Below, piece by piece: positions 1-64,000 of a DNA stretch of 64,000 nt (position 1 is its first letter; every line of letters starts with the position of its first letter). The notes under the pieces were generated by a model. It worked only from the letters and a program-made list of their open reading frames with translations. It had not been told where the DNA came from and ran no database searches. The DNA is taken from NCBI GenBank assembly GCA_950106755.1, contig OX467088.1, positions 31,024,401 to 31,088,400 of the forward strand, written 5' to 3'. This DNA comes from Climacium dendroides (lineage: Eukaryota > Streptophyta > Bryopsida > Hypnales > Climaciaceae). A program made the translations under genes and the position numbers.

Positions 1-290
1 CAAATAGAAACGTGTGCTATCAATCCTAGCTCACGAAGGAAATGAGCACAATTTGGGCGGACAAAGACCGCCTTCGGTCCCACAATCGTAGGAATCGTGG
101 CGGAGTGCGGTTGGTCTGCATTCCCGACGTGCACAATCCACCCCTTGTACTTGGCGTCTTCACAGACACACAAGACTCCATTCAAGTCCAAGACAACATT
201 CAGCCACTTCTTGGCGATGGTCACCCTGGACGTCAATGGAATCTCAACATCCTTCGACGTATCTCCACGTTCAGATGGGGGAACCAATCC
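1..290 (-). CDS. FCP1/NLI-type HAD phosphatase-like exon, element A (partial)
   Basis: Read on the minus strand from a CAG acceptor at 291-293, this exon is open to the window edge. About 26 residues in it has VVLDLNGVLC, the HAD motif I of plant FCP1/NLI-interacting-factor phosphatases, in which the second acidic position is often N. Next comes a segment ending GPKAVFVRPNC, which typically precedes HAD motif II. It aligns closely with 49805-50455 in element B (ILDLNGILC, then GPKAVYVRPNC). Family members dephosphorylate protein serine/threonine, classically the RNA polymerase II CTD; the substrate here is unknown. Motifs II and III lie outside the window, so activity cannot be judged. Confidence 0.7.
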
Positions 291-442
291 CTGCTATCAA
301 ACGGACAAATGTGCAGTCAGTTACTAAGCTGCACTAACACATTTCAAAACTCAAGGAAAAAGGCAGAATCAAAACGTCGCAGACTATGAATACAGAGGTA
401 TCTATTAGCGTAGAGATCAAGGACGCATGGGCAAGAGGTTAC

Positions 443-577
443 CTTTTCTCGCAAAGGCAACGTCGATCCAACGGGGTCCGGCATTTCAATCTCCAGAAGT
501 TGAGCGTCGGGAATAGAAATGTCATCATCTAAGTGCATGGACTCAGATTCCGGTGCACCTCCACTTGTAGCTTCCAT
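443..577 (-). CDS. Short acidic exon upstream of the HAD exon, element A
   Basis: A minus-strand reading frame that starts with a possible ATG at 577 ends at residues LREK just before a GT donor (intron 442 to 291). The phase is 0, and joining to the HAD exon keeps the frame open. Element B has the equivalent exon at 49518-49666, ending MQRK before GTAA, also phase 0. The protein is acidic (HLDDDISIPD) with no recognised domain. The true 5' end of this exon is unclear; the ATG may be only an internal Met. Confidence 0.45.
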
Positions 578-832
578 AGTGCCACAACCAAATGGTGGAC
601 TTTGTACATGCTATACAAAACCAATAGATTTTGGAAGTTCATTCAGTCTAGTTGAGATAGCCAACAGAAGAGGTTCTGCAATTCAGGAAGGGCCAGACAA
701 ACAAGACTTAAAATTTTTACTGAAAATCCGTATAATTGATTAATAAAATTGAGTACAAAAAAGTCATCATCTTACATGAAGATATGGATTTGCCAAAAAA
801 TTAATTTCTATCAAAAAGTTTTGTCTCCCACA

Positions 833-1890
833 CTAAGGGCCTCTATCTAAGTACAACCTATGACACAAATCAGCTCGAGTCGAGCTAATTCTATACAAAT
901 GACATCGAGTGATTATGTGGTCAACTTGATGGTGCATCCTGGCCATCCAATGCATGACCTCGATCATCATCAATGGCGATGGCAGGATCCGCGGGCATCT
1001 TCGGGCTAGCTCCAAGGTCTCTGAGGACCTGCCACCATCAAGTGGAACTCGTGCCATGTCCTCGTCATCAAATGGAGGTGCAAGGGTCGAGGGGCACTCC
1101 TTAGGAGGAGGAGGAGCTGGAGGATCTGCGGAACCTGCAAGAGGAGTGAGAGAGACAAAAGGCACTCCAATCAATCGTGGAGTGGTGGATAAGCTTGAGG
1201 ATCTACTCATCGTTGGTCTTGTTGGCGCTCCCTGCAACAAAAGCTCCTGGTCAACCTGAGACGGTTGTACGGATGCTAGAGGCATGGCCCCACTAAGACT
1301 GTTGATACTGGCCTCTAGTTTGGAGTCATTCTTTTGTGACATTGCCACCATAAACTGTCGCAACTCCACCATCTCCCTAGCCTGCCTGTCAAACATCATT
1401 TGGTCCTGTTCCCGCCTCCTCTTCAGCTCTGCAATTTTTGCATCATAGTCATCGTCGGCTTGCGATCTTCCCCTCTTCTGCTTCTCCCTAGAGGCTGGAG
1501 ACGGCATGGTAGACGAGTCTGGCGGTTGATCTGACGACGTTGATGATCCCCGGATGCTTTGAGAGCGGATCACTAGAGGGGTGCTCCGATCCATGGGAAT
1601 GTCGTCGTCGTCGTCATCATCACCGGCTGCCCCATCGCTGTCGGAGGACTCATACAATATGATTGCAGATGACCTTCGACCGGACGGCGTGCTTGCCTCT
1701 CTAGTTGACTTCCCCTTGCGCTTTGATGACGACGGCATGCTTGACCCTGATGGTCGGCGCGGGAATTTGCCCTCATCAACAAAGTATCCCTCTTGAAGAA
1801 AATCATTCTTATCCAGTTTCTTTGCAGTGGTTGCAATTTCAGTCCACACTCCTCCGAGTCCCCCACAACAAACACATTAACCCCACTCAT
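833..1890 (-). pseudogene. Low-complexity C-terminal exon of the ParB/MTase-like gene, element A
   Basis: The exon follows an acceptor (TTTATAG) and starts MSGVNVFVVG, matching MSSVDVYAVG in element B (48300). The frame then shifts near 1850: the first frame ends, and a second frame, open from 1849 to 833, continues with a match to B (KKLDKNDFLQEGY against TLDKADFLDTGY). Downstream is a disordered region with serine-rich and poly-Asp stretches, a charged coiled-coil-like segment (roughly residues 130-175 of the second frame) and a Pro-rich tail. The frameshift suggests it is no longer translated as one product. The function of the tail is unknown; basic patches such as KRKGK could be nuclear-localisation or DNA-binding signals. 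Confidence 0.6.
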
Positions 1891-2217
1891 CTATAAAGTC
1901 ACACATAGCATCATCAGACTATGATAGTATGAAAATTCCCTAATGAAGATACAATGGTATTTCAAGTAACGTCAGCAGTAGGTTGGGTCAGGTCGACCCG
2001 ACTTGAAGTTGACTCTTGGGCACTCAATGCCACCGGTCAGGTTGAGCCAAACTAAGGAACAACACACTCCAGTCAATGCTACGAGTCAGGTCGACTCGAC
2101 CTGGTTTCTATCACCTTATGATTACAAGAAGAAATACATGTTCATTTTATTCAAGTCGAATCGACCTTAACCATAGCCAAAACATTACATTGTGGAATTA
2201 ATTGTGTTCAGGCTTAC
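1891..2217 (-). other. Intron of element A holding GT-class palindromes
   Basis: The donor GTAAGCC at 2217 follows ...CAAM of the methyltransferase-like exon, and the acceptor TAG lies just before 1890. Inside are palindromes at 1988-2006, 2086-2104 and 2151-2169, with a weak one near 2037. The corresponding intron of element B (48145-48299) holds two CG-class palindromes. Confidence 0.65.
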
Positions 2218-3562
2218 CATCGCAGCACATGTGAACTTCGACCCAGCAAAGAATGACATTACGCTTGCTCTAGGAGCGCAAAATTTCCTCACAAGATTGA
2301 GAAAAAACTCCATCCATAGCTCAGTATTGTTAATCCTAAATTCTAGCTCGTTGTAAGCCCCGGGCCTCGTAAATGTTTCAGTATTGGGAGCATCATAGGA
2401 AGACCTCATTTTCATTGTCCTAGTATTGTTTGGGCTTTGCAGGATGGTCAGATAAATTGGTTCCACTGCCTTCTTGCTTCATGCAGACAAGTCACCGATA
2501 CGCTCATTCGGTGAGGGAATGTAGTTAGAAAAAATCATGGAATACTTCTTCAACGCGGGATTTAGACAGCAATCCCGCGTTTGCTCAGTGAGGTCGGAAC
2601 AAATGAGCACCCACACCGGAATGTCCTCGAGAAGGGGTTGACCCTTTTCTTGGAAGGACTCGACAACTGCAGCGAAGTATGGATCGGCTGGCGTACACTT
2701 AGACTTTGACACCACATTCAGGGTGTAACGCAAGTCCCACACTCCAAGCTTGATGTTCTTGACGTTCTCTACAATGAGCACGCCTCTAGGCCAATTTTGG
2801 TGCGTTTTATACATAACGTCATATGGACGATAGTATGCAGTAGATTTTGGGGGCACAAAATTGTTTCTCTGTTGTAGAAAGACCCGGAAGAACTCAGCCG
2901 CGTACATTGACATCTCCTCAGTGCTCTTCCCCTTTGCTCTTGACTGCTTCGCCTCCATCCAGTATTCGTTCCTTGGCTGCTCTAGCAGCACGTTCATGGT
3001 GGCACTCGTGAAGTTCCAACTTCTTTTGAACTCCCTCCACTTCTCGTGGTTCAGCTCGTTCAAAAAGGACATGAGCCCGAGGCTTGCGTCTAGGGTGTGG
3101 AGCTCCATCTTCACCTTGTGCTTGCGCTTCCTTCTCTCCACTCACTCCCTAGTAGTGTAGCAGCTCTCCTGTACAGCAGAGAGAAGCTTGATTGTGACCT
3201 TTGGGTACTTCTTGTTCTTGCTCCTTGGATTCTGATGTAGAATATGTTTGGCCAGCTCCGACAAGTCATTGAAGGAAAGGTTTCTGAGTACTTTGAAAAA
3301 CTCATGCGTCAGATTCCCTTGCTCGGGCTTCCAAATGGCCTTCTCATTGTACTTCAGTCTAGTATTGGGGTCTATCAACTCCCCATGCGCAGCACTAGAG
3401 ATGACCTCGCTCCACAGGTTGTACACGTCGTCCGGAGCTGTGATTATCTGGAGTTTGTTTCGGATCTCGAGCTTCTCCTTGGCGTCCTTGCCTTTCGCAG
3501 TCTTCTGGGCCTTTAATACATCTAGCAGAGCGAACCGCTTGTACATTGCCGATGAGAATTCC
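2218..3562 (-). pseudogene. Central exon with DNA-methyltransferase-like motifs, element A
   Basis: This is one continuous minus-strand frame from an acceptor (GCGTTGCAG, 3563) to a GTAAGCC donor. It is broken by TGA at 3142-3144, where element B has Trp, and by TGA at 2479-2481. It aligns over its whole length with 46800-48144. The C-terminal half contains ADPYF, then VWVLICSD, then the segment FCAPRASVMSFFAGSKFTCAAM near the end. This order resembles permuted N6/N4 DNA methyltransferases: DPPY motif IV first, then an FxGxG motif I near the C-terminus. The motifs are degenerate (DPYF for DPPY, FAGSK for FAGSG), so catalysis is uncertain. The N-terminal half is helical and unrecognised. Confidence 0.55.
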
Positions 3563-3778
3563 TGCAACGCAATTTTGTATGTCATGGTCAATTTGGAGCT
3601 CTCTATTCAGCTCGGACCAACCTAAACTATACATTTCATTTTCAACGTCAAATGCACCTTTGACGTTCTGCTTACTTTGAACTCTTCATTCATTATCACA
3701 TGAAGAGTATCAAAACATGACCTATTGTGGCTGGAACACTAGGTGGTAGACGACATTCACAGATTAGGTCGACTCGAC
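3563..3778 (-). other. Probable intron of element A starting in a GT-class palindrome
   Basis: The 3' boundary is the acceptor GCGTTGCAG before GAATTC. The 5' boundary is less certain. The best-placed GT is inside the palindrome at 3764-3782 (TCAG, then GTCGAG on the minus strand), in the position of element B's TTTCAG/GTATGT donor at 46676/46677, but it leaves a phase mismatch. Element B's equivalent intron has a CG-class palindrome 13 bases after its donor. Confidence 0.4.
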
Positions 3779-5228
3779 CTGAATTTCTTATCATGAATTT
3801 CTTCTTATTTGCTGTACTCTCAGCGTTTTGCCTAACGTTGGACATTGTCGCTATTGGGGCGGCTTCCTTTGGATTGCGTGGCCTCCCCATTAGTTCCCAC
3901 ACTTTTCTCGCTCCCAGAATGTTTGTTGACCACGAGGGCTTTTGCGCCACGAAGTGGTTGACCCTATTATAGTATGCCGATATGTCGCGTAGTTTTTGGG
4001 CATCTGTGGACCAGACCACGTAGCAATCCCATTGACGAAAGTTCTTGACAATCTCTTCGTCAAGGTTTTGGTCCACCATCATTTTGCTGGCAGTCACACT
4101 GTGCTGCCCATTAATGATGTAGAAGTTGTTTCTTTCAAGTGCTAGCCAATCCTTCGGCTTTGGCTTCTTGAAGCAGTCCACTGGCAAGACACACAATGTT
4201 TGTTTTGTGGACTTATCTGGCATTTCCCAGAGGTATGTCATCATGTCCTCCGCGAGCTTCATCTCATGGCTACGAGTGTTTAAGTCTTCTAGGGCCTTGA
4301 TGAGCTGCTCAATGGAAATTGTCTTTTTATCCTCCAGGCCAAAGATATAGGCGTCAGTGCAGTGCTTCCAATAGGCCTTGTATGCTTCTGCGGACGCAAT
4401 GTAATCGTGCGACTTCTTGGCGTCATAAGGGAGCGGGACCTCAGTTACCGCGGACACAAAACTCAGCTCCCCTAGTAGAACTGCACTAGGGTCTTGCGCT
4501 GCTGCTGCTACTGCTGAGGTTGATGCCAACTTACTTAGCCTGGGAGTTGGTGGAGGAGTTGCGGACTGCTTGGACTTTCTTGTCCCCCGACTTTGTTGGG
4601 TTCCAAGTGTACCCATTGAGCTCTGTCCCTCCACGTTACTTGGAAACTCCTAGGGGACAGTTCTGACAGTCATGTCTTTCTTCTTCAGCTCAAGTTTCGT
4701 CTTCAGAATTGAGAAGTCGTTCATGAGTGTCTTCAGGCGAGAGTATAGGGCCTTCCCCGTTGCCAACTTCCCATCCTTTGTTTTGAAGTAGTTGTGGTCA
4801 ACTTTCTTTTCAAGGTCGGGTATCTCCGTTCTGTACTCAGTCGGTTCCAGCATTGAGAGGAAGTGCGATATGTTGAAGGCACATCTTGAGGAGTCCAAGC
4901 GAATAGTGAAGTGGTACTGCTCGCTTTCAAGATGTCCTGTCACAGCTGTAACACAACGAATTTTCAAGAATGGACCACTGTCGTGGGTGACATCCTTTAT
5001 CTTCTCATCAAATGATATGTTGAAGAAATGGTCCGTGTCTTTAAACTTTGCAGCGAAGCAAATGAGGTTCTTGAATGGAATCATGTGGAGACTCCAACTC
5101 TCAACCTTTTCGAGATTTTTGAATTCCCAGTAGTCTCCGTCATTGTCAAAGTCGTCCCCTTCCTCTCTAGAGGATTCGTGCGCAGAGCGTACGTAGAAGG
5201 CCTCCAACTTCTCGATTTGGTCATCCAT
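3779..5228 (-). pseudogene. N-terminal and ParB-like exon, element A
   Basis: The start is taken as the ATG at 5228 (MDDQIEKLEAFY), because element B starts at the matching MDQHKEALEMYF. Residues 1-190 are a conserved domain I cannot name (EYWEFK-type motif, then QYHFTI, then LEPTEYRTEI). After a low-complexity linker comes a ParB/sulfiredoxin-like domain: LCVLPVD, then NFYIINGQHSVTASK, then CYVVWSTDAQKLRDISAYYN. This matches the family order of V-x-P-V, the G-x-H/R-R loop and an acidic helix. Many such proteins bind or cleave DNA, or bind nucleotide. An in-frame TAG at 4650-4652 separates the two parts, so the copy is probably dead or needs splicing around it. Confidence 0.6.
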
Positions 5229-5284
5229 TCTGCATTCATTTTTCAAACGGGTATTGTTACACCAAGAGTTGTTGCTCTATATAG

Positions 5285-6074
5285 TCAGGTCGATTCGACC
5301 TGAATGTCAGTGCTTGGAACTTCTAGATTTATTTTCTACGTGCTTGATCTAATATAATTCGGTTTGGTTTCCTTTATATGCTTCAGGTCGAGTCGACCTA
5401 AATGCCAATACATGGGGTTATAAGATTTCATCTTCTATGTGTTTCCAATTACTTGCATTTGGTGTACTTGGATTTGGTTCGGTTTGCATCACACGCTTCA
5501 GGTTGAGTCGACCTGAAGTTCTAGTCGAAATAGTTGAATGTTTTTCTTATTATGATGGCATTGTTTAATGTTATCGTAACGTCGTACATGTCATAGTACG
5601 TACTCATCTCACTACTGATCTTACAATTCAGGTCGGTCCGACTTGAATTGCATGCGTTAATTTTGTCAGGTCAATTGTTGTTAGCTAGATGATTATTGGA
5701 AATGTATTTGATGATCAATGTGTTAATAAAAGTAGGTATCTAATATCCTAATATTATTTTATTTGTTGGTACCACAACGTATTTAACGCGTCAGATTGCA
5801 TAGGGTCCCCTTTGCAGTTCAGGTCAGACCGACCTGATCTGTATTTGATTTTGATGATGATGTTATTTCTCTTCTGGGATGTAAGTGCAAATGCCTATTA
5901 CTTAGTTACTTAGTTGTACAGACAATGCTAGTAGGTGTACATTTTAGGTCGGACCGACCTGAAATGCATGTTAATCTCATATCAATATTATTAATGAATT
6001 TGCACGGGCAAAAGCATTGATTTGAGAGTGGATTTGTTTGAAGGGGCTATGCAATTCAGGTCGATGCGACTTGA
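5285..6074. repeat. GT-class palindrome cluster upstream of the ParB gene, element A
   Basis: Seven 19-bp imperfect palindromes of the form TCAGGTCGANTCGACCTGA occur at 5285-5303, 5383-5401, 5498-5516, 5628-5646, 5819-5837, 5944-5962 and 6056-6074. The first lies about 57 bp upstream of the ATG at 5228. The outer TCAG/CTGA and inner CGA/TCG are nearly invariant, while intervening DNA is unremarkable and AT-rich. The position suggests an operator or centromere-like binding array. Confidence 0.85.
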
Positions 6075-6215
6075 ATTGTCGTTGGGTTCATATGACGTAC
6101 ATTTTCCTTACAATTAAGAATTTATTTCGTGGTCAATTTTTTAGATATACTAGGTGTCTTATCTCCTAATAGTAATTTATATGTTAGTACCACAATGTAT
6201 TTGACGAGTCAAAAC
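5731..6215. repeat. 410-bp tandem repeat of element A (unit 1 and start of unit 2)
   Basis: Unit 1 runs from about 5731 to 6140 and contains palindromes at 5819, 5944 and 6056. From about 6141 unit 2 begins (TATCTCCTAATA, ACCACAATGTATTTGAC), and it breaks off near 6215. The rest of unit 2 resumes at about 55805-56110 with palindromes at 55831, 55956 and 56068. The spacings of 125 and 112 bp are identical in both units. Element B and about 130 bp of other sequence therefore lie inside unit 2. Confidence 0.8.
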
Positions 6216-6349
6216 ACAATATTCAATATTTTGAGAGGTTTGGGGTCTCTCATAATAATATTGTCCATTTAGACCTTAACAAATGAATTATAATTTTAGG
6301 CAATTTAGGTGGGCAAACACTGAATTTGCTAGTTGTAATGCGCAATTTC

Positions 6350-6376
6350 CATTAAAATGAGAGTCTTTTGAGTGAT
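6350..6376 (+). repeat. Left terminal inverted repeat of element B
   Basis: CATTAAAATGAGAGT followed by CTTTTGAGTGAT matches the reverse complement of 55765-55791, identical over the first 15 bases and mostly matching to base 27. Confidence 0.55.
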
Positions 6377-6455
6377 AGTCTGTTCAAACACATGTAATTC
6401 GGTTTAGAGTAAATGTTATAATTAATATAAATAAAGATTACGTCATCTTCTAAAC

Positions 6456-6569
6456 ACCAAGTCATGAACTCCGCGGTTGGTTGTGAGGGGTTATTCATTT
6501 CATTGAAGCGGTCCGAGTTCGATTCCCGTTGGACTTGTATGAGTGCATGAGAGAACAACATGACTTGGT
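6456..6569 (+). other. Possible tRNA-derived (SINE-like) segment
   Basis: GAGTTCGATTCCCG near 6510 resembles a tRNA T-loop/B-box (GGTTCGANNCC). It lies downstream of GGTTGGTTGTGAGGGG, which could be a degraded A-box. The segment is bracketed by the inverted repeat ACCAAGTCATG (6456) and CATGACTTGGT (6559). I cannot fold a full cloverleaf with confidence. Confidence 0.25.
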
Positions 6570-7065
6570 GCTGCTAAATGAGCTTTGCAGGCAGGAAAGT
6601 TGTAACAACCAACCGCCCCCCTACCCAGAATGTGACAAGTGCTTTATTTGTTAACCAAATAAATAGTAGATATATCTACTACTTTTTTTCCCAATAACAA
6701 TGTAATTTGAAATAAAACATACTCAATGATAAACAAATAAGATAATGAAGTAAAAAATAAAGAAAAGAGGTTGAAGAATATAAAAAGAAGTATATTGAGA
6801 CTATACTTAAATTCCAATGTTCTGTAACACAAAATATACAGTTGAAATCAATAATGCAATGCCAAACAATAAAATAAAATCAATCCACTCAAAACTATAC
6901 CATCTAATCATATGCATACATATTACATAGCTACAGATATCAAGTGTAGGATGCGAGACTTTGGTTGATAACGTCAATTTGAGTAGCAGGAATCTTGATC
7001 ATGCATTGATGATTATCTTTTCGAATGCTAGACTTCCACGTTGTCATAACAGCATTTGTATGCTC
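6570..7065. other. AT-rich 3' flank of the element B DUF7869 gene, no gene seen
   Basis: The region is very AT-rich with no credible ORF. It lies between the terminal repeat of element B and the stop codon of the leftward DUF7869 gene, so it probably contains that gene's 3' untranslated region. Confidence 0.4.
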
Positions 7066-8122
7066 CTAAAGTGGCGGTTCAGTTTCATCCACTTTCCAAC
7101 GTAGACCTCTTTCACTGTCCCATCCAGTGTAGAAGTCTTGAACGCGTATACAATTAGGTTTCTCCGGATTACAATTTGGATCAGACAACGCCCTTGCAAT
7201 CCAAACCGGATGACTGTCACCATCTGCAGGTCGAACTGCAACAAAATATCCTTCAAAGAGATCTCGACCCACCCTAAAGGATGGTTGTGGGCGACCTCTC
7301 AAAGGGCCTACGTACGCGTCATCTTCTCCAAACTCTTCACGATCCTCGCTGTCTTCGTCTAATTCATCCACTTGAGTTGCTTGAACACGGCTCGTAGGCC
7401 AAAAACCATCCTTCAAAATAGAAGATGAAGGTAGTGGTTCTAGCAATGCTACCTTGACACCTTGCCAGTAGTGCACTACGTGCTCATAGCTTCTTCGGTA
7501 CTCTCCAGTGCGATCTTGATTGCACAAATTCTCCCAATACCTCACGAATCCGGATATGCCCTTCAAGATGTCCTCTGCACCTTTCATTGGACTCGGCAGA
7601 ACTGCTTCTGGTACTCCACGTGGCCACAAACTTTGCCCTTCAAAGTCCTCCTTCCACAATTTCATTCCATGACCAATCCCCTTTAGCAACCACTCCACAT
7701 CAATGCACAGCATTTTGTACTTCATGACTGGACACCCAATCGAGTCAAGGTAGAACTTCACTTGTTGTGGCTTTGTGTGTCCAACCATGATGTCATTGCC
7801 GTCCAAAACTTTGCCTGCTATGAAACCCTTGAAATCTGGCACCTCTTTGATGAGGTGAGGGATTGTTGGAATGGATTCCACATCCATAAACGACTTCATA
7901 AGTGCAGGAATTGTAAGGAAGTTTTCCTTCTTCAAAAGCATACTCCATCTTCCAAAGAGCGCATCAATGTTGTCATGAGTATGACCCACAATCATGAAGT
8001 TCACGTGCACTTCACGAAAGATCTTGTTTGCAACAAGTAGAGACCAGTAACAAAAAACAAATCTGTTTTTGTTATCTCCGGTGGCATTATCCATCTGCAC
8101 ATTCAAAATAGGAGGCAACGGC
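7066..8122 (-). pseudogene. DUF7869-type probable transposase, C-terminal half, element B
   Basis: The minus-strand frame enters from the LTR1 target site and begins PLPPILNVQMDNATGDNKN, followed by FMIVGHTHDNIDALFG. The pair D-N-x(3-4)-D/E-N-K-N and G-H-T-H-x-x-x-D is the hallmark of the DUF7869 family, which is frequent in repeat-rich plant and invertebrate genomes. The spacing of acidic residues resembles RNase-H-fold transposases, but no catalytic role is proven. The tail (about 200 residues) ends KVDETEPPL. LTR1 cuts the gene just upstream of the motif. Reading across the 5-bp target duplication (CPGMP at 11553, then LPPIL here) restores the frame, so the insertion hit a coding exon. Confidence 0.7.
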
Positions 8123-8404
8123 TGTGACAACTCATATTTTTGATTTTTATTTGTTTATCTTTTTGAGTGAATCGGAAATTAGAAATAGGTATCCGGATTC
8201 ATCTAGAGAGAAAGATAAATCCAAAAATAGTCACAAAAGGACCTTACAGAACTAATCCGGTTTTAGGTAGAAGCGGATCGGATTAGATTTCTAACCGGAT
8301 AGTATTTCCAACCGGAATCTCGTTGACCGGATTGGAGAGAACCGGATGTCAAGAACCGGACCGGATATCCGATCGGTCATAAAGACAGTCCAGGGCGTCA
8401 GAAC

Positions 8405-8413
8405 TATATAAAG
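8405..8413 (+). promoter_or_regulatory. TATA box upstream of the LTR1 ORF
   Basis: TATATAAAG lies 312 bp before the ORF start at 8725. LTR2 has the same box near 54309-54317 on the minus strand. It may drive the LTR-internal gene. Confidence 0.45.
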
Positions 8414-8724
8414 CCTGACCCTGCCCATTTTCAGGTCTCTGGATTTCCACGTATTGTCGTGTCCTGATTTAGCGCCTGACGATTCCATCGTTGACCACGG
8501 CAAGGAAGAGGAAGTACAAGAGGGTCCGGAAGTGAGTGAGGGGTGTGAGATGGAGGAATCTCCTCCGGACATGAATGGGTGAGACCTTGAGTGCGAGCGG
8601 ATACGTGAGGGACTGAGAGTGTGAGCACGCTAGTAGGTTAATTTACAGGACGAGCGGAACATCTAAGTGTCGGCGCTCCCTTGTTAGGACTGTAGAAGAG
8701 TGAAAACCGGGTAGAGCTACCCTC

Positions 8725-10404
8725 ATGCCGCGGCTGAACCGGAAGAGAGGTTCTAGCACCCCGCCCCCGAGTGAAGTAAAGCTTAGAAAAGTGATTCCGG
8801 TCATGCCGACCAAGGAACCGGAACAGGGAGAGCTCAGAGAGGATTTATCATTGATGGGTTGTCAGGGGTTAGCTTTGAAACCTTGGGGTTTCAAAGATGA
8901 GAGGATGGTTAAAGAAATCCTGAGTGGCGTATCGAATCAGTTCAATAACACCCTGAGAGGGAATCCGGTCCAATGGACCGAGGCTTTGTGGCGGGACGTG
9001 TACGGATTCCGGCCAGGAAGACTCGGGCTTGCCAACCGGAAGGATGATTTCGTCCAGGGCAAGTTCGGAAGCGTAGTAAACCCGAAAGACGGCTACGCGA
9101 TCGAAGACTGCCTCGATGACCGGGAGCGACGCCTGCTCCAGTTCCTGGTTCCGGTTTTGCATCCGGAAAAGCCCACCAGGGTGATTATCACCTTGGCTAA
9201 CACGATTTTCGGAGCGCTGAGCGAAACCCGGAAAGTAGACTAGGGCCGGATCTTCTTTGATCTGGTGTCCCAGCTTAGTATAAGAGTGGGGAGAAGTAGG
9301 GCTACCCCACTGTGCCCTTATGTGTACCACCTCTACCAGCAACAAGAACTATTGACAGAGGTGGAGCTGAAGGTGTGGAAGGCCCAGGAGCGGACCATGA
9401 AGTACGGAGAATCCGAGTCCGACCAAGAAGCGGATTCCGGAAATGAAACCGAGGAGGAGGAGGAAGAAGAAGAAGAGGAAGAGGAGGAACCGTATGTTCC
9501 CGCCAAGAGGCAGAAGACCACAACGACTCGGAATCGAGGAACGCCCTCGAGACATCCGCGGCCGCGCAGAAGTGAGACTCCAACCGGACCGGATGTGGCA
9601 TCCGGATCGGGAACCGTAGATTCGTTCAACGAGTTGGTTGGGATCCTCTGCGGAATCCGGGCGGATTGGGAAGTTAAGAAGCGGACGCTCGGGGAGATCG
9701 CGGAATTAATCGGAGCAGAACCGGACAGTCAGTTGCCGCGGAAGGTAGCTGAGATTGTTATCAATCCGGATGAGCTCCGGAAGATGAAGGAGGACAACAA
9801 GCGGCAACACGATGAGGTGGACACCCTCAAGGCCGAACTTTTCGCGTTGCTCGAGAACGCCACCGCGACAAAGGAGATGGCGGAGGAAATGAAGAAGTTG
9901 GCCGCAGAAGTGAAGGACGTGCTTGGAGGACCCGGAGCCAAAGTCACCAAGGCGCGCCTGTTCGAAGAAGAGGTGCACAAGGACAAGAAGATATCTGGAA
10001 CTAGGGTGGTGCACATCCTCACCGATGTTGAGGAGCAGATGGAGAAGCTCCTATCCAAGGCACGGGAGTCAGCGGACCGGATTGTGGAGAGCAACCAGAA
10101 GTTAACAGAAGTTCCGGTCTGACTCTCTGAAATTTCTCTTCCGGACTTGTTTCCGGAAGACGTAGCTCAGGAGCCAGGAAAGGATAAGACGCCTCAGTCA
10201 AGTAGGGCGAAGAAGGAGACGCCCTCGACCGGACATCAGCCGATAGATTTGGACTCTCTAGAAGCTAAGGAAGATCATCCGGTTCTACCTACGGATGGGG
10301 AACAGAACCGGAATCTAAATGAGGTCTTCGAGCAGTTGGAGAGACCTGATGAGAGCCCTACCATTGGATCCCGAGTGTATGAGACGGAACAGGAAGGACT
10401 GTAA
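8725..10404 (+). pseudogene. ORF inside LTR1 (coiled-coil protein, two stops)
   Basis: A single frame of about 560 codons starts at ATG 8725 (MPRLNRKRGS) and is interrupted by TAG at 9241-9243, where LTR2 has Trp, and TGA at 10120-10122, where LTR2 has Arg (CGG). Residues 30-220 form a globular domain with LMGCQGL, WGFKDERM and NPVQWTEALWRDVYGFR, also recognisable in LTR3. Then come a poly-Glu tract, a basic KRQK patch, a long heptad-like coiled coil (about 340-460) and an acidic tail. No known catalytic motif is seen. It could be a gag-like or accessory protein, perhaps with its own promoter. Conservation between LTR families suggests past selection. Confidence 0.65.
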
Positions 10405-10520
10405 AAATAGGACTTATAAATAGGAACCGGAATAGAATCCGGTTAGGATAAGGTAGGACCGGTTTGTCAGCGCCTTCAGAGGCGAAAATCATGTATTCAC
10501 TTTTTGCTTTTTGTTTTCTG

Positions 10521-10529
10521 TATATAAAA
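10521..10529 (+). promoter_or_regulatory. Second TATA box in LTR1, downstream of the ORF
   Basis: CTGTATATAAAACAATCTC at 10518-10536 is conserved in LTR2 (minus strand, near 52202-52210). Placed after the internal ORF and about 1 kb before the LTR end, it is a good candidate for the promoter of the genomic retroelement RNA. Confidence 0.45.
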
Positions 10530-11552
10530 CAATCTCTGAGCTGAAGACTAGGAGGAGTTCTTTTGGCATTTCCTTGTGTACTTCCCTTTAAACTAACTTT
10601 TGTGTGATTTTCCCAAGTGTTGGCAAGAGTGCACGGAGTCAGAATAGGAAGGTGAGTACGGAGGTGTTGGTAGAGTTTCTCCCCTTGATGTATGTTTCCG
10701 GTTCTAGGTACATGTGAGTAGGTTATGAAGAGTTAGGAGTGGATTCCAGTGCCTCAACAGCTACAGAAGTTTAGCATTCCGAATAAGAGATCCGTTGATC
10801 AGACTAAGCGGATAGGGAGGGATTCTTTAGCTGCGCTAGAACTCCTGGGTGGGAAATCCGGTCGAGTATCCTGATTCCTGTGAGGTCTTGCCACCGTTGT
10901 GGGTGAACGGAAGAACTTTCGTGGCTGTTGGAACGGACAGATGCACTTGTAGCCACCGAACTTCGTACGGAACGGATCAGTGTCAAGGTCGTTATAGTAT
11001 GAGAGGATCGTACGGGGGGTCTTTGTGTAACCTGTGATTCGGATTGCTATCCAGATTACTCTGAAGGACCAAACCGGATCCGTGTTAGTTAGGGGATTTG
11101 TGGATAAGAAAGTGGGTCTTCAGCCACTATAAGTCACGGAAGGAGTGGTGGGCCTACCACTTTCAAGAGCAAGCGGCGAACCCTCTGATGGTAAAACAGA
11201 GATAAAACTAAACCGGGTACAAAAGGGTGGACCGGATCGGATTAGCCTAGGAGGGTACATAGGACCGGATGTTGCAGGGTCCAGAATTGAGAAGTCAGTC
11301 TAAAAACCGAGGAACTAGTAAAACCGGAAGTAGGATACAGTCCGGTCGAAGCTTTCCGGTTGGTTTTGGATGTTTCGGTCGTCAGAGGTAGAACCGGAAA
11401 AGTAGAATTAAGGGGTTTAATTGAGTTTATCTCCTTGTTAGAGTTAGCTACTTCACAGGATCTCGTGGGTTCGATCTTTAGGGTCATTTTGTTATGCTCT
11501 AGAGTGATTTTTGTGAGTATAATAGGGAAATTGCTTACTCTGTGCTGCGACA

Positions 11553-13181
11553 ACGGCATCCCTGGACATAACATTTCCGGTAGCAGAGGTAGAGATGCTT
11601 CGCAAACTTCGGCACCCTTCAGTATTGCCCTGGATAAATTTGTGGATCCAAACCCCGTAAACAATTGCCGAGAAGACAATTTTGGTGGCAATTTCAAATC
11701 TCACAGCAACTTCGCCATGGAGCCAACAGTGTAGTTTGAATCGTGGGAAAACATATCCAAGCCATAGTGCGCATATCGAACAGATCAGCATGACCATGCG
11801 CAATCATGCCAGTAACTGAGACGGGCAACTTCATGAGCCCATCAAGTTCTTTAGTTTTGTGGGAAAAAACCGGAGAAGCGGTCTTGGCATGGTCCATCTT
11901 GTCATGCATGATCGTCAAACATTCATGTGGAAACTCATGCAAGCAGTAACGATTTGCGTAGTACAGCTCCCTATGTACCCGAGCAATAGCCAAATGTTTG
12001 TCAAGCCTCCTTGACCATATCAAAGCACTTTGAGATCCAGCAATACAACTCCTTCGTAGCTCTTGTAGTTTGTCACACACTGAACACCGAGTAAAATTAT
12101 CACCAGGTTTTTTCACTTCGTACTTTGAAAACTTCGAGGACCTGATCTTGCTCAAGTTTGAAGTGGAAACTTCGGGTAATCCGAAGGCTGCATTGACATC
12201 ATTAATTTCTTTCATCTTACCCTTCCACTGAAAAGTAGAGGGAAGACACATGGAAACAACCTTGTCCCCTCACTTCAAAGTTTGAGTACGATGTGACATG
12301 TGATCTGCCTCCTTTTCAAGGATGCACTTTAGCGTGGCAGTTGCTTATTGAGTGTGCTTTCTCGGCTTCTCCAATCCTACATTTCCATGGTCTCTTGCCT
12401 CTCGTTCGTCCTTCCAATATTTGAGGTATCGATAGAATGTAGCCTCCGGGACCCCAGAAATATGCATCCATGCTCGCATGCACACGTTGATGCCTTCAAC
12501 GGTCATTATCTTCCTCCCATGTGCATCAAGATGCACTGACCTGTGAACATCAGTCTTCATGAGTGACCTAAACTTGAATGATGTATTGGAGTACATTCGC
12601 TCACGGAAGGCCCGAATCTTCTCCTTTGGAAATGGCTGAACGCAATTCTGGAAACAACAGACTTTGCTAGACACCAAGTTGATGCACTCTGGAGTAAGGA
12701 GTTCCTTAGATCTGCGGGAAGTCACGCGAGGTGGATTCCTAAGGATACTTGAATATGGCCGTATAGATGCTAGAGGTTGTGGATTCAAGAGGCGAGCTTG
12801 TAGCTGAGTGAATTTGTCTCGTGCCTCATGGTCGTGAAGACTTGCTCCCGCACAGTGGACTCGTTTAATCGGCCAAGCTACCAAATAGTAAATCTACTCC
12901 TGAGGGATATCCGCTTCTGAGAATGTCTTGGTGATGTGAACTGCTACATGAGTATCTCCAAAAGGACCATTAGCTCCAAGCACGAGGTCTGAGTTGACAC
13001 TATGGCAAGTCCCTTCGCCAACAAGTAGACCCTCCTCATTGTAAAGAGTGACACATCTTGTATTCCAAAGATGACATGGAAGTCCTTCGCATTCAGAAAT
13101 GCCTACATTCATCCCTTCCAAAATTGGGAATTCATCATCTGAGGATTCCATGAAGTCATCAGAAGTCGCAGATGAAGTCAT
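11553..13181 (-). pseudogene. DUF7869-type probable transposase, N-terminal half, element B
   Basis: The start is taken at ATG 13181 (MTSSATSDDF), matching element A's gene at 62865. Recognisable blocks are SECEGLPCHLWNTR, LVLGANGPFGDTHVAVHI, CMRAWMHISGVPEATFYRY and FTRCSVCDKL, a CxxC that may bind zinc. Compared with element A the copy is broken by TAG at 12894-12896 (Gln in A), TAA at 12345-12347 (Gln in A), a TGA near 12272-12274 and an apparent 1-base frameshift near 11775. A short intron with a GTGAG donor near 11703 and a CAG acceptor near 11625 would restore the frame into the GAEVCEAS segment. LTR1 then splits it from the C-terminal half at 7066-8122. Confidence 0.7.
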
Positions 13182-13307
13182 GTCACGTATCTGAACCAAA
13201 TGAAAAGCAGTATTGAAGTCAATGTCTAGCATCATACTCCAATCGACCTGATTGACGTAGTAAATGGTGCTGGTATTCTTGAGCGGCAGTAATATCCGAA
13301 TGACAAT

Positions 13308-14108
13308 TCAACGCGATTGGCGCTGAATTGTATTTCAGCTCCCAGGACGCTAACATATCGTCGCAACCAATTTCATGCAATAGGTGATTGCACTTTAGCG
13401 CGACCAACTCTGAATTGCAATTTAGCACCCACGACGCAGACATACGTCATTACTAATTCCACTCCCTGCGTGATGAGAATTCAGTGCCAATTGAGCTAAA
13501 ATAGCATCAGAATGAATTTCATTCTCTGTGAGCTGAATTGCAATTCGGAATTACTCGCACTGGAACATCGTCACAATATATTTCATTCCCTCCATGACGA
13601 CACTTCAACGCGAGTCGCGCTGAATTGCAATTAGTCATTGGTCGTGGTGGAATATTGTCAAAATACATTTCACTACGTGCGTATCTACACTTCAGAGCGA
13701 CTCGCGTTGAATTGCAATTCAGATCCAGTAAGTCTGACACTTCAGCGCGAGTTGCTCTGAATTGTAATTAGGCATTAGTCGTGGTGTAACATCGTCAAAA
13801 TACATTTCACTACGCGTATCTACACTTCAGCTCGAGTCGCGCTGAATTGCAATTCAACTTTGATAGCTATGGAGTGTCTCCAGAATATATTCCATCACGA
13901 TTTTATAGAATACAGATCTAGACCATCTTACTTCAGTGCACATCAACGCGAGTCGCGCTGAAGTGTCGACACTACATATTCCTTTACCTTTGTGAATACA
14001 CTTCAGCCCGACCAGGGATGAATATCAATTAAACGCGAGTCTAGGTGATCTGTCTACACAAAGACAATGGAAACTCTGGTAGAAGCACTTCAGCGCGAGT
14101 CGCGCTGA
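13308..14108. repeat. CG-class palindrome cluster upstream of the DUF7869 gene, element B
   Basis: Copies of TCAGCGCGAGTCGCGCTGA, perfect or slightly changed, occur at 13308, 13605, 13692, 13742, 13827, 13943 and 14090 (19 bp each). Degenerate ones occur at 13395, 13491 and 14003. Many are extended by AATTGCAATT. The copy at 14090-14108 is perfect. The array starts about 130 bp upstream of the ATG at 13181, mirroring the GT-class array before the homologous gene of element A. Confidence 0.85.
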
Positions 14109-16009
14109 AGTGCATTTCATTTTCATTTTAGTCAAGGAATTTCTATTTATAGTAAGTCCGTCTTTCGCGGAGGGGTTTATATAGAGTTCTACGCATTCTC
14201 CAGACTGCGCTCGTCGAACGACTTGAGGACTTGAACATTTCATGGATAATAGTCGGACTGACTGATCACAACGTGAACCGTGCTGGAGATCATTGAGCAC
14301 CTACGCAAAACAACTGCCAATCATGGAATGAAAGATCTTATGCAAACCTAGAGGCTGGAATGACAGATCCTAGAAGCTGCTAAATGGAGAATTCTCATGT
14401 TTTCAAAGGGGTCGGAGTGGCTTACTGTAATTCCTATGCGATGGATCTCCTACTTGAGCAATACAACGGGCAACAACCGGCGTTGTACCAATACAATTGC
14501 GGAACAATACTAATCAAACTCTTCTAAAGACATAATAGAACAAGTTGAAAGCGCAGAGAACAACAGCAAAGCTCAAAGTTGATGTAGTTGAAGAGAAAGG
14601 TGGAATGACTGGAATGCAACTAAACTGCCGACATCCACTCAATTCCTCGACGGGAAGGAAAGAGCGCGAAGTTAGTTCTCATTTTGGAACGGCGTACATT
14701 CTAATATCAAGTGTCCCTAGAAGCACGACGGCCTTGCCACGTAAACCTTTCGATATCCACATGCAATCCTAAATTTAGTGGCAGGCCCTACGAAAATAAT
14801 GGGGTCACTACACTTTTCATTAAGTTTGTGTTGACTTTTAAAGTCCGTAGTGGCATATCCCCTTTGGCAGTCTTCAAATGCGGACAACAGAAGCTACTAT
14901 CCAAACCCTTTTCTACTTTGACTTCAAAATTTAAGCCCAATTGTTGACCTTACAATGCACCTAAGTTCATTATTAGGAAATGAAGGTTCCGTTACTTATA
15001 CTAACCATGTGGCACCTAACGCGGCTTGCCATATATATAGCACACACTAGAATAATGTTAATTTTGGCTAGAAAGTGCCTTTACTGCAAACTTCCCCAGC
15101 TTTAGTCAGCGGGATTATTGTTCTTCTTCTAAAGTGAATGAAAAGTATGATTTTAAAAAATTCCTAATAATGTTGGAATGTTTAAAGAATGTCCCTTTTC
15201 CTGCAGCAGATTCGAGGGTTTAGGATGGGAAAATTTTGGCTTCAATTTCAAGGGTTCACGGTCTTAGGGTTTAGGGTTTAGGGCTTGGAATCCACGCCCT
15301 AAATTCAAATAAATTGTCTCCAGCAAGTCATCAAAAAAATTTGAAAGGAAATTACAATTACCATTCCTAAATTCTTTTAACCTTGCCTTTGAAGAGGTTC
15401 TAATTTTTACCCATGCAAACCAAAGCGGAAAATATGGAGTTCAAAACGAACAACAAAATACAAGTTCTAAATGGATTTGAAATGTACAATCTATGGCCAT
15501 TTCTTAGAAAAAAGAATTTTTTTTTTGAAAATGAACAAAAATCAAAATAGCCGTCACGGTTGTACTTTCATTCTAAGGTTCATTAAGTGCTAATTCAAAA
15601 TAGTAGAAAAAATGTCAAGTGAAAAGAGTAATGCATACAAGAACTTCAAAATTCAAGGCTCAGCCATATCTGCATGAACTGAAGGGCTCATAGAAAAATT
15701 AAATTAAATTATTTTCTTTATTAGGTGCCCAATCATAGGATTATCATTGAAGAGCATGATTCTAATTTCTACCTATTTGTCCTTCCTCATTTGTACTTCC
15801 CTTGCATGTTTTTTCTGACTTTCTCAAACAAAGTACAACCCCGGCCATTTTTGCATGAACTTGGTCCACGTGGAAAAATTCAGTTACATTATTTTTTTAA
15901 AGAGGTGCCCATGGATTATCATCAAACAGGGCGTTTTCAACTTCTACGTTAATTTCTTTTTCCATTTGCACTTCCATTGCATTTTTTTTCAACTTTCTCA
16001 GATAGTCCA
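14109..16009. other. Non-coding stretch of element B, with telomere-like repeat
   Basis: I see no credible gene. AT-rich low-complexity DNA predominates. Three TTTAGGG-like units lie at 15264-15283, the plant telomere motif, here interstitial. Confidence 0.5.
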
Positions 16010-16681
16010 TGTTTAAAAAAATAAATAAGTGACGCACATATTTCTGTTAACCTAAACTCTTAAAATTGACTGTACTTTGTAGTACCAATGTCATGAAATT
16101 CAATGAAGGCCAATTATTTGAAATGGGCCCAACAAATTTATCCACAAGTACTAAATTTTTTTTGGTTGTGGGTTTGGTCAATGCATGTGTGGAAAAATTA
16201 AATTAGTGACTTACATGTTTTTTTAAACGTAAACTCTTAAAATTAACTGTACTTTATAGTACCAATGTCATGAAATTCAATCAAGGCCAATTATTTGAAA
16301 TGGACCCAACAAATTTGTCCACAAGTTCTAAATTTTTTTTGGTTGTGGGTTTGGTCAATGCATGTGTAGAAAAAAATAAATTAGTGACCCACATGTTTTT
16401 TTAAACCTAAACTCTTAAAATTGACTGTACTTTGTAGTACCAATGTCATGATTCTCAGTCAAGGCCAATTTAAATGGGCCCAACAAATTTGTCCACAAGT
16501 TCTAAATTTTTTTTGGTTGTGGGTTTGGTCAATGCATGTGTGAAAATAAATGAATCGGTGACCCACATGTTTTTTTAAACCTGAACTCTTAAAATTGACT
16601 GTACTTTGTAGTACCAATGTCATGAAATTCAATGAAGGCCAATTTAGATGGGCTCAAAAAATTTGTCCACAAGTTCTAAAT
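16010..16681 (+). repeat. 177-bp tandem repeat, about four copies
   Basis: The phrase AACTCTTAAAATTGACTGTAC recurs at 16055, 16232, 16410 and 16584, giving periods of 177, 178 and 174 bp. Each unit also has CCAACAAATTTGTCCACAAG and TTGGTTGTGGGTTTGGTC. The last copy is cut by LTR3 at 16682. Confidence 0.85.
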
Positions 16682-17172
16682 TGTGGGAATGCGGTCCCAC
16701 ATGCTAGACCCATAATACTAGCATAGGACGGAAAAATTCAAAAATTGTCTCCTTCAAAAGGAAAGTTTTTGAGTTCTCCTAGGAAGTTAGGGCAAATTAG
16801 GAAAATCGGATTTCCGGATCCGAAAATATTTCATTAGGGCTAAAAACCTAAAATCCGGAACCCTAGAAAGTTCCGGATATCGGATGACGGCGCCGGCCCT
16901 AAATCGGAAACTGGATCCGTACTAGGGATAGGGTTTTGCCGCCAAAACCTGTCCCGTACATCGGGTCCGTATAAGAGGGGGACTGTAGCCGGCCGCGGGC
17001 TCACTTATCCTCTTTCTTTTGTTCTTCCGCCGGCGTATTCCGTTTTCCTCGCTTCATTAGAATTCCGGTAGACTGAGGGACTGTGTGAGTTGCGATCGTG
17101 CAGGGGTTACCGGAGTGACAGTTGTGAGCAGAGATTTAGGGAGAGATTGTGTGAGGATTGATCGTGAGCACA

Positions 17173-19275
17173 ATGACTTCTAGGGCAAGTCGGCGGAAGT
17201 TGAAGGACTTGCCTGAGGACTCAAAGGACGAGGCGCCAACACCTATACCTCGACCAAAGGCCATCCCGGTGATGAAGGTGGTTCCGGAGGTTCCGACGGA
17301 GGAGGACCGGCTGGCGCGCCTACGGGAGCATCTCCGCAACATGGGGTGTGACGGACTCCTAGAAGTGCCGTGGGGAATCCGAGAGGAGAGCCTGATTTCA
17401 GACATACTTCGTCCGGAAATTGGTATCTTGGATACCATCATTCGGGCGAAACCAGACCAATGGACGGTGAACACTTGGCGGGCCGTCTACAAGTTCCGGG
17501 AGGTGCCGGACAAGGTCATGGAGAAGAATCAGGAGGTGATGGAGGGAGAGTTCCGGGCGCCTGCCAATCTGAAGGAAGGTAAACAGGTTTCCGACCTGGT
17601 GAATCCGGAGTACCGGGATGTGGTAGCGTTTCTCAACCCTATCCTCCATCCCACCAGGCCGCGGCGAGTTGTAGCAAAGGTAGCCTCCACCATCTTGGGG
17701 AGCCTCCAGGGAAAGATGATGATGGACTGGGCAGCCATCATCCACGAGCTAGTCGGAGACTTAGTACGTGCCCTCCGGTCCGGAAAGAAGAGCCAGAGTC
17801 CTCTTTCGGCATATTTGTCTCATTTGTACGCCCACCACTCTCTGCTCAAGGCGAATGAGGAGAGTGCGTACTAGGACCTAGTCCAACTGCAGCAGTATGG
17901 AGGAGAGGAGCCCTCACCTCGAGACGGACCGGACGATGAGGACATTGAGGAAGAGGAGCCTGTCTCTCCGCTAAAGAAGAAGAAAAGGCGGAATAGGACG
18001 CCGCCAGTAAGTCCGTCAGAGGAGCCTCCTACACCGGAACCACAGGAAGAGATTCAGGAGGTAAAGCTGGAAACCGGACCTGTTCCGAAGGGAGTCCAAC
18101 CATCCTTACAACTGGTTGAACCGATACGACCGCACACCGTCGCCGCTCAGGCTTAGGCCGGACCCTCCCGGACCCGGATGATAGAGGTGGAGGAGGGGGA
18201 TCGGACAACCATGCGATTGGGAGGGTCGCCCCTAGAAGACATCCAAGAGATGGCTCAACATCTGGTGTGGCGGGCAGACGATCTCTTCCAGATCTGCGAG
18301 AACTATGATGGAGCCCTCAAACGAGTGTGCTGGAAGATGGCGCTAACTGACCGGAATGCCATTTTCCGGAGGACGGATGCATTGGTGGCAGCGGAGCAAC
18401 AAAACAACCTCCTCATAGTAGAACAAAAGAATTTGGTAACAGAGCTGGGGGCGTTGCGCGTAAAAAACCGGACGTTGCGAGACCAAGTCCGGAACTCGGA
18501 ATCCCACTGTGTGGATTTAGAAAGCACTGTCCGCACCGCTAAGGAGACAACCCGGCTCACAGAAGAAGCTCATCGACGGCAGATAGCGGCCTTATGCGAA
18601 AGCGTAGTTCAGCTCCGGAGCTCTCTAGAGGTCCCGGCAGACTACATCAACAAGGTCCAGCTGTTTGAAACTAACCTCGATGCAGCCGCCAGCTCAAGCC
18701 GGATTCCTATCGTCAAATGCTTACTGGAGCAAGCAAGACGAATGGATACATCCCGGGCCGCGATGAGGGAGATGCTGGAGTACATTATGTCCACAAAGTT
18801 GGATCCGGCACCTCAATCTTCCCCGTCAGCACAGACTTTGGTGGTTCCGGAAAGCAGCGATCCGGAACCTATGGTTACGGAGGTCTCACCGGTGGTCCCA
18901 GTAAATCCGGAACTTTCATCACCAACCGGAAGACCAGAAGGAGTGGACTGGGGAGCAGTGGTACCTCCGGGAAGTGAAGACCTGCTACCGGTGACTCCGA
19001 CCATTGACTTGACGAGTGCTTCTCCGGAGGTTCACATCGGACGGACAGTACAGTCTTCTCCGCGTCATAAGAAGACTCAAAAGGATGCGAGAGGGAGTCC
19101 GGACACTCAGGTAGTCGGGACTAGAAGTATAGACAGGGATACCAGCATTGTGGAAATCCCAAGGTGGGGCCAAAGGGGTCCGAATCTATTTTCTCCGAAG
19201 GGTAGCCGGAAAGAAGTAAAGTTGGATCTTCTGAAAGACTATGTTCCTCCTAAAGATCCAGATTCAAAAGAATAG
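17173..19275 (+). pseudogene. ORF inside LTR3 (about 700 codons, two stops)
   Basis: The frame starts at ATG 17173 (MTSRASRRKL) and stays in the same phase to 19275, with TAG at 17872-17874 and 18154-18156. Residues 40-230 match the N-terminal domain of the LTR1/LTR2 ORF: MGCDGL, then PWGIREESL, then PDQWTVNTWRAVYKFR, then LNPILHPTRPRRVV. A coiled-coil segment follows in the third part (LTELGALRVKNRTLRDQV-like heptads), then a Pro/Ser-rich tail. No enzyme motif is seen. Its presence in two separate LTR families argues that the ORF is a long-standing component of these LTRs, not a chance capture. Confidence 0.6.
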
Positions 19276-20367
19276 TAAACCGTAGTGTAGTATAATACCG
19301 GAGTCCGGCCGTCAAAGCCGGAGAAATAGGATCTGGAATCTTCCGGAAATCTAGCGGACCAGTAGGAATGCTTTGTAGGATTTTTAGGATGACGTTAGTC
19401 TTAGTATAAGTAGGATTTTTAATGACCTTTCTGGTCATTCACAACCATCTCATAGTTTCAGCATTGTACCTTTTGCGGAGTTTAATTCTAAAGTGTGTTG
19501 GAGTATCCAATCTCTTATCTTTCTTGTGTACGGTATATGTTTGTGAGAAGTGTGAGTCCGTTCTTGCGTTTCCGGGACTGAGAACTTACCTTGTGTGGCA
19601 AGAGTCGATGTTGTGAGAGTATCTGGATGTATTAACTTGAGGGGGAGATCAACCGGATGGTTCCGGCAGTAAGGTTAGGGTAGTACTGCTCGAATGCCGG
19701 TATAGCCTGCGTGTAGGGTATAGCCCTAAGGGAAAAGGGGTATTTGAGAGGCTGCTAGCAAAGCTTCCGTGTACGGAGGTATTGCCGGACGTGCCCGAAT
19801 TCCGGATTGCCGAAATTCCACATAGAACAGAGTTAAGCCCCGGCACAAGCCCAAGAAAGTACAGGAGAAACCAGCCGGTCGACAGGAGGCTCAGTGTTCA
19901 GTTAAAAGTTAGAATGTCGTTGTAGTTCTTGACCGTCCCTGTGTGACCTAATCCGGAAGAGTTTCCGGATTTGTGAGGCGACGGAATAGGAGGACACTTT
20001 CGGTCCCTAAAGAGTTAGGTCGCTGTTAGTATTAGAGAGAGAGACAGAGAGAGTGAAAGAGAGCGTGTTTCCGGACGGTAGATCTGGCTACTCGTCATCC
20101 AAACCCAGGGATCCCGAAAGGGACACTGAAACGGTTTCCGGATCCTTCCGGAACCCACCAGGCACTAGTGTCCGGACTAGACCGAAAGTCCGGACTAAGC
20201 CAACAGAGAGAAAAGTGAATGCTTAGACCGGGATAGCCTATGAACCTGTAATCCACAAGTCCTCGTGGGAACGATTCCGGAGCGGTTTACTCTAAGAAGG
20301 CCTTTGGTGTGAATTAAGGGCTAATTGGAGGAATACTGGTCCGACTAATCGCTACATAGTACGATTT

Positions 20368-20385
20368 TGGCGCCGCTGTCGGGGA
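20368..20385 (+). other. Primer-binding-site-like sequence
   Basis: TGGCGCCGCTGTCGGGGA closely resembles the tRNA-primed sites that follow the 5' LTR of many plant Ty3/gypsy elements (TGGCGCCGTTGCCGGGGA type). Its place just after the LTR supports the LTR call. Confidence 0.75.
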
Positions 20386-20491
20386 TTTGTTAAGTACAGA
20401 ATTGTAGGTCCTTCCGTTTTAAGTTATTCATTCATCAGAGCAAAAAGAAAAATTTAGACTGAATAGAGAGGCAGAAAAATTCCTTCTCTGT

Positions 20492-20616
20492 ATGAGGCGA
20501 GGATCTAGTGAAAGTGAAAGGATTAGAGTCACGACCCGGAGTGTGGCAGCCCAGGAAAGACGGAACCAAGTTGCTATTTTCAGTAGTAAGTTTAATATTT
20601 CCAAAGAAACTTTGTG
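20492..20616 (+). pseudogene. Gag-like N-terminus, truncated
   Basis: ATG at 20492 opens a short frame (MRRGSSESERIRVTTRSVAA) about 105 bp after the primer-binding site, where gag normally starts. It stops after 41 codons, and the later codons probably belong to other sequence. Too short to assign further. Confidence 0.35.
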
Positions 20617-20641
20617 AAGTTTGGTTTTAGCATCAAACAAC

Positions 20642-20713
20642 TATGGAGTAGATTTTAAGCAACTATAGAGTAGATTTTAAGCAACTATAGAGTAGATTTT
20701 AAGAAGCCATAAG
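20642..20713 (+). repeat. 25-bp direct repeat, three copies
   Basis: The phrase CTATRGAGTAGATTTTAAG occurs three times in a row at a 25-bp spacing directly downstream of the truncated retroelement. Confidence 0.7.
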
Positions 20714-21550
20714 TTCATTGGAGTTATACATGTTAGGCTTTGTAACCTCAAATTTTTTTGGTCACCAGTTTTTTAGATTTGACTTGTGAAAAGAGGGTTG
20801 AAATTTTTTTGCAGTTTGAACACCTTCATGGTCAAACATTATAATCTTTTACTGTATAAGTGATATTGTTGTCTTTTCTTTTCCTATGAGATCTCTAACA
20901 TGTCAAGTTTGAATTAGTATGGTTACAATTTTACAAAAATTGATACAACTTATGGAAATGTTGGCATTTTGTTCAATTTCAAACAAATTCCAAGTTACTC
21001 AAAATAGGCCTTAGCCTTTGTATCTCCATCGATTCTAATTGATATTGATATCCATCTATGCGCACACCATGTCCACTTATCTTCCATTCAGAGATACTCA
21101 TGAGACACCCTTTCAATCTTGCATCTGAGTATAGGCCCTGGGTATACAATGTGTAGGTATCAATCGTGAGACACCCTTTCAATCTCGTATTCGAGTATAG
21201 GCCCAGGATATCAAACATATCAAGGAAGGTATCAAACAGATCAAGATGGGTATCAAACAAATCAAGGGCGGGTATCAAATAGATCAGGGGCGGGAAGGCT
21301 GGGAGGTCACTTTTTTCCTTCGACGTAATCGAGGCTTCACTTGCTAATGAGAATATGACACGTGTCAGACACGCTGTAATAGCATCGAGATGGCAAGTGC
21401 ATAGTCAACAATAAGTGGCACCTTCCAGAAATCAGGGGCCACGGGGGGGAAGCTCGTTGTGGATGAAAATTGGAGGATGTATCTCCAAAGCAGGGAATCG
21501 TCTCTCCAGTCGGGGCCGGTTGTCGTCTAGGGTTTGGCGCTCGCTTCTGC
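20714..21550. other. Non-coding stretch with short repeats
   Basis: No gene seen. Around 21190-21290 the phrase GGTATCAAACAGATCAAG is repeated with variation, and CCTTTCAATCT...GAGTATAGGCCC occurs twice (21109 and 21173). Confidence 0.4.
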
Positions 21551-22255
21551 AGTGCATGATTTTTTTGCAGTTTCTTCTGCGTGCGCTTCATCCTCTTCTG
21601 TGGCGCTTCTTCTTTCTTCCTTCTGAGGGTTTAGGGTCAGTGTGTATTTTTTTCAGTCTGTTTTAGAAGACGTCACGGTGGGGGAGCTGTGTTTCGAAGG
21701 AGCTCATAGTGGGAGACCTGTGTTTTGAAGGAACTCATGGTCAGGAAAATTGGAAGCTGCTGAAGAAGAGGTCGGGGTTCAAATCTGCGGGGTTCAAATC
21801 TGCAAGTTAGGTCTTCTAATCGTGGCAGGTGAGTACTTCAAGTTTTCCTTTCTGATGATTAGGAATGTAGGTTTTAGGGTTTCTTTTCTCTTGCCACAGT
21901 TTAGAACACTGAATGCTGAAAGTGCATGATTTTTTTGCAGTTTCTTCTGTCTACATGCGCTTCATCCTCTTCTGTGGCGTTTCTTCCTTCTTCCTTTTGA
22001 GGGTTTAGGGTCAGTGTGTATTTCTTTCAGTCTATTTTAGAAGACGTCACGATGGGGGAGCTATGTTTTGAAGGAGCTCACAGTGGGAGACCTGTGTTTT
22101 GAAGAAAGCTGCTGAAGAAGAGGTCAGGGTTCAAATCTGCAAGGTTTCTAATCATGGCAGGTGAGTACTTCAGGTTTTCTTTTCTGATGATTAGGAATGT
22201 AGGTTTTCTTGTTTCTTTTCTCCTGCCACGGTTTAGAACACTGAATGCTGAAAGT
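21551..22255 (+). repeat. 370-bp tandem duplication
   Basis: Two copies start with AGTGCATGATTTTTTTGCAG at 21551 and 21921. Both run through GAAGACGTCACG, GTGAGTACTTCA and ACACTGAATGCTGAAAG, differing by small indels. Pyrimidine-rich stretches, AG and GTGAGT motifs give an exon/intron look, but no sustained ORF is present. Confidence 0.75.
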
Positions 22256-22840
22256 AGTTACAAGTTATTGAAGATTCTTTTGAATGATGGAGGTGGAGGT
22301 TCAACATTAGGGTTCCAATCTTTGGTAGTTGCTGGACACAAAGTCTGAGAAGGAACCATTTTGCATACTAGCTCAGCTTCATTTTAATGCATAGGGTAAA
22401 TGTACCATTCAACCAATTCAGTAGATGCAGCTTCTCCTTTGCAGCAGAAAGCAATAACTCAGGCTAATATGCGTGCAGCAAAAAAAATTACAACTTCTAC
22501 GCAGCAAGGTCACTATGTGCTTGTGTTTACTTCGGGTTTGGTTTGTTTAGATTTCCAATATCTTAGGGTCTGTATATGCTTGGATTTGCTTAGGGTTTGC
22601 TTTATCATGGATTTCTGAGGTTCTTGCTGTCTGCCGAATTCATGTTCGTATACGAACATTGTTTGTTACTGTAGTTTTTTTATTTCAGAGTTTGTTGCTC
22701 TTGTCATAGGGTTTGGCTGAGGGTCTGTCTGTGCATAGGTTTGCTTAGGGTCTGTATGTGTTTTGGATTTGTGTGAGAAATTCCGAAAGAGTTCAGAAGT
22801 AGGCTTGCCCTTAAAACCCTAAAATATGACAGAATGTAAA
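22256..22840. other. Non-coding stretch with an isolated perfect palindrome
   Basis: No convincing gene. A perfect 18-bp palindrome, ATGTTCGTATACGAACAT, lies at 22642-22659 and is unrelated to the 19-bp families. Confidence 0.45.
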
Positions 22841-23492
22841 TCAGCGCGAGCCGCATTGATTTGACAATATACTATCAGAAGAGCCAAACAATTTGACATA
22901 GCTAGGTAGCCTACAGGATAAATAGTTTGAGGATCACAGTGATGAACTGGAGTCCATCACCTAAAATGAAAAACTGCATATCAGCGCGAGCCGCGCTGAT
23001 CTGCAATGTCCCCCTCAAAACATAAACTGACTAAGACCATATAATTGAACTAAAATCATGGAATTTTGCCACGGTAATATCTCCAGACATGCGAATCAGA
23101 GTGGCCCAATCTGAATCGTAGTAACACAATGCCATAGTATTTAAAAACCCTGCACCGTTAATCAACGCGAGACGCGCTGATCTGCAACGTCTCCCCTCGA
23201 AAAAACAGACCACCCCAGAGTACATAAAATAAATCCAAATATATGAATTCCACTAAGCAAATATATAACAACTATATACATCAGTGCGACCCGCGCTGAA
23301 TCGTCAGGTCTTATCGTAAAAGATAAGAAAGTAGGCTAACTGAGGTCATGGGGACAAAGAACCAAACCCAATAAAAACTAGCCTCACCTTCATAAGTAGA
23401 GAATACCTCAACATCTACAATAGATAAGCAATGTCACAAGGCCGAAACGAACAACCTACAAACCATACGCAGATCAGCGCGACTCGCGCTAA
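22841..23492. repeat. CG-class palindrome cluster upstream of the ParB gene, element B
   Basis: Five 19-bp copies occur at 22841, 22981 (TCAGCGCGAGCCGCGCTGA), 23162, 23281 and 23474. The last lies 55 bp before the ATG at 23548. The cluster occupies the position of the GT-class cluster before the homologous gene of element A. Confidence 0.85.
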
Positions 23493-23547
23493 ACCGACAA
23501 GTGCATCCATAACAAGCCACCTAATATATTATTATTCTCCTCGCAGA

Positions 23548-24817
23548 ATGGATCAACACAAGGAAGCACTGGAAATGTACTTCGACAGATGTGATATTCA
23601 GTACCCTGAAGGCCCCAACGAGACAGATGGATCGCTCATCGAGAGCAAGTACTGGGAGTTCAAACATCCGGAGAGGATTGAAGCGTGGGGATTCCACATG
23701 ATCCTCTTCAGAAACAATTTATGCTTCGCGTACAAGTTCAAGAACGCGCAGGTGTTTCTAAACCTCTTCTACGAGGAGATGGTAAAAGATCTAGAAACGG
23801 ACACCCTCCCCATGGTTAGAGTGAAGTGTGTGACAACGTTTCCCAACGTTGCCCCTCAAGACCAGTACCACTTCACAATTTGCCTAAACTCCATCCTCAT
23901 TCCGTATGTGATGACACCCCTCCTCGCAAGCCTAGAACCCACGCCGTTCCGGGACGAAATAAAAGAGTTGGAGAAAAAAATTGATAACAATGAGTGGCAG
24001 AATTCAGATGGCACGCCCCTGAACCACAAGAAGCTCTGCAACAAGATCCGTGCCTTGTTCAAGGACTTCGATCAACTCAAAGGGAAGCTGGCAATGCAGA
24101 CCGAGTTAAGCAGGCCAAGATCCGTCTCAGTGGACACCTCCAGACATGGTGTGAGTCAGGGCTCCAGATTCAACAACATGCAGGAATCCGGAGGCGCTCG
24201 GGAACCAGAAATTCGAAAAAGCCGGTAGAGAAAACCCCGGAAAATAAGAAAGGGAAGAAAAGTAAGGCCTCCCCGTCTGTGCAGGCACCTCTGGCAAGGT
24301 CCTCTGAGGTATCTGAAGTTGCGGAGGCAAGTTACGTCGACGAGATGGCACATGTCCCTCATTCTCGAGCAACAGAAAGAAAGCCAGACTATGAAGAAGA
24401 AGCAAAGTGTACAAGAAGTTCTGGACCACTTGTGAGGACGCCTACATCTTCAAGACCAATGACAAAAAAGAGATTGACATCTCTCAACTAGTCCCACCTC
24501 CTACAACATTCAACATCCGCTCGAAGGAGGACCGAATTGTCGAGGATTTAGTGAACTGGCTACTAAATATGCCCGACAAGAGCACGAGACAAACGCTCTG
24601 CGTCATGCCGGTTGGATACAATGAAAAACCGAAGGAGTGGGTAGAGATTGAAAAAGGTGATTTCTACATCATCAATGGGCAGCACAGCGTGGCCGCCAGT
24701 AAGTGGATGATGGATGATGCCAATAAGGTGGACCACACGGAGAGGGAATACTTCCGGAAATGGAAGTGCTTCGTGGTCTGGTCAAATGACGTAGAGAAGC
24801 TCAGGCTCATCTCCGCA
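23548..24817 (+). pseudogene. N-terminal and ParB-like exon, element B, 5' part (split by CACTA)
   Basis: The start at ATG 23548 matches element A (MDQHKEALEMYF against MDDQIEKLEAFY) and directly follows a splice-acceptor-like TCTCCTCGCAG. The N-terminal domain has YWEFK, GFHMILF, QYHFTICL and LEPTPFRDEIKELEKK. After a Lys/Ser-rich linker read in another frame, there is a 1-base frameshift near 24404 before VYKKFWTTCEDAYIF. The ParB-like part has LCVMPVG, then DFYIINGQHSVAASK, then CFVVWSNDVEKLRLISA. It stops at codon GCA (24815-24817), which is the target duplication of the CACTA element, and the exon resumes at 46494 with FYNRTNHF. Gene expression is therefore doubly broken. Confidence 0.7.
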
Positions 24818-24879
24818 CATTACAACAATGGCAGGGTTTTATGACTCCAAAAATATGACTAAGGATGACTGGCGATTGG

Positions 24880-25700
24880 TTGCAGTCATATTTTGGGAGG
24901 CCTAAGTCTTCTGTAGAAATATGACTGGGAAATATGACTGCCAGTCATATTTTGACTTTGTACTACATATACGTATACTATACGCCCATGGGGAACATAT
25001 TATATTTCATAGGGAACATGTGGGAACATGTTTAGGGAACGCCCAGTCATATTACCAGTCATATTTTTTTTTTCAGTCATATTTTTCAGTCATATTTCTA
25101 CTTTTTTTTTTTTTTTTTTTCGAGTAACCCAATGAAAATTTGGGCAGGTGAGTGCATAGTCATATTCTTGTTTTAGTTATATTTTCCAGTCATATTTTTT
25201 TGTCAGTCATATTTTCCAGTCATATTTTCCTGCCAGTCATATTTGTCAGTCATATTATTTTGTCAGTCATATTTTTCAGTCATATTTTCGGGCTATCAAA
25301 TTTTGTAGTCATATTTTTTTGTCAGTCATATTTTTCAGTCATATTTTCCTGCCAGTCATATTTGCCAGTCATACTTTATGTCAGTCATATTATTTTGGCT
25401 AGTCATATTTTGCAGTCATATTCTTTGCCAGTCATATTTTGCAGTCATATTTTTTTGGCAGTCATATTTTGCAGTCATATTTTGCAGTCATATTTTCTGC
25501 TAGTCATATTTTATAGTCACATTTTATGTCAGTCATATTATTTTGCCAGTCGTATTTTGCAGTCATATTTATTGCTAGTCATATTTTGCAGTCATATATT
25601 TGGCTAGTTATATTTTGCAGTCATTTATTTGGTCAGTCATATTTTCCAATCATATTTGTCTGCTACTCCTATTTCATAGTCCTATTTTATGGCAGTCGTG
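24880..25700 (+). repeat. Left subterminal repeat array of the CACTA element
   Basis: About 40 copies of AGTCATATT or close variants follow each other, almost all in one orientation, spaced by 10-25 bp of T-rich or GC-poor sequence. In En/Spm, such subterminal motifs bind the TNPA protein. Confidence 0.9.
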
Positions 25701-26046
25701 GCAGTCTTGACCTTCACATGTACTTCACATAGTAGAGGCATTCTCAGATAATCATGATTTTAAACGTTTAAATTCTTGATTTTCTGCTAACACAAATGAC
25801 ATATACAACTTGACTATTGAATTTCAATGATAACACATAATCTCACCCAACTTCTACACAAGCGCATTCACTATCCAATCTACAATACAACATACAATAT
25901 CCCTTGTATGTCACCTTCCTCTAATGACAAGAAAACTTTTGCACTATATTTGTATGTTATGTATTCAATGCAATGTTTTTGAAAATACTCAATTTGGAAT
26001 ATGAAAGAAAAGTTTATGTATTATACTTCTGGTCATGTTTCTGAAC
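25701..26046. other. AT-rich stretch between subterminal repeats and TNPD gene
   Basis: No gene seen. It is probably the 3' untranslated region of the leftward transposase gene. Confidence 0.35.
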
Positions 26047-27063
26047 TCAATTACAATCTCCATTACAATATTGTAGGTCATCCACATGTACTTCGTCTTG
26101 TTGTAGACGTTGCAATGCAATTGCCACCACATCAGCTTCTACTTCCACTGCATCACACAAGATGGGTGTTTTTGGTATGAGGTCTTCAGACAAGTCAGTG
26201 GCTTCGAGTCCGTGAAACTCTGTTGTCTTTCCAAGGGATATGCACTCCACTTCAGTTGTTCCTTCATGTTCAGAGAACAATCGAACACCTCTCGGTTCCC
26301 TGCGGAGTACAACTTCCCATCCATGTCTGGCCTTGTCTGATGCAAAAAATACTTGTTCAATGTGGAGAGGGAATGCAAACAACTGTGCTGAGTAAGGAAT
26401 CAATCTATCGAAATTCACACTAGTGAATCCATACTCATCACGCTTCATAGTGGCTCCATCGCCCTTCATGTTTGCAACCACCCAATTGCAATATAGTACC
26501 ACTACCTCAAACTGCCCATAATCTACAGATAGGATTTCCTCCACCCACCCTACGTACTCTAGCTGTGAGTCCTTCATGTTTTTATCCTTTGCGCCTGCTC
26601 GACAAAGTTGTTTAAAGGTTGCTGTTATTCCTGAGTCCATTGTTGTCAATTTCTTCTCAACGCTTCGAACACGAATGTGGTTTCCAAATGCATACATGGA
26701 ACGATATGACTTGGCTCGATCTGATGGAGGTAACATTAGAGTCCTCACATCTGTGTCCACTTCTTCTGTACTGACTTCTATAGCTCGTAGCACTGCCTTT
26801 GGAAACCAAATATGAAACTTTTCGTCGCACATTTCAGTCGGGTACAGTACTCGACTTTGATGTTTTTTATGCCTATACTCTTGTCGCTCTCTTTCACGAC
26901 GGCGCATGTCATCTTCATGCCTCCTACGCCATTCAATAATTGAATGTGTGAGTTCATTCTGATTTACAAACCTAATACTACTTTGAGTCATACATGCACT
27001 TCCAATACTCGTTGCAGTCATAAATGCAATTAGATTGTTAGGTTTAGTCACAAACGCAATCAA
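26047..27063 (-). CDS. TNPD transposase, DUF4216-type C-terminal exon
   Basis: This minus-strand frame is open over 338 codons. Its central part, residues about 185-260, reads VGWVEEILSVDYGQFEVVVLYC, then YGFTSVNFDRL, then EQVFFASDKARHGWEVVLRREPRG. That is the pattern of DUF4216, the domain found at the C-terminus of plant CACTA transposases. The first 30-40 residues are probably intronic or from a chance Met. An Arg-rich helix follows at about 45-70. It lies downstream of the DUF4218 exon on the same strand and has no internal stop, so this end of the gene looks intact. Confidence 0.75.
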   Translation of the reverse strand: MIAFVTKPNNLIAFMTATSIGSACMTQSSIRFVNQNELTHSIIEWRRRHEDDMRRRERERQEYRHKKHQSRVLYPTEMCDEKFHIWFPKAVLRAIEVSTEEVDTDVRTLMLPPSDRAKSYRSMYAFGNHIRVRSVEKKLTTMDSGITATFKQLCRAGAKDKNMKDSQLEYVGWVEEILSVDYGQFEVVVLYCNWVVANMKGDGATMKRDEYGFTSVNFDRLIPYSAQLFAFPLHIEQVFFASDKARHGWEVVLRREPRGVRLFSEHEGTTEVECISLGKTTEFHGLEATDLSEDLIPKTPILCDAVEVEADVVAIALQRLQQDEVHVDDLQYCNGDCN

Positions 27064-27294
27064 TGAAGTAGCTAACCAAAAGAAAAATATACTAATGTTG
27101 TTCTCACAGAAATGTTAGCACATGACTATGTGTAGTTACAATTTCATATATGACATTTATATTGCATTACTAAATGGGAACACAAAGAGTGATGGATCTT
27201 TTCTCTTCTATGGGATGGAAAAAAACATTATTACTGTCAACATTTGATTCTAAATGCTCTTATGTAGTAGGGGGGTTATTTCTTTCATAGGACC

Positions 27295-28203
27295 TCACCT
27301 CCTCCACTCCTCCAACGGTGCCGCATTGTTCAATACAAACTCGTGAATCCATTGTTGTAGTTCACTTGATAGGTGGCGTGCTCGTCCACTGCCTTCCAAA
27401 ATTTCGTCATACATTGATGGATCTTCTTTGTCATCCCACACTCTTCGGGTGGTCACTGTATACTCCTGCATGTATTCAGTATAGAACCCTAGTGCTTCCA
27501 CCACAGCGTAGCCTTCAGCCATGCTACCCTCTGGTCGAGCCCGATTCCTAACATATCCTTTTAGTGTCTTCAAATATCTTTCAATGGGATACATCCAACG
27601 TGTATGAACGGGTCCGCAAATTTCTACTTCTTCCACAAGGTGGACAACTAAGTGACTCATGATGTCAAAAAAAGATGGCGGGAACTTTTTCTCCAGCATG
27701 CATAATGCTATCACCATATCTGACCTCAATTCCTCTAAAGCATTGGTATCAATGGTCTTAGCACATATCCTCCTAAATACACGGCTCAACATAATTATAG
27801 CTTTTCGTACCTCCTTTGTTAGCACTGTACAAACATTGAGTGGTAAAACTTGTTGCATGAGGACATGGTAGTCATGTGATTTCAAACCCTTCATGGTCCC
27901 ATTCACATGCACACGCTTCTTCAATTGACCCACATATTGGGTGGGTGTTTGCAATGTTCGAATTCCATCTACGAAGACCTGACGTTCCTGTTTCGTAAAT
28001 GTGTAAGATGAACGAGGTAATATGACGCTCTTAGGTTTTTTCCCAAGTATGGGCCACAGATGTTTACGTACACCTGCCTCCTTCATGTCCAAACGGACCT
28101 CCAAGGAGTCTTTTTCTCCGTACAAGGTCTTCAACATATTCTCGGTGATGTTCTTCTCACAATGCATGACGTCCAATGTGTGTCGAATCAAAAGGTCCTG
28201 CAC
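27295..28203 (-). CDS. TNPD transposase, DUF4218 exon
   Basis: The frame opens with HTLDVMHCEKNITENMLKTLYG and runs to FPPSFFDIMSHLVVHLVEEVEICGPVHTRWMYPIERYLKTLKGYVRNRARPEGSMAEGY in separate blocks. These are the classical end of the Transposase_21 region and the DUF4218 domain of CACTA TNPD. The frame is intact for 302 codons. The upstream exon at 28360-29931 and this one are separated by about 150 bp, consistent with an intron. The domain order (associated domain, Tnp2, DUF4218, DUF4216) is the usual one. Confidence 0.9.
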   Translation of the reverse strand: MQDLLIRHTLDVMHCEKNITENMLKTLYGEKDSLEVRLDMKEAGVRKHLWPILGKKPKSVILPRSSYTFTKQERQVFVDGIRTLQTPTQYVGQLKKRVHVNGTMKGLKSHDYHVLMQQVLPLNVCTVLTKEVRKAIIMLSRVFRRICAKTIDTNALEELRSDMVIALCMLEKKFPPSFFDIMSHLVVHLVEEVEICGPVHTRWMYPIERYLKTLKGYVRNRARPEGSMAEGYAVVEALGFYTEYMQEYTVTTRRVWDDKEDPSMYDEILEGSGRARHLSSELQQWIHEFVLNNAAPLEEWRR

Positions 28204-28359
28204 AATTACTTCCGGGTGTTACAAATTGCATACACTATGACTATGTTCAATCATTTCATTCATAAAACTACCTCTTATATGTCACAATATTTTGATTTAT
28301 AAGACAAAAATTGTACTAGACTAGTACATTTCTTATCACTTTGAGAAGCAATTTCATAA

Positions 28360-29931
28360 TTAAAAAAAAAACATCAAATTCCCACACCCACTTACTTTCC
28401 AATATGGCAAGTCATACAGACATGTCCTTCTCTTCACTCCGTGCTTGTGTACTAGATCTACCAAATTTTCTACTCCATTTTCACGAGACTTTGTCAACCA
28501 TTCCTCTCGCTCTTCTGCATAACGAAGTTGTTCTCGACCAGTCATCCTTCTAGGTGGAGGTCTTTCATCCACTTCACCATCAAATGTACCCCTCTGTCGT
28601 CTCCACTGATGAGTCATAGGCAAGTATCGTCTGTACCCCATATACAAGTTTTTTCTCAAGGCTTTAGAACGCCTAGTTACTATATGTGGCCCACATACTG
28701 GACATGTTCTATATCCTTTTGTTACTTGACCTGAGATTAATCCATATGCTGGAAAGTCATTCACCGTCCACATGAGAATGCCATGTAACTTGAATGATTT
28801 CACTTCTGAGTTTTTGCAAGATCCGTCCAAGCAATCAACCCCTCTCCATAGTTCTTGAAGCTCCTCAATCAATGGTGCTAGGTACACATCTATGTTCTTC
28901 TCTGTTACACTCTCTTTTCCTGGAATGATTAACGTAAGCATCATAAAGAAATTTTTTGTCACCAACCAAGGGGGAAGATTGTAATTGAGCATAATCACTG
29001 GCCAAGTTGAATGGCTAAGGCTTTGGTTCTGAAATGGATTCACACCATCCAATGCCAAGCCAAGTCTGACATTGCGCTCGTCTTCAGCAAACCATTGCCA
29101 CTTGTTGTTCACATGATTCCAAGCCTTGGAATCTACAACCGATCTCATCACCTTGTCTTTGCTTTTCCCACCTACATGCCATTTCATGAGGTCCGCCAAC
29201 TGTGTATTGCTATACATTCTTCTTAATCGTGGAATCAAAGGGAAGTGTCTCAATACTTTCACTGGTGCACTGTTGGAGTTCTCTACATATCGGAATTTGT
29301 GGCAAGTAGGGCACTGTACTGCGTCTTGTAGTTCGTTGCGGAACAAACAACATCCATCTCTACACGCATGTATGGAATTGTATGACAACCCCAACTTCAT
29401 CAAAAGACTTTTGGCTTCATAAAATGATTTGGGAAGTGAATTCTCTTTTGGTAATATGGTCTCTGTCAACAACTTCAGCAACTCATCAACAAAACTATTA
29501 GAGACACCATGAGTAGTGCAGCTCACTAGCAACATGAGCGTGGACATCAAACGGTTGGAATCGCTTCCTACGTACAAAGGAGTTTGTGCTTCTCGCAAAA
29601 GAACATTCATATCCACGCCAGTTACATCTTCCATGTTGGTTGAAGCCCCCTCTCTCTCCATCCGGTCATTGTTGGCATCCACTTGCTCGTCAAGATTGTT
29701 AGTGTATGAACCTCGTAAATCATTTATCCTCAAACCATCTTCATCAGTTGCATCCTCAAGTGTGTCCGTCATAATATTCTCAATTCCTTCTCCACGGACA
29801 TGTATGCTGTCATACTTGTTAAAGCACTCTGTTACCATACGGAGCACATCCACCTCTCCAACATTTGGAGAGGGGTCTCGTTGAACAGGCTCTCCTCGAA
29901 CACTTCTTCGTTTATGCAATCGGAGGTCCAC
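28360..29931 (-). CDS. TNPD transposase, Transposase_21 (Tnp2) exon
   Basis: Blocks typical of Transposase_21 are present: CRDGCCLFRNELQDAVQCPTC (zinc-binding Cys pairs), LALDGVNPFQNQSLSHSTWPV, LIIPGKESVTEKNIDVYLAPLIEELQELW and MWTVNDFPAYGLISGQVTKGY with CPVC. The D of LALDGVNPF and the acidic residues around DFPAYG are in the positions taken as catalytic in the family. No stop interrupts the 523-codon frame. The first 60-100 residues are acidic and poorly conserved. This is the strongest sign that the element's transposase was functional recently. Confidence 0.92.
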   Translation of the reverse strand: MDLRLHKRRSVRGEPVQRDPSPNVGEVDVLRMVTECFNKYDSIHVRGEGIENIMTDTLEDATDEDGLRINDLRGSYTNNLDEQVDANNDRMEREGASTNMEDVTGVDMNVLLREAQTPLYVGSDSNRLMSTLMLLVSCTTHGVSNSFVDELLKLLTETILPKENSLPKSFYEAKSLLMKLGLSYNSIHACRDGCCLFRNELQDAVQCPTCHKFRYVENSNSAPVKVLRHFPLIPRLRRMYSNTQLADLMKWHVGGKSKDKVMRSVVDSKAWNHVNNKWQWFAEDERNVRLGLALDGVNPFQNQSLSHSTWPVIMLNYNLPPWLVTKNFFMMLTLIIPGKESVTEKNIDVYLAPLIEELQELWRGVDCLDGSCKNSEVKSFKLHGILMWTVNDFPAYGLISGQVTKGYRTCPVCGPHIVTRRSKALRKNLYMGYRRYLPMTHQWRRQRGTFDGEVDERPPPRRMTGREQLRYAEEREEWLTKSRENGVENLVDLVHKHGVKRRTCLYDLPYWKVSGCGNLMFFF

Positions 29932-30440
29932 AGGAGCATAGTCATCCTGTAGTAGTCTATGTGTACCACATGCACATATAAGTTTATTGTAAAATTAATA
30001 ATTGGAACATGCAAACTTGTAGGACGTGATCATAATCAAATATAGCATTCTGTAATGCTGGATAATGATCATGAACATTTCAATTAGCACTCCAAATAGG
30101 ATCTCTTAAGTCAAAGAAATGATTATCAATTTTAGTTTTCATAAATTGACAAAACAATCAATTTTCATTAATTCATTGTATGCTTAGTATGAATTAAAAA
30201 TAATTATCATTTTCCCTTACTACGTCATGAATACACAATTTCATGTTCATGATTTACTTTCCCATAAGGCCAAAACACATGTAAACAATTGACACTATCT
30301 GGCACTCTACCATCATATTCCACTACATATAGTGGGCTTCAATAACATTGCTAACTACACAATATGACTGAATACAAAGTGTGACTACGCATAGTTTTTT
30401 AGAAAAATTCAATGATCCTATTCATTTGACAATACGTTCT

Positions 30441-30923
30441 TCAATTTACATAGTAATGTGCATAGAGTTCCTCTCCAGCCACAATATCCCTTGACGCTAT
30501 TGTCATTATATATCCCCACTTCAAGTTGTTCCATGGTTTGGGCAGCATGCGGAACTCCCATATGACGTTCCCTAACTCCTCTCGACCTATAGAACTATTA
30601 ATAAATCCGGCTACATTTCCCTTCAATACATCTCCGTCTATATACAAGTCCGGCTCAACTTCCATCACATATGACTTTATGCGAGGCCGTCCTTCCTTCA
30701 AAATTTTATACTTTGCTAGTGTGTACTGGGGTCCTACAAAGGGAAGTAACTCTTCCCCTTTTTTCGCAGGTTGCAGGGCAAAAAGACCCCAACCCATGAA
30801 AGGAAACGTTGATACCTTCACATCCCAATTTCTTTGCCAATAGGAAAGTATTGTTAGTTTCGGTATGAGACCATCACACCACTGTCCATCATACACATTT
30901 GACCTCCACTTCTCTAAAGCCAC
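30441..30923 (-). CDS. SET-domain protein carried in the CACTA element
   Basis: A 160-codon frame holds an almost complete SET domain. It has FMGWGLFALQPAKKGEELLPFVG (GxG and the first strands), IKSYVMEV, DLYIDGDVLKGNVAGFINSS (in place of R-F-x-N-H-S) and the C-terminal ASRDIVAGEELYAHYYVN (GEELxxxY). SET enzymes methylate lysines of histones or other proteins, using S-adenosylmethionine. Here the His of NHS is Ser, as in some divergent members, so activity is uncertain. It lies on the same strand between the transposase-associated exon (31048-31410) and the Tnp2 exon, so it is either a separate gene or an exon within TNPD. It is open throughout. Confidence 0.75.
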   Translation of the reverse strand: MALEKWRSNVYDGQWCDGLIPKLTILSYWQRNWDVKVSTFPFMGWGLFALQPAKKGEELLPFVGPQYTLAKYKILKEGRPRIKSYVMEVEPDLYIDGDVLKGNVAGFINSSIGREELGNVIWEFRMLPKPWNNLKWGYIMTIASRDIVAGEELYAHYYVN

Positions 30924-31047
30924 TACTCTTGTAGACGTTCCTTTCAGTGTGCCATTCGTTGAAGTATGTGTCTCTCTTACAAATGTCTATAAAGAAAACA
31001 AAGAGGAGGCTTCCACATAGGGTCTCCACAATGCCTACACAAGTCAT

Positions 31048-31410
31048 TCAAACTTTAAGAAAAAAATGTAGATGTATATCATTGACAAAAGCATACTGTT
31101 TTTTTAATAAACAATTCATTATTTTCAATGTCCTTACCAAGATAGAGGCCGTAAAAGCTGGGTCCCTCTTCTTGCTGCACAGATGTTTTCGAATTGTACG
31201 TCTATCAAGCACTTTTCCTCCTGCACACTTCATGCAGGGGCATGGGTACTTTGTTAGACGCATGTTATCTGCTTGAATTTCTTCTTCTTGCCATAATCGT
31301 AGCTCTTGCAAACTTTGAAGCTCCCCCTCAGACATGTTGTGTACTTCCCTGATATGCACTACAAAGAAAATGTCAATGTCATATATTTCAATCACTTTTG
31401 CATTAGTCAT
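31048..31410 (-). CDS. Transposase-associated domain exon (start of TNPD)
   Basis: The segment YPCPCMKCAGGKVLDRRTIRKHLCSKKRDPAF matches the N-terminal transposase-associated domain of CACTA TNPD, a Cys/His zinc-binding motif (CPCxxC...HL). It is split here for reading: CPCMKC at about residue 55, RTIRKHL at about 70. The frame upstream and downstream of the domain is less convincing, and splice sites were not fixed. It precedes the SET and Tnp2 exons on the same strand. Confidence 0.65.
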   Translation of the reverse strand: MTNAKVIEIYDIDIFFVVHIREVHNMSEGELQSLQELRLWQEEEIQADNMRLTKYPCPCMKCAGGKVLDRRTIRKHLCSKKRDPAFTASILVRTLKIMNCLLKKQYAFVNDIHLHFFLKV

Positions 31411-31551
31411 AATTGAACATTAACATGACTATTGCAATATGGCTATGACTACTCCAGAGTCATAAAAATTGTTTACAATTACTACGTTCATTCCTGTGAA
31501 TGCCTAAACTTTACTCGGTTTAGTCTTAGAAGTCTACGTACAATTCAAGTT

Positions 31552-31905
31552 ACATGACATGACTAAATACAGTTATATAAGTCAACATATTACTCAACTT
31601 ACATGACATGACTGACTACAGTCATATAAGTGGACATATAACTCATGTTACATGACATGACTGAATGCAGTCATATAAGTCAACATACAACTCATGTTAC
31701 ATGACATGACTAACTACAGTCATATAAGTCAACATACAACTCATGTTACATGGCATGACTTGATACAATCATGTTAGTCGAGACACAACTGAAGTTACAT
31801 GACATGACTTGGTACAGTCATATAAGTTGAAATACAACTTACGTTACATGACATGAGTCGGTACAATCATGTTCATCGAGATACAACTCATGTTACATGA
31901 TATGC
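31552..31905 (+). repeat. About 49-bp tandem repeat inside the CACTA element
   Basis: About seven units contain TTACATGACATGACT followed by ACAGTCATATAAGTC. Each unit has TGACT and AGTCA facing each other, echoing the subterminal motif. Confidence 0.8.
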
Positions 31906-31910
31906 CTAGC

Positions 31911-34900
31911 TAGGCATAGTGATGTGACTTCGCTCACATCACCAACTGTACATTTACGCTGGATGCCAAGAACATTGCAACATTTCAAGTATAATTTGGT
32001 ATTTCATGCCAACGCACAATGCAATGGGACAATACGAGGACCACCAACACAAAGGCCAGACATCCTTTTCTATTAAGTATGAAAAATGCCCGTTTCGTAG
32101 CTTGCTCAAAAATAGGCATTGTGGCGAACTGTGCCAAAGCGGGCCACCTCCACTAACAACACAGATATACCTAACAGCACGTGGGAACATAGAGGTCATA
32201 CTAAGACTACTATTGCTGCACACCTGTAGTTAACCCCTCAGCACCTCTTGCCCCCCCAAAAGGGGCACTACTCTAAATTGAAGTTGATCCTATAACTTCA
32301 CAAATCCAATGTTTATTACCTTGTGTTTACTTAAGGGAAATAAGATTACTATATGGAGGTCTGCCAAGTGGGGTTGGACGTGTACATAATCGGTAAATGG
32401 AGTGGGTGGCCTTTGTTATCTAGAAGGGTACAAGAAAATTGCTACTTTTCTCTTTGGATAAGTTCCAAGGTAATAGGGGCAACACTAGTGGCCGGTTGCA
32501 AATGCTTGGGGTATGACATCTCTAATTCGATTTCCTTGCATATGTTTGTAGTGCAAGGTGACTGAATTACGTATAAGTCAATCCTATACCTAGCAGCCTG
32601 TCTGTTCAAGCGTTTCAAACTTCGTTGCCTTTCATTCAAGGTTTGACTTTGAAGATTTTATACGCTAAACTCAATCCTAAATTGGACAAGTGACCCATAA
32701 CTTCTTCCTACTCTTGTGGCTATAATTTCAGGAGCATTTCATGATTCTTCCTGTTGAAGATTCTATAAAACTAACCTTACGGAAGACAACAACTATTAGT
32801 AACAATGTATGAATCTAGCAAAACTGAATTCAAGACAATACAAAGAGGTAATGAATTGGCATGTGAAGACAAGCACCTTCTCTAGGAAATAGATAGAGCA
32901 CGCCCCAACATCTTCATGAAAAGAAAGATCCACCAAAACTGATGAAAGGGAGGATCCACCAAAAAATTCTCCACATTAGTTTCAATGAGTTCGTATTAAA
33001 GAACATGAACAGTACCAGTACCTTCGTAACGTGCCTATCAGTGATGCACAGTTACGTCTCTTCAATCATTAATATCTGATTTCCAATGCGTACGAGGTTT
33101 ATGTTATGATATAGAATTCAAACTGAATTCCTAAAACGTAAAACAATTGACAAATTTTAATTTCCACAATGATGGCGAGAGTCTACGAACTGTTACATCT
33201 TATTGGTCAACAACATGGTAGCTATATTCTTAATGGATTCACTTGTTCTCATAGTGCGTGCATTTTGAACTCCAAACCATAAATATTTAATGGTCAAGAA
33301 CATGGTGGCATCAATCTTTTGCCTTCAATTATACTCATGATGCCTTGTTCAACTTGAATTCAGGAACGTGATACTTAAATTAAGAATGAGGATACCCAAA
33401 GGATCACAATTTATATTTTTTTATGAAAGGAAAAATCATATTTACAAACAAGAGAGTGCTAGGTTCAGGGCTTAAAAAAAATTATATTTATCAAGGACTG
33501 ACAGTGCACCATTCCAAACTCCAACCACAAACAGTGCACCATTCCAAACTCCAACCACAAACAGTGCTGTTTTAGGCACAAATACTTTCAATTTTCAAAA
33601 GGTGACTACAGGGTGAGAGTATGAAACTAAAAATTAAGATTTCTAGAACCGGAGACGCTGTGACATTGAAAAATCACGTAATTTCAGATTTCGATATTGT
33701 ATCTCCTTACAACTTTTACATTTGCACCAAGTTCAGATTCGGACAAAGATATCAACTGAAGAAAACAATCTTGAGGATAGAAACCAAAAAAGGAGAGCAA
33801 ATCTGAAATATATATTGGAAGAAAAAAGAGGTTGAAATATATGCATTGGTAATTGAAATTTTGAAAGAATCCCAGAATACATTCACCACTACCTAACTAT
33901 TCAGTTCTTCCAATTTTTTCATGAACCTACTATGGACAAACTAACAAATCAATCAAATTCACCAAAACATTGGACTTGTGAATCCTCCAGTATTCCCTAA
34001 ATATCTGATTCCACTAAAAGTCCCTAAATATCTGAATTCTTACACAATGAGTGGCAAGCTCAAGACAACAGCAATAGCAGTGGCAATGTGATTACTGATT
34101 TGTAAAAAATATATCATGAGCATCACAAGTTTGATCCTTCTGTTTCAAGAGGAAAACTTTTTCAGATTCTTATCAAATGATCCTGGTCGTAATCCATATT
34201 AGAAGTAAGCAGATTAATTAAACCAAAGGCGAATAATAAACTTACTTAAATTCAACAACGATATTGGACATGAGTTGAAGGACTACTAAAGCACTGCGAC
34301 ATTTGCGTTTCACCTGAACTTGGCCTGAATTGACAAGGGGTATCAAGGAACGAGCCAAATCTCCAGGAATACGTCCAACTTGGTATCCCAGCTCAAAAGA
34401 AGGTCAACATTCGGAATAGTAAATTAGGAGGAAGGTACGTTTATCTCACCAGGTAGTAATTGGTTAGTACAACTCAGAGACAACTGTGGCTATTTTCAGT
34501 TTCAGAAACGATGAAGTGTTAAGAAAATTCTGCGATGGATGGAGAGAAAAACATTACCTCTGCTAACCTCCGACAAGAAAAGAGGACGATTTCAGTGGCT
34601 GCTGTTGCACCCTTGCCTCGTCCACAAGGCCCCCTCCTAGCATGTGCAGCACTAGCTGGCTTAGGAAAGTAGAACTACAAAGAATCCCCAACTTCAAGCT
34701 TGGGACCCTTGCAAATAGAGAAGCCCAGAACTTCGGCTTCGCCTAGCATAACCCAGTCACTGTTGGAGCCACTCCGACGTGCAGCAAACTTTGAGTAGGT
34801 GGAGATTCAGGTCGAAAAGGACGCAATGAATTGAACAGCATGTATGGGACCAACAATTCCTGCGACAGATCGGTGAGTACGAAGGTGTACACATGTGCAT

Positions 34901-35820
34901 GCAGTGCGGCGGAAGAAGCCACCGCAAAGAGAATTCTATTTTTAGATTTTGTTTTATCCGTAAAGTCTGGCAGTGCTTCACTTTTCGGGGTAATTCTCTG
35001 TTGGAAGCCCCAGTGACAGTGCTATTTGAGCGTGACGTTCGGTCCCACTGCATTTAATTTTTGCATGCCGCCACCCCAAGTCCGACTCAGCGCAGCTTCG
35101 GCTCCGACTCCAGTGCAGCTTCGGCCACCGCTCTAGCTCCGACTCAAGCGCAAGTACCAAACAAGTTGCGATTTTTTTGTTGCGACAAGTTGCGACTATT
35201 GAATACTTTCTTCGTCGAGTACTTTTGTTTTTCCTTCGGTGGTTGATGGTTTGCCAAGCGCGGACATGACACTCTCGGGGCCGTGAGCATTTGTTTGTAA
35301 GCCCTGACTTGAATACGATTGTATTGTTGTTGCTATTCCGCCGTTGCTGTTGCACCTTTCCTTTTCCTGTTGAGTTGCTGTTGTTCCCCCCTTGCAAGCC
35401 ATAATGTTTATTCAGTTTGAATTGAAATGGGCTCTTGTTGTTAATTTCATTTTATTTTGAAGTTAAGGAGAACTAGTAGCATCCAGTTCAATCGTGTGGC
35501 GCACTGTCCAGGTCGTCTACATGACGTCTGAACTTCTGTTCCGTACCGGAACCATTGAAGTGGCGAACAATATTAGAAATCAAACGTAACATGGCTAACA
35601 TTAGAATGGGTTTGAAGTATACGTAGCAATAAAAAAATACTATTTTATACTCACTGATCATGTGTGATGAATTATACCCAACAAGTAACGATTACCAAAC
35701 AAAGTCACACTCAGATCTTTTTGTGCCTTTGACATCTCTGATGATAGATTAGGCTAGTTGATCGCTCGTGTCAGCTCTTCTTTTTCCAGCAACGTAGACT
35801 TCCGTTTGAATTGCAGGTTT
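31911..35820. other. CACTA interior without a recognisable gene
   Basis: Several short ORFs occur but none shows family motifs. A perfect 31-bp direct duplication containing AGTGCACCATTCCAAACTCC lies near 33500-33565. Around 34560-35400 the base composition is less AT-rich, with pyrimidine tracts, and may hold captured gene pieces I cannot identify. Confidence 0.4.
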
Positions 35821-36935
35821 CACTAGAAGAAAAATGTGTCCGTTGCAACCCACTGAGATGCGACTATGTGTCCTATACAACTGAGATGCGACTGTAGCCC
35901 TCTATATTTGCACCAAATTTCACGTGTATGTAGTTGTAGTCGCAAAGTAGTCGGAAAATGAAGAATAGGGTTACGATATTGTAATAGAAGAACTGACATG
36001 AGGTATTCTACATCCAGTATTCATCGCAGTTGTCCATGTGGACAGCTATCCGCGAAGTAGAGTCCATCGTGGAAAAATGCAATCGCTCTAATTACAGGCT
36101 GCAACTAAAAACTAGAAGATTGCAACTTAGAAATGACTCAAATGCAACTAAAGAACAAGTGCAATGCAACTAGAACATGACTGAAAATCGACTCAATTGT
36201 CCCATATCGATTGTCAAGAATACCATCAGCTTGAACAGATAAGAATGGTAAGTTATAGCATTCTTGTGTAATGATTTTTTATAGTGAAATTCTAATATTT
36301 ATATATTTTGTAGATTTTTACACTTTGTAGATTTCTACAATTTGTAGATTTCTATAATCTACAACTCTATAAATTATAACCAAGTCGCAAACTAGTTGCA
36401 AACCAGTTGTATGTCAATCGCAAACTAGTTGCACACTAATCGCAAACTAGTTGCATACTAGTTGCAAACCAGTTGTATGTCAATCGCAAACTAGTTGCAC
36501 ATTAGTCGCAAACGAGTTGCACATCAATCGCAAACGAGTTGCACATCAATCACAAACTAGTTGCACACCAATTGCAAACCAGTTGTATGTCAGTCGCAAA
36601 CCAGTTGCACTCTACTCGCAAACGAGTTGCACATCAATCGCAAACTAGTTGCACACCAGTTGTATGTCAATCGCAAACTAGTTGCACATTAGTCGCAAAC
36701 CAATTGCACACAAATAAGTGAAATAACTTCCACATCAGCAACTACGTCACAGCAGTTCATCGACGAAGTTCTCCATTGCCTATCGAATGACAAACAACTT
36801 TACGACTGCAGTGCAACTCATGCGACTTGTCCACTGCGACTACGGACTCCAGAATATCATCAAGTCGCAAATGTCCGATACAACTACAAACTAGTCGCAA
36901 ACCGCAGTCGCAAAACCCTACTTTTTCTTCTAGTG
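35821..36935. mobile_element. Small non-autonomous CACTA-like element (1,115 bp) nested in the CACTA
   Basis: It starts CACTAGAAGAAAAA and ends with the exact inverted complement (TTTTTCTTCTAGTG), a 14-bp terminal repeat. It is flanked by TTT on both sides (35818-35820 and 36936-36938), a 3-bp target duplication. No transposase ORF is inside. It carries its own subterminal-like motif, GCAACTAGTTGCGA, different from that of the host CACTA, so it belongs to another family. Confidence 0.85.
36375..36720 (+). repeat. About 22-bp tandem repeat in the small CACTA-like element
   Basis: Around 15 units of the type TCGCAAACTAGTTGCACATCAA occur, with variation. ACTAGT is palindromic, and the repeats are rich in GCAA/TTGC pairs. 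Confidence 0.85.
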
Positions 36936-36938
36936 TTT

Positions 36939-38291
36939 CATACGCAGTTGCACAAAATGAGAGAATGTGCTGTTTAATGAGGTAACGTATCATGGACCAT
37001 GTACCCTTAGTGCCCAGTAGAAACCCAGTTCGGGTCATCCCGCTTACAACTTCCAAATTTCGTGCTTTTCTGTTTCTCTTCTTTGACACTACTCACTCAC
37101 AAGGCATTCTAGGTAGTCAAAATGGGTGGTAGCACATCAGTGCGCTGAAGTCCACGAACACTGATTCCCAGAAAGACATTTAAGCTAAAGACCTGACTTG
37201 GCATCCCTTACTGCAAACCCATCCATTTTGGTGGCGCCTTGGTCAGAATTTGTGGCCATTGCGAATTCATCCTCTGGTGACGACGCAGCGCTCACTCTCT
37301 AACTGCCGATAACTCAATGCTGAAGTTGAAGCAGAAGAAGCTGAAGAAGTGTCCCCGTGTTTGTGACATCGCCTTGCCTGGAGCCTGCACCGTCTGAAGA
37401 CCACGTACGGTATGCATTTCCGTGGTTGTTCGTTTTTCAACCATGTTCTCCTTCAACCCCATTCGTGAGGTTCATTTCGTTCTGTAATGTGATGCAGTCA
37501 TCACTTTTGGATAGGAAAGTAGCGTGCACTTGGTGTGTGTTGCTATATGGTTACCAGTTGACAAGCGGTGAGATCCTGGTCAGCATTTAGAACGTTTGTG
37601 ATGAAAGTTTTTTCAGATTGTTGAGGCTGTTTCAACCATATTTTCTTTTTTCTTTTTTTCCCACTTCGCTCTTGCAGTGCTATATTGGCAATAGAGGAAA
37701 TAACAAGCTATACTAGTGATTCTTTAGAACAAGTGTGTTTGCTGTTTTTAGGGCAGTGTAGTGCAACATTTTTATAACAAGTACGTTAATGCACATCACT
37801 TATTATTTGTTTATTTACATTGGGCATTTGTAGGAGACAATCCATTCTTGACCATTTGAAGGAATTTGCACATCTGTGTGGTGATTCACATGAGTGGGAG
37901 AAAGTTGAAATGTGCTGAAATAGAGTTTGAGAGGTTTTCCGAAATTTTCAAATTTTTATGACATAAAATGGATTTACTATGAATTATTTACCTAAAAACA
38001 GTGTTCCTCCCATACTGGTGATGTAGGACGTGCTTTTCTTTACCATGGCTTGACAACAACATCAATGAAGGGCTGCTTACAATATTGAGAGACTTGTAAA
38101 CAATCATAATTCACAACAATTGTTCCAAGTCTTTCATTACTATTCATCTCTTCATGTATCGAAAGAGCAAACCATACACTACAAGAACTTGGGATTAATT
38201 AGGAATGACTTGCATCCCATAGTGTTGTGTATTGTCGTTGTTTTTCTTATTTGTTTGTTCACTTGGGATTTAAGTAAACAAGCACAATAGC
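36939..38291. other. CACTA interior without a recognisable gene
   Basis: Short ORFs only. One on the minus strand (36939-37089 region) has a basic start, MSKKRNRKARNLEVV, but no family match that I recognise. The stretch likely contains the promoter of the rightward TNPA-like gene. Confidence 0.35.
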
Positions 38292-38416
38292 ATGGATTCA
38301 GAGATCACTGAGTACGAGAGGTTGAGAAAGGAAAATATTCAAAGGAACTCACAAAAATTGAGTGATCTAGGCTTGTTGGACATTGCGACAGAATTGGCAA
38401 ACATCAGAGAAACAAG
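38292..38416 (+). CDS. TNPA-like gene, first exon
   Basis: ATG at 38292 opens MDSEITEYERLRKENIQRN, then LSDLGLLDIATELANIRETR, ending in a strong GTAAGA donor at 38417. The pattern Y-E-x-x-R-x-x-N-I-x-x-N-x-x-L-x-x-L-G-L is common at the start of plant CACTA accessory proteins. The exon ends two bases into a codon, and joining to 38613 after an ATCAG acceptor gives Arg and keeps the next frame open, which supports the model. Confidence 0.65.
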
Positions 38417-38612
38417 GTAAGATACTAAGCTCTACGTAGTTTTTAAGAATTAAATGGATTCGTGTATTGAACTTTTGTGAAATTAAAACCATTGCCCGTG
38501 TTCAATATTAATGAATGTACATGTTGAAGTTCATTGTAGGAAATTTTGTTTTTATTAAACTTAATGAAGAGGCCTGACCCATGTATTTTTTGACTTTAAT
38601 CAATCACATCAG

Positions 38613-38895
38613 GGCTTTAGGATTGAGAACTATGGAGGATATCTTGGCGACAATGACAAGACAAATAGCTAATTTGCCAGATGATGTGCAAGTGGAATTG
38701 TTTCGCACAATTGCTAGTTTTCCAGCAATTACGTTTCCTATATTGGAAATGACTTCTAATCATCTTGCGGGGATTTTTGAGAGCAGTCGCGACGTGCCCC
38801 TTGATAAACCAGAAGGTATAAATCGAGGAAAAGGAGTGGAGAACTCTGGCACTATCTTACCAACATTGGAGAGGCACACACGGGCAACAACGTAG
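38613..38895 (+). CDS. TNPA-like gene, second exon
   Basis: The frame reads ALGLRTMEDILATMTRQIANLPDDVQVELFRT and onward to a TAG at 38893-38895. After the TAG the same frame continues open (RALLGRSFDINSGGNDKEVEEE), so the stop may be a recent nonsense change. The region looks helical; no named domain. It follows the first exon in phase. Confidence 0.5.
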
Positions 38896-39619
38896 AGGGC
38901 TTTACTAGGACGTAGTTTTGACATCAACTCAGGAGGCAATGACAAAGAAGTAGAAGAAGAAACATTGCAGGAAGACTGTTGTAAGTCGAAGGTTAGCTTC
39001 AGTCCTTTCCTATTGGAACTAATTGTGCTGGAGAAAGACACATAATTCATTGAATTGTAAAGAAATTTTCCATCATTGTTGAAGTGTTTCATTATTGCAA
39101 TTGCCATATGTATGTGGTTAGTTGTAGTTTACAATTTCTCTTTAAAAGTGCATTAATTTATAGACTCATAATTTGTCTTCAACAATTTGGTATTAGTCAT
39201 TTCTGACTTTCAATAGTTTTAAAGGTTGATGTTTGTGAGAGAGAAGAAGGAACACAGAATTTGTAAATCAAGTTACTCTCACATGAGCACATGTGATTCA
39301 TTAGAGTTAAACTAAGTCAATACATAAGCCTTATTTGTAGTAATGACCAATTACAATACATTGTACTGTAAAATGATCATGTCTAATTCACCGTAGTCAT
39401 GAATAGCAACGCTTTGTTCACTTCCAACTGAAGAATTTAGAATTGTGTGTACTGTTAGTCTGTATTGATTTACTGTAACTTCGTGGCAAGCAATATTCAT
39501 TTGTTGAGACATTTTGTAGTGATGTATCATCTATTGTGACTGTGAGCAGTTAGTAATGATATTTTGTGAGTGAAAGCCAAGTCTTCATAGGTGTTCTGAA
39601 AAAATGTTTTGTGACTGCA
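38896..39619. other. Non-coding stretch of the CACTA element
   Basis: Apart from the read-through frame to about 39045, nothing gene-like is visible; probably intronic. Confidence 0.35.
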
Positions 39620-40330
39620 AGTCAATTGAAAAATAATCATTTGTGACTCCCTGTAGTCACAAATATTATTATGTGACTTCAAGCCCAGTCACAAATGGTG
39701 TTTTATGACTGTCTATAGACGGAAATGACCTTTTATAACTATTTGTAGTCACAAACATTATTATGTGACTTGAAGCCCAGTCGGAAATGGTGTTTTATGA
39801 CTGCGTGTAGTCAGAAATGAGCTTTTATAACTAATTGTAGTCACAAATATTATTATGTGACTTCAAGCCCAGTCACAAATGGTGTTTTATGACTGTCTTT
39901 AGACGAAAATGACCTTTTATAACTAATTGTAGTCACAAACATTATTATGTGACTTGAAGCCCAGTCGGAAATGGTGTTCTATGACTGTCGGTAGACAGAA
40001 ATGACCTTTTATAACTAATTGTAGACACAAATATTATAATGTGGCTTGAAGCCCAGTCACAAATGGTGTTGTGTGACTACTTGTAGTCATAAATGACCTT
40101 TTATAACTAATTGTAGTCACAAACATTATTATGTGACTTGAAGCCCAGTCGGAAATGGTGTTCTATGACTGCGTGTAGTCAGAAATGAGCTTTTATAACT
40201 AATTGTAGTCACAAACATTATTATGTGACTTGAAGCCCAGTCGCTAATGGTGTTCTATGACTGTTTGTAGGTAGACATTAGCTTTTTTTCAAATTTGTAG
40301 TCAGAAGTGATCTTTCGTGACTGTTTGTAG
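39620..40330 (+). repeat. 92-bp tandem repeat inside the CACTA element
   Basis: AATGGTGTT recurs at 39694, 39786, 39878, 39970, 40062, 40154 and 40246, exactly 92 bp apart. Each unit has GTAGTCACAAA, TTATGTGACTT and AAGCCCAGTC, again TGACT/AGTCA pairs in both orientations. It lies in an intron-like interval between TNPA-like exons. Confidence 0.95.
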
Positions 40331-40654
40331 TTTGGAGAGGCCAATTACAAAGATTTGTGCTCATTGTAGACATTTTTTTGATAGACATGAGGTAGAAATT
40401 AGGAGTTCAGACTCATGTGATGAAAATTAGATAATTAGAATTTGCATTTCCTAGAGAGTAACTCAGAAGTTACACTTCATGTTGTGTAAAAATTTTTTTT
40501 TTTTTTTTTTTTTGAGTTATGTAGGACATGAAGGTCCTCCTCCTATACTTATTATACTCATATTATAAGTTGTTTCTTTCTGCATTTACAGTTGCTTAGC
40601 CATCAACATCATCACCCTAGGCCGTAGCCCAAGGAAGCCACACGGAAGAAAAAG

Positions 40655-41470
40655 ATGACTTCATCAACAGAAATGATGGTCACAACACCATTGGAAGAGG
40701 ACAATTTTTTGTTCGATGACACAGAGGAGACAATGATGGGGGAGGAATCGGATGAAGATATTGAGCAACACTTTAGTACGGAGGAGGATGGAGATGTCCC
40801 AAATGAAGAGTTGTCCAATGATGTAGTGGATGAGTTGGAGTTACGGGAAGTCAGCATATTGAAGCGCATGGCAAAGAGTGGAGCAAACTTGAAGGAAGTA
40901 CGTGAGAAAATGCGGAAACTGAGTGGAAATGAAGGGAAGGAAGTTAGCAATGTGGACCGAAGCAGAAGTCTTCAACGACAATCCAATTTGAAGCAATTCA
41001 GGAGGGATCTGCAGAAGGTTGATGATAGAGATTGGGTTGAAGTGGACCTTGTCGGTTGTCCTACAGGAGTGCATAGGGCGGATTGGTTGACAAAGCTGCG
41101 TGGATATTCTCGTGATTTGGATTGGAGTGTGGATGACTTCAATTCACATCCCCGACCTCTGCTATTAGCAATCAAGGACAAAATGGCATCCAAATTCGAG
41201 TATCGTGGTGGGAAGGGCGATGTTCCTGATAATGTCTTCTTCCGCATTTTGAGGTCCCAAATGAAGACAAAGAGAGCAAACATGAAGAAATTGATAGAGG
41301 CCGAAGCTCCCATTCCCAGAACTGTGAAGGCTCATCATGTAGAGAACTTCAAAAAGCTCATCAAGAGGACAGACAAAGTAGCATATTCAGAACGCATGAA
41401 GGTTGCACGGCAAACCGTGCAAAAAGTGTCCTACAGTGGCCGATCTGAGGGAGAAGTGAAGTCACGACTG
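40655..41470 (+). CDS. TNPA-like gene, Transposase_24-type exon 1
   Basis: ATG at 40655 gives an acidic N-terminus (residues 1-65, rich in Glu and Asp). A basic helical region follows, with WVEVDLVGCPTGVHRADWLTKLRGYSRDLDWSVDDF, then EAPIPRTVKAHHVENFKKLIKRTDK (given in pieces). It ends at a strong GTAAGT donor after RL (41471). The next exon at 42048 supplies GRPPTQMEVEAELA, the end motif of Transposase_24 (En/Spm) proteins, which supports the assignment. In En/Spm, TNPA-like proteins bind the subterminal repeats. Confidence 0.65.
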
Positions 41471-42047
41471 GTAAGTGAAAGAGATGTCTACACTTTTGTA
41501 ACTTCTATTTACGCATGTGATTGTAGATGGGTGTTCGTAGTCATTGTCTTTTAGATTTTATTTTTATAAACATGAAATTCTGAATGTAATATGTGTGCAA
41601 GGTAAACTTTGTTGGTCATATGACAATGCTTAGCCATAAGTAGGACATATTCAGGAGAAGAGGAAATGATGGATAGGATGTTGCTTTCAGTTCTTGCAAT
41701 CATAAATAACAGACATTAATGTACTTAAAATTGTATTTAGATTGTATTGTGACTAAGTATAGTTATATTTAGCCTTGTATGTGACTACTTGAAGTCATAT
41801 TTGGATGTACATGTGAATATGTATAGTCATGTGTAGGTAATCATAAAAGTACATGTGCTCATATTTTGTTTTCAATATGAGAAGTTTCATTTGAAAATAG
41901 TAAGTTATGTTAGTAGTAGTTGTTGTAATTGGACATGTGCATCACAATGTGAAATAGTTTATTGTTTGTCAATGCTTTCAAGAAATTTCACTATGGTTGA
42001 ATGTTTTGGTCTTGAAATTTACACATATAGGGTTGCCGTCATTGTAG

Positions 42048-42482
42048 GCTGCACATTTGGGTAGACCCCCTACTCAAATGGAAGTGGAAGCAGAGCTTGC
42101 TTCACCAGACAAATCAGTGCACATTCGGTCGTCAAATTCAGGAGGGGCGGGTAGTAATTCAAGGAGGGCGGGTAAAGGCATAGAAGAAGTGCGAAACGAA
42201 TTGTATACATTCCAAGAGACTGTGAAGGGAGAATTAAGTGAAATGGGTTCCCTAGTGAAGCAACTTCTGTTTGAAGTCCGCAAGCAGAATGGAAGGAATA
42301 CACACCCGTGTAGTTCTGAAATAGGCACCACAGTGCCGGAAGTTGCAGGTGGTGAGGAGATCATGGAGGAATTGGTAGGTTTGAAGGAACTTAACCCTCA
42401 GAAGATACAGGAAGAAACAGCCACAGAAGCACATGTATTGAACGTGACGAAATGTGTTGAGGTAGTGCATGCAACAGTGCAG
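42048..42482 (+). CDS. TNPA-like gene, Transposase_24-type exon 2
   Basis: The acceptor is TTGTAG at 42047, and the exon reads AAHLGRPPTQMEVEAELASPD. The LGRPPT-x(3)-E-x(2)-L pattern closes the Transposase_24 domain in plant CACTA proteins. A coiled-coil stretch follows (VRNELYTFQETVKGELSEMGSLVKQLL, in pieces). It ends ATVQ before a GTTCGT donor at 42483. Confidence 0.65.
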
Positions 42483-42609
42483 GTTCGTACAAAAATAAGA
42501 AACTCTTTAGTGTCATTCAATGTAATTGAATAGGTTTTGTTGCTTTTGTATTTGTTTGGAATTTCATGTGATGTGTAGTAGGCAGACATGAAATCTCAAC
42601 TACTAAATT

Positions 42610-42879
42610 GTGGATGTCATTGTGAGTTTAAAGGATGAAGGCACGATTGATAAGTCAAGAAATGTAAAGCAAAAACCTAGCACTTTGCCAGTGCTGGAGC
42701 AAATTGAAGAAGTAATAGATGTTACAAAAGCAAAAAAGGATCAAGGGAGCATGAAGAAGAGGAAGGGCGAGGGTCAGAAATTGTGGGCAGACATAAGTTA
42801 TCAATCTAGGCGCTCAACGTTGACTGGAGGGAAGACTGGTGAGAAGATGAAGGAGGTGCAAGAGGATCCCAAGGTGTAA
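42610..42879 (+). CDS. TNPA-like gene, basic exon
   Basis: A Lys-rich frame (KPSTLPVLEQIEEVIDV, then KKRKGEGQKLWADISYQSRR) ends in TAA at 42877-42879. The acceptor is not clear, because a TAA lies just upstream of the open part. Basic clusters suggest nuclear localisation or DNA binding. Low confidence as an exon. Confidence 0.35.
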   Translation: MDVIVSLKDEGTIDKSRNVKQKPSTLPVLEQIEEVIDVTKAKKDQGSMKKRKGEGQKLWADISYQSRRSTLTGGKTGEKMKEVQEDPKV

Positions 42880-43179
42880 TGGACTACCATGACTGTATTC
42901 AATGTTGCAGTAGTTTATGGTATTGTGTGTGCAAAAGGGGTGGGAACAAGGTATAATTCTTATAGGTGAACATATAATTATGGATTGTGTCCTTCCTTTA
43001 AAATGGTAGATGGTGCAATGTTAGACAGAATGTAGGGAGGTTCATGTTATGGAATATTTTTAGTACGTGTATGAGTTCTGTTGGACATGTTTGTGGATTA
43101 GGTGCCATAACTTGAACAAAAGCATGTGTTCATAATTAGAAGCAGTAATATGTAGAAGAAAACAAGTGCTGGTGGTCAT

Positions 43180-43460
43180 AATCTCTATTATGTGACTGAT
43201 TGCAGTCATTATTTGCATGATGCGACTGACCATAGTGGTAATCTTTAGTACATGACTGGTGTCAGTCATATTATGCAGAATGTGACTGTTGGCAGTCATA
43301 TACTGCTGTGCATCACTAATGCTAGTCATATTCTATAGTATATAACAATTGTCAGTCATATTATATATTTTAGAGTAAATGGCAGTAATATTTTTTAATA
43401 TATAACTAGTGGAAGCTGTATTTTAAAATATATACGTAATGACGACTAAATTTTGTATTA
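43180..43460 (+). repeat. About 47-bp degenerate repeat with TGACT/AGTCA pairs
   Basis: Units such as ATGTGACTGATTGCAGTCAT recur six or so times with decay, within an intron-like interval. Confidence 0.65.
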
Positions 43461-43890
43461 TGTGGGGAGTCATATTAATGTTTTTGTTAGATGTATGTGC
43501 CATACGTTTTCGTATGTAGCTTTGTTAACCTTTGATTATTTGTATCCATTTCTATTTAGAGGGATAGTAATTTCTTGTTTTGGTCTAAGAGGATCCTTTT
43601 GTTGTACAAAGTGTATGCAAAGGAGTATTCGAATTTCTCATTATGTGAAGTCGTACCATGAAGTATATGTTGTCGCATGTTGTGGGGGGCGATAATTTGT
43701 CATCATTTAAATGAAGTGACACTACTATTCCAAGTGTATAATAGTGGGTGTTGTACTTTTGAAGTCTCAAAAGTGTTCTTGAGTCGTATGTATTTATGTT
43801 TCATAATTGATATTTTGTTGTTGTATGTGTTGAATTTATAATTGTTATAATACCATGACATTGAATACTAAATTGTTGATGTGCATGTAG

Positions 43891-44631
43891 ATTGGAGCAA
43901 GAGGCTCTAGAGAACATCATTTGGAATTCGATTCCAAATTAATGGAAGAAGAGCCTTCCAAAAGGAGGGGGCCAATGAGGGCTGCAAAGGTTGGTAAACC
44001 TTCAAAGAAAAAGAATATTTCAGGGAAACTAAAGTTTCCACCGGTGAGAGTTTCGGATGATTCACGAAGAAAGGTACTTGTGTTGAATGTCTTGGGTTTT
44101 CTATGTGACATCCGACCACTGCATGATGGAAAAGAGTGGGGGTTAGGTGGTACGATCCATTATGAGAGAGAGTTTGAAGTCAAAATTAAGAAAAGGGAAG
44201 ACTGTGCAGCTTTTGTGACAATGTTGCAGTATCGGTTTGATGTGGGGATATGGGCTCCAATTGGAGAGGCGCTTCTACAAGAAGTGGCTCGATTCCTAGC
44301 TCGGGGGACACCCATGAAGTGGTGTTTTTTATGGGGAAAGGAAATTGGTGGTGGAAAAAGAGACTTGCATGATTTATTTGACATGATACCAGATCCAACC
44401 CATGGATCGGCTAGGGTCCTTCAAGTGGATTGGGATTCCACAGCTACCTCTAAGTCACCTGGTACAAATGTATTACACATTGCTGCATGGGATCCTCTAG
44501 CTTCAGAAGACAACTTCCTAAAGAACATGAAAGGACCCTTTGAAGTTTTTAGTCAAAATCCTTCCGACATTGAATATTGTGTGATGTTCTTGGACAAGGC
44601 AATCAGTCAGTTACAGAATCCATTGCCCCAG
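43891..44631 (+). CDS. HAD (FCP1/NLI-like) phosphatase exon in the CACTA element
   Basis: The exon runs from a GCATGTAG acceptor to CCCCAG/GTATGT. After a basic N-terminus comes RRKVLVLNVLGFLCDIRP, the FCP1/NLI motif I position, then FDVGIWAPIGEALLQEVARFL (motif II region, GIW in place of IWT), then MKWCFLWG. The order and spacing match plant NLI-type phosphatases. The nucleophile Asp of motif I is replaced (LNVLG instead of LDVNG), and the last acidic motif is altered, so it is probably inactive as an enzyme. It is joined in phase to 44737-45093. Confidence 0.6.
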
Positions 44632-44736
44632 GTATGTATTTTTGAATATGTTGTTTGCCTTTCAATTTCAGAAGTGAAAATGAATCTCCATCGTTTGTTT
44701 ACTTAATGTCTACAGCCATTGTAAATGTAAATGCAG

Positions 44737-45093
44737 GATGCACAAGGTGGGAAGAAATATCTTCAAGGTTCTCAAAGCTCAAAGAATGAAAGTCCTATTT
44801 CCTTGGCTGTAGGGTCGAAAGTGAAGGTGTTCGATGTGGACGATGACAACAAGGCAGAAGACAATGTAATTGCACATGGAGTCATAGTGAATGTTGCAGG
44901 AGGTTCACTTCATGGACGGCTCATTGAAGAGGGCAATGTGTCTATAAGCATAACATCTGTGGTTCCCGGATCGGAGATGGTTCTTCTATATGAGGCAAAC
45001 AACAACGACGACCCTCCTATGGTGCATGTAGGTGATGTTGTGAAGTCTGTGACAAAGTGGCCCATTGAAGCGTTGGCTCCTTCAAACGAATGA
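44737..45093 (+). CDS. DUF8039-like C-terminal exon in the CACTA element
   Basis: The acceptor is AATGCAG. The protein has VIAHGVIVNVAGGSLHGRLI, then VSISITSVVPGSEMVLLYE, then HVGDVVKSVTKWP. This resembles the small beta-rich domain (DUF8039 type) that ends many plant CACTA accessory proteins, with GxV, LHG and WP landmarks. It stops at 45093, leaving a complete C-terminus. Together with the preceding exon it forms a HAD-like plus DUF8039-like protein. Confidence 0.55.
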   Translation, partial: DAQGGKKYLQGSQSSKNESPISLAVGSKVKVFDVDDDNKAEDNVIAHGVIVNVAGGSLHGRLIEEGNVSISITSVVPGSEMVLLYEANNNDDPPMVHVGDVVKSVTKWPIEALAPSNE

Positions 45094-45479
45094 GGGAAGG
45101 TATGCAGTAGTGGATTGCTCACTCTAGTATAAAGTGAGGTGTGTGTTTATGTGTTCTCAGTGTGATTTTTTTCATATGTGTTTTGAAATTCAATAATAAA
45201 TGTCATTGAAGTACATTCTGGAATGTATATCCATGTTTTGTGATTTGAGAAGTTGCAAAGACATGTTTAGGATATGATATTAGAATGTAAATTTGATTTT
45301 CTTTGTTTGCAATACAATATGATTTCTAATTATAGAGACTATTAGTGGAAGTCACTCATAGCAATGAAAAACATGAATGAATAATACACCAAGTAAGCTT
45401 AGGTATCGTAGAATTCCTTTATCGCTTTTGAAATTCGTACTTCGAAATACATGTGAATACTTCTAAAAATATATAACTA
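45094..45479. other. AT-rich 3' flank of the CACTA rightward gene
   Basis: Contains AATAAA-like signals near 45190 and no ORF of note. Probably the 3' untranslated region. Confidence 0.4.
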
Positions 45480-46470
45480 AGCACAGTAACATGGAATATG
45501 ATTCATTGTAGTCATATTGCGTGTCATAAAAAAATATGACTGAACGCAGTCATATTGTACATCACTACAAAATGTAACTCCACTGATGAGTCATATTGTA
45601 CATCACTGCAAAATATGACTCATCCTAGTCATATTCGACATAATAATAAAATATGACTCATTGTAGTCATTTTTTAATGTTACTAAAAAATACGACTCAC
45701 CAGTCATATTTCACATCACTACAAAATATGACTGACCGCAGTCATATTTTACATCATTACAAAATATGACTCACCGTAATCATATTTCACCTCACTGCAA
45801 AATATGACTGACCGCTGTCATATTCCATGTTACTGCAAAATATGACTCACCACAGTCATATTCCATTTCATCAAAAAATATGACTCAGTAGTCATATTCC
45901 ACATTACTGCAAAATATGACTCGCCGTAGTCATATTCCACATCACTGCAAAATATGACTCGCCGCAGTCATATTGCACATCACTGCAAAATATGACTCAC
46001 CGCAGTCATATTCCATGTTACTGCGAAATATGACTCACCACAGTTATATTCCACGTCATCAAAAAAATGACTCATCGTAGTCATATTCCACGTCATCAAA
46101 AATATGACTGATCGCAGTCATATTCCACATCATCCAAAAATATGACTCGATCCAGTCGTATTCCACGTCATCAAAAAATATGACTCGATCCAGTCGTATT
46201 CTACGTAGGATTTTTTTATTTGCCCGGGCAACCCAAATAAAAGTCAAAAATCCCCTAGGAAAGTCAAAGTATACGCCTAGTTGGCATACTATGGCTAAAA
46301 ATGGGTATTTATACCCCTCGGAAAATATGACTGCCAATATGACTGATGTCTGAAGCGATTGCTTCTAAACGACTGGAGTCAGTCATATTCCGAGTCATCT
46401 ACAGTGATTTCTGCGTCAGTCATATTTTTCGATTTTACGACTGCTGCCAGTCATATTTTGCAGTCATAAA
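45480..46470. repeat. Right subterminal repeat array of the CACTA element
   Basis: About 20 units of around 45 bp, such as AAATATGACTCACCGCAGTCATATT, form short inverted pairs (AATATGACT...AGTCATATT). The left array has mostly one orientation, so the two ends are organised differently. The last 80 bp switch to AGTCATATTTTGCAGTCATA. Confidence 0.9.
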
Positions 46471-46493
46471 ACACTGCTTTTGTTGTAGTGGCA

Positions 46494-46676
46494 TTCTACA
46501 ATAGGACAAACCATTTCCAGGTTGCGCAGCCGTCATGGGCAACAAATATCCTCGGAGCGCGGTCAGTGTGGGAGGCTATGGGGAAGCCAAGAAATCCTAC
46601 GCAGGCAGCGTCCGTCAGGACTAGCACGGCTACAAGACGCACGGTTGAAGCAAGAAGAAGCAGAGAGTCCTTTCAG
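46494..46676 (+). pseudogene. ParB-like exon, element B, 3' part
   Basis: It resumes after the CACTA target duplication with FYNRTNHFQVAQPSWATNILG, matching AYYNRVNHFVAQKPSWSTNILG of element A. It ends RESFQ at the TTTCAG/GTATGT donor (46676/46677). Together with 23548-24817 it forms the first large exon of the gene. Confidence 0.8.
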
Positions 46677-46799
46677 GTATGTATGCATTTTAGCGCGGTT
46701 CGCGCTGATGTGTCAAGTTTGGCTCAAGTCAACTAGCAATGCCAATTCAAATATCATTAAACCACCTTATCTAATGAAAGTGTTGTGCTCGATCCTCAG
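46677..46799 (+). other. Intron of element B with a CG-class palindrome
   Basis: The donor is GTATGT, the acceptor CCTCAG. The palindrome TTAGCGCGGTTCGCGCTGA at 46690-46708 is only 13 bases from the donor. The joined exons keep phase 0 and match element A on both sides. Confidence 0.8.
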
Positions 46800-48144
46800 G
46801 ACTTCGAGAAAGCCATATTCTTGCGGTTCTCGATGATTGACGTGAACAAGAACCTCCGAATCGCAAAGACAAAGTCCAAGGAGGAGAAGCTGAAGCTCAC
46901 GAATGAGCTCAAGCTAATCACAGCCCCAGAAGAAGTGTACAAGCTCTGAAGCGTGGTTATCACTGCGGCCGCATTCGGAGAGCTCATCAACCCAGACACA
47001 CGGAGAAAGTTCAATGCAAGGGAAGGATGGAACCCAGATAACTGCCTTCTCAACCGAGAATTCTTCAAGCATCTGGGAAACCTGAGCTACAACGAATTGG
47101 CAACACTTGCCAAGCATATGCTGAACCAGACGGGAGAGAAACGCACCTTGCCTTATCCGAAGGTGACGGTGAAGGCCGTGTCGTCTGTGCTGCAGAGTTG
47201 CTATACCGCCAAGGAGTGGTCGGAGAGGCGGAAGTGCAAGCACTTGGTGAAAAAAGAGCTTCACCAAATCGATCCTGAGCTTGGACTTATGAATGCCAAG
47301 AACAAAATCATCAAGGACAATTGGAAAGCATTCAAGACGTCGCAAATGTTTTCCAGAGCCACGATGGACGTGCTCCTCGACCGACCTGGAGAGGCCTACT
47401 TCGGGAGAGCAAAATCCGTCAGCCAAAAGAATAAGACTTGTGCGGAGCTCTCCCCACAAGCATTCGAATTTTTCAACATATTTCTTCATCACAAGAATAA
47501 ATTCGAGAAACCTACGACCAAGGGTTATTACCGCCCATACGTTGAAAGCACTAATAGTTTCATGGAATGGCCAGCGAGAGCATGGGATCCAGACACGTCG
47601 AAGAGAATGGCGTTTGGCGTGATCGACTTCAGGACATTACTTGGAGTCGAGAATAAGGGGAGCTCCACTGTGGACAGCCCTTACTTCAAGGAAGTAATGA
47701 TGTCACTCCGCAAGATGCACGACCCGGTACTTCAGAATGTTCCCTCCTGGCTCTTTATTTGCGGCGATGAGAAGGAACAGGCACATGTCCTGTACTTCGT
47801 GGAGTCGGACGAGATTCTGGCTTCCTTCTTATTGGACTACTCCACGTACAATGCGGGAAAGAATGACCGCCTCGGAGATATTTCGGCGTCGAATAAGCCG
47901 CCGAAGGTGATTTTGGTGTTTCTTCAGCATCCCAGCAACGCAATTGGAGTGGGTATTCCAGAGCAGTACGAATGCAAACTCCAATCGGTACGTGAAGGCA
48001 CGTGCCTATAGTGAGCTCGAATATCGGCTCCACAGTTTGGAGTTGCGCATGGAGTTCTATTTGTGGCTCGTGAAGAGTTTCTGCGCTCCAGGGGGGTGCA
48101 TCTTCTCCTGTTTTGCGGGAGGCAAACTTACATGCGCTGCAATG
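46800..48144 (+). pseudogene. Central exon with DNA-methyltransferase-like motifs, element B
   Basis: The frame begins DFEKAIFLRFSMIDVNK and aligns to element A's 3562-2218. TGA at 46947-46949 stands where A has Trp, and a frameshift near 47980 moves the reading to NRYVKARAYSELEYR. Motif-like blocks in order are VDSPYF (compare SPPY of N4/N6 methyltransferases), PSWLFICGD, then SFCAPGGCIFSCFAGGK and LTCAAM (compare the FAGSGTT motif). Substitutions at key positions make activity doubtful. The combination with an N-terminal ParB-like domain recalls ParB-methyltransferase fusions of bacterial mobile elements. This is an inference from short motifs. Confidence 0.55.
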
Positions 48145-48299
48145 GTATGTCCCTTAACTGCCGATCAGCGCGACTAGCGCTGATTTGTTTCCTTTCTCTT
48201 CAATTTAATGGTTTCACGCATTCGTCAATTCAGTGCGAGTCGCGCTGAATTGTCACTGTCTACAATTGTATTCTAACCCTTTGCTTCTCTCCCTTGCAG
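48145..48299 (+). other. Intron of element B with two CG-class palindromes
   Basis: The donor is GTATGTCCC, the acceptor CCCTTGCAG. Palindromes lie at 48165-48183 and 48230-48248 (TCAGTGCGAGTCGCGCTGA). The equivalent intron in element A (1891-2217) holds GT-class sites. Confidence 0.85.
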
Positions 48300-49301
48300 A
48301 TGTCATCTGTAGATGTGTACGCTGTTGGATTCGCAGTGGAATCCCCTGACTGGGAGAAAATCTGTTCGAAGGCCTACACATTGGATAAGGCAGATTTTCT
48401 CGACACTGGGTATCCCATCCAGAGTAGTGAAGGTCCCAATTCCTCCTCCAAGCGAAAATTGAGATCAAGTCAGGAGTCTCCAGCCAGAAAGAAGGCGGCT
48501 CCAATCTACGATGATGTAGAAGACATTTCCACCAATGAGGAGGAAGACGACATTATGGAGATGGATGATCATAATGTAGGCATTGAAGAGATGCCCACAC
48601 CAACAAGACGACACACCGACGTGCCGGGGTCGTCTGCTTCATCCATGCTTCTGCCCTTATCGCACACGCCGCGGACGCCCACTCCTTCTAGACGGCCACA
48701 GAAGAAGAAGAAGGCAGATCCCATCACTAGTGTCGTCCAGCAGTTGGCCGAAATTCAAAAGTCGACCGCAGAATCTCTGGCGGCTCTGCAGAAGCAAATG
48801 GAGAATTCACAGAAGCAGACGGAGCTAGCGTTGGCTCAAATGAGAGCCGACAATGCAAATGAGCGGTTGTTGAACATGGAAATGCACCAGCGCAACACGG
48901 ACTGGATGAAGGAAGAGTCCCGGAGGAACAGGGAGATCATACAGTTGTTAATGTCGAGGGTCGGAATCCAACCTCTTGCTGAGCTACAGCCCGCGATGCA
49001 GTCGCCTCCGTTGATGCTGCAAGGCCAACCCTCCAATTCCAACATCAGCAATGCCTCAAGCCCAGTGCACTCGGACAATGCGCCTCCACCTCTTTCTGGT
49101 GCAGATACTATCTCGATGCCACTCCCGCTGGCAGAGGAAGCTCGAGAGGCCATTGAACAGAGTGGTGTTGACGTCGGCGAGGGAGACACCGCAATGGAGG
49201 ACGTTGGCATTGCGCGCATCCTGCCAGTGGATGATTCCGGGCCGACGCAAGCAAGTTCTGACCAACCCACCGAGGAACCACCTTCAGGTTGTGCCCAATG
49301 A
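48300..49301 (+). CDS. Low-complexity C-terminal exon of the ParB/MTase-like gene, element B
   Basis: It opens MSSVDVYAVGFAVESPDWEKIC, which in a methyltransferase would be the strand and helix after motif I (compare GxxxIGxE), then KADFLDTGYP. About 300 residues of low-complexity sequence follow: a basic patch (SSKRKLRSSQ), an acidic run, Ser/Pro-rich stretches, then a coiled coil of about 90 residues (QQLAEIQKSTAESLAALQKQ and onward). The exon is open to TGA at 49299-49301. Of the exons in this gene it is the only one with no break. Confidence 0.65.
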   Translation: MSSVDVYAVGFAVESPDWEKICSKAYTLDKADFLDTGYPIQSSEGPNSSSKRKLRSSQESPARKKAAPIYDDVEDISTNEEEDDIMEMDDHNVGIEEMPTPTRRHTDVPGSSASSMLLPLSHTPRTPTPSRRPQKKKKADPITSVVQQLAEIQKSTAESLAALQKQMENSQKQTELALAQMRADNANERLLNMEMHQRNTDWMKEESRRNREIIQLLMSRVGIQPLAELQPAMQSPPLMLQGQPSNSNISNASSPVHSDNAPPPLSGADTISMPLPLAEEAREAIEQSGVDVGEGDTAMEDVGIARILPVDDSGPTQASSDQPTEEPPSGCAQ

Positions 49302-49325
49302 CCATTCAGTGTCCTGTGTGTAGTC

Positions 49326-49344
49326 TCAACGCGACTCGTGTTGA
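49326..49344. repeat. CG-class palindrome just after the gene end
   Basis: TCAACGCGACTCGTGTTGA lies 25 bases after the stop of the ParB/methyltransferase-like gene. Confidence 0.75.
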
Positions 49345-49517
49345 ATTGTATTGTAGTCTTTGGGCTAGGATTCAATTGTAGATACAACATGCTGACTAGA
49401 AGCAATTCAGGTGGTACAGAAAATGTAGGACTAGTTTTGTAAATGAAAACTCATTTCATGAAATTGTAATAAATGGATTTCTCACGAAAACTATTTTTCC
49501 TGATTCTTGAATCGCAG

Positions 49518-49666
49518 GCCACCTGAATGTTGATTGCTTGCCTGAGAAAGGCCCTTCTGTTGTTGTACATTATCTTCCACCAATCGATGAGCAATCGGTA
49601 CCTCATAGTCATGCACTATTGGCAATGGAAAACCAAGATGAACCATTAGGTTCTATGCAGAGGAAG
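49518..49666 (+). CDS. Short exon before the HAD phosphatase, element B
   Basis: From acceptor AATCGCAG to AAG/GTAA this exon encodes GHLNVDCLPEKGP and onward to GSMQRK. GHLNVDC resembles the second half (H-x4-C) of a CCHC zinc knuckle; the first two Cys would lie in an upstream exon I cannot find. It joins in phase 0 to 49805. Element A has the matching exon at 443-577. Confidence 0.5.
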
Positions 49667-49804
49667 GTAAAATGCGCCTTCTTGTTCTGATGGACTCATT
49701 AATCTTCTGCCTTCATTTTGAGCAATGATGCCTCCTAGAATTTGTATCATTTGGCGTGACTGGACACGATTGCTGCCATTTGTTACCAAGGGTCCGATCT
49801 GCAG

Positions 49805-50455
49805 GGCTTTGATAAGGGATCCTCGGAGGGAGTCCATAGGTCATTGAGATCCGGGATGGCAGGGAAGTGGTTGAATGTCATCCTGGACCTCAATGGCATT
49901 CTATGTGTCACAGAAGATTGGAAGTCCAAGGGGTCAGGGAATGCGTACAACCAGAAGTCGGAGCCACACTCGGCCACAATCGGGGCCATTGTAGGACCCA
50001 AGGCTGTCTACGTCAGGCCCAACTGCTCCTCGTTCTTGAAGGAGTTAGGCAGGATAGCATTTGTCTCAGTGTGGAGTTCCATGAAGAAGTCCACCATTGA
50101 TGAGATCTGCGCTTATCTGTTCCGAGATGGAGGGTTGCCCTTCCAAGTTCTCGGGCAGGATGCATGCAAAACGTTGAAGCGCTGGAATGGAGCCGGCACG
50201 TGGATCCCCTATAAGGAACCGGGAACCGACAAAGCATTGTTCCTCAAGAACCTGGACGTGCTTTTCGCCGACTTCCGAACCAACTTCACTCCTGACAATA
50301 CAGTCATAGTCGACAACAGCCGCCAGAAGCACATCATGAACAAACTGAAAAATGTTGTAGTCTCAGAGTCCTGGAGTAACAAGGGCAATGGAAACAAGGA
50401 CACGTTTTTGCTCGGGGTTCTACTTCCTTGGTTTCAACAGTTGCACCAAAGTTAG
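49805..50455 (+). CDS. FCP1/NLI-type HAD phosphatase-like protein, element B
   Basis: It runs from acceptor GATCTGCAG. Motif I is NVILDLNGILC (residue about 22-32). The motif II region is LGRIAFVSVWSSMKKSTIDEI, and a Lys-bearing stretch is EPGTDKALFLKNLDVLF. Motif III is TVIVDNSRQKHIMN, with D-N/D-S as in FCP1/NLI proteins. The order and spacing are full length for the catalytic domain (about 180 residues). Asn at the second acidic position of motif I is shared with many plant relatives. The frame ends at TAG 50453-50455 but stays open afterwards for about 45 codons (DMGLKTFKKAKKWKIG), so this stop may be a mutation. The role in the element is unknown. Confidence 0.75.
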   Translation, partial: GFDKGSSEGVHRSLRSGMAGKWLNVILDLNGILCVTEDWKSKGSGNAYNQKSEPHSATIGAIVGPKAVYVRPNCSSFLKELGRIAFVSVWSSMKKSTIDEICAYLFRDGGLPFQVLGQDACKTLKRWNGAGTWIPYKEPGTDKALFLKNLDVLFADFRTNFTPDNTVIVDNSRQKHIMNKLKNVVVSESWSNKGNGNKDTFLLGVLLPWFQQLHQS

Positions 50456-50604
50456 GACATGGGACTCAAAACGTTCAAGAAAGCGAAGAAGTGGAAAATC
50501 GGGCAAAAAATGTTGTGCGAGGAAAGGAATCGTCGAGAGTACGACGAGCTCATGAAGGTGGTTCGGGGGTCGCCTAGTGGCACTAGATAGTTGACCCACT
50601 AGAG

Positions 50605-50715
50605 GTATGCGATTCAGCGTGAGTGGAGCTGATGTGTAGTGTTTTGAAGCCTCGTTCAGTACTTTTGGAGTCTCGTACATTTCAGCTTGAGTCGTGCTGA
50701 TTTGCAACTTTGCAG
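50605..50715 (+). other. Probable intron of element B with two CG-class palindromes
   Basis: GTATGC at 50605 and TTTGCAG at 50715 bracket palindromes at 50614-50632 and 50682-50700. The upstream frame contains stops near the donor, so the exon joined here is uncertain. Confidence 0.5.
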
Positions 50716-51178
50716 GCAATCACGGTTGTCGACTCTCCTACCAATCTTGACTACGGAGACCCCAAAATGATGTCCAATGTTGAAATTCCCTTGATTGCTA
50801 TTCTAATTCAAGGTATGTTTGTTGCAGATGGACAACACATCGGAGTACCCTGCCACGGATGGACTCCCCTGTCAGGCATCTACGGACTCCATCTTCGATT
50901 ATGGACAGTACGTTATACTCAGTACTAGAAACTTCCTCTGCTCAGCTCCGACCGTCAATTCCACTATGGACTTCTCAAGGAAACCAATCGATGAGGGAGT
51001 GGTGGACAGTCCGCCGGAGAAGAAACCGCGCTTGTCAGTTTCATGCTCGCCGTCTCCTCAGCGCTCCAAAGATCTCCGGGCATCATCAATGTCACCAACT
51101 ACCTCGGACAAGGGGACTCAGAGGAAGCTTTACGGGGACGCCAATTATCCAACCTCCATAGCACAAGAGAAGTCCAAG
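50716..51178 (+). pseudogene. Downstream gene of element B, 5' part (split by LTR2)
   Basis: The frame ending at AAG 51176-51178 contains FSRKPIDEGVVDSPPEKKPRL, then SPSPQRSKDLR and GTQRKLYGDANYPTS. It is basic, Ser/Pro-rich and probably disordered, with a possible nuclear-localisation patch. The earlier part of the region may be interrupted by small introns. LTR2 is inserted right after SK. Reading across its target duplication continues at 54607 with APINPLSET in the same frame. Confidence 0.55.
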
Positions 51179-54100
51179 TGTCGCAGCACAGAGTAAGCAA
51201 TTTCCCTATTATACTCACAAAAATCACTCTAGAGCATAACAAAATGACCCTAAAGATCGAATCCACGAGATCCTGTGAAGTAGCTAACTCTAACAAGGAG
51301 ATAAACTCAATTAAACCCCTTAATTCCACTTTTCCGGTTCTACCTCTAACGACCGAAACAACCAAAACCAACCGGAAAGCTTCAACCGGACTGTATCCTA
51401 CTTCCGGTTTTACTAGTTCCTCGATTTCTGAACTGACTTCTCAATTCTGGACCCTACAACTCCCGGTCTTATGTATCCTCCTGGGCGGATCCGATCCGGT
51501 CCACCCTTCCGTACCTGGTTTAGTTTTACCTCTGTTTTACCATCAGAGGGTTCGCCACTTGCTTTTGAAAGTGGTAGGCCCACCACTCCTTCCGTGACTT
51601 ATAGTGGCTGAAGACCCACTTTCCTATCCACAGATCCCCTAACTAACACGGATCCGGTTTGGTCCTTCACAATAATCCGGATAGCAATCCGAATCACAGG
51701 TCACACAAAGACCCCCCGTACGATCCTCTCATACTACAACGACCTTGACACTGATCCGTTCCGTATGAAGTTCGGTAGCTACAAGTGCATCTGTCCGTTC
51801 CAACAGCCACGAAAGTTCTTCCGTTCACCCACAACGGTGGCAAGACCTCACAGGAGTCAGGATACTCGACCGGATTTCCCACCCAGGAGTTTTAGCGCAG
51901 CTAAGGAATCCCTCCCTATCCGCCTAGCCTGATCAACGGATTTCTTAACTAGAATGCTAAACTTCTGTAGCTGTTGAGGCACTGGAATCCACTCCTAACT
52001 CTTCATAACCTACTCACATGTACCTAGAACCGGAAACATACATCAAGGGGAGAAACTCTACCAACACCTCCGTACTCACCTTCCTATTCTGACTCCGTGC
52101 ACTCTTGCCAATACTCGGGAAAAATACACAAAAGTTAGTTTAAAAGAAAGTACACAAGGAAATGCCAAAAGAACTCTCTCCCCGTCTCCAGCTTAGAGAC
52201 TGTTTTATATACAAAAAGCAAAAAGTGAATACATGATTTCCGCCTCTAAAGGCGCTGACAAACCGGTCCTACCTTATTCTAACCGAATTCTATTCCGGTT
52301 CCTATCTATAAGTCCTATTTTTACAATCCTTCCTGTTCCGTCTCATACACTCGGGATCCAATGGTAGGGCTCTCATCAGGTCTCTCCAACTGCTCGAAGA
52401 CCTCATTTAGATTCCGGTTCCGTTCCCCATCCGTAGGTAGAGCCGGATGATCTTCCTCAGTTTCCGGGGAGTCTAAATCTATCGGCTGATGTCCGGTCGA
52501 GGGCGTCTCCTTCTTTGTCCTGCTTGACTGGGGCATCTTATCCTTTCTTGGCTCCTGAGCTACGTCTTCCGGAAACAAGTCCGGAAGAGAAATTTCTGAG
52601 AGCCGGACCGGAACTTCTGTCAACTTCTGGCTGCTCTCCACGATCCAATCCGTTGACTCCCGTGCCTTGGATAGGAGCTTCTCCATCTGCTCCTCAAAAT
52701 CGGTGAGGATGTGCACCACCCTGGTTCCGGATATCTTCTTGTCCTTGTGCACCTCCTCTTCGAACAGGCATGCCTTGGTGACTGCGGCTCCGGGCCCCCC
52801 AAGCACGTCCTTCACTTCTGCGGCCAACTTCTTCATTTCCTCCGCCATCTCCTTTGTCGCAGTGGCGTTCTCGAGCAACGCGAAAAGTTCGGCCTTGAGG
52901 GTGTCCACCTCATCGTGTTGCCGCTTGTTGTCCTCCTTCATCTTCCGGAGCTCATCCGGATTGATAACACTCTCAGCTACCTTCCGCGGCAACTGACTGT
53001 CCGGTTCTGCTCCGATTAATTCCGCGATCTCCCCGAGCGTCCGCTTCTTAACTTCCCAATCCGCCCGGATTTCGCAGAGGATCCCAACCAACTCGTCGAA
53101 CGGATCTCCGGTTCCCGATCCGGATGCCACATCCGGTCCGGTTGGAGTCTCACCTCTGCGCGGCCGCGGATGTCCTGGGGGCGTTCCTCGATTCCGAGTC
53201 AGCGTGGTCTTTTGCCTCTTGGCGAGGACATACGGTTCCTCCTCTTCCTCTTCTTCTTCTTCCTCCTCCTCGGTTTCGTTTCCGGAATCCGCTTCTTGGT
53301 CGGACTTGGATTCTCCGTACTTCATGGTCCGCTCCTGGGCCTTCCACACCTTCAGCTCCACCTCCATCAGCAGTTCCTGTTGCTGGTAGAGGTGGTACAC
53401 ATAAGGGCACAGTGGGGTAGCCCTACTTCTCCCCACTCTTGTAGTAAGCTGGGACACCAGATCAAAGAAGATCCGGCCCCAGTCTACTTTCCGGGTTCCG
53501 CTCAGCACTCCGAAAATCGTGTTAGCCAAGGTGATAGTCACCTTGGTGGGCTTTTCCGGATGCAAAACCGGAACCAGGAACTGGAGCAGGCGTCGATCCC
53601 GGTCATCGAGGCAGTCTTCGACCGCGTAGCCGTCCTTCGGGTTTACTACGCTTCCGAACTTGCCCTGGACGAAATCATCCTTCCGGTTGGCAAGCCCGAG
53701 TCCTCCTGGCCGGAATCCGTATATGTCCCGCCACAAAGCCTCGGTCTATTGGACCGGATTCCCTCTCAAGGTGTTATCGAACTGATTCGATACGCCACTC
53801 AGGATTTCTCTAACCATCCTCTCATCTTTGAAACCCCAAGGTTTTAAAGCTAACCCTTGACAACCCATCAACGACAAATCCTCTTTGAGCTCTCCCTGTT
53901 CCGGTTCCTTGGTCGGCATGACCGGAACCACTTTTCTAAGCTTTACTTCACTCGGGGGCGGGGTGTTAGAACCTCTCTTCCGGTTCAGCCACGGCATGAG
54001 GGTAGCTCTACTCGGTTTTCACTCTTCTACAGTCCTAACAAGGGAGCGCCGACACTTAGATGTTCCGCTCCGCCTGTAAACTAACCTACTGGCGTGCTCA

Positions 54101-54601
54101 CACTCTCAGTCTCTCTCGTATTCGCTCGCACTCAAGGTCTCACCCACTCATGTCCGGAGGAGATCTCTTCGTCTCACACCCCTCACTCACTTCCGGACCC
54201 TCTTGTACTTCCTCTTCCTTGCCGTGGTCAACGATGGAAATGTCAGGCGCTAAATCAGGACACGACAACACGTGGAAATCCAGAGACCTGAAAATGGGCA
54301 AGGCCAGGCTTTATATAGTCCTGACGCCCTGGACTGTCTTTATGACCGATCGGATATCCGGTCCGGTTCTTGACATCCGGTTATCTCCTAATCCGGTCAA
54401 CAAGATTCCGGTTGGAAATACTATCCGGTTGTACATCTAATCCGTTCCGCTTTGACCTAAAATCGGATTAGTTCCGTAAGGTCCTTTTGGTGACTATTTT
54501 TGGATTTATTTTTCTCTCTAGATGAATCCGGATACCTATTTCTAATTTCCGGTTTGCTCAAAAAGGTAAACAAATAAAAATAAAAAATATGAGTTGTCAC
54601 A
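51179..54601 (-). mobile_element. LTR2: 3.42 kb solo LTR in reverse orientation
   Basis: On the plus strand it starts TGTCGCAGCA and ends GAGTTGTCACA, the reverse complement of LTR1's ends. It is flanked by CCAAG on both sides (51174-51178 and 54602-54606). Length and sequence are close to LTR1, including both TATA boxes and the ORF. It has no internal region and no second LTR. Confidence 0.85.
52321..53997 (-). pseudogene. ORF inside LTR2 (one stop)
   Basis: The frame starts at ATG 53997 (MPWLNRKRGS) and runs about 559 codons to 52321, with a single in-frame TAG at 53743-53745 where LTR1 has Trp. It has the same parts as the LTR1 ORF: a globular N-terminal domain (WRDIYGFRPG), then VGRSRATPLCPYVYHLYQQQ, a poly-Glu tract, a coiled coil and an acidic tail. 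The best-preserved copy in the window, it shows that LTR1's two stops are changes from Trp and Arg codons. Confidence 0.7.
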
Positions 54602-54606
54602 CCAAG

Positions 54607-54894
54607 GCCCCAATTAATCCGCTTTCGGAAACGCTTCCGATCCCTGCTGTTGGACCATCCATACCACGGCCACACATTCCGTCTGAACGGGGAAGATTGA
54701 AGAAACCAATACGCAGTGGATCATTCTGTACTGATGTCTCAACTCCAAGTTGGGACGCATGGGAAAGAAGGTCGTTGCAAGTACAAAGGGGGCAACACAT
54801 TCAAGACTTTGGACATATTAACAAGGGGGGATACAGTCGGGGACCGGAAATTCGAAGGGCTCGGGAAAAGATGAAGAGTGCATCGTATAGTTGA
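54607..54894 (+). pseudogene. Downstream gene of element B, 3' part
   Basis: After LTR2's second CCAAG the frame reads APINPLSETLPIPAVGP, then RGRLKKPIRSGSFCTDVSTP and a basic C-terminus, RREKMKSASYS-like, to TAG at 54892-54894. It continues 50716-51178. No domain is recognised. Pro, Ser, Arg and Lys are abundant. Confidence 0.55.
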
Positions 54895-55170
54895 ATGAAG
54901 AAATTGAATGAACTCATCGACCTGGGGTGGACCTTCAATCCTGAAGATTGTTCAATAGTAGTGTTATTTCTGTATTGTAGATATCTTTGTATATGTAGGA
55001 TAACTAAGTAGCATTTCACATGGGAAACAAACTAGGAAATGCTTCTCAGGACTGCATCTTGTACCTCATGTACAATTGTATGTAGAAGAGGTCTTAATTA
55101 TGTACATATAGGCTCGACAATCCCTAAGTTTGCATAGAGAGTAGAGAAATAATAAACCCTAAACCTTAGT
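54895..55170. other. 3' flank of the downstream gene, no gene seen
   Basis: AT-rich; nothing to annotate. Confidence 0.4.
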
Positions 55171-55410
55171 AAGGCCTTGAGCCCGATTTTATCAATAGCA
55201 GAGAATAATGTAGGGGTTGTCGAAACTCGGAAGTTGTAGAGTTGAATAACAACTGTTCCCTCACCAAATAATCTTTTGCATTGCACTTTCTCCGGTGCAA
55301 TGTCTGAGAATATTAGGTCGGGTAACAGTTGGTATTCAACTCTCCAATTTCCGGGCTTTGACAATCCCTACGTTTGTCTCTGCTGTTGATAAAGGCAAGC
55401 TCATAACCTT
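55171..55410. repeat. Fold-back inverted repeat near the right end of element B
   Basis: An arm of about 90 bp (55171-55260, with TTATCAATAGCAGAGAATAA and AGAGTTGAATAACAACTGTT) is matched by its inverted copy at 55320-55410 (AACAGTTGGTATTCAACTCT and CTCTGCTGTTGATAAA). The spacer is about 60 bp. Identity is around 75-80 percent by eye. It may be a fold-back transposon or a transcript hairpin. Confidence 0.65.
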
Positions 55411-55764
55411 TTGGTCACGAAGCCTTCATCTTCTGGACGCAATTGCCAATTCCACAAAAGTCCCAGACTTAGTTGTAGTGCTTCCTGAACCCTACGTTTT
55501 ACATCATATGTATCTTATACAAGTGTAGTCTACGATGGAAGTAGTAGTTTAGTACATGGATTACTCTATGTTTATAGTGCATACATCCAATACATGTATA
55601 TTTGATGACTTCCTATAAATTATGAAGAAGTCACAATTTTGACCTTCGATTTTGGAATATGTACCTTCCGTATGCGCTTTCTGTATCATTGCAATGCTTT
55701 CCTAGTAGTCATTGATCTACAAGTATATTAAATTCATGGTTGAAAGTCTCTTCCGCAACTCCCA

Positions 55765-55791
55765 TTTCACTGGAAAACTCTCATTTTAATG
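55765..55791 (-). repeat. Right terminal inverted repeat of element B
   Basis: ACTCTCATTTTAATG at 55777-55791 is the inverted complement of 6350-6364, and the match extends inward with some mismatches. Confidence 0.55.
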
Positions 55792-55830
55792 AATATTATG
55801 TTTCAAATTGAATAGGGTCTTCTTTGGGAT

Positions 55831-56086
55831 TTAGGTCGGACCGACCTGATCTGCATTTGATGTTAACAATGATGTTATTTCTCGTCTTAGATGTTAGTGC
55901 AATTACCTGCTATTTAGTTGAATCTTCATGCACACAATGTTAGTAGGTGTACATTTCAGGTCGAACCGACCTGAAATGCATGTTAATCTAATCTCAAAAT
56001 TATCCATGAACTAGCACGGACAGAAGCATCGATTTGAGAGACGATATGTTTGAAGGGGCTTTGAAATTCAGGTCGATGCGACCTGA
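55831..56086. repeat. GT-class palindromes of the interrupted repeat unit
   Basis: 19-bp palindromes at 55831-55849, 55956-55974 (TCAGGTCGAACCGACCTGA) and 56068-56086, spaced 125 and 112 bp, exactly as at 5819, 5944 and 6056. Confidence 0.85.
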
Positions 56087-56226
56087 ATTGTACCTTAGTT
56101 CATGTGACATTCATTCTCGATACGTTTAAGGATTTAGAATGACACCCGGGTAGTACCGGGCTAATTCTCGTGAATTTGTGTGGTTGTGGCTGGTCATTTA
56201 TCACTGTGAGATTTTGAATTCTAATT

Positions 56227-56455
56227 CCTAGACCTAAAGCAAACCCTAGACCCTAAGCAATGGACCCTAAACAAACCCTGGATCCTCAACACTGGACCCT
56301 AAACAAACCCTGGATCCTAAGCACTTGACCCTAAACAAATGTGGACCCTAAGTACTGGACCCTAAACAAACCTTGTACCCTAAGCACTGGGCCCTAAACA
56401 AATCTTGACCCTAAGCAATGAATGCCTATTTTTGAACCCTAAACCCTAAATAAAG
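56227..56455 (-). repeat. Telomere-like minisatellite
   Basis: Units of about 35 bp built from CCCTAAAC, CCCTGGAT and CCTAAGCA, ending in AACCCTAAACCCTAAAT. This is a degenerated plant telomere motif. Confidence 0.75.
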
Positions 56456-57339
56456 TCCTGTGCATTAAAACTCACCTGGTAATTGACAAATGAAGACCTT
56501 GAAATGCAATGAAGATGGATTAATCTCCAAATCCTACAAGATTATCCACATTTTCGACAAATTCAGGAGTTGAAAAACGTCAAAACATCAAAAACAGCAA
56601 CATTGCAAACCAAAAGACAACCTAGACCAAAAACCAAAGAGTAATTGTGCAAACCTACAACATCTCAAACAAGCATGCTTCCATTTAGCAACTCCCAAAC
56701 CATGAATTATAACAAAAACCAACAAACCTCAAGAAAACCAAAAAACGCACGTATGCACAAGATACATTCAGCAACTTAAACCCCACTAACACATTCATTG
56801 GACATTGTAGCTAGCTTTACAACAATCACAGAAATCACTATTCAAAGCACAAATGGTGCAAGAGAATTGAAATTAATACATACTTGAGTTTCTACAAGTA
56901 AGCGCTATGCAACTTCACCCGTAGCTGCTTATTATGGACTCCCCAATGTTGTAACTCCAGTGCTATAATCGTCAATCTACAATGCAAAAAACAACCCAAT
57001 TTTTAAAAACTTACATTGCAAACCAAATTCCAAGAAACAAACTACAAATACATTCCAAGCAACGAGATTCATTGCAACAATTAAAAAAAAGATCCAATCT
57101 GTTGGGAGCAAATACCTCCCAACACAATACACAACACAATCGTCACTCAATCAGATCATTCCAACATCAAAAGAAGCAAATTCAAAACTGATTTAAAAAC
57201 AATGTGATTTCATCCTCAATTTTTTGGAATTCAAGACCATTTTTTCACAGAACCCTACATCTGGTACGGCAAGCTTTGAAACTAGGTGCCCAACCAATCT
57301 ACTTATTATTGCAAGGTATTGCAATTCTCCAACACTTTC
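56456..57339. other. AT-rich non-coding stretch of element A
   Basis: Only short, Asn/Gln-rich ORFs appear, typical of AT-rich sequence. No gene seen. Confidence 0.4.
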
Positions 57340-57640
57340 AATCAAGCTCCATTTTCTTAACTTACATACAATATCCACTACTCCAAAATCCATACATCAA
57401 ATGCGTTCACTCAAACCTCCAATACCTGGGTCTCAAAGTTCCATTTTCTAAACTCATATATAATCCACTACTCTCAAAATCCATACATCAAGCGCGTTTA
57501 AACGCTCAAACCTCCAACACTGTAGTCTGAAAGCTCCAACAAATTCATTCAAGCTCCATTTTCTTAACTCATATACAATATCCACTACACCGAAATCCAT
57601 TCATCAAACACGTTCACTCAAACCTTTAAGACCTGCGTCA
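57340..57640 (+). repeat. About 100-bp tandem repeat, three copies
   Basis: Units contain AGCTCCATTTTCTTAACTCA, then AATATCCACTACTC, AAATCCATACATCAA and CACTCAAACCTCCAA, with indels. A fragment recurs near 58170. Confidence 0.75.
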
Positions 57641-58469
57641 CAAAAAACTCTACAGTGTTGACCTAGGGAGAAGGGCTCGCCTATGCTGCGCCATATGAAT
57701 CAAACACATTAACACAGAGAACAGAGTTCACAAAGGATCAAGTGAGGGTGAGAAGAGCTAATGCCTCAAATTGCAAAGCGATCAAGCATCCAGGTGCCCA
57801 AATCATGAAAGACATTTTCATCAAAATACTAAAACTGAACATGATTCCACGAAATACACAACCAAACAGAATCTCCTCAATCGACAACCCCCACAACTCA
57901 TTCAAAACCTTCCATGATAGCCGACAAACCCTAAACCCCAAAAAATCTTGTAGCGTTGATCTACGAAGACGGCCTCGCTAATGTTTTACCGCAGCTCAAT
58001 CCTTTTAAGTCTGTATGAAGTCTTAGTCAATTCTATAGACGTGGACATAGTTGTAGTGTGCAATTGACAGTTTCCGGTACTTATTTTCGTTGCTTCTCGA
58101 GGTATTTCGTATTTTGAGCTTGTTACAGTATGCCAAGAGATTGAGACTTCGACCGGATGAAGGGGTCTGAAAGCTCCATTTCTTAACTCATATACAATTA
58201 CAAAGCGCACCTCAAGGTGAAGGATTACAATTACAAAGCGCACCTCAACCAAGCGCCCTCAGTTGCGTCGCCCGTTGCTGCTACTGCGTCCTCTGCTGCA
58301 TCGCCCACTGTTGTTGCGCCCTCTGCTGTTGCTGCGCCCTCAGCGAGCACTCCAAATTCTACCCTAAACCGCTGTGAGCAAGATCCTCCTCCCTCACAAA
58401 ACAGGAAAACAACAACGACACAGGAAAGCAACAACAACACAACGCTAAACCCTAACCCGCGCCCGATAA
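57641..58469. other. Non-coding stretch with a short duplication
   Basis: ATTACAAAGCGCACCTCAA occurs twice (near 58197 and 58230). An Ala/Ser-rich ORF near 58217-58477 is low-complexity and unsupported. Confidence 0.35.
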
Positions 58470-58860
58470 CCTCCTAAACCTGCCCATGATACCCTTCCTG
58501 TACCCGTCGCCCGAACTAGAGCCCGATACCCTTCTATACCCGCCCACGATACCCTTCTTGTATTCGTCGCCCGAACCAGAGCTCGATACCCTCCTATACC
58601 CGCCCACGACACCCTTCCTGTACCCGCAATGATACCCGCCCTGAACCCTGCTGTATCCGCCACAATACCTTCTTCTACCCGCCATGATACCCTGCTGAAC
58701 CCGCCACGATACCCTCCTAAACCCGGACCAGCCTCGATATGGCCCCAAAACATGGAGACCCACCCCATACCCGCCTCATACCCGCCTCGTACACGTATGA
58801 TACCCGCCTCATACCCGACACACCTTTTACTGAAAATGGACCATGCCTTGTACCCTATCC
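58470..58860 (+). repeat. 60-bp GC-rich minisatellite
   Basis: CGTCGCCCGAAC recurs 60 bp apart (58506, 58566), followed by many decayed units of GATACCC and TACCCGCC. It is GC-rich in an AT-rich setting. Confidence 0.75.
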
Positions 58861-59048
58861 CCCGGCTTATACCAACCCCTATCATGCATACGTAGAAATT
58901 GTATTTTCATACAATGTGATATTACAAAAATAGAGTATCAGTTTCCTATCATACTACTAAAATCATAAATCCCTTTGTAATATCACAAATGCTACCATTA
59001 ATACTAGGGGCTCATGCTTGCTATGCTACGCATTCATTGTATCACATA

Positions 59049-59905
59049 TTAGTAAAGTTTTGATACATTTGAATAGAATGCATGATAATGATTTCAATAA
59101 GTCTTTAAAATAATTATTTTAATTATTTTATAAAAATATTTGCAATCATGCATACATAAAAATTGTATTTTCACACAATGTGATATTATAGAAATAGAAT
59201 AGCAATTTGCAATCACTTCTATAATATCACCTCGAATATCACTTTTTACAAAGGGTGATATTATAAAAATAATATAATTGTTGCAATTCAGGTGATATTA
59301 AAGAGGATCCATAGGGTGATATTATAGAGGTAGCAAATCCATGATTGCTTCTGTTGGCTTTCACTTCTTTGCATTTCTTTGATTTTGTGCTTTTGTGAGC
59401 TTTGAGCTTTCATAATTTCAATTTTCTATTGCTACTACCAAATGATTTGAGAAATTTATTAGATTGAACCAATTGGGTTTCACAACAATTAAATTGTTCA
59501 CGAAGCATTTGAGGTTTACAAGTTCTTTCTTTAAATTCTTCTATTTGGGTTGCCATTGTTTGTAACAATTGAGTCCAAACAATTAGTAAAATTTTGACAC
59601 ATTTGTATAGAATGCATAATAATGATTTCAATAAGTCCTTAAAATAATTATTTTAAATATTTTGTAAAAATATTTTCAATCATGCTTACATAGAAATTGT
59701 ATTTTTACACAATTTGATATTACATAAATAGAGTAGCAGTTTGCAATCACTTTTGTAATATCACTTTTTACAAAGGGTGATATTATAGATATAATATAGT
59801 TGTTGAAATTAAGGTGATATTAAAGAGGATCCATAGAATGATATTATAGAGGTAGCAAATCCATTGCTTCTCTTGGCTTTACACTTCTTTGCATTTCTAT
59901 GATTT
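59049..59905 (+). repeat. About 530-bp direct duplication with GATATTA motifs
   Basis: TAGTAAARTTTTGAYACATTT at 59049 and 59583 starts two similar blocks. Both contain ATGATTTCAATAAGTC, TGTGATATTA and GGATCCATAG. Inverted GATATTA/TAATATC pairs are frequent. Confidence 0.7.
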
Positions 59906-60189
59906 TGTTCTATTGTGAGTTGTGAGTTTTCATGATTTCAATCTTCTATTGCTACTACTAAATAATTTTGAGAAATTCATTCAATTGAAGTGATTTTGGA
60001 TTCCAAAACAATTAAGTTGTTCACAAAGTTTTTGAGATTTTTATTTGAAGATTTATTTGAAAGTTTTACATAAAAATTCTTATAAAATTCTAATGATGAA
60101 TGCATAGCATAGCAAGCGCCAACCCATTTCTTGCTCTGCATTTTATCTAATACATAAAAATTCTAATGAAATTTTGAGGATAAATGCAT

Positions 60190-61000
60190 CGGGTAGGATT
60201 CATTGAAAAAATTATTTTAAAAGAACCCTATTGCTTTCCTACACTTTTTCAATTGAAATGGATTTCAAAACAAATACTCTAAAAATCATACTGTATTTAA
60301 TACAAACCAAACCAATAAATTATATCAGTTTGACGTGGAAGCATGTCCAAAAACGTAACACACAAGTTGCAAATGTTCGAAATAATTAGGATTCATGGAA
60401 AAATTAATTTTAAGAGGACCCTATTGCTTCCCCACACTTTTTCAAATGGGTTTCCAAAAAAATACTTTAGGATTGATGCTATATTTTACTCTAAACCAAA
60501 CCATTAATTTATATCGATTTGACGTGGAAGCCTGTCCGAAAACATAACACACAAGTTGAAAATGTTCGAAATAATTAGGATTCATGGAAAAAATTAATTT
60601 TAAGAGAACCCTATTGCTTCCCCACACTTTTTCAAATGGGTTTCCAAAAAAATACTTTAGGATTGATGCTGTATTTTACTCTAAACCAAACCATTAATTT
60701 ATATCGGTTTGACGTGGAAGCCTGTCCGAAAACATAACACACAAGTTGAAAATGTTCGAAATAATTAGGATTCATGGAAAAAATTAATTTTAAGAGAACC
60801 CTATTGCTTCCCTACACTTTTCCAAATGGGTTTCCAAAAAAATACTTTAGGATTGATGTTGTATTTAATACAAACCAAACCATTAATTTGTATCGGTTTG
60901 ACGTGGAAACATGTCCAAAAACATAACACACAAATTGCAAATCTTCAAAATAATTAGGATTCATGGAGAAATTAATTAGGATTCATGGAGAAATTAATTT
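60190..61000 (+). repeat. 189-bp tandem repeat, about four copies
   Basis: AATAATTAGGATTCATGG recurs at 60381, 60570, 60760 and 60949 (189, 190, 189 bp). Each unit holds CCCTATTGCTTCC, AAACCAAACCATTAATTT and GTTTGACGTGGAA. Confidence 0.95.
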
Positions 61001-61147
61001 TGCGAACATTATAAAAAGAAATTGAAAGTGCAAACAGTATAATTCCTGAGTGTGTACAAAAACCTTGAATTCACTTTTAAATTAAATATTTGTTCAATAT
61101 TTTAAAAACATGATATGAAATGATTTAGTAAACTACAAAAATACCTA

Positions 61148-61222
61148 AATCCCAGACCCTAAACCCTAAAGACCCTAAACCCTGAAAACCCTAAACCCTA
61201 AAGACCTTAAACCCTAAATTGT
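61148..61222 (-). repeat. Interstitial telomere-like repeat
   Basis: About eight units of CCCTAAA with AGAC or GAAAA interruptions. Confidence 0.75.
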
Positions 61223-62160
61223 AAAACCTTTATTGATAAAATCACATGCAAACAATTGGGTGGTGCAAAAGGTTGTGTTTGTCTAAATTTACAAACAGAC
61301 CCTAACTTCACCAAAATCAAATTGACTTCCAGAAATTGCAAAAGAAAAAAAGACAATGAAGACTTCTTGCCTAGATTCTATTAGAAATAGAATCTACAAA
61401 TTAGTGCTTCACGGTGCAAGAAAGCAACCTCATAAGTACTTAATAGCTATCAATGGCTATTTCTGTGATGAACAGTGTAGGTGGGAATCAAAACCCAAAG
61501 GAATTTGCGGAAGGAGTTCGGGATTTTCAAATTCTTTCCTACAACTCCCGCCTTCCCATTCGCGCCTACACATTGCTGCCAAAATTGTTTTGAATGTCAT
61601 TGCGTCCGCGCACATTAGGGCACTCTCCTTCTCCGTCGCGAATGCATGGACGTTCATGCGAGATTTCGCTTCTCTCATGTCATTACTAAACTCTATCAAC
61701 TTCTGTACTTCTACTATCTAGAGTGTCGGAGTATTGCGCTTCGAGGATCTCGGTGAACGTGCTTTTTGCCTTCCGTATGTCCTCAAGTTAGAAGCCTTCA
61801 ACATTTTCAAACATTTTCATTCAATGGATTGCACATAGTTACTTTGTAAGCACATAGTAGTTTTGTAAGTGTGTATAATGTTTCTTTCAGCGCTGCCATC
61901 TATTGTCGAGTTCCTAGTTGCTGAAGTTGGCAAAGTGCGTGTGTTTCCAATGTTTATTATCGAAAATTGAGTTGCATGATTATGAGTTCTGGACTTCCTC
62001 AATTTTTAGTGACAAGGTCTGTATTCAATGTTCAGTTCTCGACACCTGAGTTGTAGAATTCTGAGAATACAGCGCCTGATTATCTCACCGAGAAACCCGG
62101 AATGCGAGATCACAGTTACTACGAGACTGCCAACACAGTGTTCGAGAAATCCGGAACTGT
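61223..62160. other. Non-coding stretch of element A
   Basis: An ORF at 61356-61721 (121 codons) shows no family motif and is not supported. Nothing else is seen. Confidence 0.35.
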
Positions 62161-62792
62161 TTAGGTCGAGACGACCTGAATACGAAGTACGGTACATGAA
62201 TAATTTGTTAATGCACTTCAGGTCCAGTCGACCTGAATGTGAGATTGTCTACATTAGTAATTTCGTTCAAGTGAAAAAATCTTGTAGATGTCCTTCTGAC
62301 ATTCCCGATATTCACAGATTTAGTTACGAAGAATTTTGTTCGTAGTGATAATAGTGTGCAGATGGGATTCGGCTCACTATATGCCCTGATTTCAGGTCAG
62401 TTCGACCTGAAGTGTGGGTACACCCAGCATAGACCTCAGTTAGAGAAGTTCGAGATTTTCTTAGGAATAAAATAGGGGTTTTCCGTCTGAACAGATGAAG
62501 ATGGGTTCATTCTCTCAGAGTACAAGGGATACTTCAGGTCGATCCGAGCTGAAGTTCAGGATTGTACTTAGATTTCTTACGTTTATATTTTTAGTTATCG
62601 AAAAGTAGACAAGGCAGGGGTCAGGTACTTTAGGTCGATTCGAGCTGAAAACAGAGTTTACATATATTTGAATTCATAAGGAATTTTAATGAATGATGTC
62701 AATTGCAGTTGAAACCTAGGCTTCAGCAAATAGGTTCGTTGGTGTCATAGATGTAGCTATAACATTTGATCATTCAGGTCGGGTCGACCTGA
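62161..62792. repeat. GT-class palindrome cluster upstream of the DUF7869 gene, element A
   Basis: 19-bp palindromes at 62161, 62218, 62392, 62534, 62630 and 62774 (TCAGGTCGGGTCGACCTGA). The last lies 73 bp before the ATG at 62865. Two copies (62534, 62630) share GAGCTGA in the right half. Confidence 0.85.
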
Positions 62793-62864
62793 ACATGAAT
62801 GAAATTGCATGATCTATGCTTCAATTCATTTATCCTGTTTCACATTGCATTTTTACAGGTATCC

Positions 62865-64000
62865 ATGGATACTATAGATGACCCTGATGACATGGACGTG
62901 TCATTGGGTTCTGAATCCAGTGTCTTTAGACATGATGAAGAGGGTTTTATGGCATCTTTAGAAGACGAATTTCAGAATGTTGCAGCAATGAATGTTGGGG
63001 TCTCGGAATGCAAAGGTCTACCGCATCGGCTTTGGAATACTCGAGTTGTCACCTTGTACAATGAGGCTGGAGTGCTTGTGGGTGAAGGTGTCTGTCATAG
63101 TGTGAACTCTGACCTCATTTTGGGTGCCAATGGCCCTCTTGGTGACACCCACGTGGCGATCCACATCTCCAAAACGCATAGCGAAGAGGACCTACCAGAG
63201 GAACAAGTGTGCTCATTGTTGGCTTGGCCTATTCATCTTGTCCACTATCGTGGAGCTAGCCTTAGAGACCATGAGGCTAGGGACAAATTCAACTGTCTCC
63301 AACAAGCTCTCTTGAATCCGCCCTCTTTGACGTCTTCAAGATCATACACAAGTATGGTCCGAAATGCGCCCCGCGAGGCAAATTTGAAATCGAAGGAGCT
63401 GCTTACTCAAGATTCCATCCATGCAGTGTCTACCAAATTATGTTGTAGTCGCAACTGTGTTCATCTATTTCCTAGGGATAAGATTCAAGCCTTTTGTGAA
63501 CGCATGTATCGCAACTCCACGTTCAAGCACAGGGCCTACATGAAAATGGATGTACACAGACAGGTGCATGTTGACAAGCGTGGTAGACGGATGTCGTCAA
63601 TTGACAACACACTGGTGAGTATGCGAGCGTGGATGCATATAGCTGGGGTCTCTGAAGCCACATTCTATCGCTACCAATCGTACATGAGGCGTGGTTGAGA
63701 GGCAAAGGACCATGGCAATAAGGGAACGGTGAAGCCGAGGAAACACAATCAACAAGCTATAGCAACATTGAAGTGCATTTTGGAGAAAAAAACAGATCAC
63801 ATGCCTCATCGTACAAAGACCCTGAAGTCAGGAGAGAAAGTTGTGGCCAAGATCCTACCTTCTACCTTCCAGTGGAAGGGTAAGATGAAAGAACTCAATG
63901 ATGTCAATGTTGTTTTTGGATTGAGTGAGGTGTCAGCTTTGAACTTGAGTAAGATTAGGTACTGTAAGTTCCCTGAGTATGAGGTGAAGAAGCCTAGAGA
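62865..64000 (+). pseudogene. DUF7869-type probable transposase, N-terminal part, element A
   Basis: The start at ATG 62865 (MDTIDDPDDMDV) follows a TTTTTACAG acceptor-like sequence. Blocks shared with element B are SECKGLPHRLWNTR, LILGANGPLGDTHVAIHI, SLRDHEARDKF, CSRNCVHLFPRDKIQAF and MRAWMHIAGVSEATFYRY. A TGA at 63696-63698 stands at an Arg codon of the element B copy. After it the same frame stays open and similar to B (EAKDHGN, STFQWKGKMKE) to the window edge. The D-N...N-K-N and GHTH motifs lie beyond the window. This copy has one visible break against several in B. Confidence 0.7.

Follow-up and report, generated by a model that had tools for sequence, protein, structure and literature searches.

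How do two related mobile elements, one lying inside the other, come to carry palindromes of one build in different spellings, and which protein might read them? The question is raised by a window (the whole stretch of DNA analysed) of 64 kb from the moss Climacium dendroides, with a G+C content of 42.5%. A preliminary description of this locus proposed a two-class code of 19-mers, TCAG-nn-CGA-N-TCG-nn-CTGA, in which nn is GT in the outer element A and CG in the inner element B.

Two colinear elements and their palindromes

Element A occupies positions 1-6349 and 55792-64000 of the window, and is interrupted by element B (6350-55791). B begins on the forward strand with the terminal inverted repeat CATTAAAATGAGAGT (6350-6364), which has a 15-bp inverted match at the other end (55777-55791, reverse strand); no clear target-site duplication was seen around B. 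Judged by sequence, A and B are colinear relatives. Their common order is phosphatase-like, gene 4, MTase-like, ParB-fold, and N-domain, with the DUF7869 gene divergent.

In A, the reverse strand carries a fragment of a NIF/CTD-phosphatase-like exon (3-227; 63% identity over 75 residues to B 49760-50452), the low-complexity ORF of the gene 4 exon (836-1876; start aligned to the B exon at 48249), the MTase-like exon of gene 3 in two ORFs (2389-3606; 38-49% to B 46797-47888), and an exon encoding the N-domain and ParB fold in a single frame with an in-frame stop at 4650-4652 (3699-5276), whose database relative P0001 is one ORF of 507 aa. The 5' part of A's DUF7869 gene lies on the forward strand (62799-64000; 62% to B 13160-12411), and the window ends inside it. 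Some database homologues of this gene carry PF25273, and a Physcomitrium patens protein is related to the DUF7869 protein at 47% identity. In B, the DUF7869 gene (7069-13307, reverse strand) is interrupted by an LTR-like insert of 3.4 kb (8123-11552); its ORF at 7069-8154 matches PF25273 at E 1.8e-33, the mark of a DUF7869 element. The forward strand of B encodes the N-domain ORF, conserved from about 23545, with the first part of the ParB fold (23428-24841; 38% and 51% to A), the remainder of the ParB exon (46485-46679; 49% to A), an MTase-like exon colinear with gene 3 of A (46797-48008), the gene 4 exon, with its start aligned to that of A (48249-49298), and a NIF/CTD-phosphatase-like exon (49760-50452; PF03031, E 1.8e-14). 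GT...AG boundaries at the edges of conserved blocks predict an intron between the MTase-like exon and gene 4 in both elements, and another between the ParB and MTase-like exons in B.

B has been enlarged by later insertions, namely the LTR-like inserts and a CACTA-like element. The latter, 21.6 kb long (24842-46484), breaks the ParB exon and encodes Transposase_21, DUF4218, a SET-domain ORF (30444-30986), and a weak second NIF-like ORF (43891-44703). This CACTA transposase, CCCTAAA-type repeats elsewhere in the window, and the Physcomitrium patens relative of the DUF7869 protein suggest a plant source, perhaps a bryophyte. Numerous AGTCATATTTT repeats within the CACTA-like insertion form another repeat code of the window. 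The 3.4-kb sequence, which starts with TGTGACAACTC and has a long ORF related to 17155-17871, is present in B as two inverted copies (8123-11552 and 51179-54601; 94.5% identical), perhaps LTR-type insertions.

At up to three mismatches to the class consensus, A has 20 GT-class sites (at 1988-6074, 55831-56086, and 62161-62792) and B has 18 CG-class sites (at 13308-50700), in agreement with the 20 and about 18 counted previously, while six first-order Markov sequences yielded no site of either class. Only four matches to the generic 19-mer in the window are free of mismatches. The half-sites of A are 38 GT and 2 CT; those of B are 26 CG, 3 TG, 3 CT, 2 AG, and 2 CA, with the CT halves divided among three sites. 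Both halves read alike in 18 of the 20 sites of A but in only 9 of the 18 of B. The earlier statement that neither class crosses into the other element stands for all 38 sites, among which there is no CG half in A and no GT half in B, but not for lone half-sites, as two unpaired perfect GT half-sites lie within B's interval, at 13243 and, in an inserted element, at 34807.

The sites are not scattered over the elements. They adjoin each coding block common to A and B, either ahead of a gene or in the gap between two blocks. In A, seven occupy the promoter of the N-domain/ParB gene (5285-6074), three a duplicated promoter block (55831-56086; 81% identical to 5791-6124), and six the region upstream of the DUF7869 gene (62161-62792); three more (1988, 2086, and 2151; 1988-2169) are in the predicted intron between the MTase-like exon and gene 4, and one (3764-3782) is directly beyond the stretch of the ParB exon that is conserved. 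In B, seven sites (13308, 13605, 13692, 13742, 13827, 13943, and 14090; 13308-14108), partly within repeat units of ~87 bp, lie upstream of the DUF7869 gene, five (22841-23492) in the promoter and leader of the N-domain/ParB gene, and two (48165-48248) in the predicted intron between the MTase-like exon and gene 4. A CG/CA site (49326-49344) separates gene 4 from the phosphatase exon, two mixed sites (CG/CT and CT/CA) are at 50614-50700, and a single site (46690-46708) begins about 13 nt past a predicted splice donor. This last site and the one at 3764 in A hold aligned places after the ParB exon and differ in class. Sites 3764 in A and 23474 in B, the latter before the conserved start, are in open frames outside conserved coding sequence. 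The exception, in both place and class, is a CT/CT palindrome at 870-888 in A, inside the gene 4 ORF as called. Separately, the promoter of A contains duplicated site-bearing units of ~420 bp (5701-6211 and 55788-56136), and B is situated inside the second.

Spellings of the site across the genome

Throughout the genome (412.6 Mb in 123 contigs), the exact generic word occurs 1,235 times and its reversed control not once. GT/GT accounts for 505 of these sites and CT/CT for 160, the remaining 570 being CG/CG and unequal halves together. CT/CT is, therefore, a further class, also represented by 870-888 in A, and with at least three inner spellings and an outer variant (described below) the notion of two classes is too narrow. 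Of the first 50 sites listed, 35 have a ParB or DUF7869 match from the lists no more than 15 kb away, a zone covering 2.9% of the sequence concerned. The other 15 have no ParB or DUF7869 within 15 kb among the matches listed, and ten of them form two clusters. All nine multi-site clusters (gaps of up to 20 kb) among these first 50 sites are pure by main class, which none of 20,000 label shuffles equalled; under the rule used (any GT half counts as GT, otherwise any CG half as CG, otherwise CT) mixed sites are hidden.

For 50 listed exact CT sites, the nearest match within 3 kb is a DUF7869 of 80-90% identity in 27 cases, a ParB of 52-57% in six, and a DUF7869 of 91% or more in none, and 17 have no listed match. 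CT sites were found in five of six regions read, which had been picked for containing listed sites, and they lie upstream of the DUF7869 gene, as in A and B. Outside the moss genome, no relative of the A-type ParB was found in viral contigs, where matches to the generic pattern in 17 stretches were taken as background.

Families were assembled with the ParB parts of A and B as queries. The A query gave at least 127 matches (125 of 1,013 candidates scored), with 30 loci read including A itself; the B query gave at least 150 (150 of 940 candidates scored), with 25 loci read including B itself, and this set was enlarged by 13 loci hand-picked from weaker matches. At up to two mismatches, the 30 A-family loci contain 157 sites of the GT class and none of the CG class; in 27 B-type loci the counts are 116 for CG and zero for GT. 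The A-family half-sites (n=476) comprise 419 GT, 31 AT, 18 CT, 8 TA, and no CG, and 57 of the 238 sites have unequal halves. B-type loci have CG along with TG, CA, and AG variants. One CG-type family is mostly TTAG...CTAA, with altered outer bases. Searched with the TTAG-CG core, the loci matching the B query at 63-70% have sites in nine of nine cases (up to four mismatches); 105 of 114 halves carry T at -8, and perfect TTAGCGCGANTCGCGCTAA palindromes occur in this group. At up to two mismatches the generic site is absent from five loci (L079, L084, L089, L090, and L091); looser matches are present in L084 and L089. Perfect symmetric variants were also seen, TTAGCACGACTCGTGCTAA in L086 and TTAGCGTGAGTCACGCTAA in L083, and P0005, a protein from the databases, hints at an AT/AT class.

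Position tallies, made by searching every family for the core of its own class with up to four mismatches allowed, locate the differences. At -4 there is T in 478 of 486 A-family halves, G in 259 of 268 B-family halves, and T in 61 of 64 CT halves; at -5 there is G in 420 of 486, C in 245 of 268, and C in 46 of 64, respectively. The outer and inner bases had been described as identical between the elements, with only one dinucleotide switched. This is not the case: position -10 mostly carries T in the A family (408 of 486 halves) but A in the B family (217 of 268), the two families differ again at -1, and -8 varies as well. The palindrome continues outward to CA at -13/-12, for a total length of about 27 bp. 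CT is a single base change per half-site away from both GT and CG, so class switches could be stepwise. Counts with the CT core on GT and CG sites were discarded, since a perfect site of either class is trivially two mismatches from it.

Constraint on the sites within the A family appears weak. Across 29 A copies, sites are nominally less variable than other noncoding DNA in all five base contexts (for example, 0.078 versus 0.131 in CHG and 0.053 versus 0.073 in CG); the overall gap is small (0.050 versus 0.054), coding variation is 0.029, and four of nine consensus sites are more variable than their own 40-nt flanks. C>T and G>A changes, the share a deamination account concerns, make up 98 of 207 changes among site variants in B and 188 of 513 in A.

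The protein that the class seems to follow

Site class is linked to the lineage of the ParB-fold protein. A tree of the ParB domain was built from 38 rows (23 hand-picked from this genome and 15 from databases, intron residues excluded), with classes of the database rows, where given, taken from translated introns and six of the 38 rows unlabelled. On this tree the class changes six times, compared with 17.7 in shuffles. CG forms one clade (100/99), as does A-type GT (98/92), and CG, TTAG-CG, and two CT rows together form another (100/98); support for TTAG-CG by itself is weak (83/59). Three changes are needed for GT and three for CT, and GT may thus be old. The translated introns are those of several database proteins that read through a splice donor, in which the site is legible as SGRxDL for GT and SARxAL for CG. 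A scan of 139 proteins for such translated sites gave 18 hits at up to one mismatch versus about five in shuffled proteins; at two mismatches there was no excess (63 versus 74.6 in the null), and hence class labels of that kind rest on the fixed position after the donor. The intron residues of P0013 and P0014 fit CT better than CG, and the tree uses CT. A database-only tree with a single class change was rejected as too tidy, having counted these two as CG.

The preliminary description expected sites that diverged with the proteins of their own element, an expectation that the purity of clusters and the ParB tree bear out. Its view of the DUF7869 protein as an equal partner is not supported, because elements with a DUF7869 85-90% identical to that of the CG-class B can be of the CT class. 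Head-to-head DUF7869 genes at this identity accompany 11 of 43 ParB hits of 52-57% (A-family hits are among the 43), and in these 11 pairs the ParB part is just 54-56% identical to that of B. CT sites lie between the two genes in three of the 11, which are those on contigs covered by the CT list. B-type ParB hits, by comparison, have a head-to-head DUF7869 at 86-100% in 41 of 75 cases, 35 of them at 91% or more. In the 60-70% ParB group, one of 32 hits has a listed DUF7869 partner, at 66%; it belongs to a TTAG-CG element, which shares CG.

Two CT loci, L048 and L051, were compared with B more closely. By blastn, on which this promoter comparison rests, they match 1,598 bp of B's DUF7869 gene at 87% DNA identity, and the similarity stops where the conserved coding block of that gene starts. 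Upstream there are only matches of 15-27 nt, the best of them at palindrome 13827. With a closely related DUF7869 and a different class, ParB, and promoter in such elements, it seems that class travels with the ORF1 (ParB/MTase) module and its promoters rather than with the DUF7869 coding sequence. Simple linkage within one recombined block would yield the same pattern.

Candidate readers and related systems

The data show the sites, their purity of class in the loci read, their position next to the shared coding blocks, and the linkage of class to ParB lineage; that a protein binds them, whether it activates or represses, and through which domain, we infer. On balance, it is fairly probable that the palindromes are operators for a dimeric protein encoded by the element, a regulator or anti-silencing factor, with the ParB-fold protein as the likeliest candidate. 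A symmetric, dimeric regulator encoded by the transposon would bind the palindromes, and these operators would control the element's genes jointly, by activation or anti-silencing as with VANC, or by repression as with KorB. The likeliest reader would be the module of PH-like N-domain, ParB/Srx fold, and MTase-like part; it is with the lineage of this module that the class goes. The -5/-4 dinucleotide (GT, CT, or CG) and the outer bases at -8 and -10 would set specificity, each family would control its own copies and not those of neighbouring families, and CT, as a step between GT and CG, would make stepwise switching possible.

The sites could instead be passive, a repeat spread by tandem duplication and gene conversion in which class only marks descent. 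The ~87-bp units of B, the 57-bp site spacing in GT elements, and the weak constraint within the A family all agree with this, but the promoters of B and the two CT loci are dissimilar save for short matches, the best of them at a palindrome, one intron site has kept its place and changed class, and sites vary less than noncoding DNA of the same context, so that we regard passivity as unlikely. Binding by the DUF7869 protein, a putative transposase, would resemble that of transposases to internal repeats of their own element, and this protein is element-encoded with sites upstream of its gene in A, in B, and in those CT regions that were read. It is nevertheless at least as unlikely, given that B and CT elements differ in class despite DUF7869 proteins 85-90% identical, that the TTAG-CG element shares CG with a DUF7869 merely 66% identical, and that the sites are 6,958 and 5,091 bp from the ends of B, counting an insert of about 3.4 kb on either side, and not near the termini.

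Promoter sites would suit a host transcription or silencing factor as well as an element protein, whose binding we likewise infer. Several family-specific classes coexist in one host, however, each tracking an element-encoded module, which makes a single host factor hard to invoke and this reading rather improbable. Lowest of all is the probability that the palindromes work as RNA, as hairpins in introns or leaders affecting splicing or small RNAs: several sites do follow shortly after predicted donors, yet many precede genes by as much as about 1 kb, and a palindrome of odd length, built around one central base, looks like the target of a dimer rather than like a looped hairpin.

An operator system of this kind has partial precedents. 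In the VANDAL elements of Arabidopsis, VANC proteins are anti-silencing factors that carry DUF1985/DUF287, and their motifs of 8-9 nt are arrayed in one orientation (PMC5735166). The likeness lies in element-encoded proteins, in family-specific short motifs dense in the noncoding DNA (intergenic regions and introns) of an element's own copies, in motif classes a few bases apart between related families, and in spread by tandem repeats. Here the sites are palindromes of ~19-27 bp, in contrast to the short VANC motifs, and the element is of the DUF7869 type. No DUF1985/DUF287 was found with Pfam in 30 ORFs of the window (E<=0.1) or eight homologues (E<=1).

KorB of plasmid RK2 is a ParB-fold protein whose operators (OB) precede promoters on the plasmid itself (PMC11790492). 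The ParB fold and operators upstream of the element's own promoters recall both KorB/OB and ParB/parS; the difference is that we are dealing with a nuclear plant transposon in which the ParB fold adjoins an MTase-like part. KorB structures are among the fold matches of the protein, which has the ParB/Srx N-terminal fold, and the motif INGQHS is present in its alignment. Proteins of the ParB/KorB superfamily bind CTP as sliding clamps and grip their palindrome with a central helix-turn-helix; here the region after the fold is predicted as a low-confidence helix. Searches of PDB sequences gave nothing useful. Membership in the ParB superfamily holds for the fold only. On its domains the protein does not belong with VANC, and by analogy its way of working may be VANC/VANDAL-like or KorB/OB-like.

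Relatives of the MTase-like exon (2389-3606 and 46797-48008) terminate in FAGGKFTCAAM and contain a DxPY-like stretch; the motif of MTA1/METTL3-like DNA amino-methyltransferases is DPPY. This suggests a degenerate DNA amino-methyltransferase adjoining the ParB fold. Some phage proteins have a DNA amino-methyltransferase next to a ParB fold. A further observation concerns positions 15054866-15151312 of contig C3 (G000), where four B-type ParB/DUF7869 pairs with equal identities are spaced by exactly 29,031 bp, either a tandem array or an assembly repeat.

TnpA of Spm/CACTA is an element-encoded protein that acts on repeated subterminal motifs in regulation and demethylation. In the reading proposed here, an element-encoded protein on repeated motifs would be shared with it; the sites of B are not subterminal, being 5.1-7.0 kb from the ends with inserts included. 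The titles and abstracts searched contain no description of this element, and no paper of the library searched mentions DUF7869.

It is tempting to speculate, with considerably less confidence than in the operators themselves, that these elements are a large undescribed group of plant DNA transposons with a KorB-like system. A ParB-fold/MTase-like protein would recognise multi-copy palindromic operators throughout its own genome, with a private, evolving spelling in each family (GT, CT, CG, TTAG-CG, and perhaps AT), and whole promoters would be swapped along with the protein at recombination. With more than a thousand exact sites, variously spelled and next to the genes that they may serve, a single genome allows a DNA-binding protein and its sites to be studied while specificity changes in both, and CT is a possible living intermediate of GT and CG. 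If the ParB-fold protein is the reader, ParB-type operator systems would extend to nuclear transposons, and family-private self-regulation as in VANDAL/VANC would gain a second example of independent origin.
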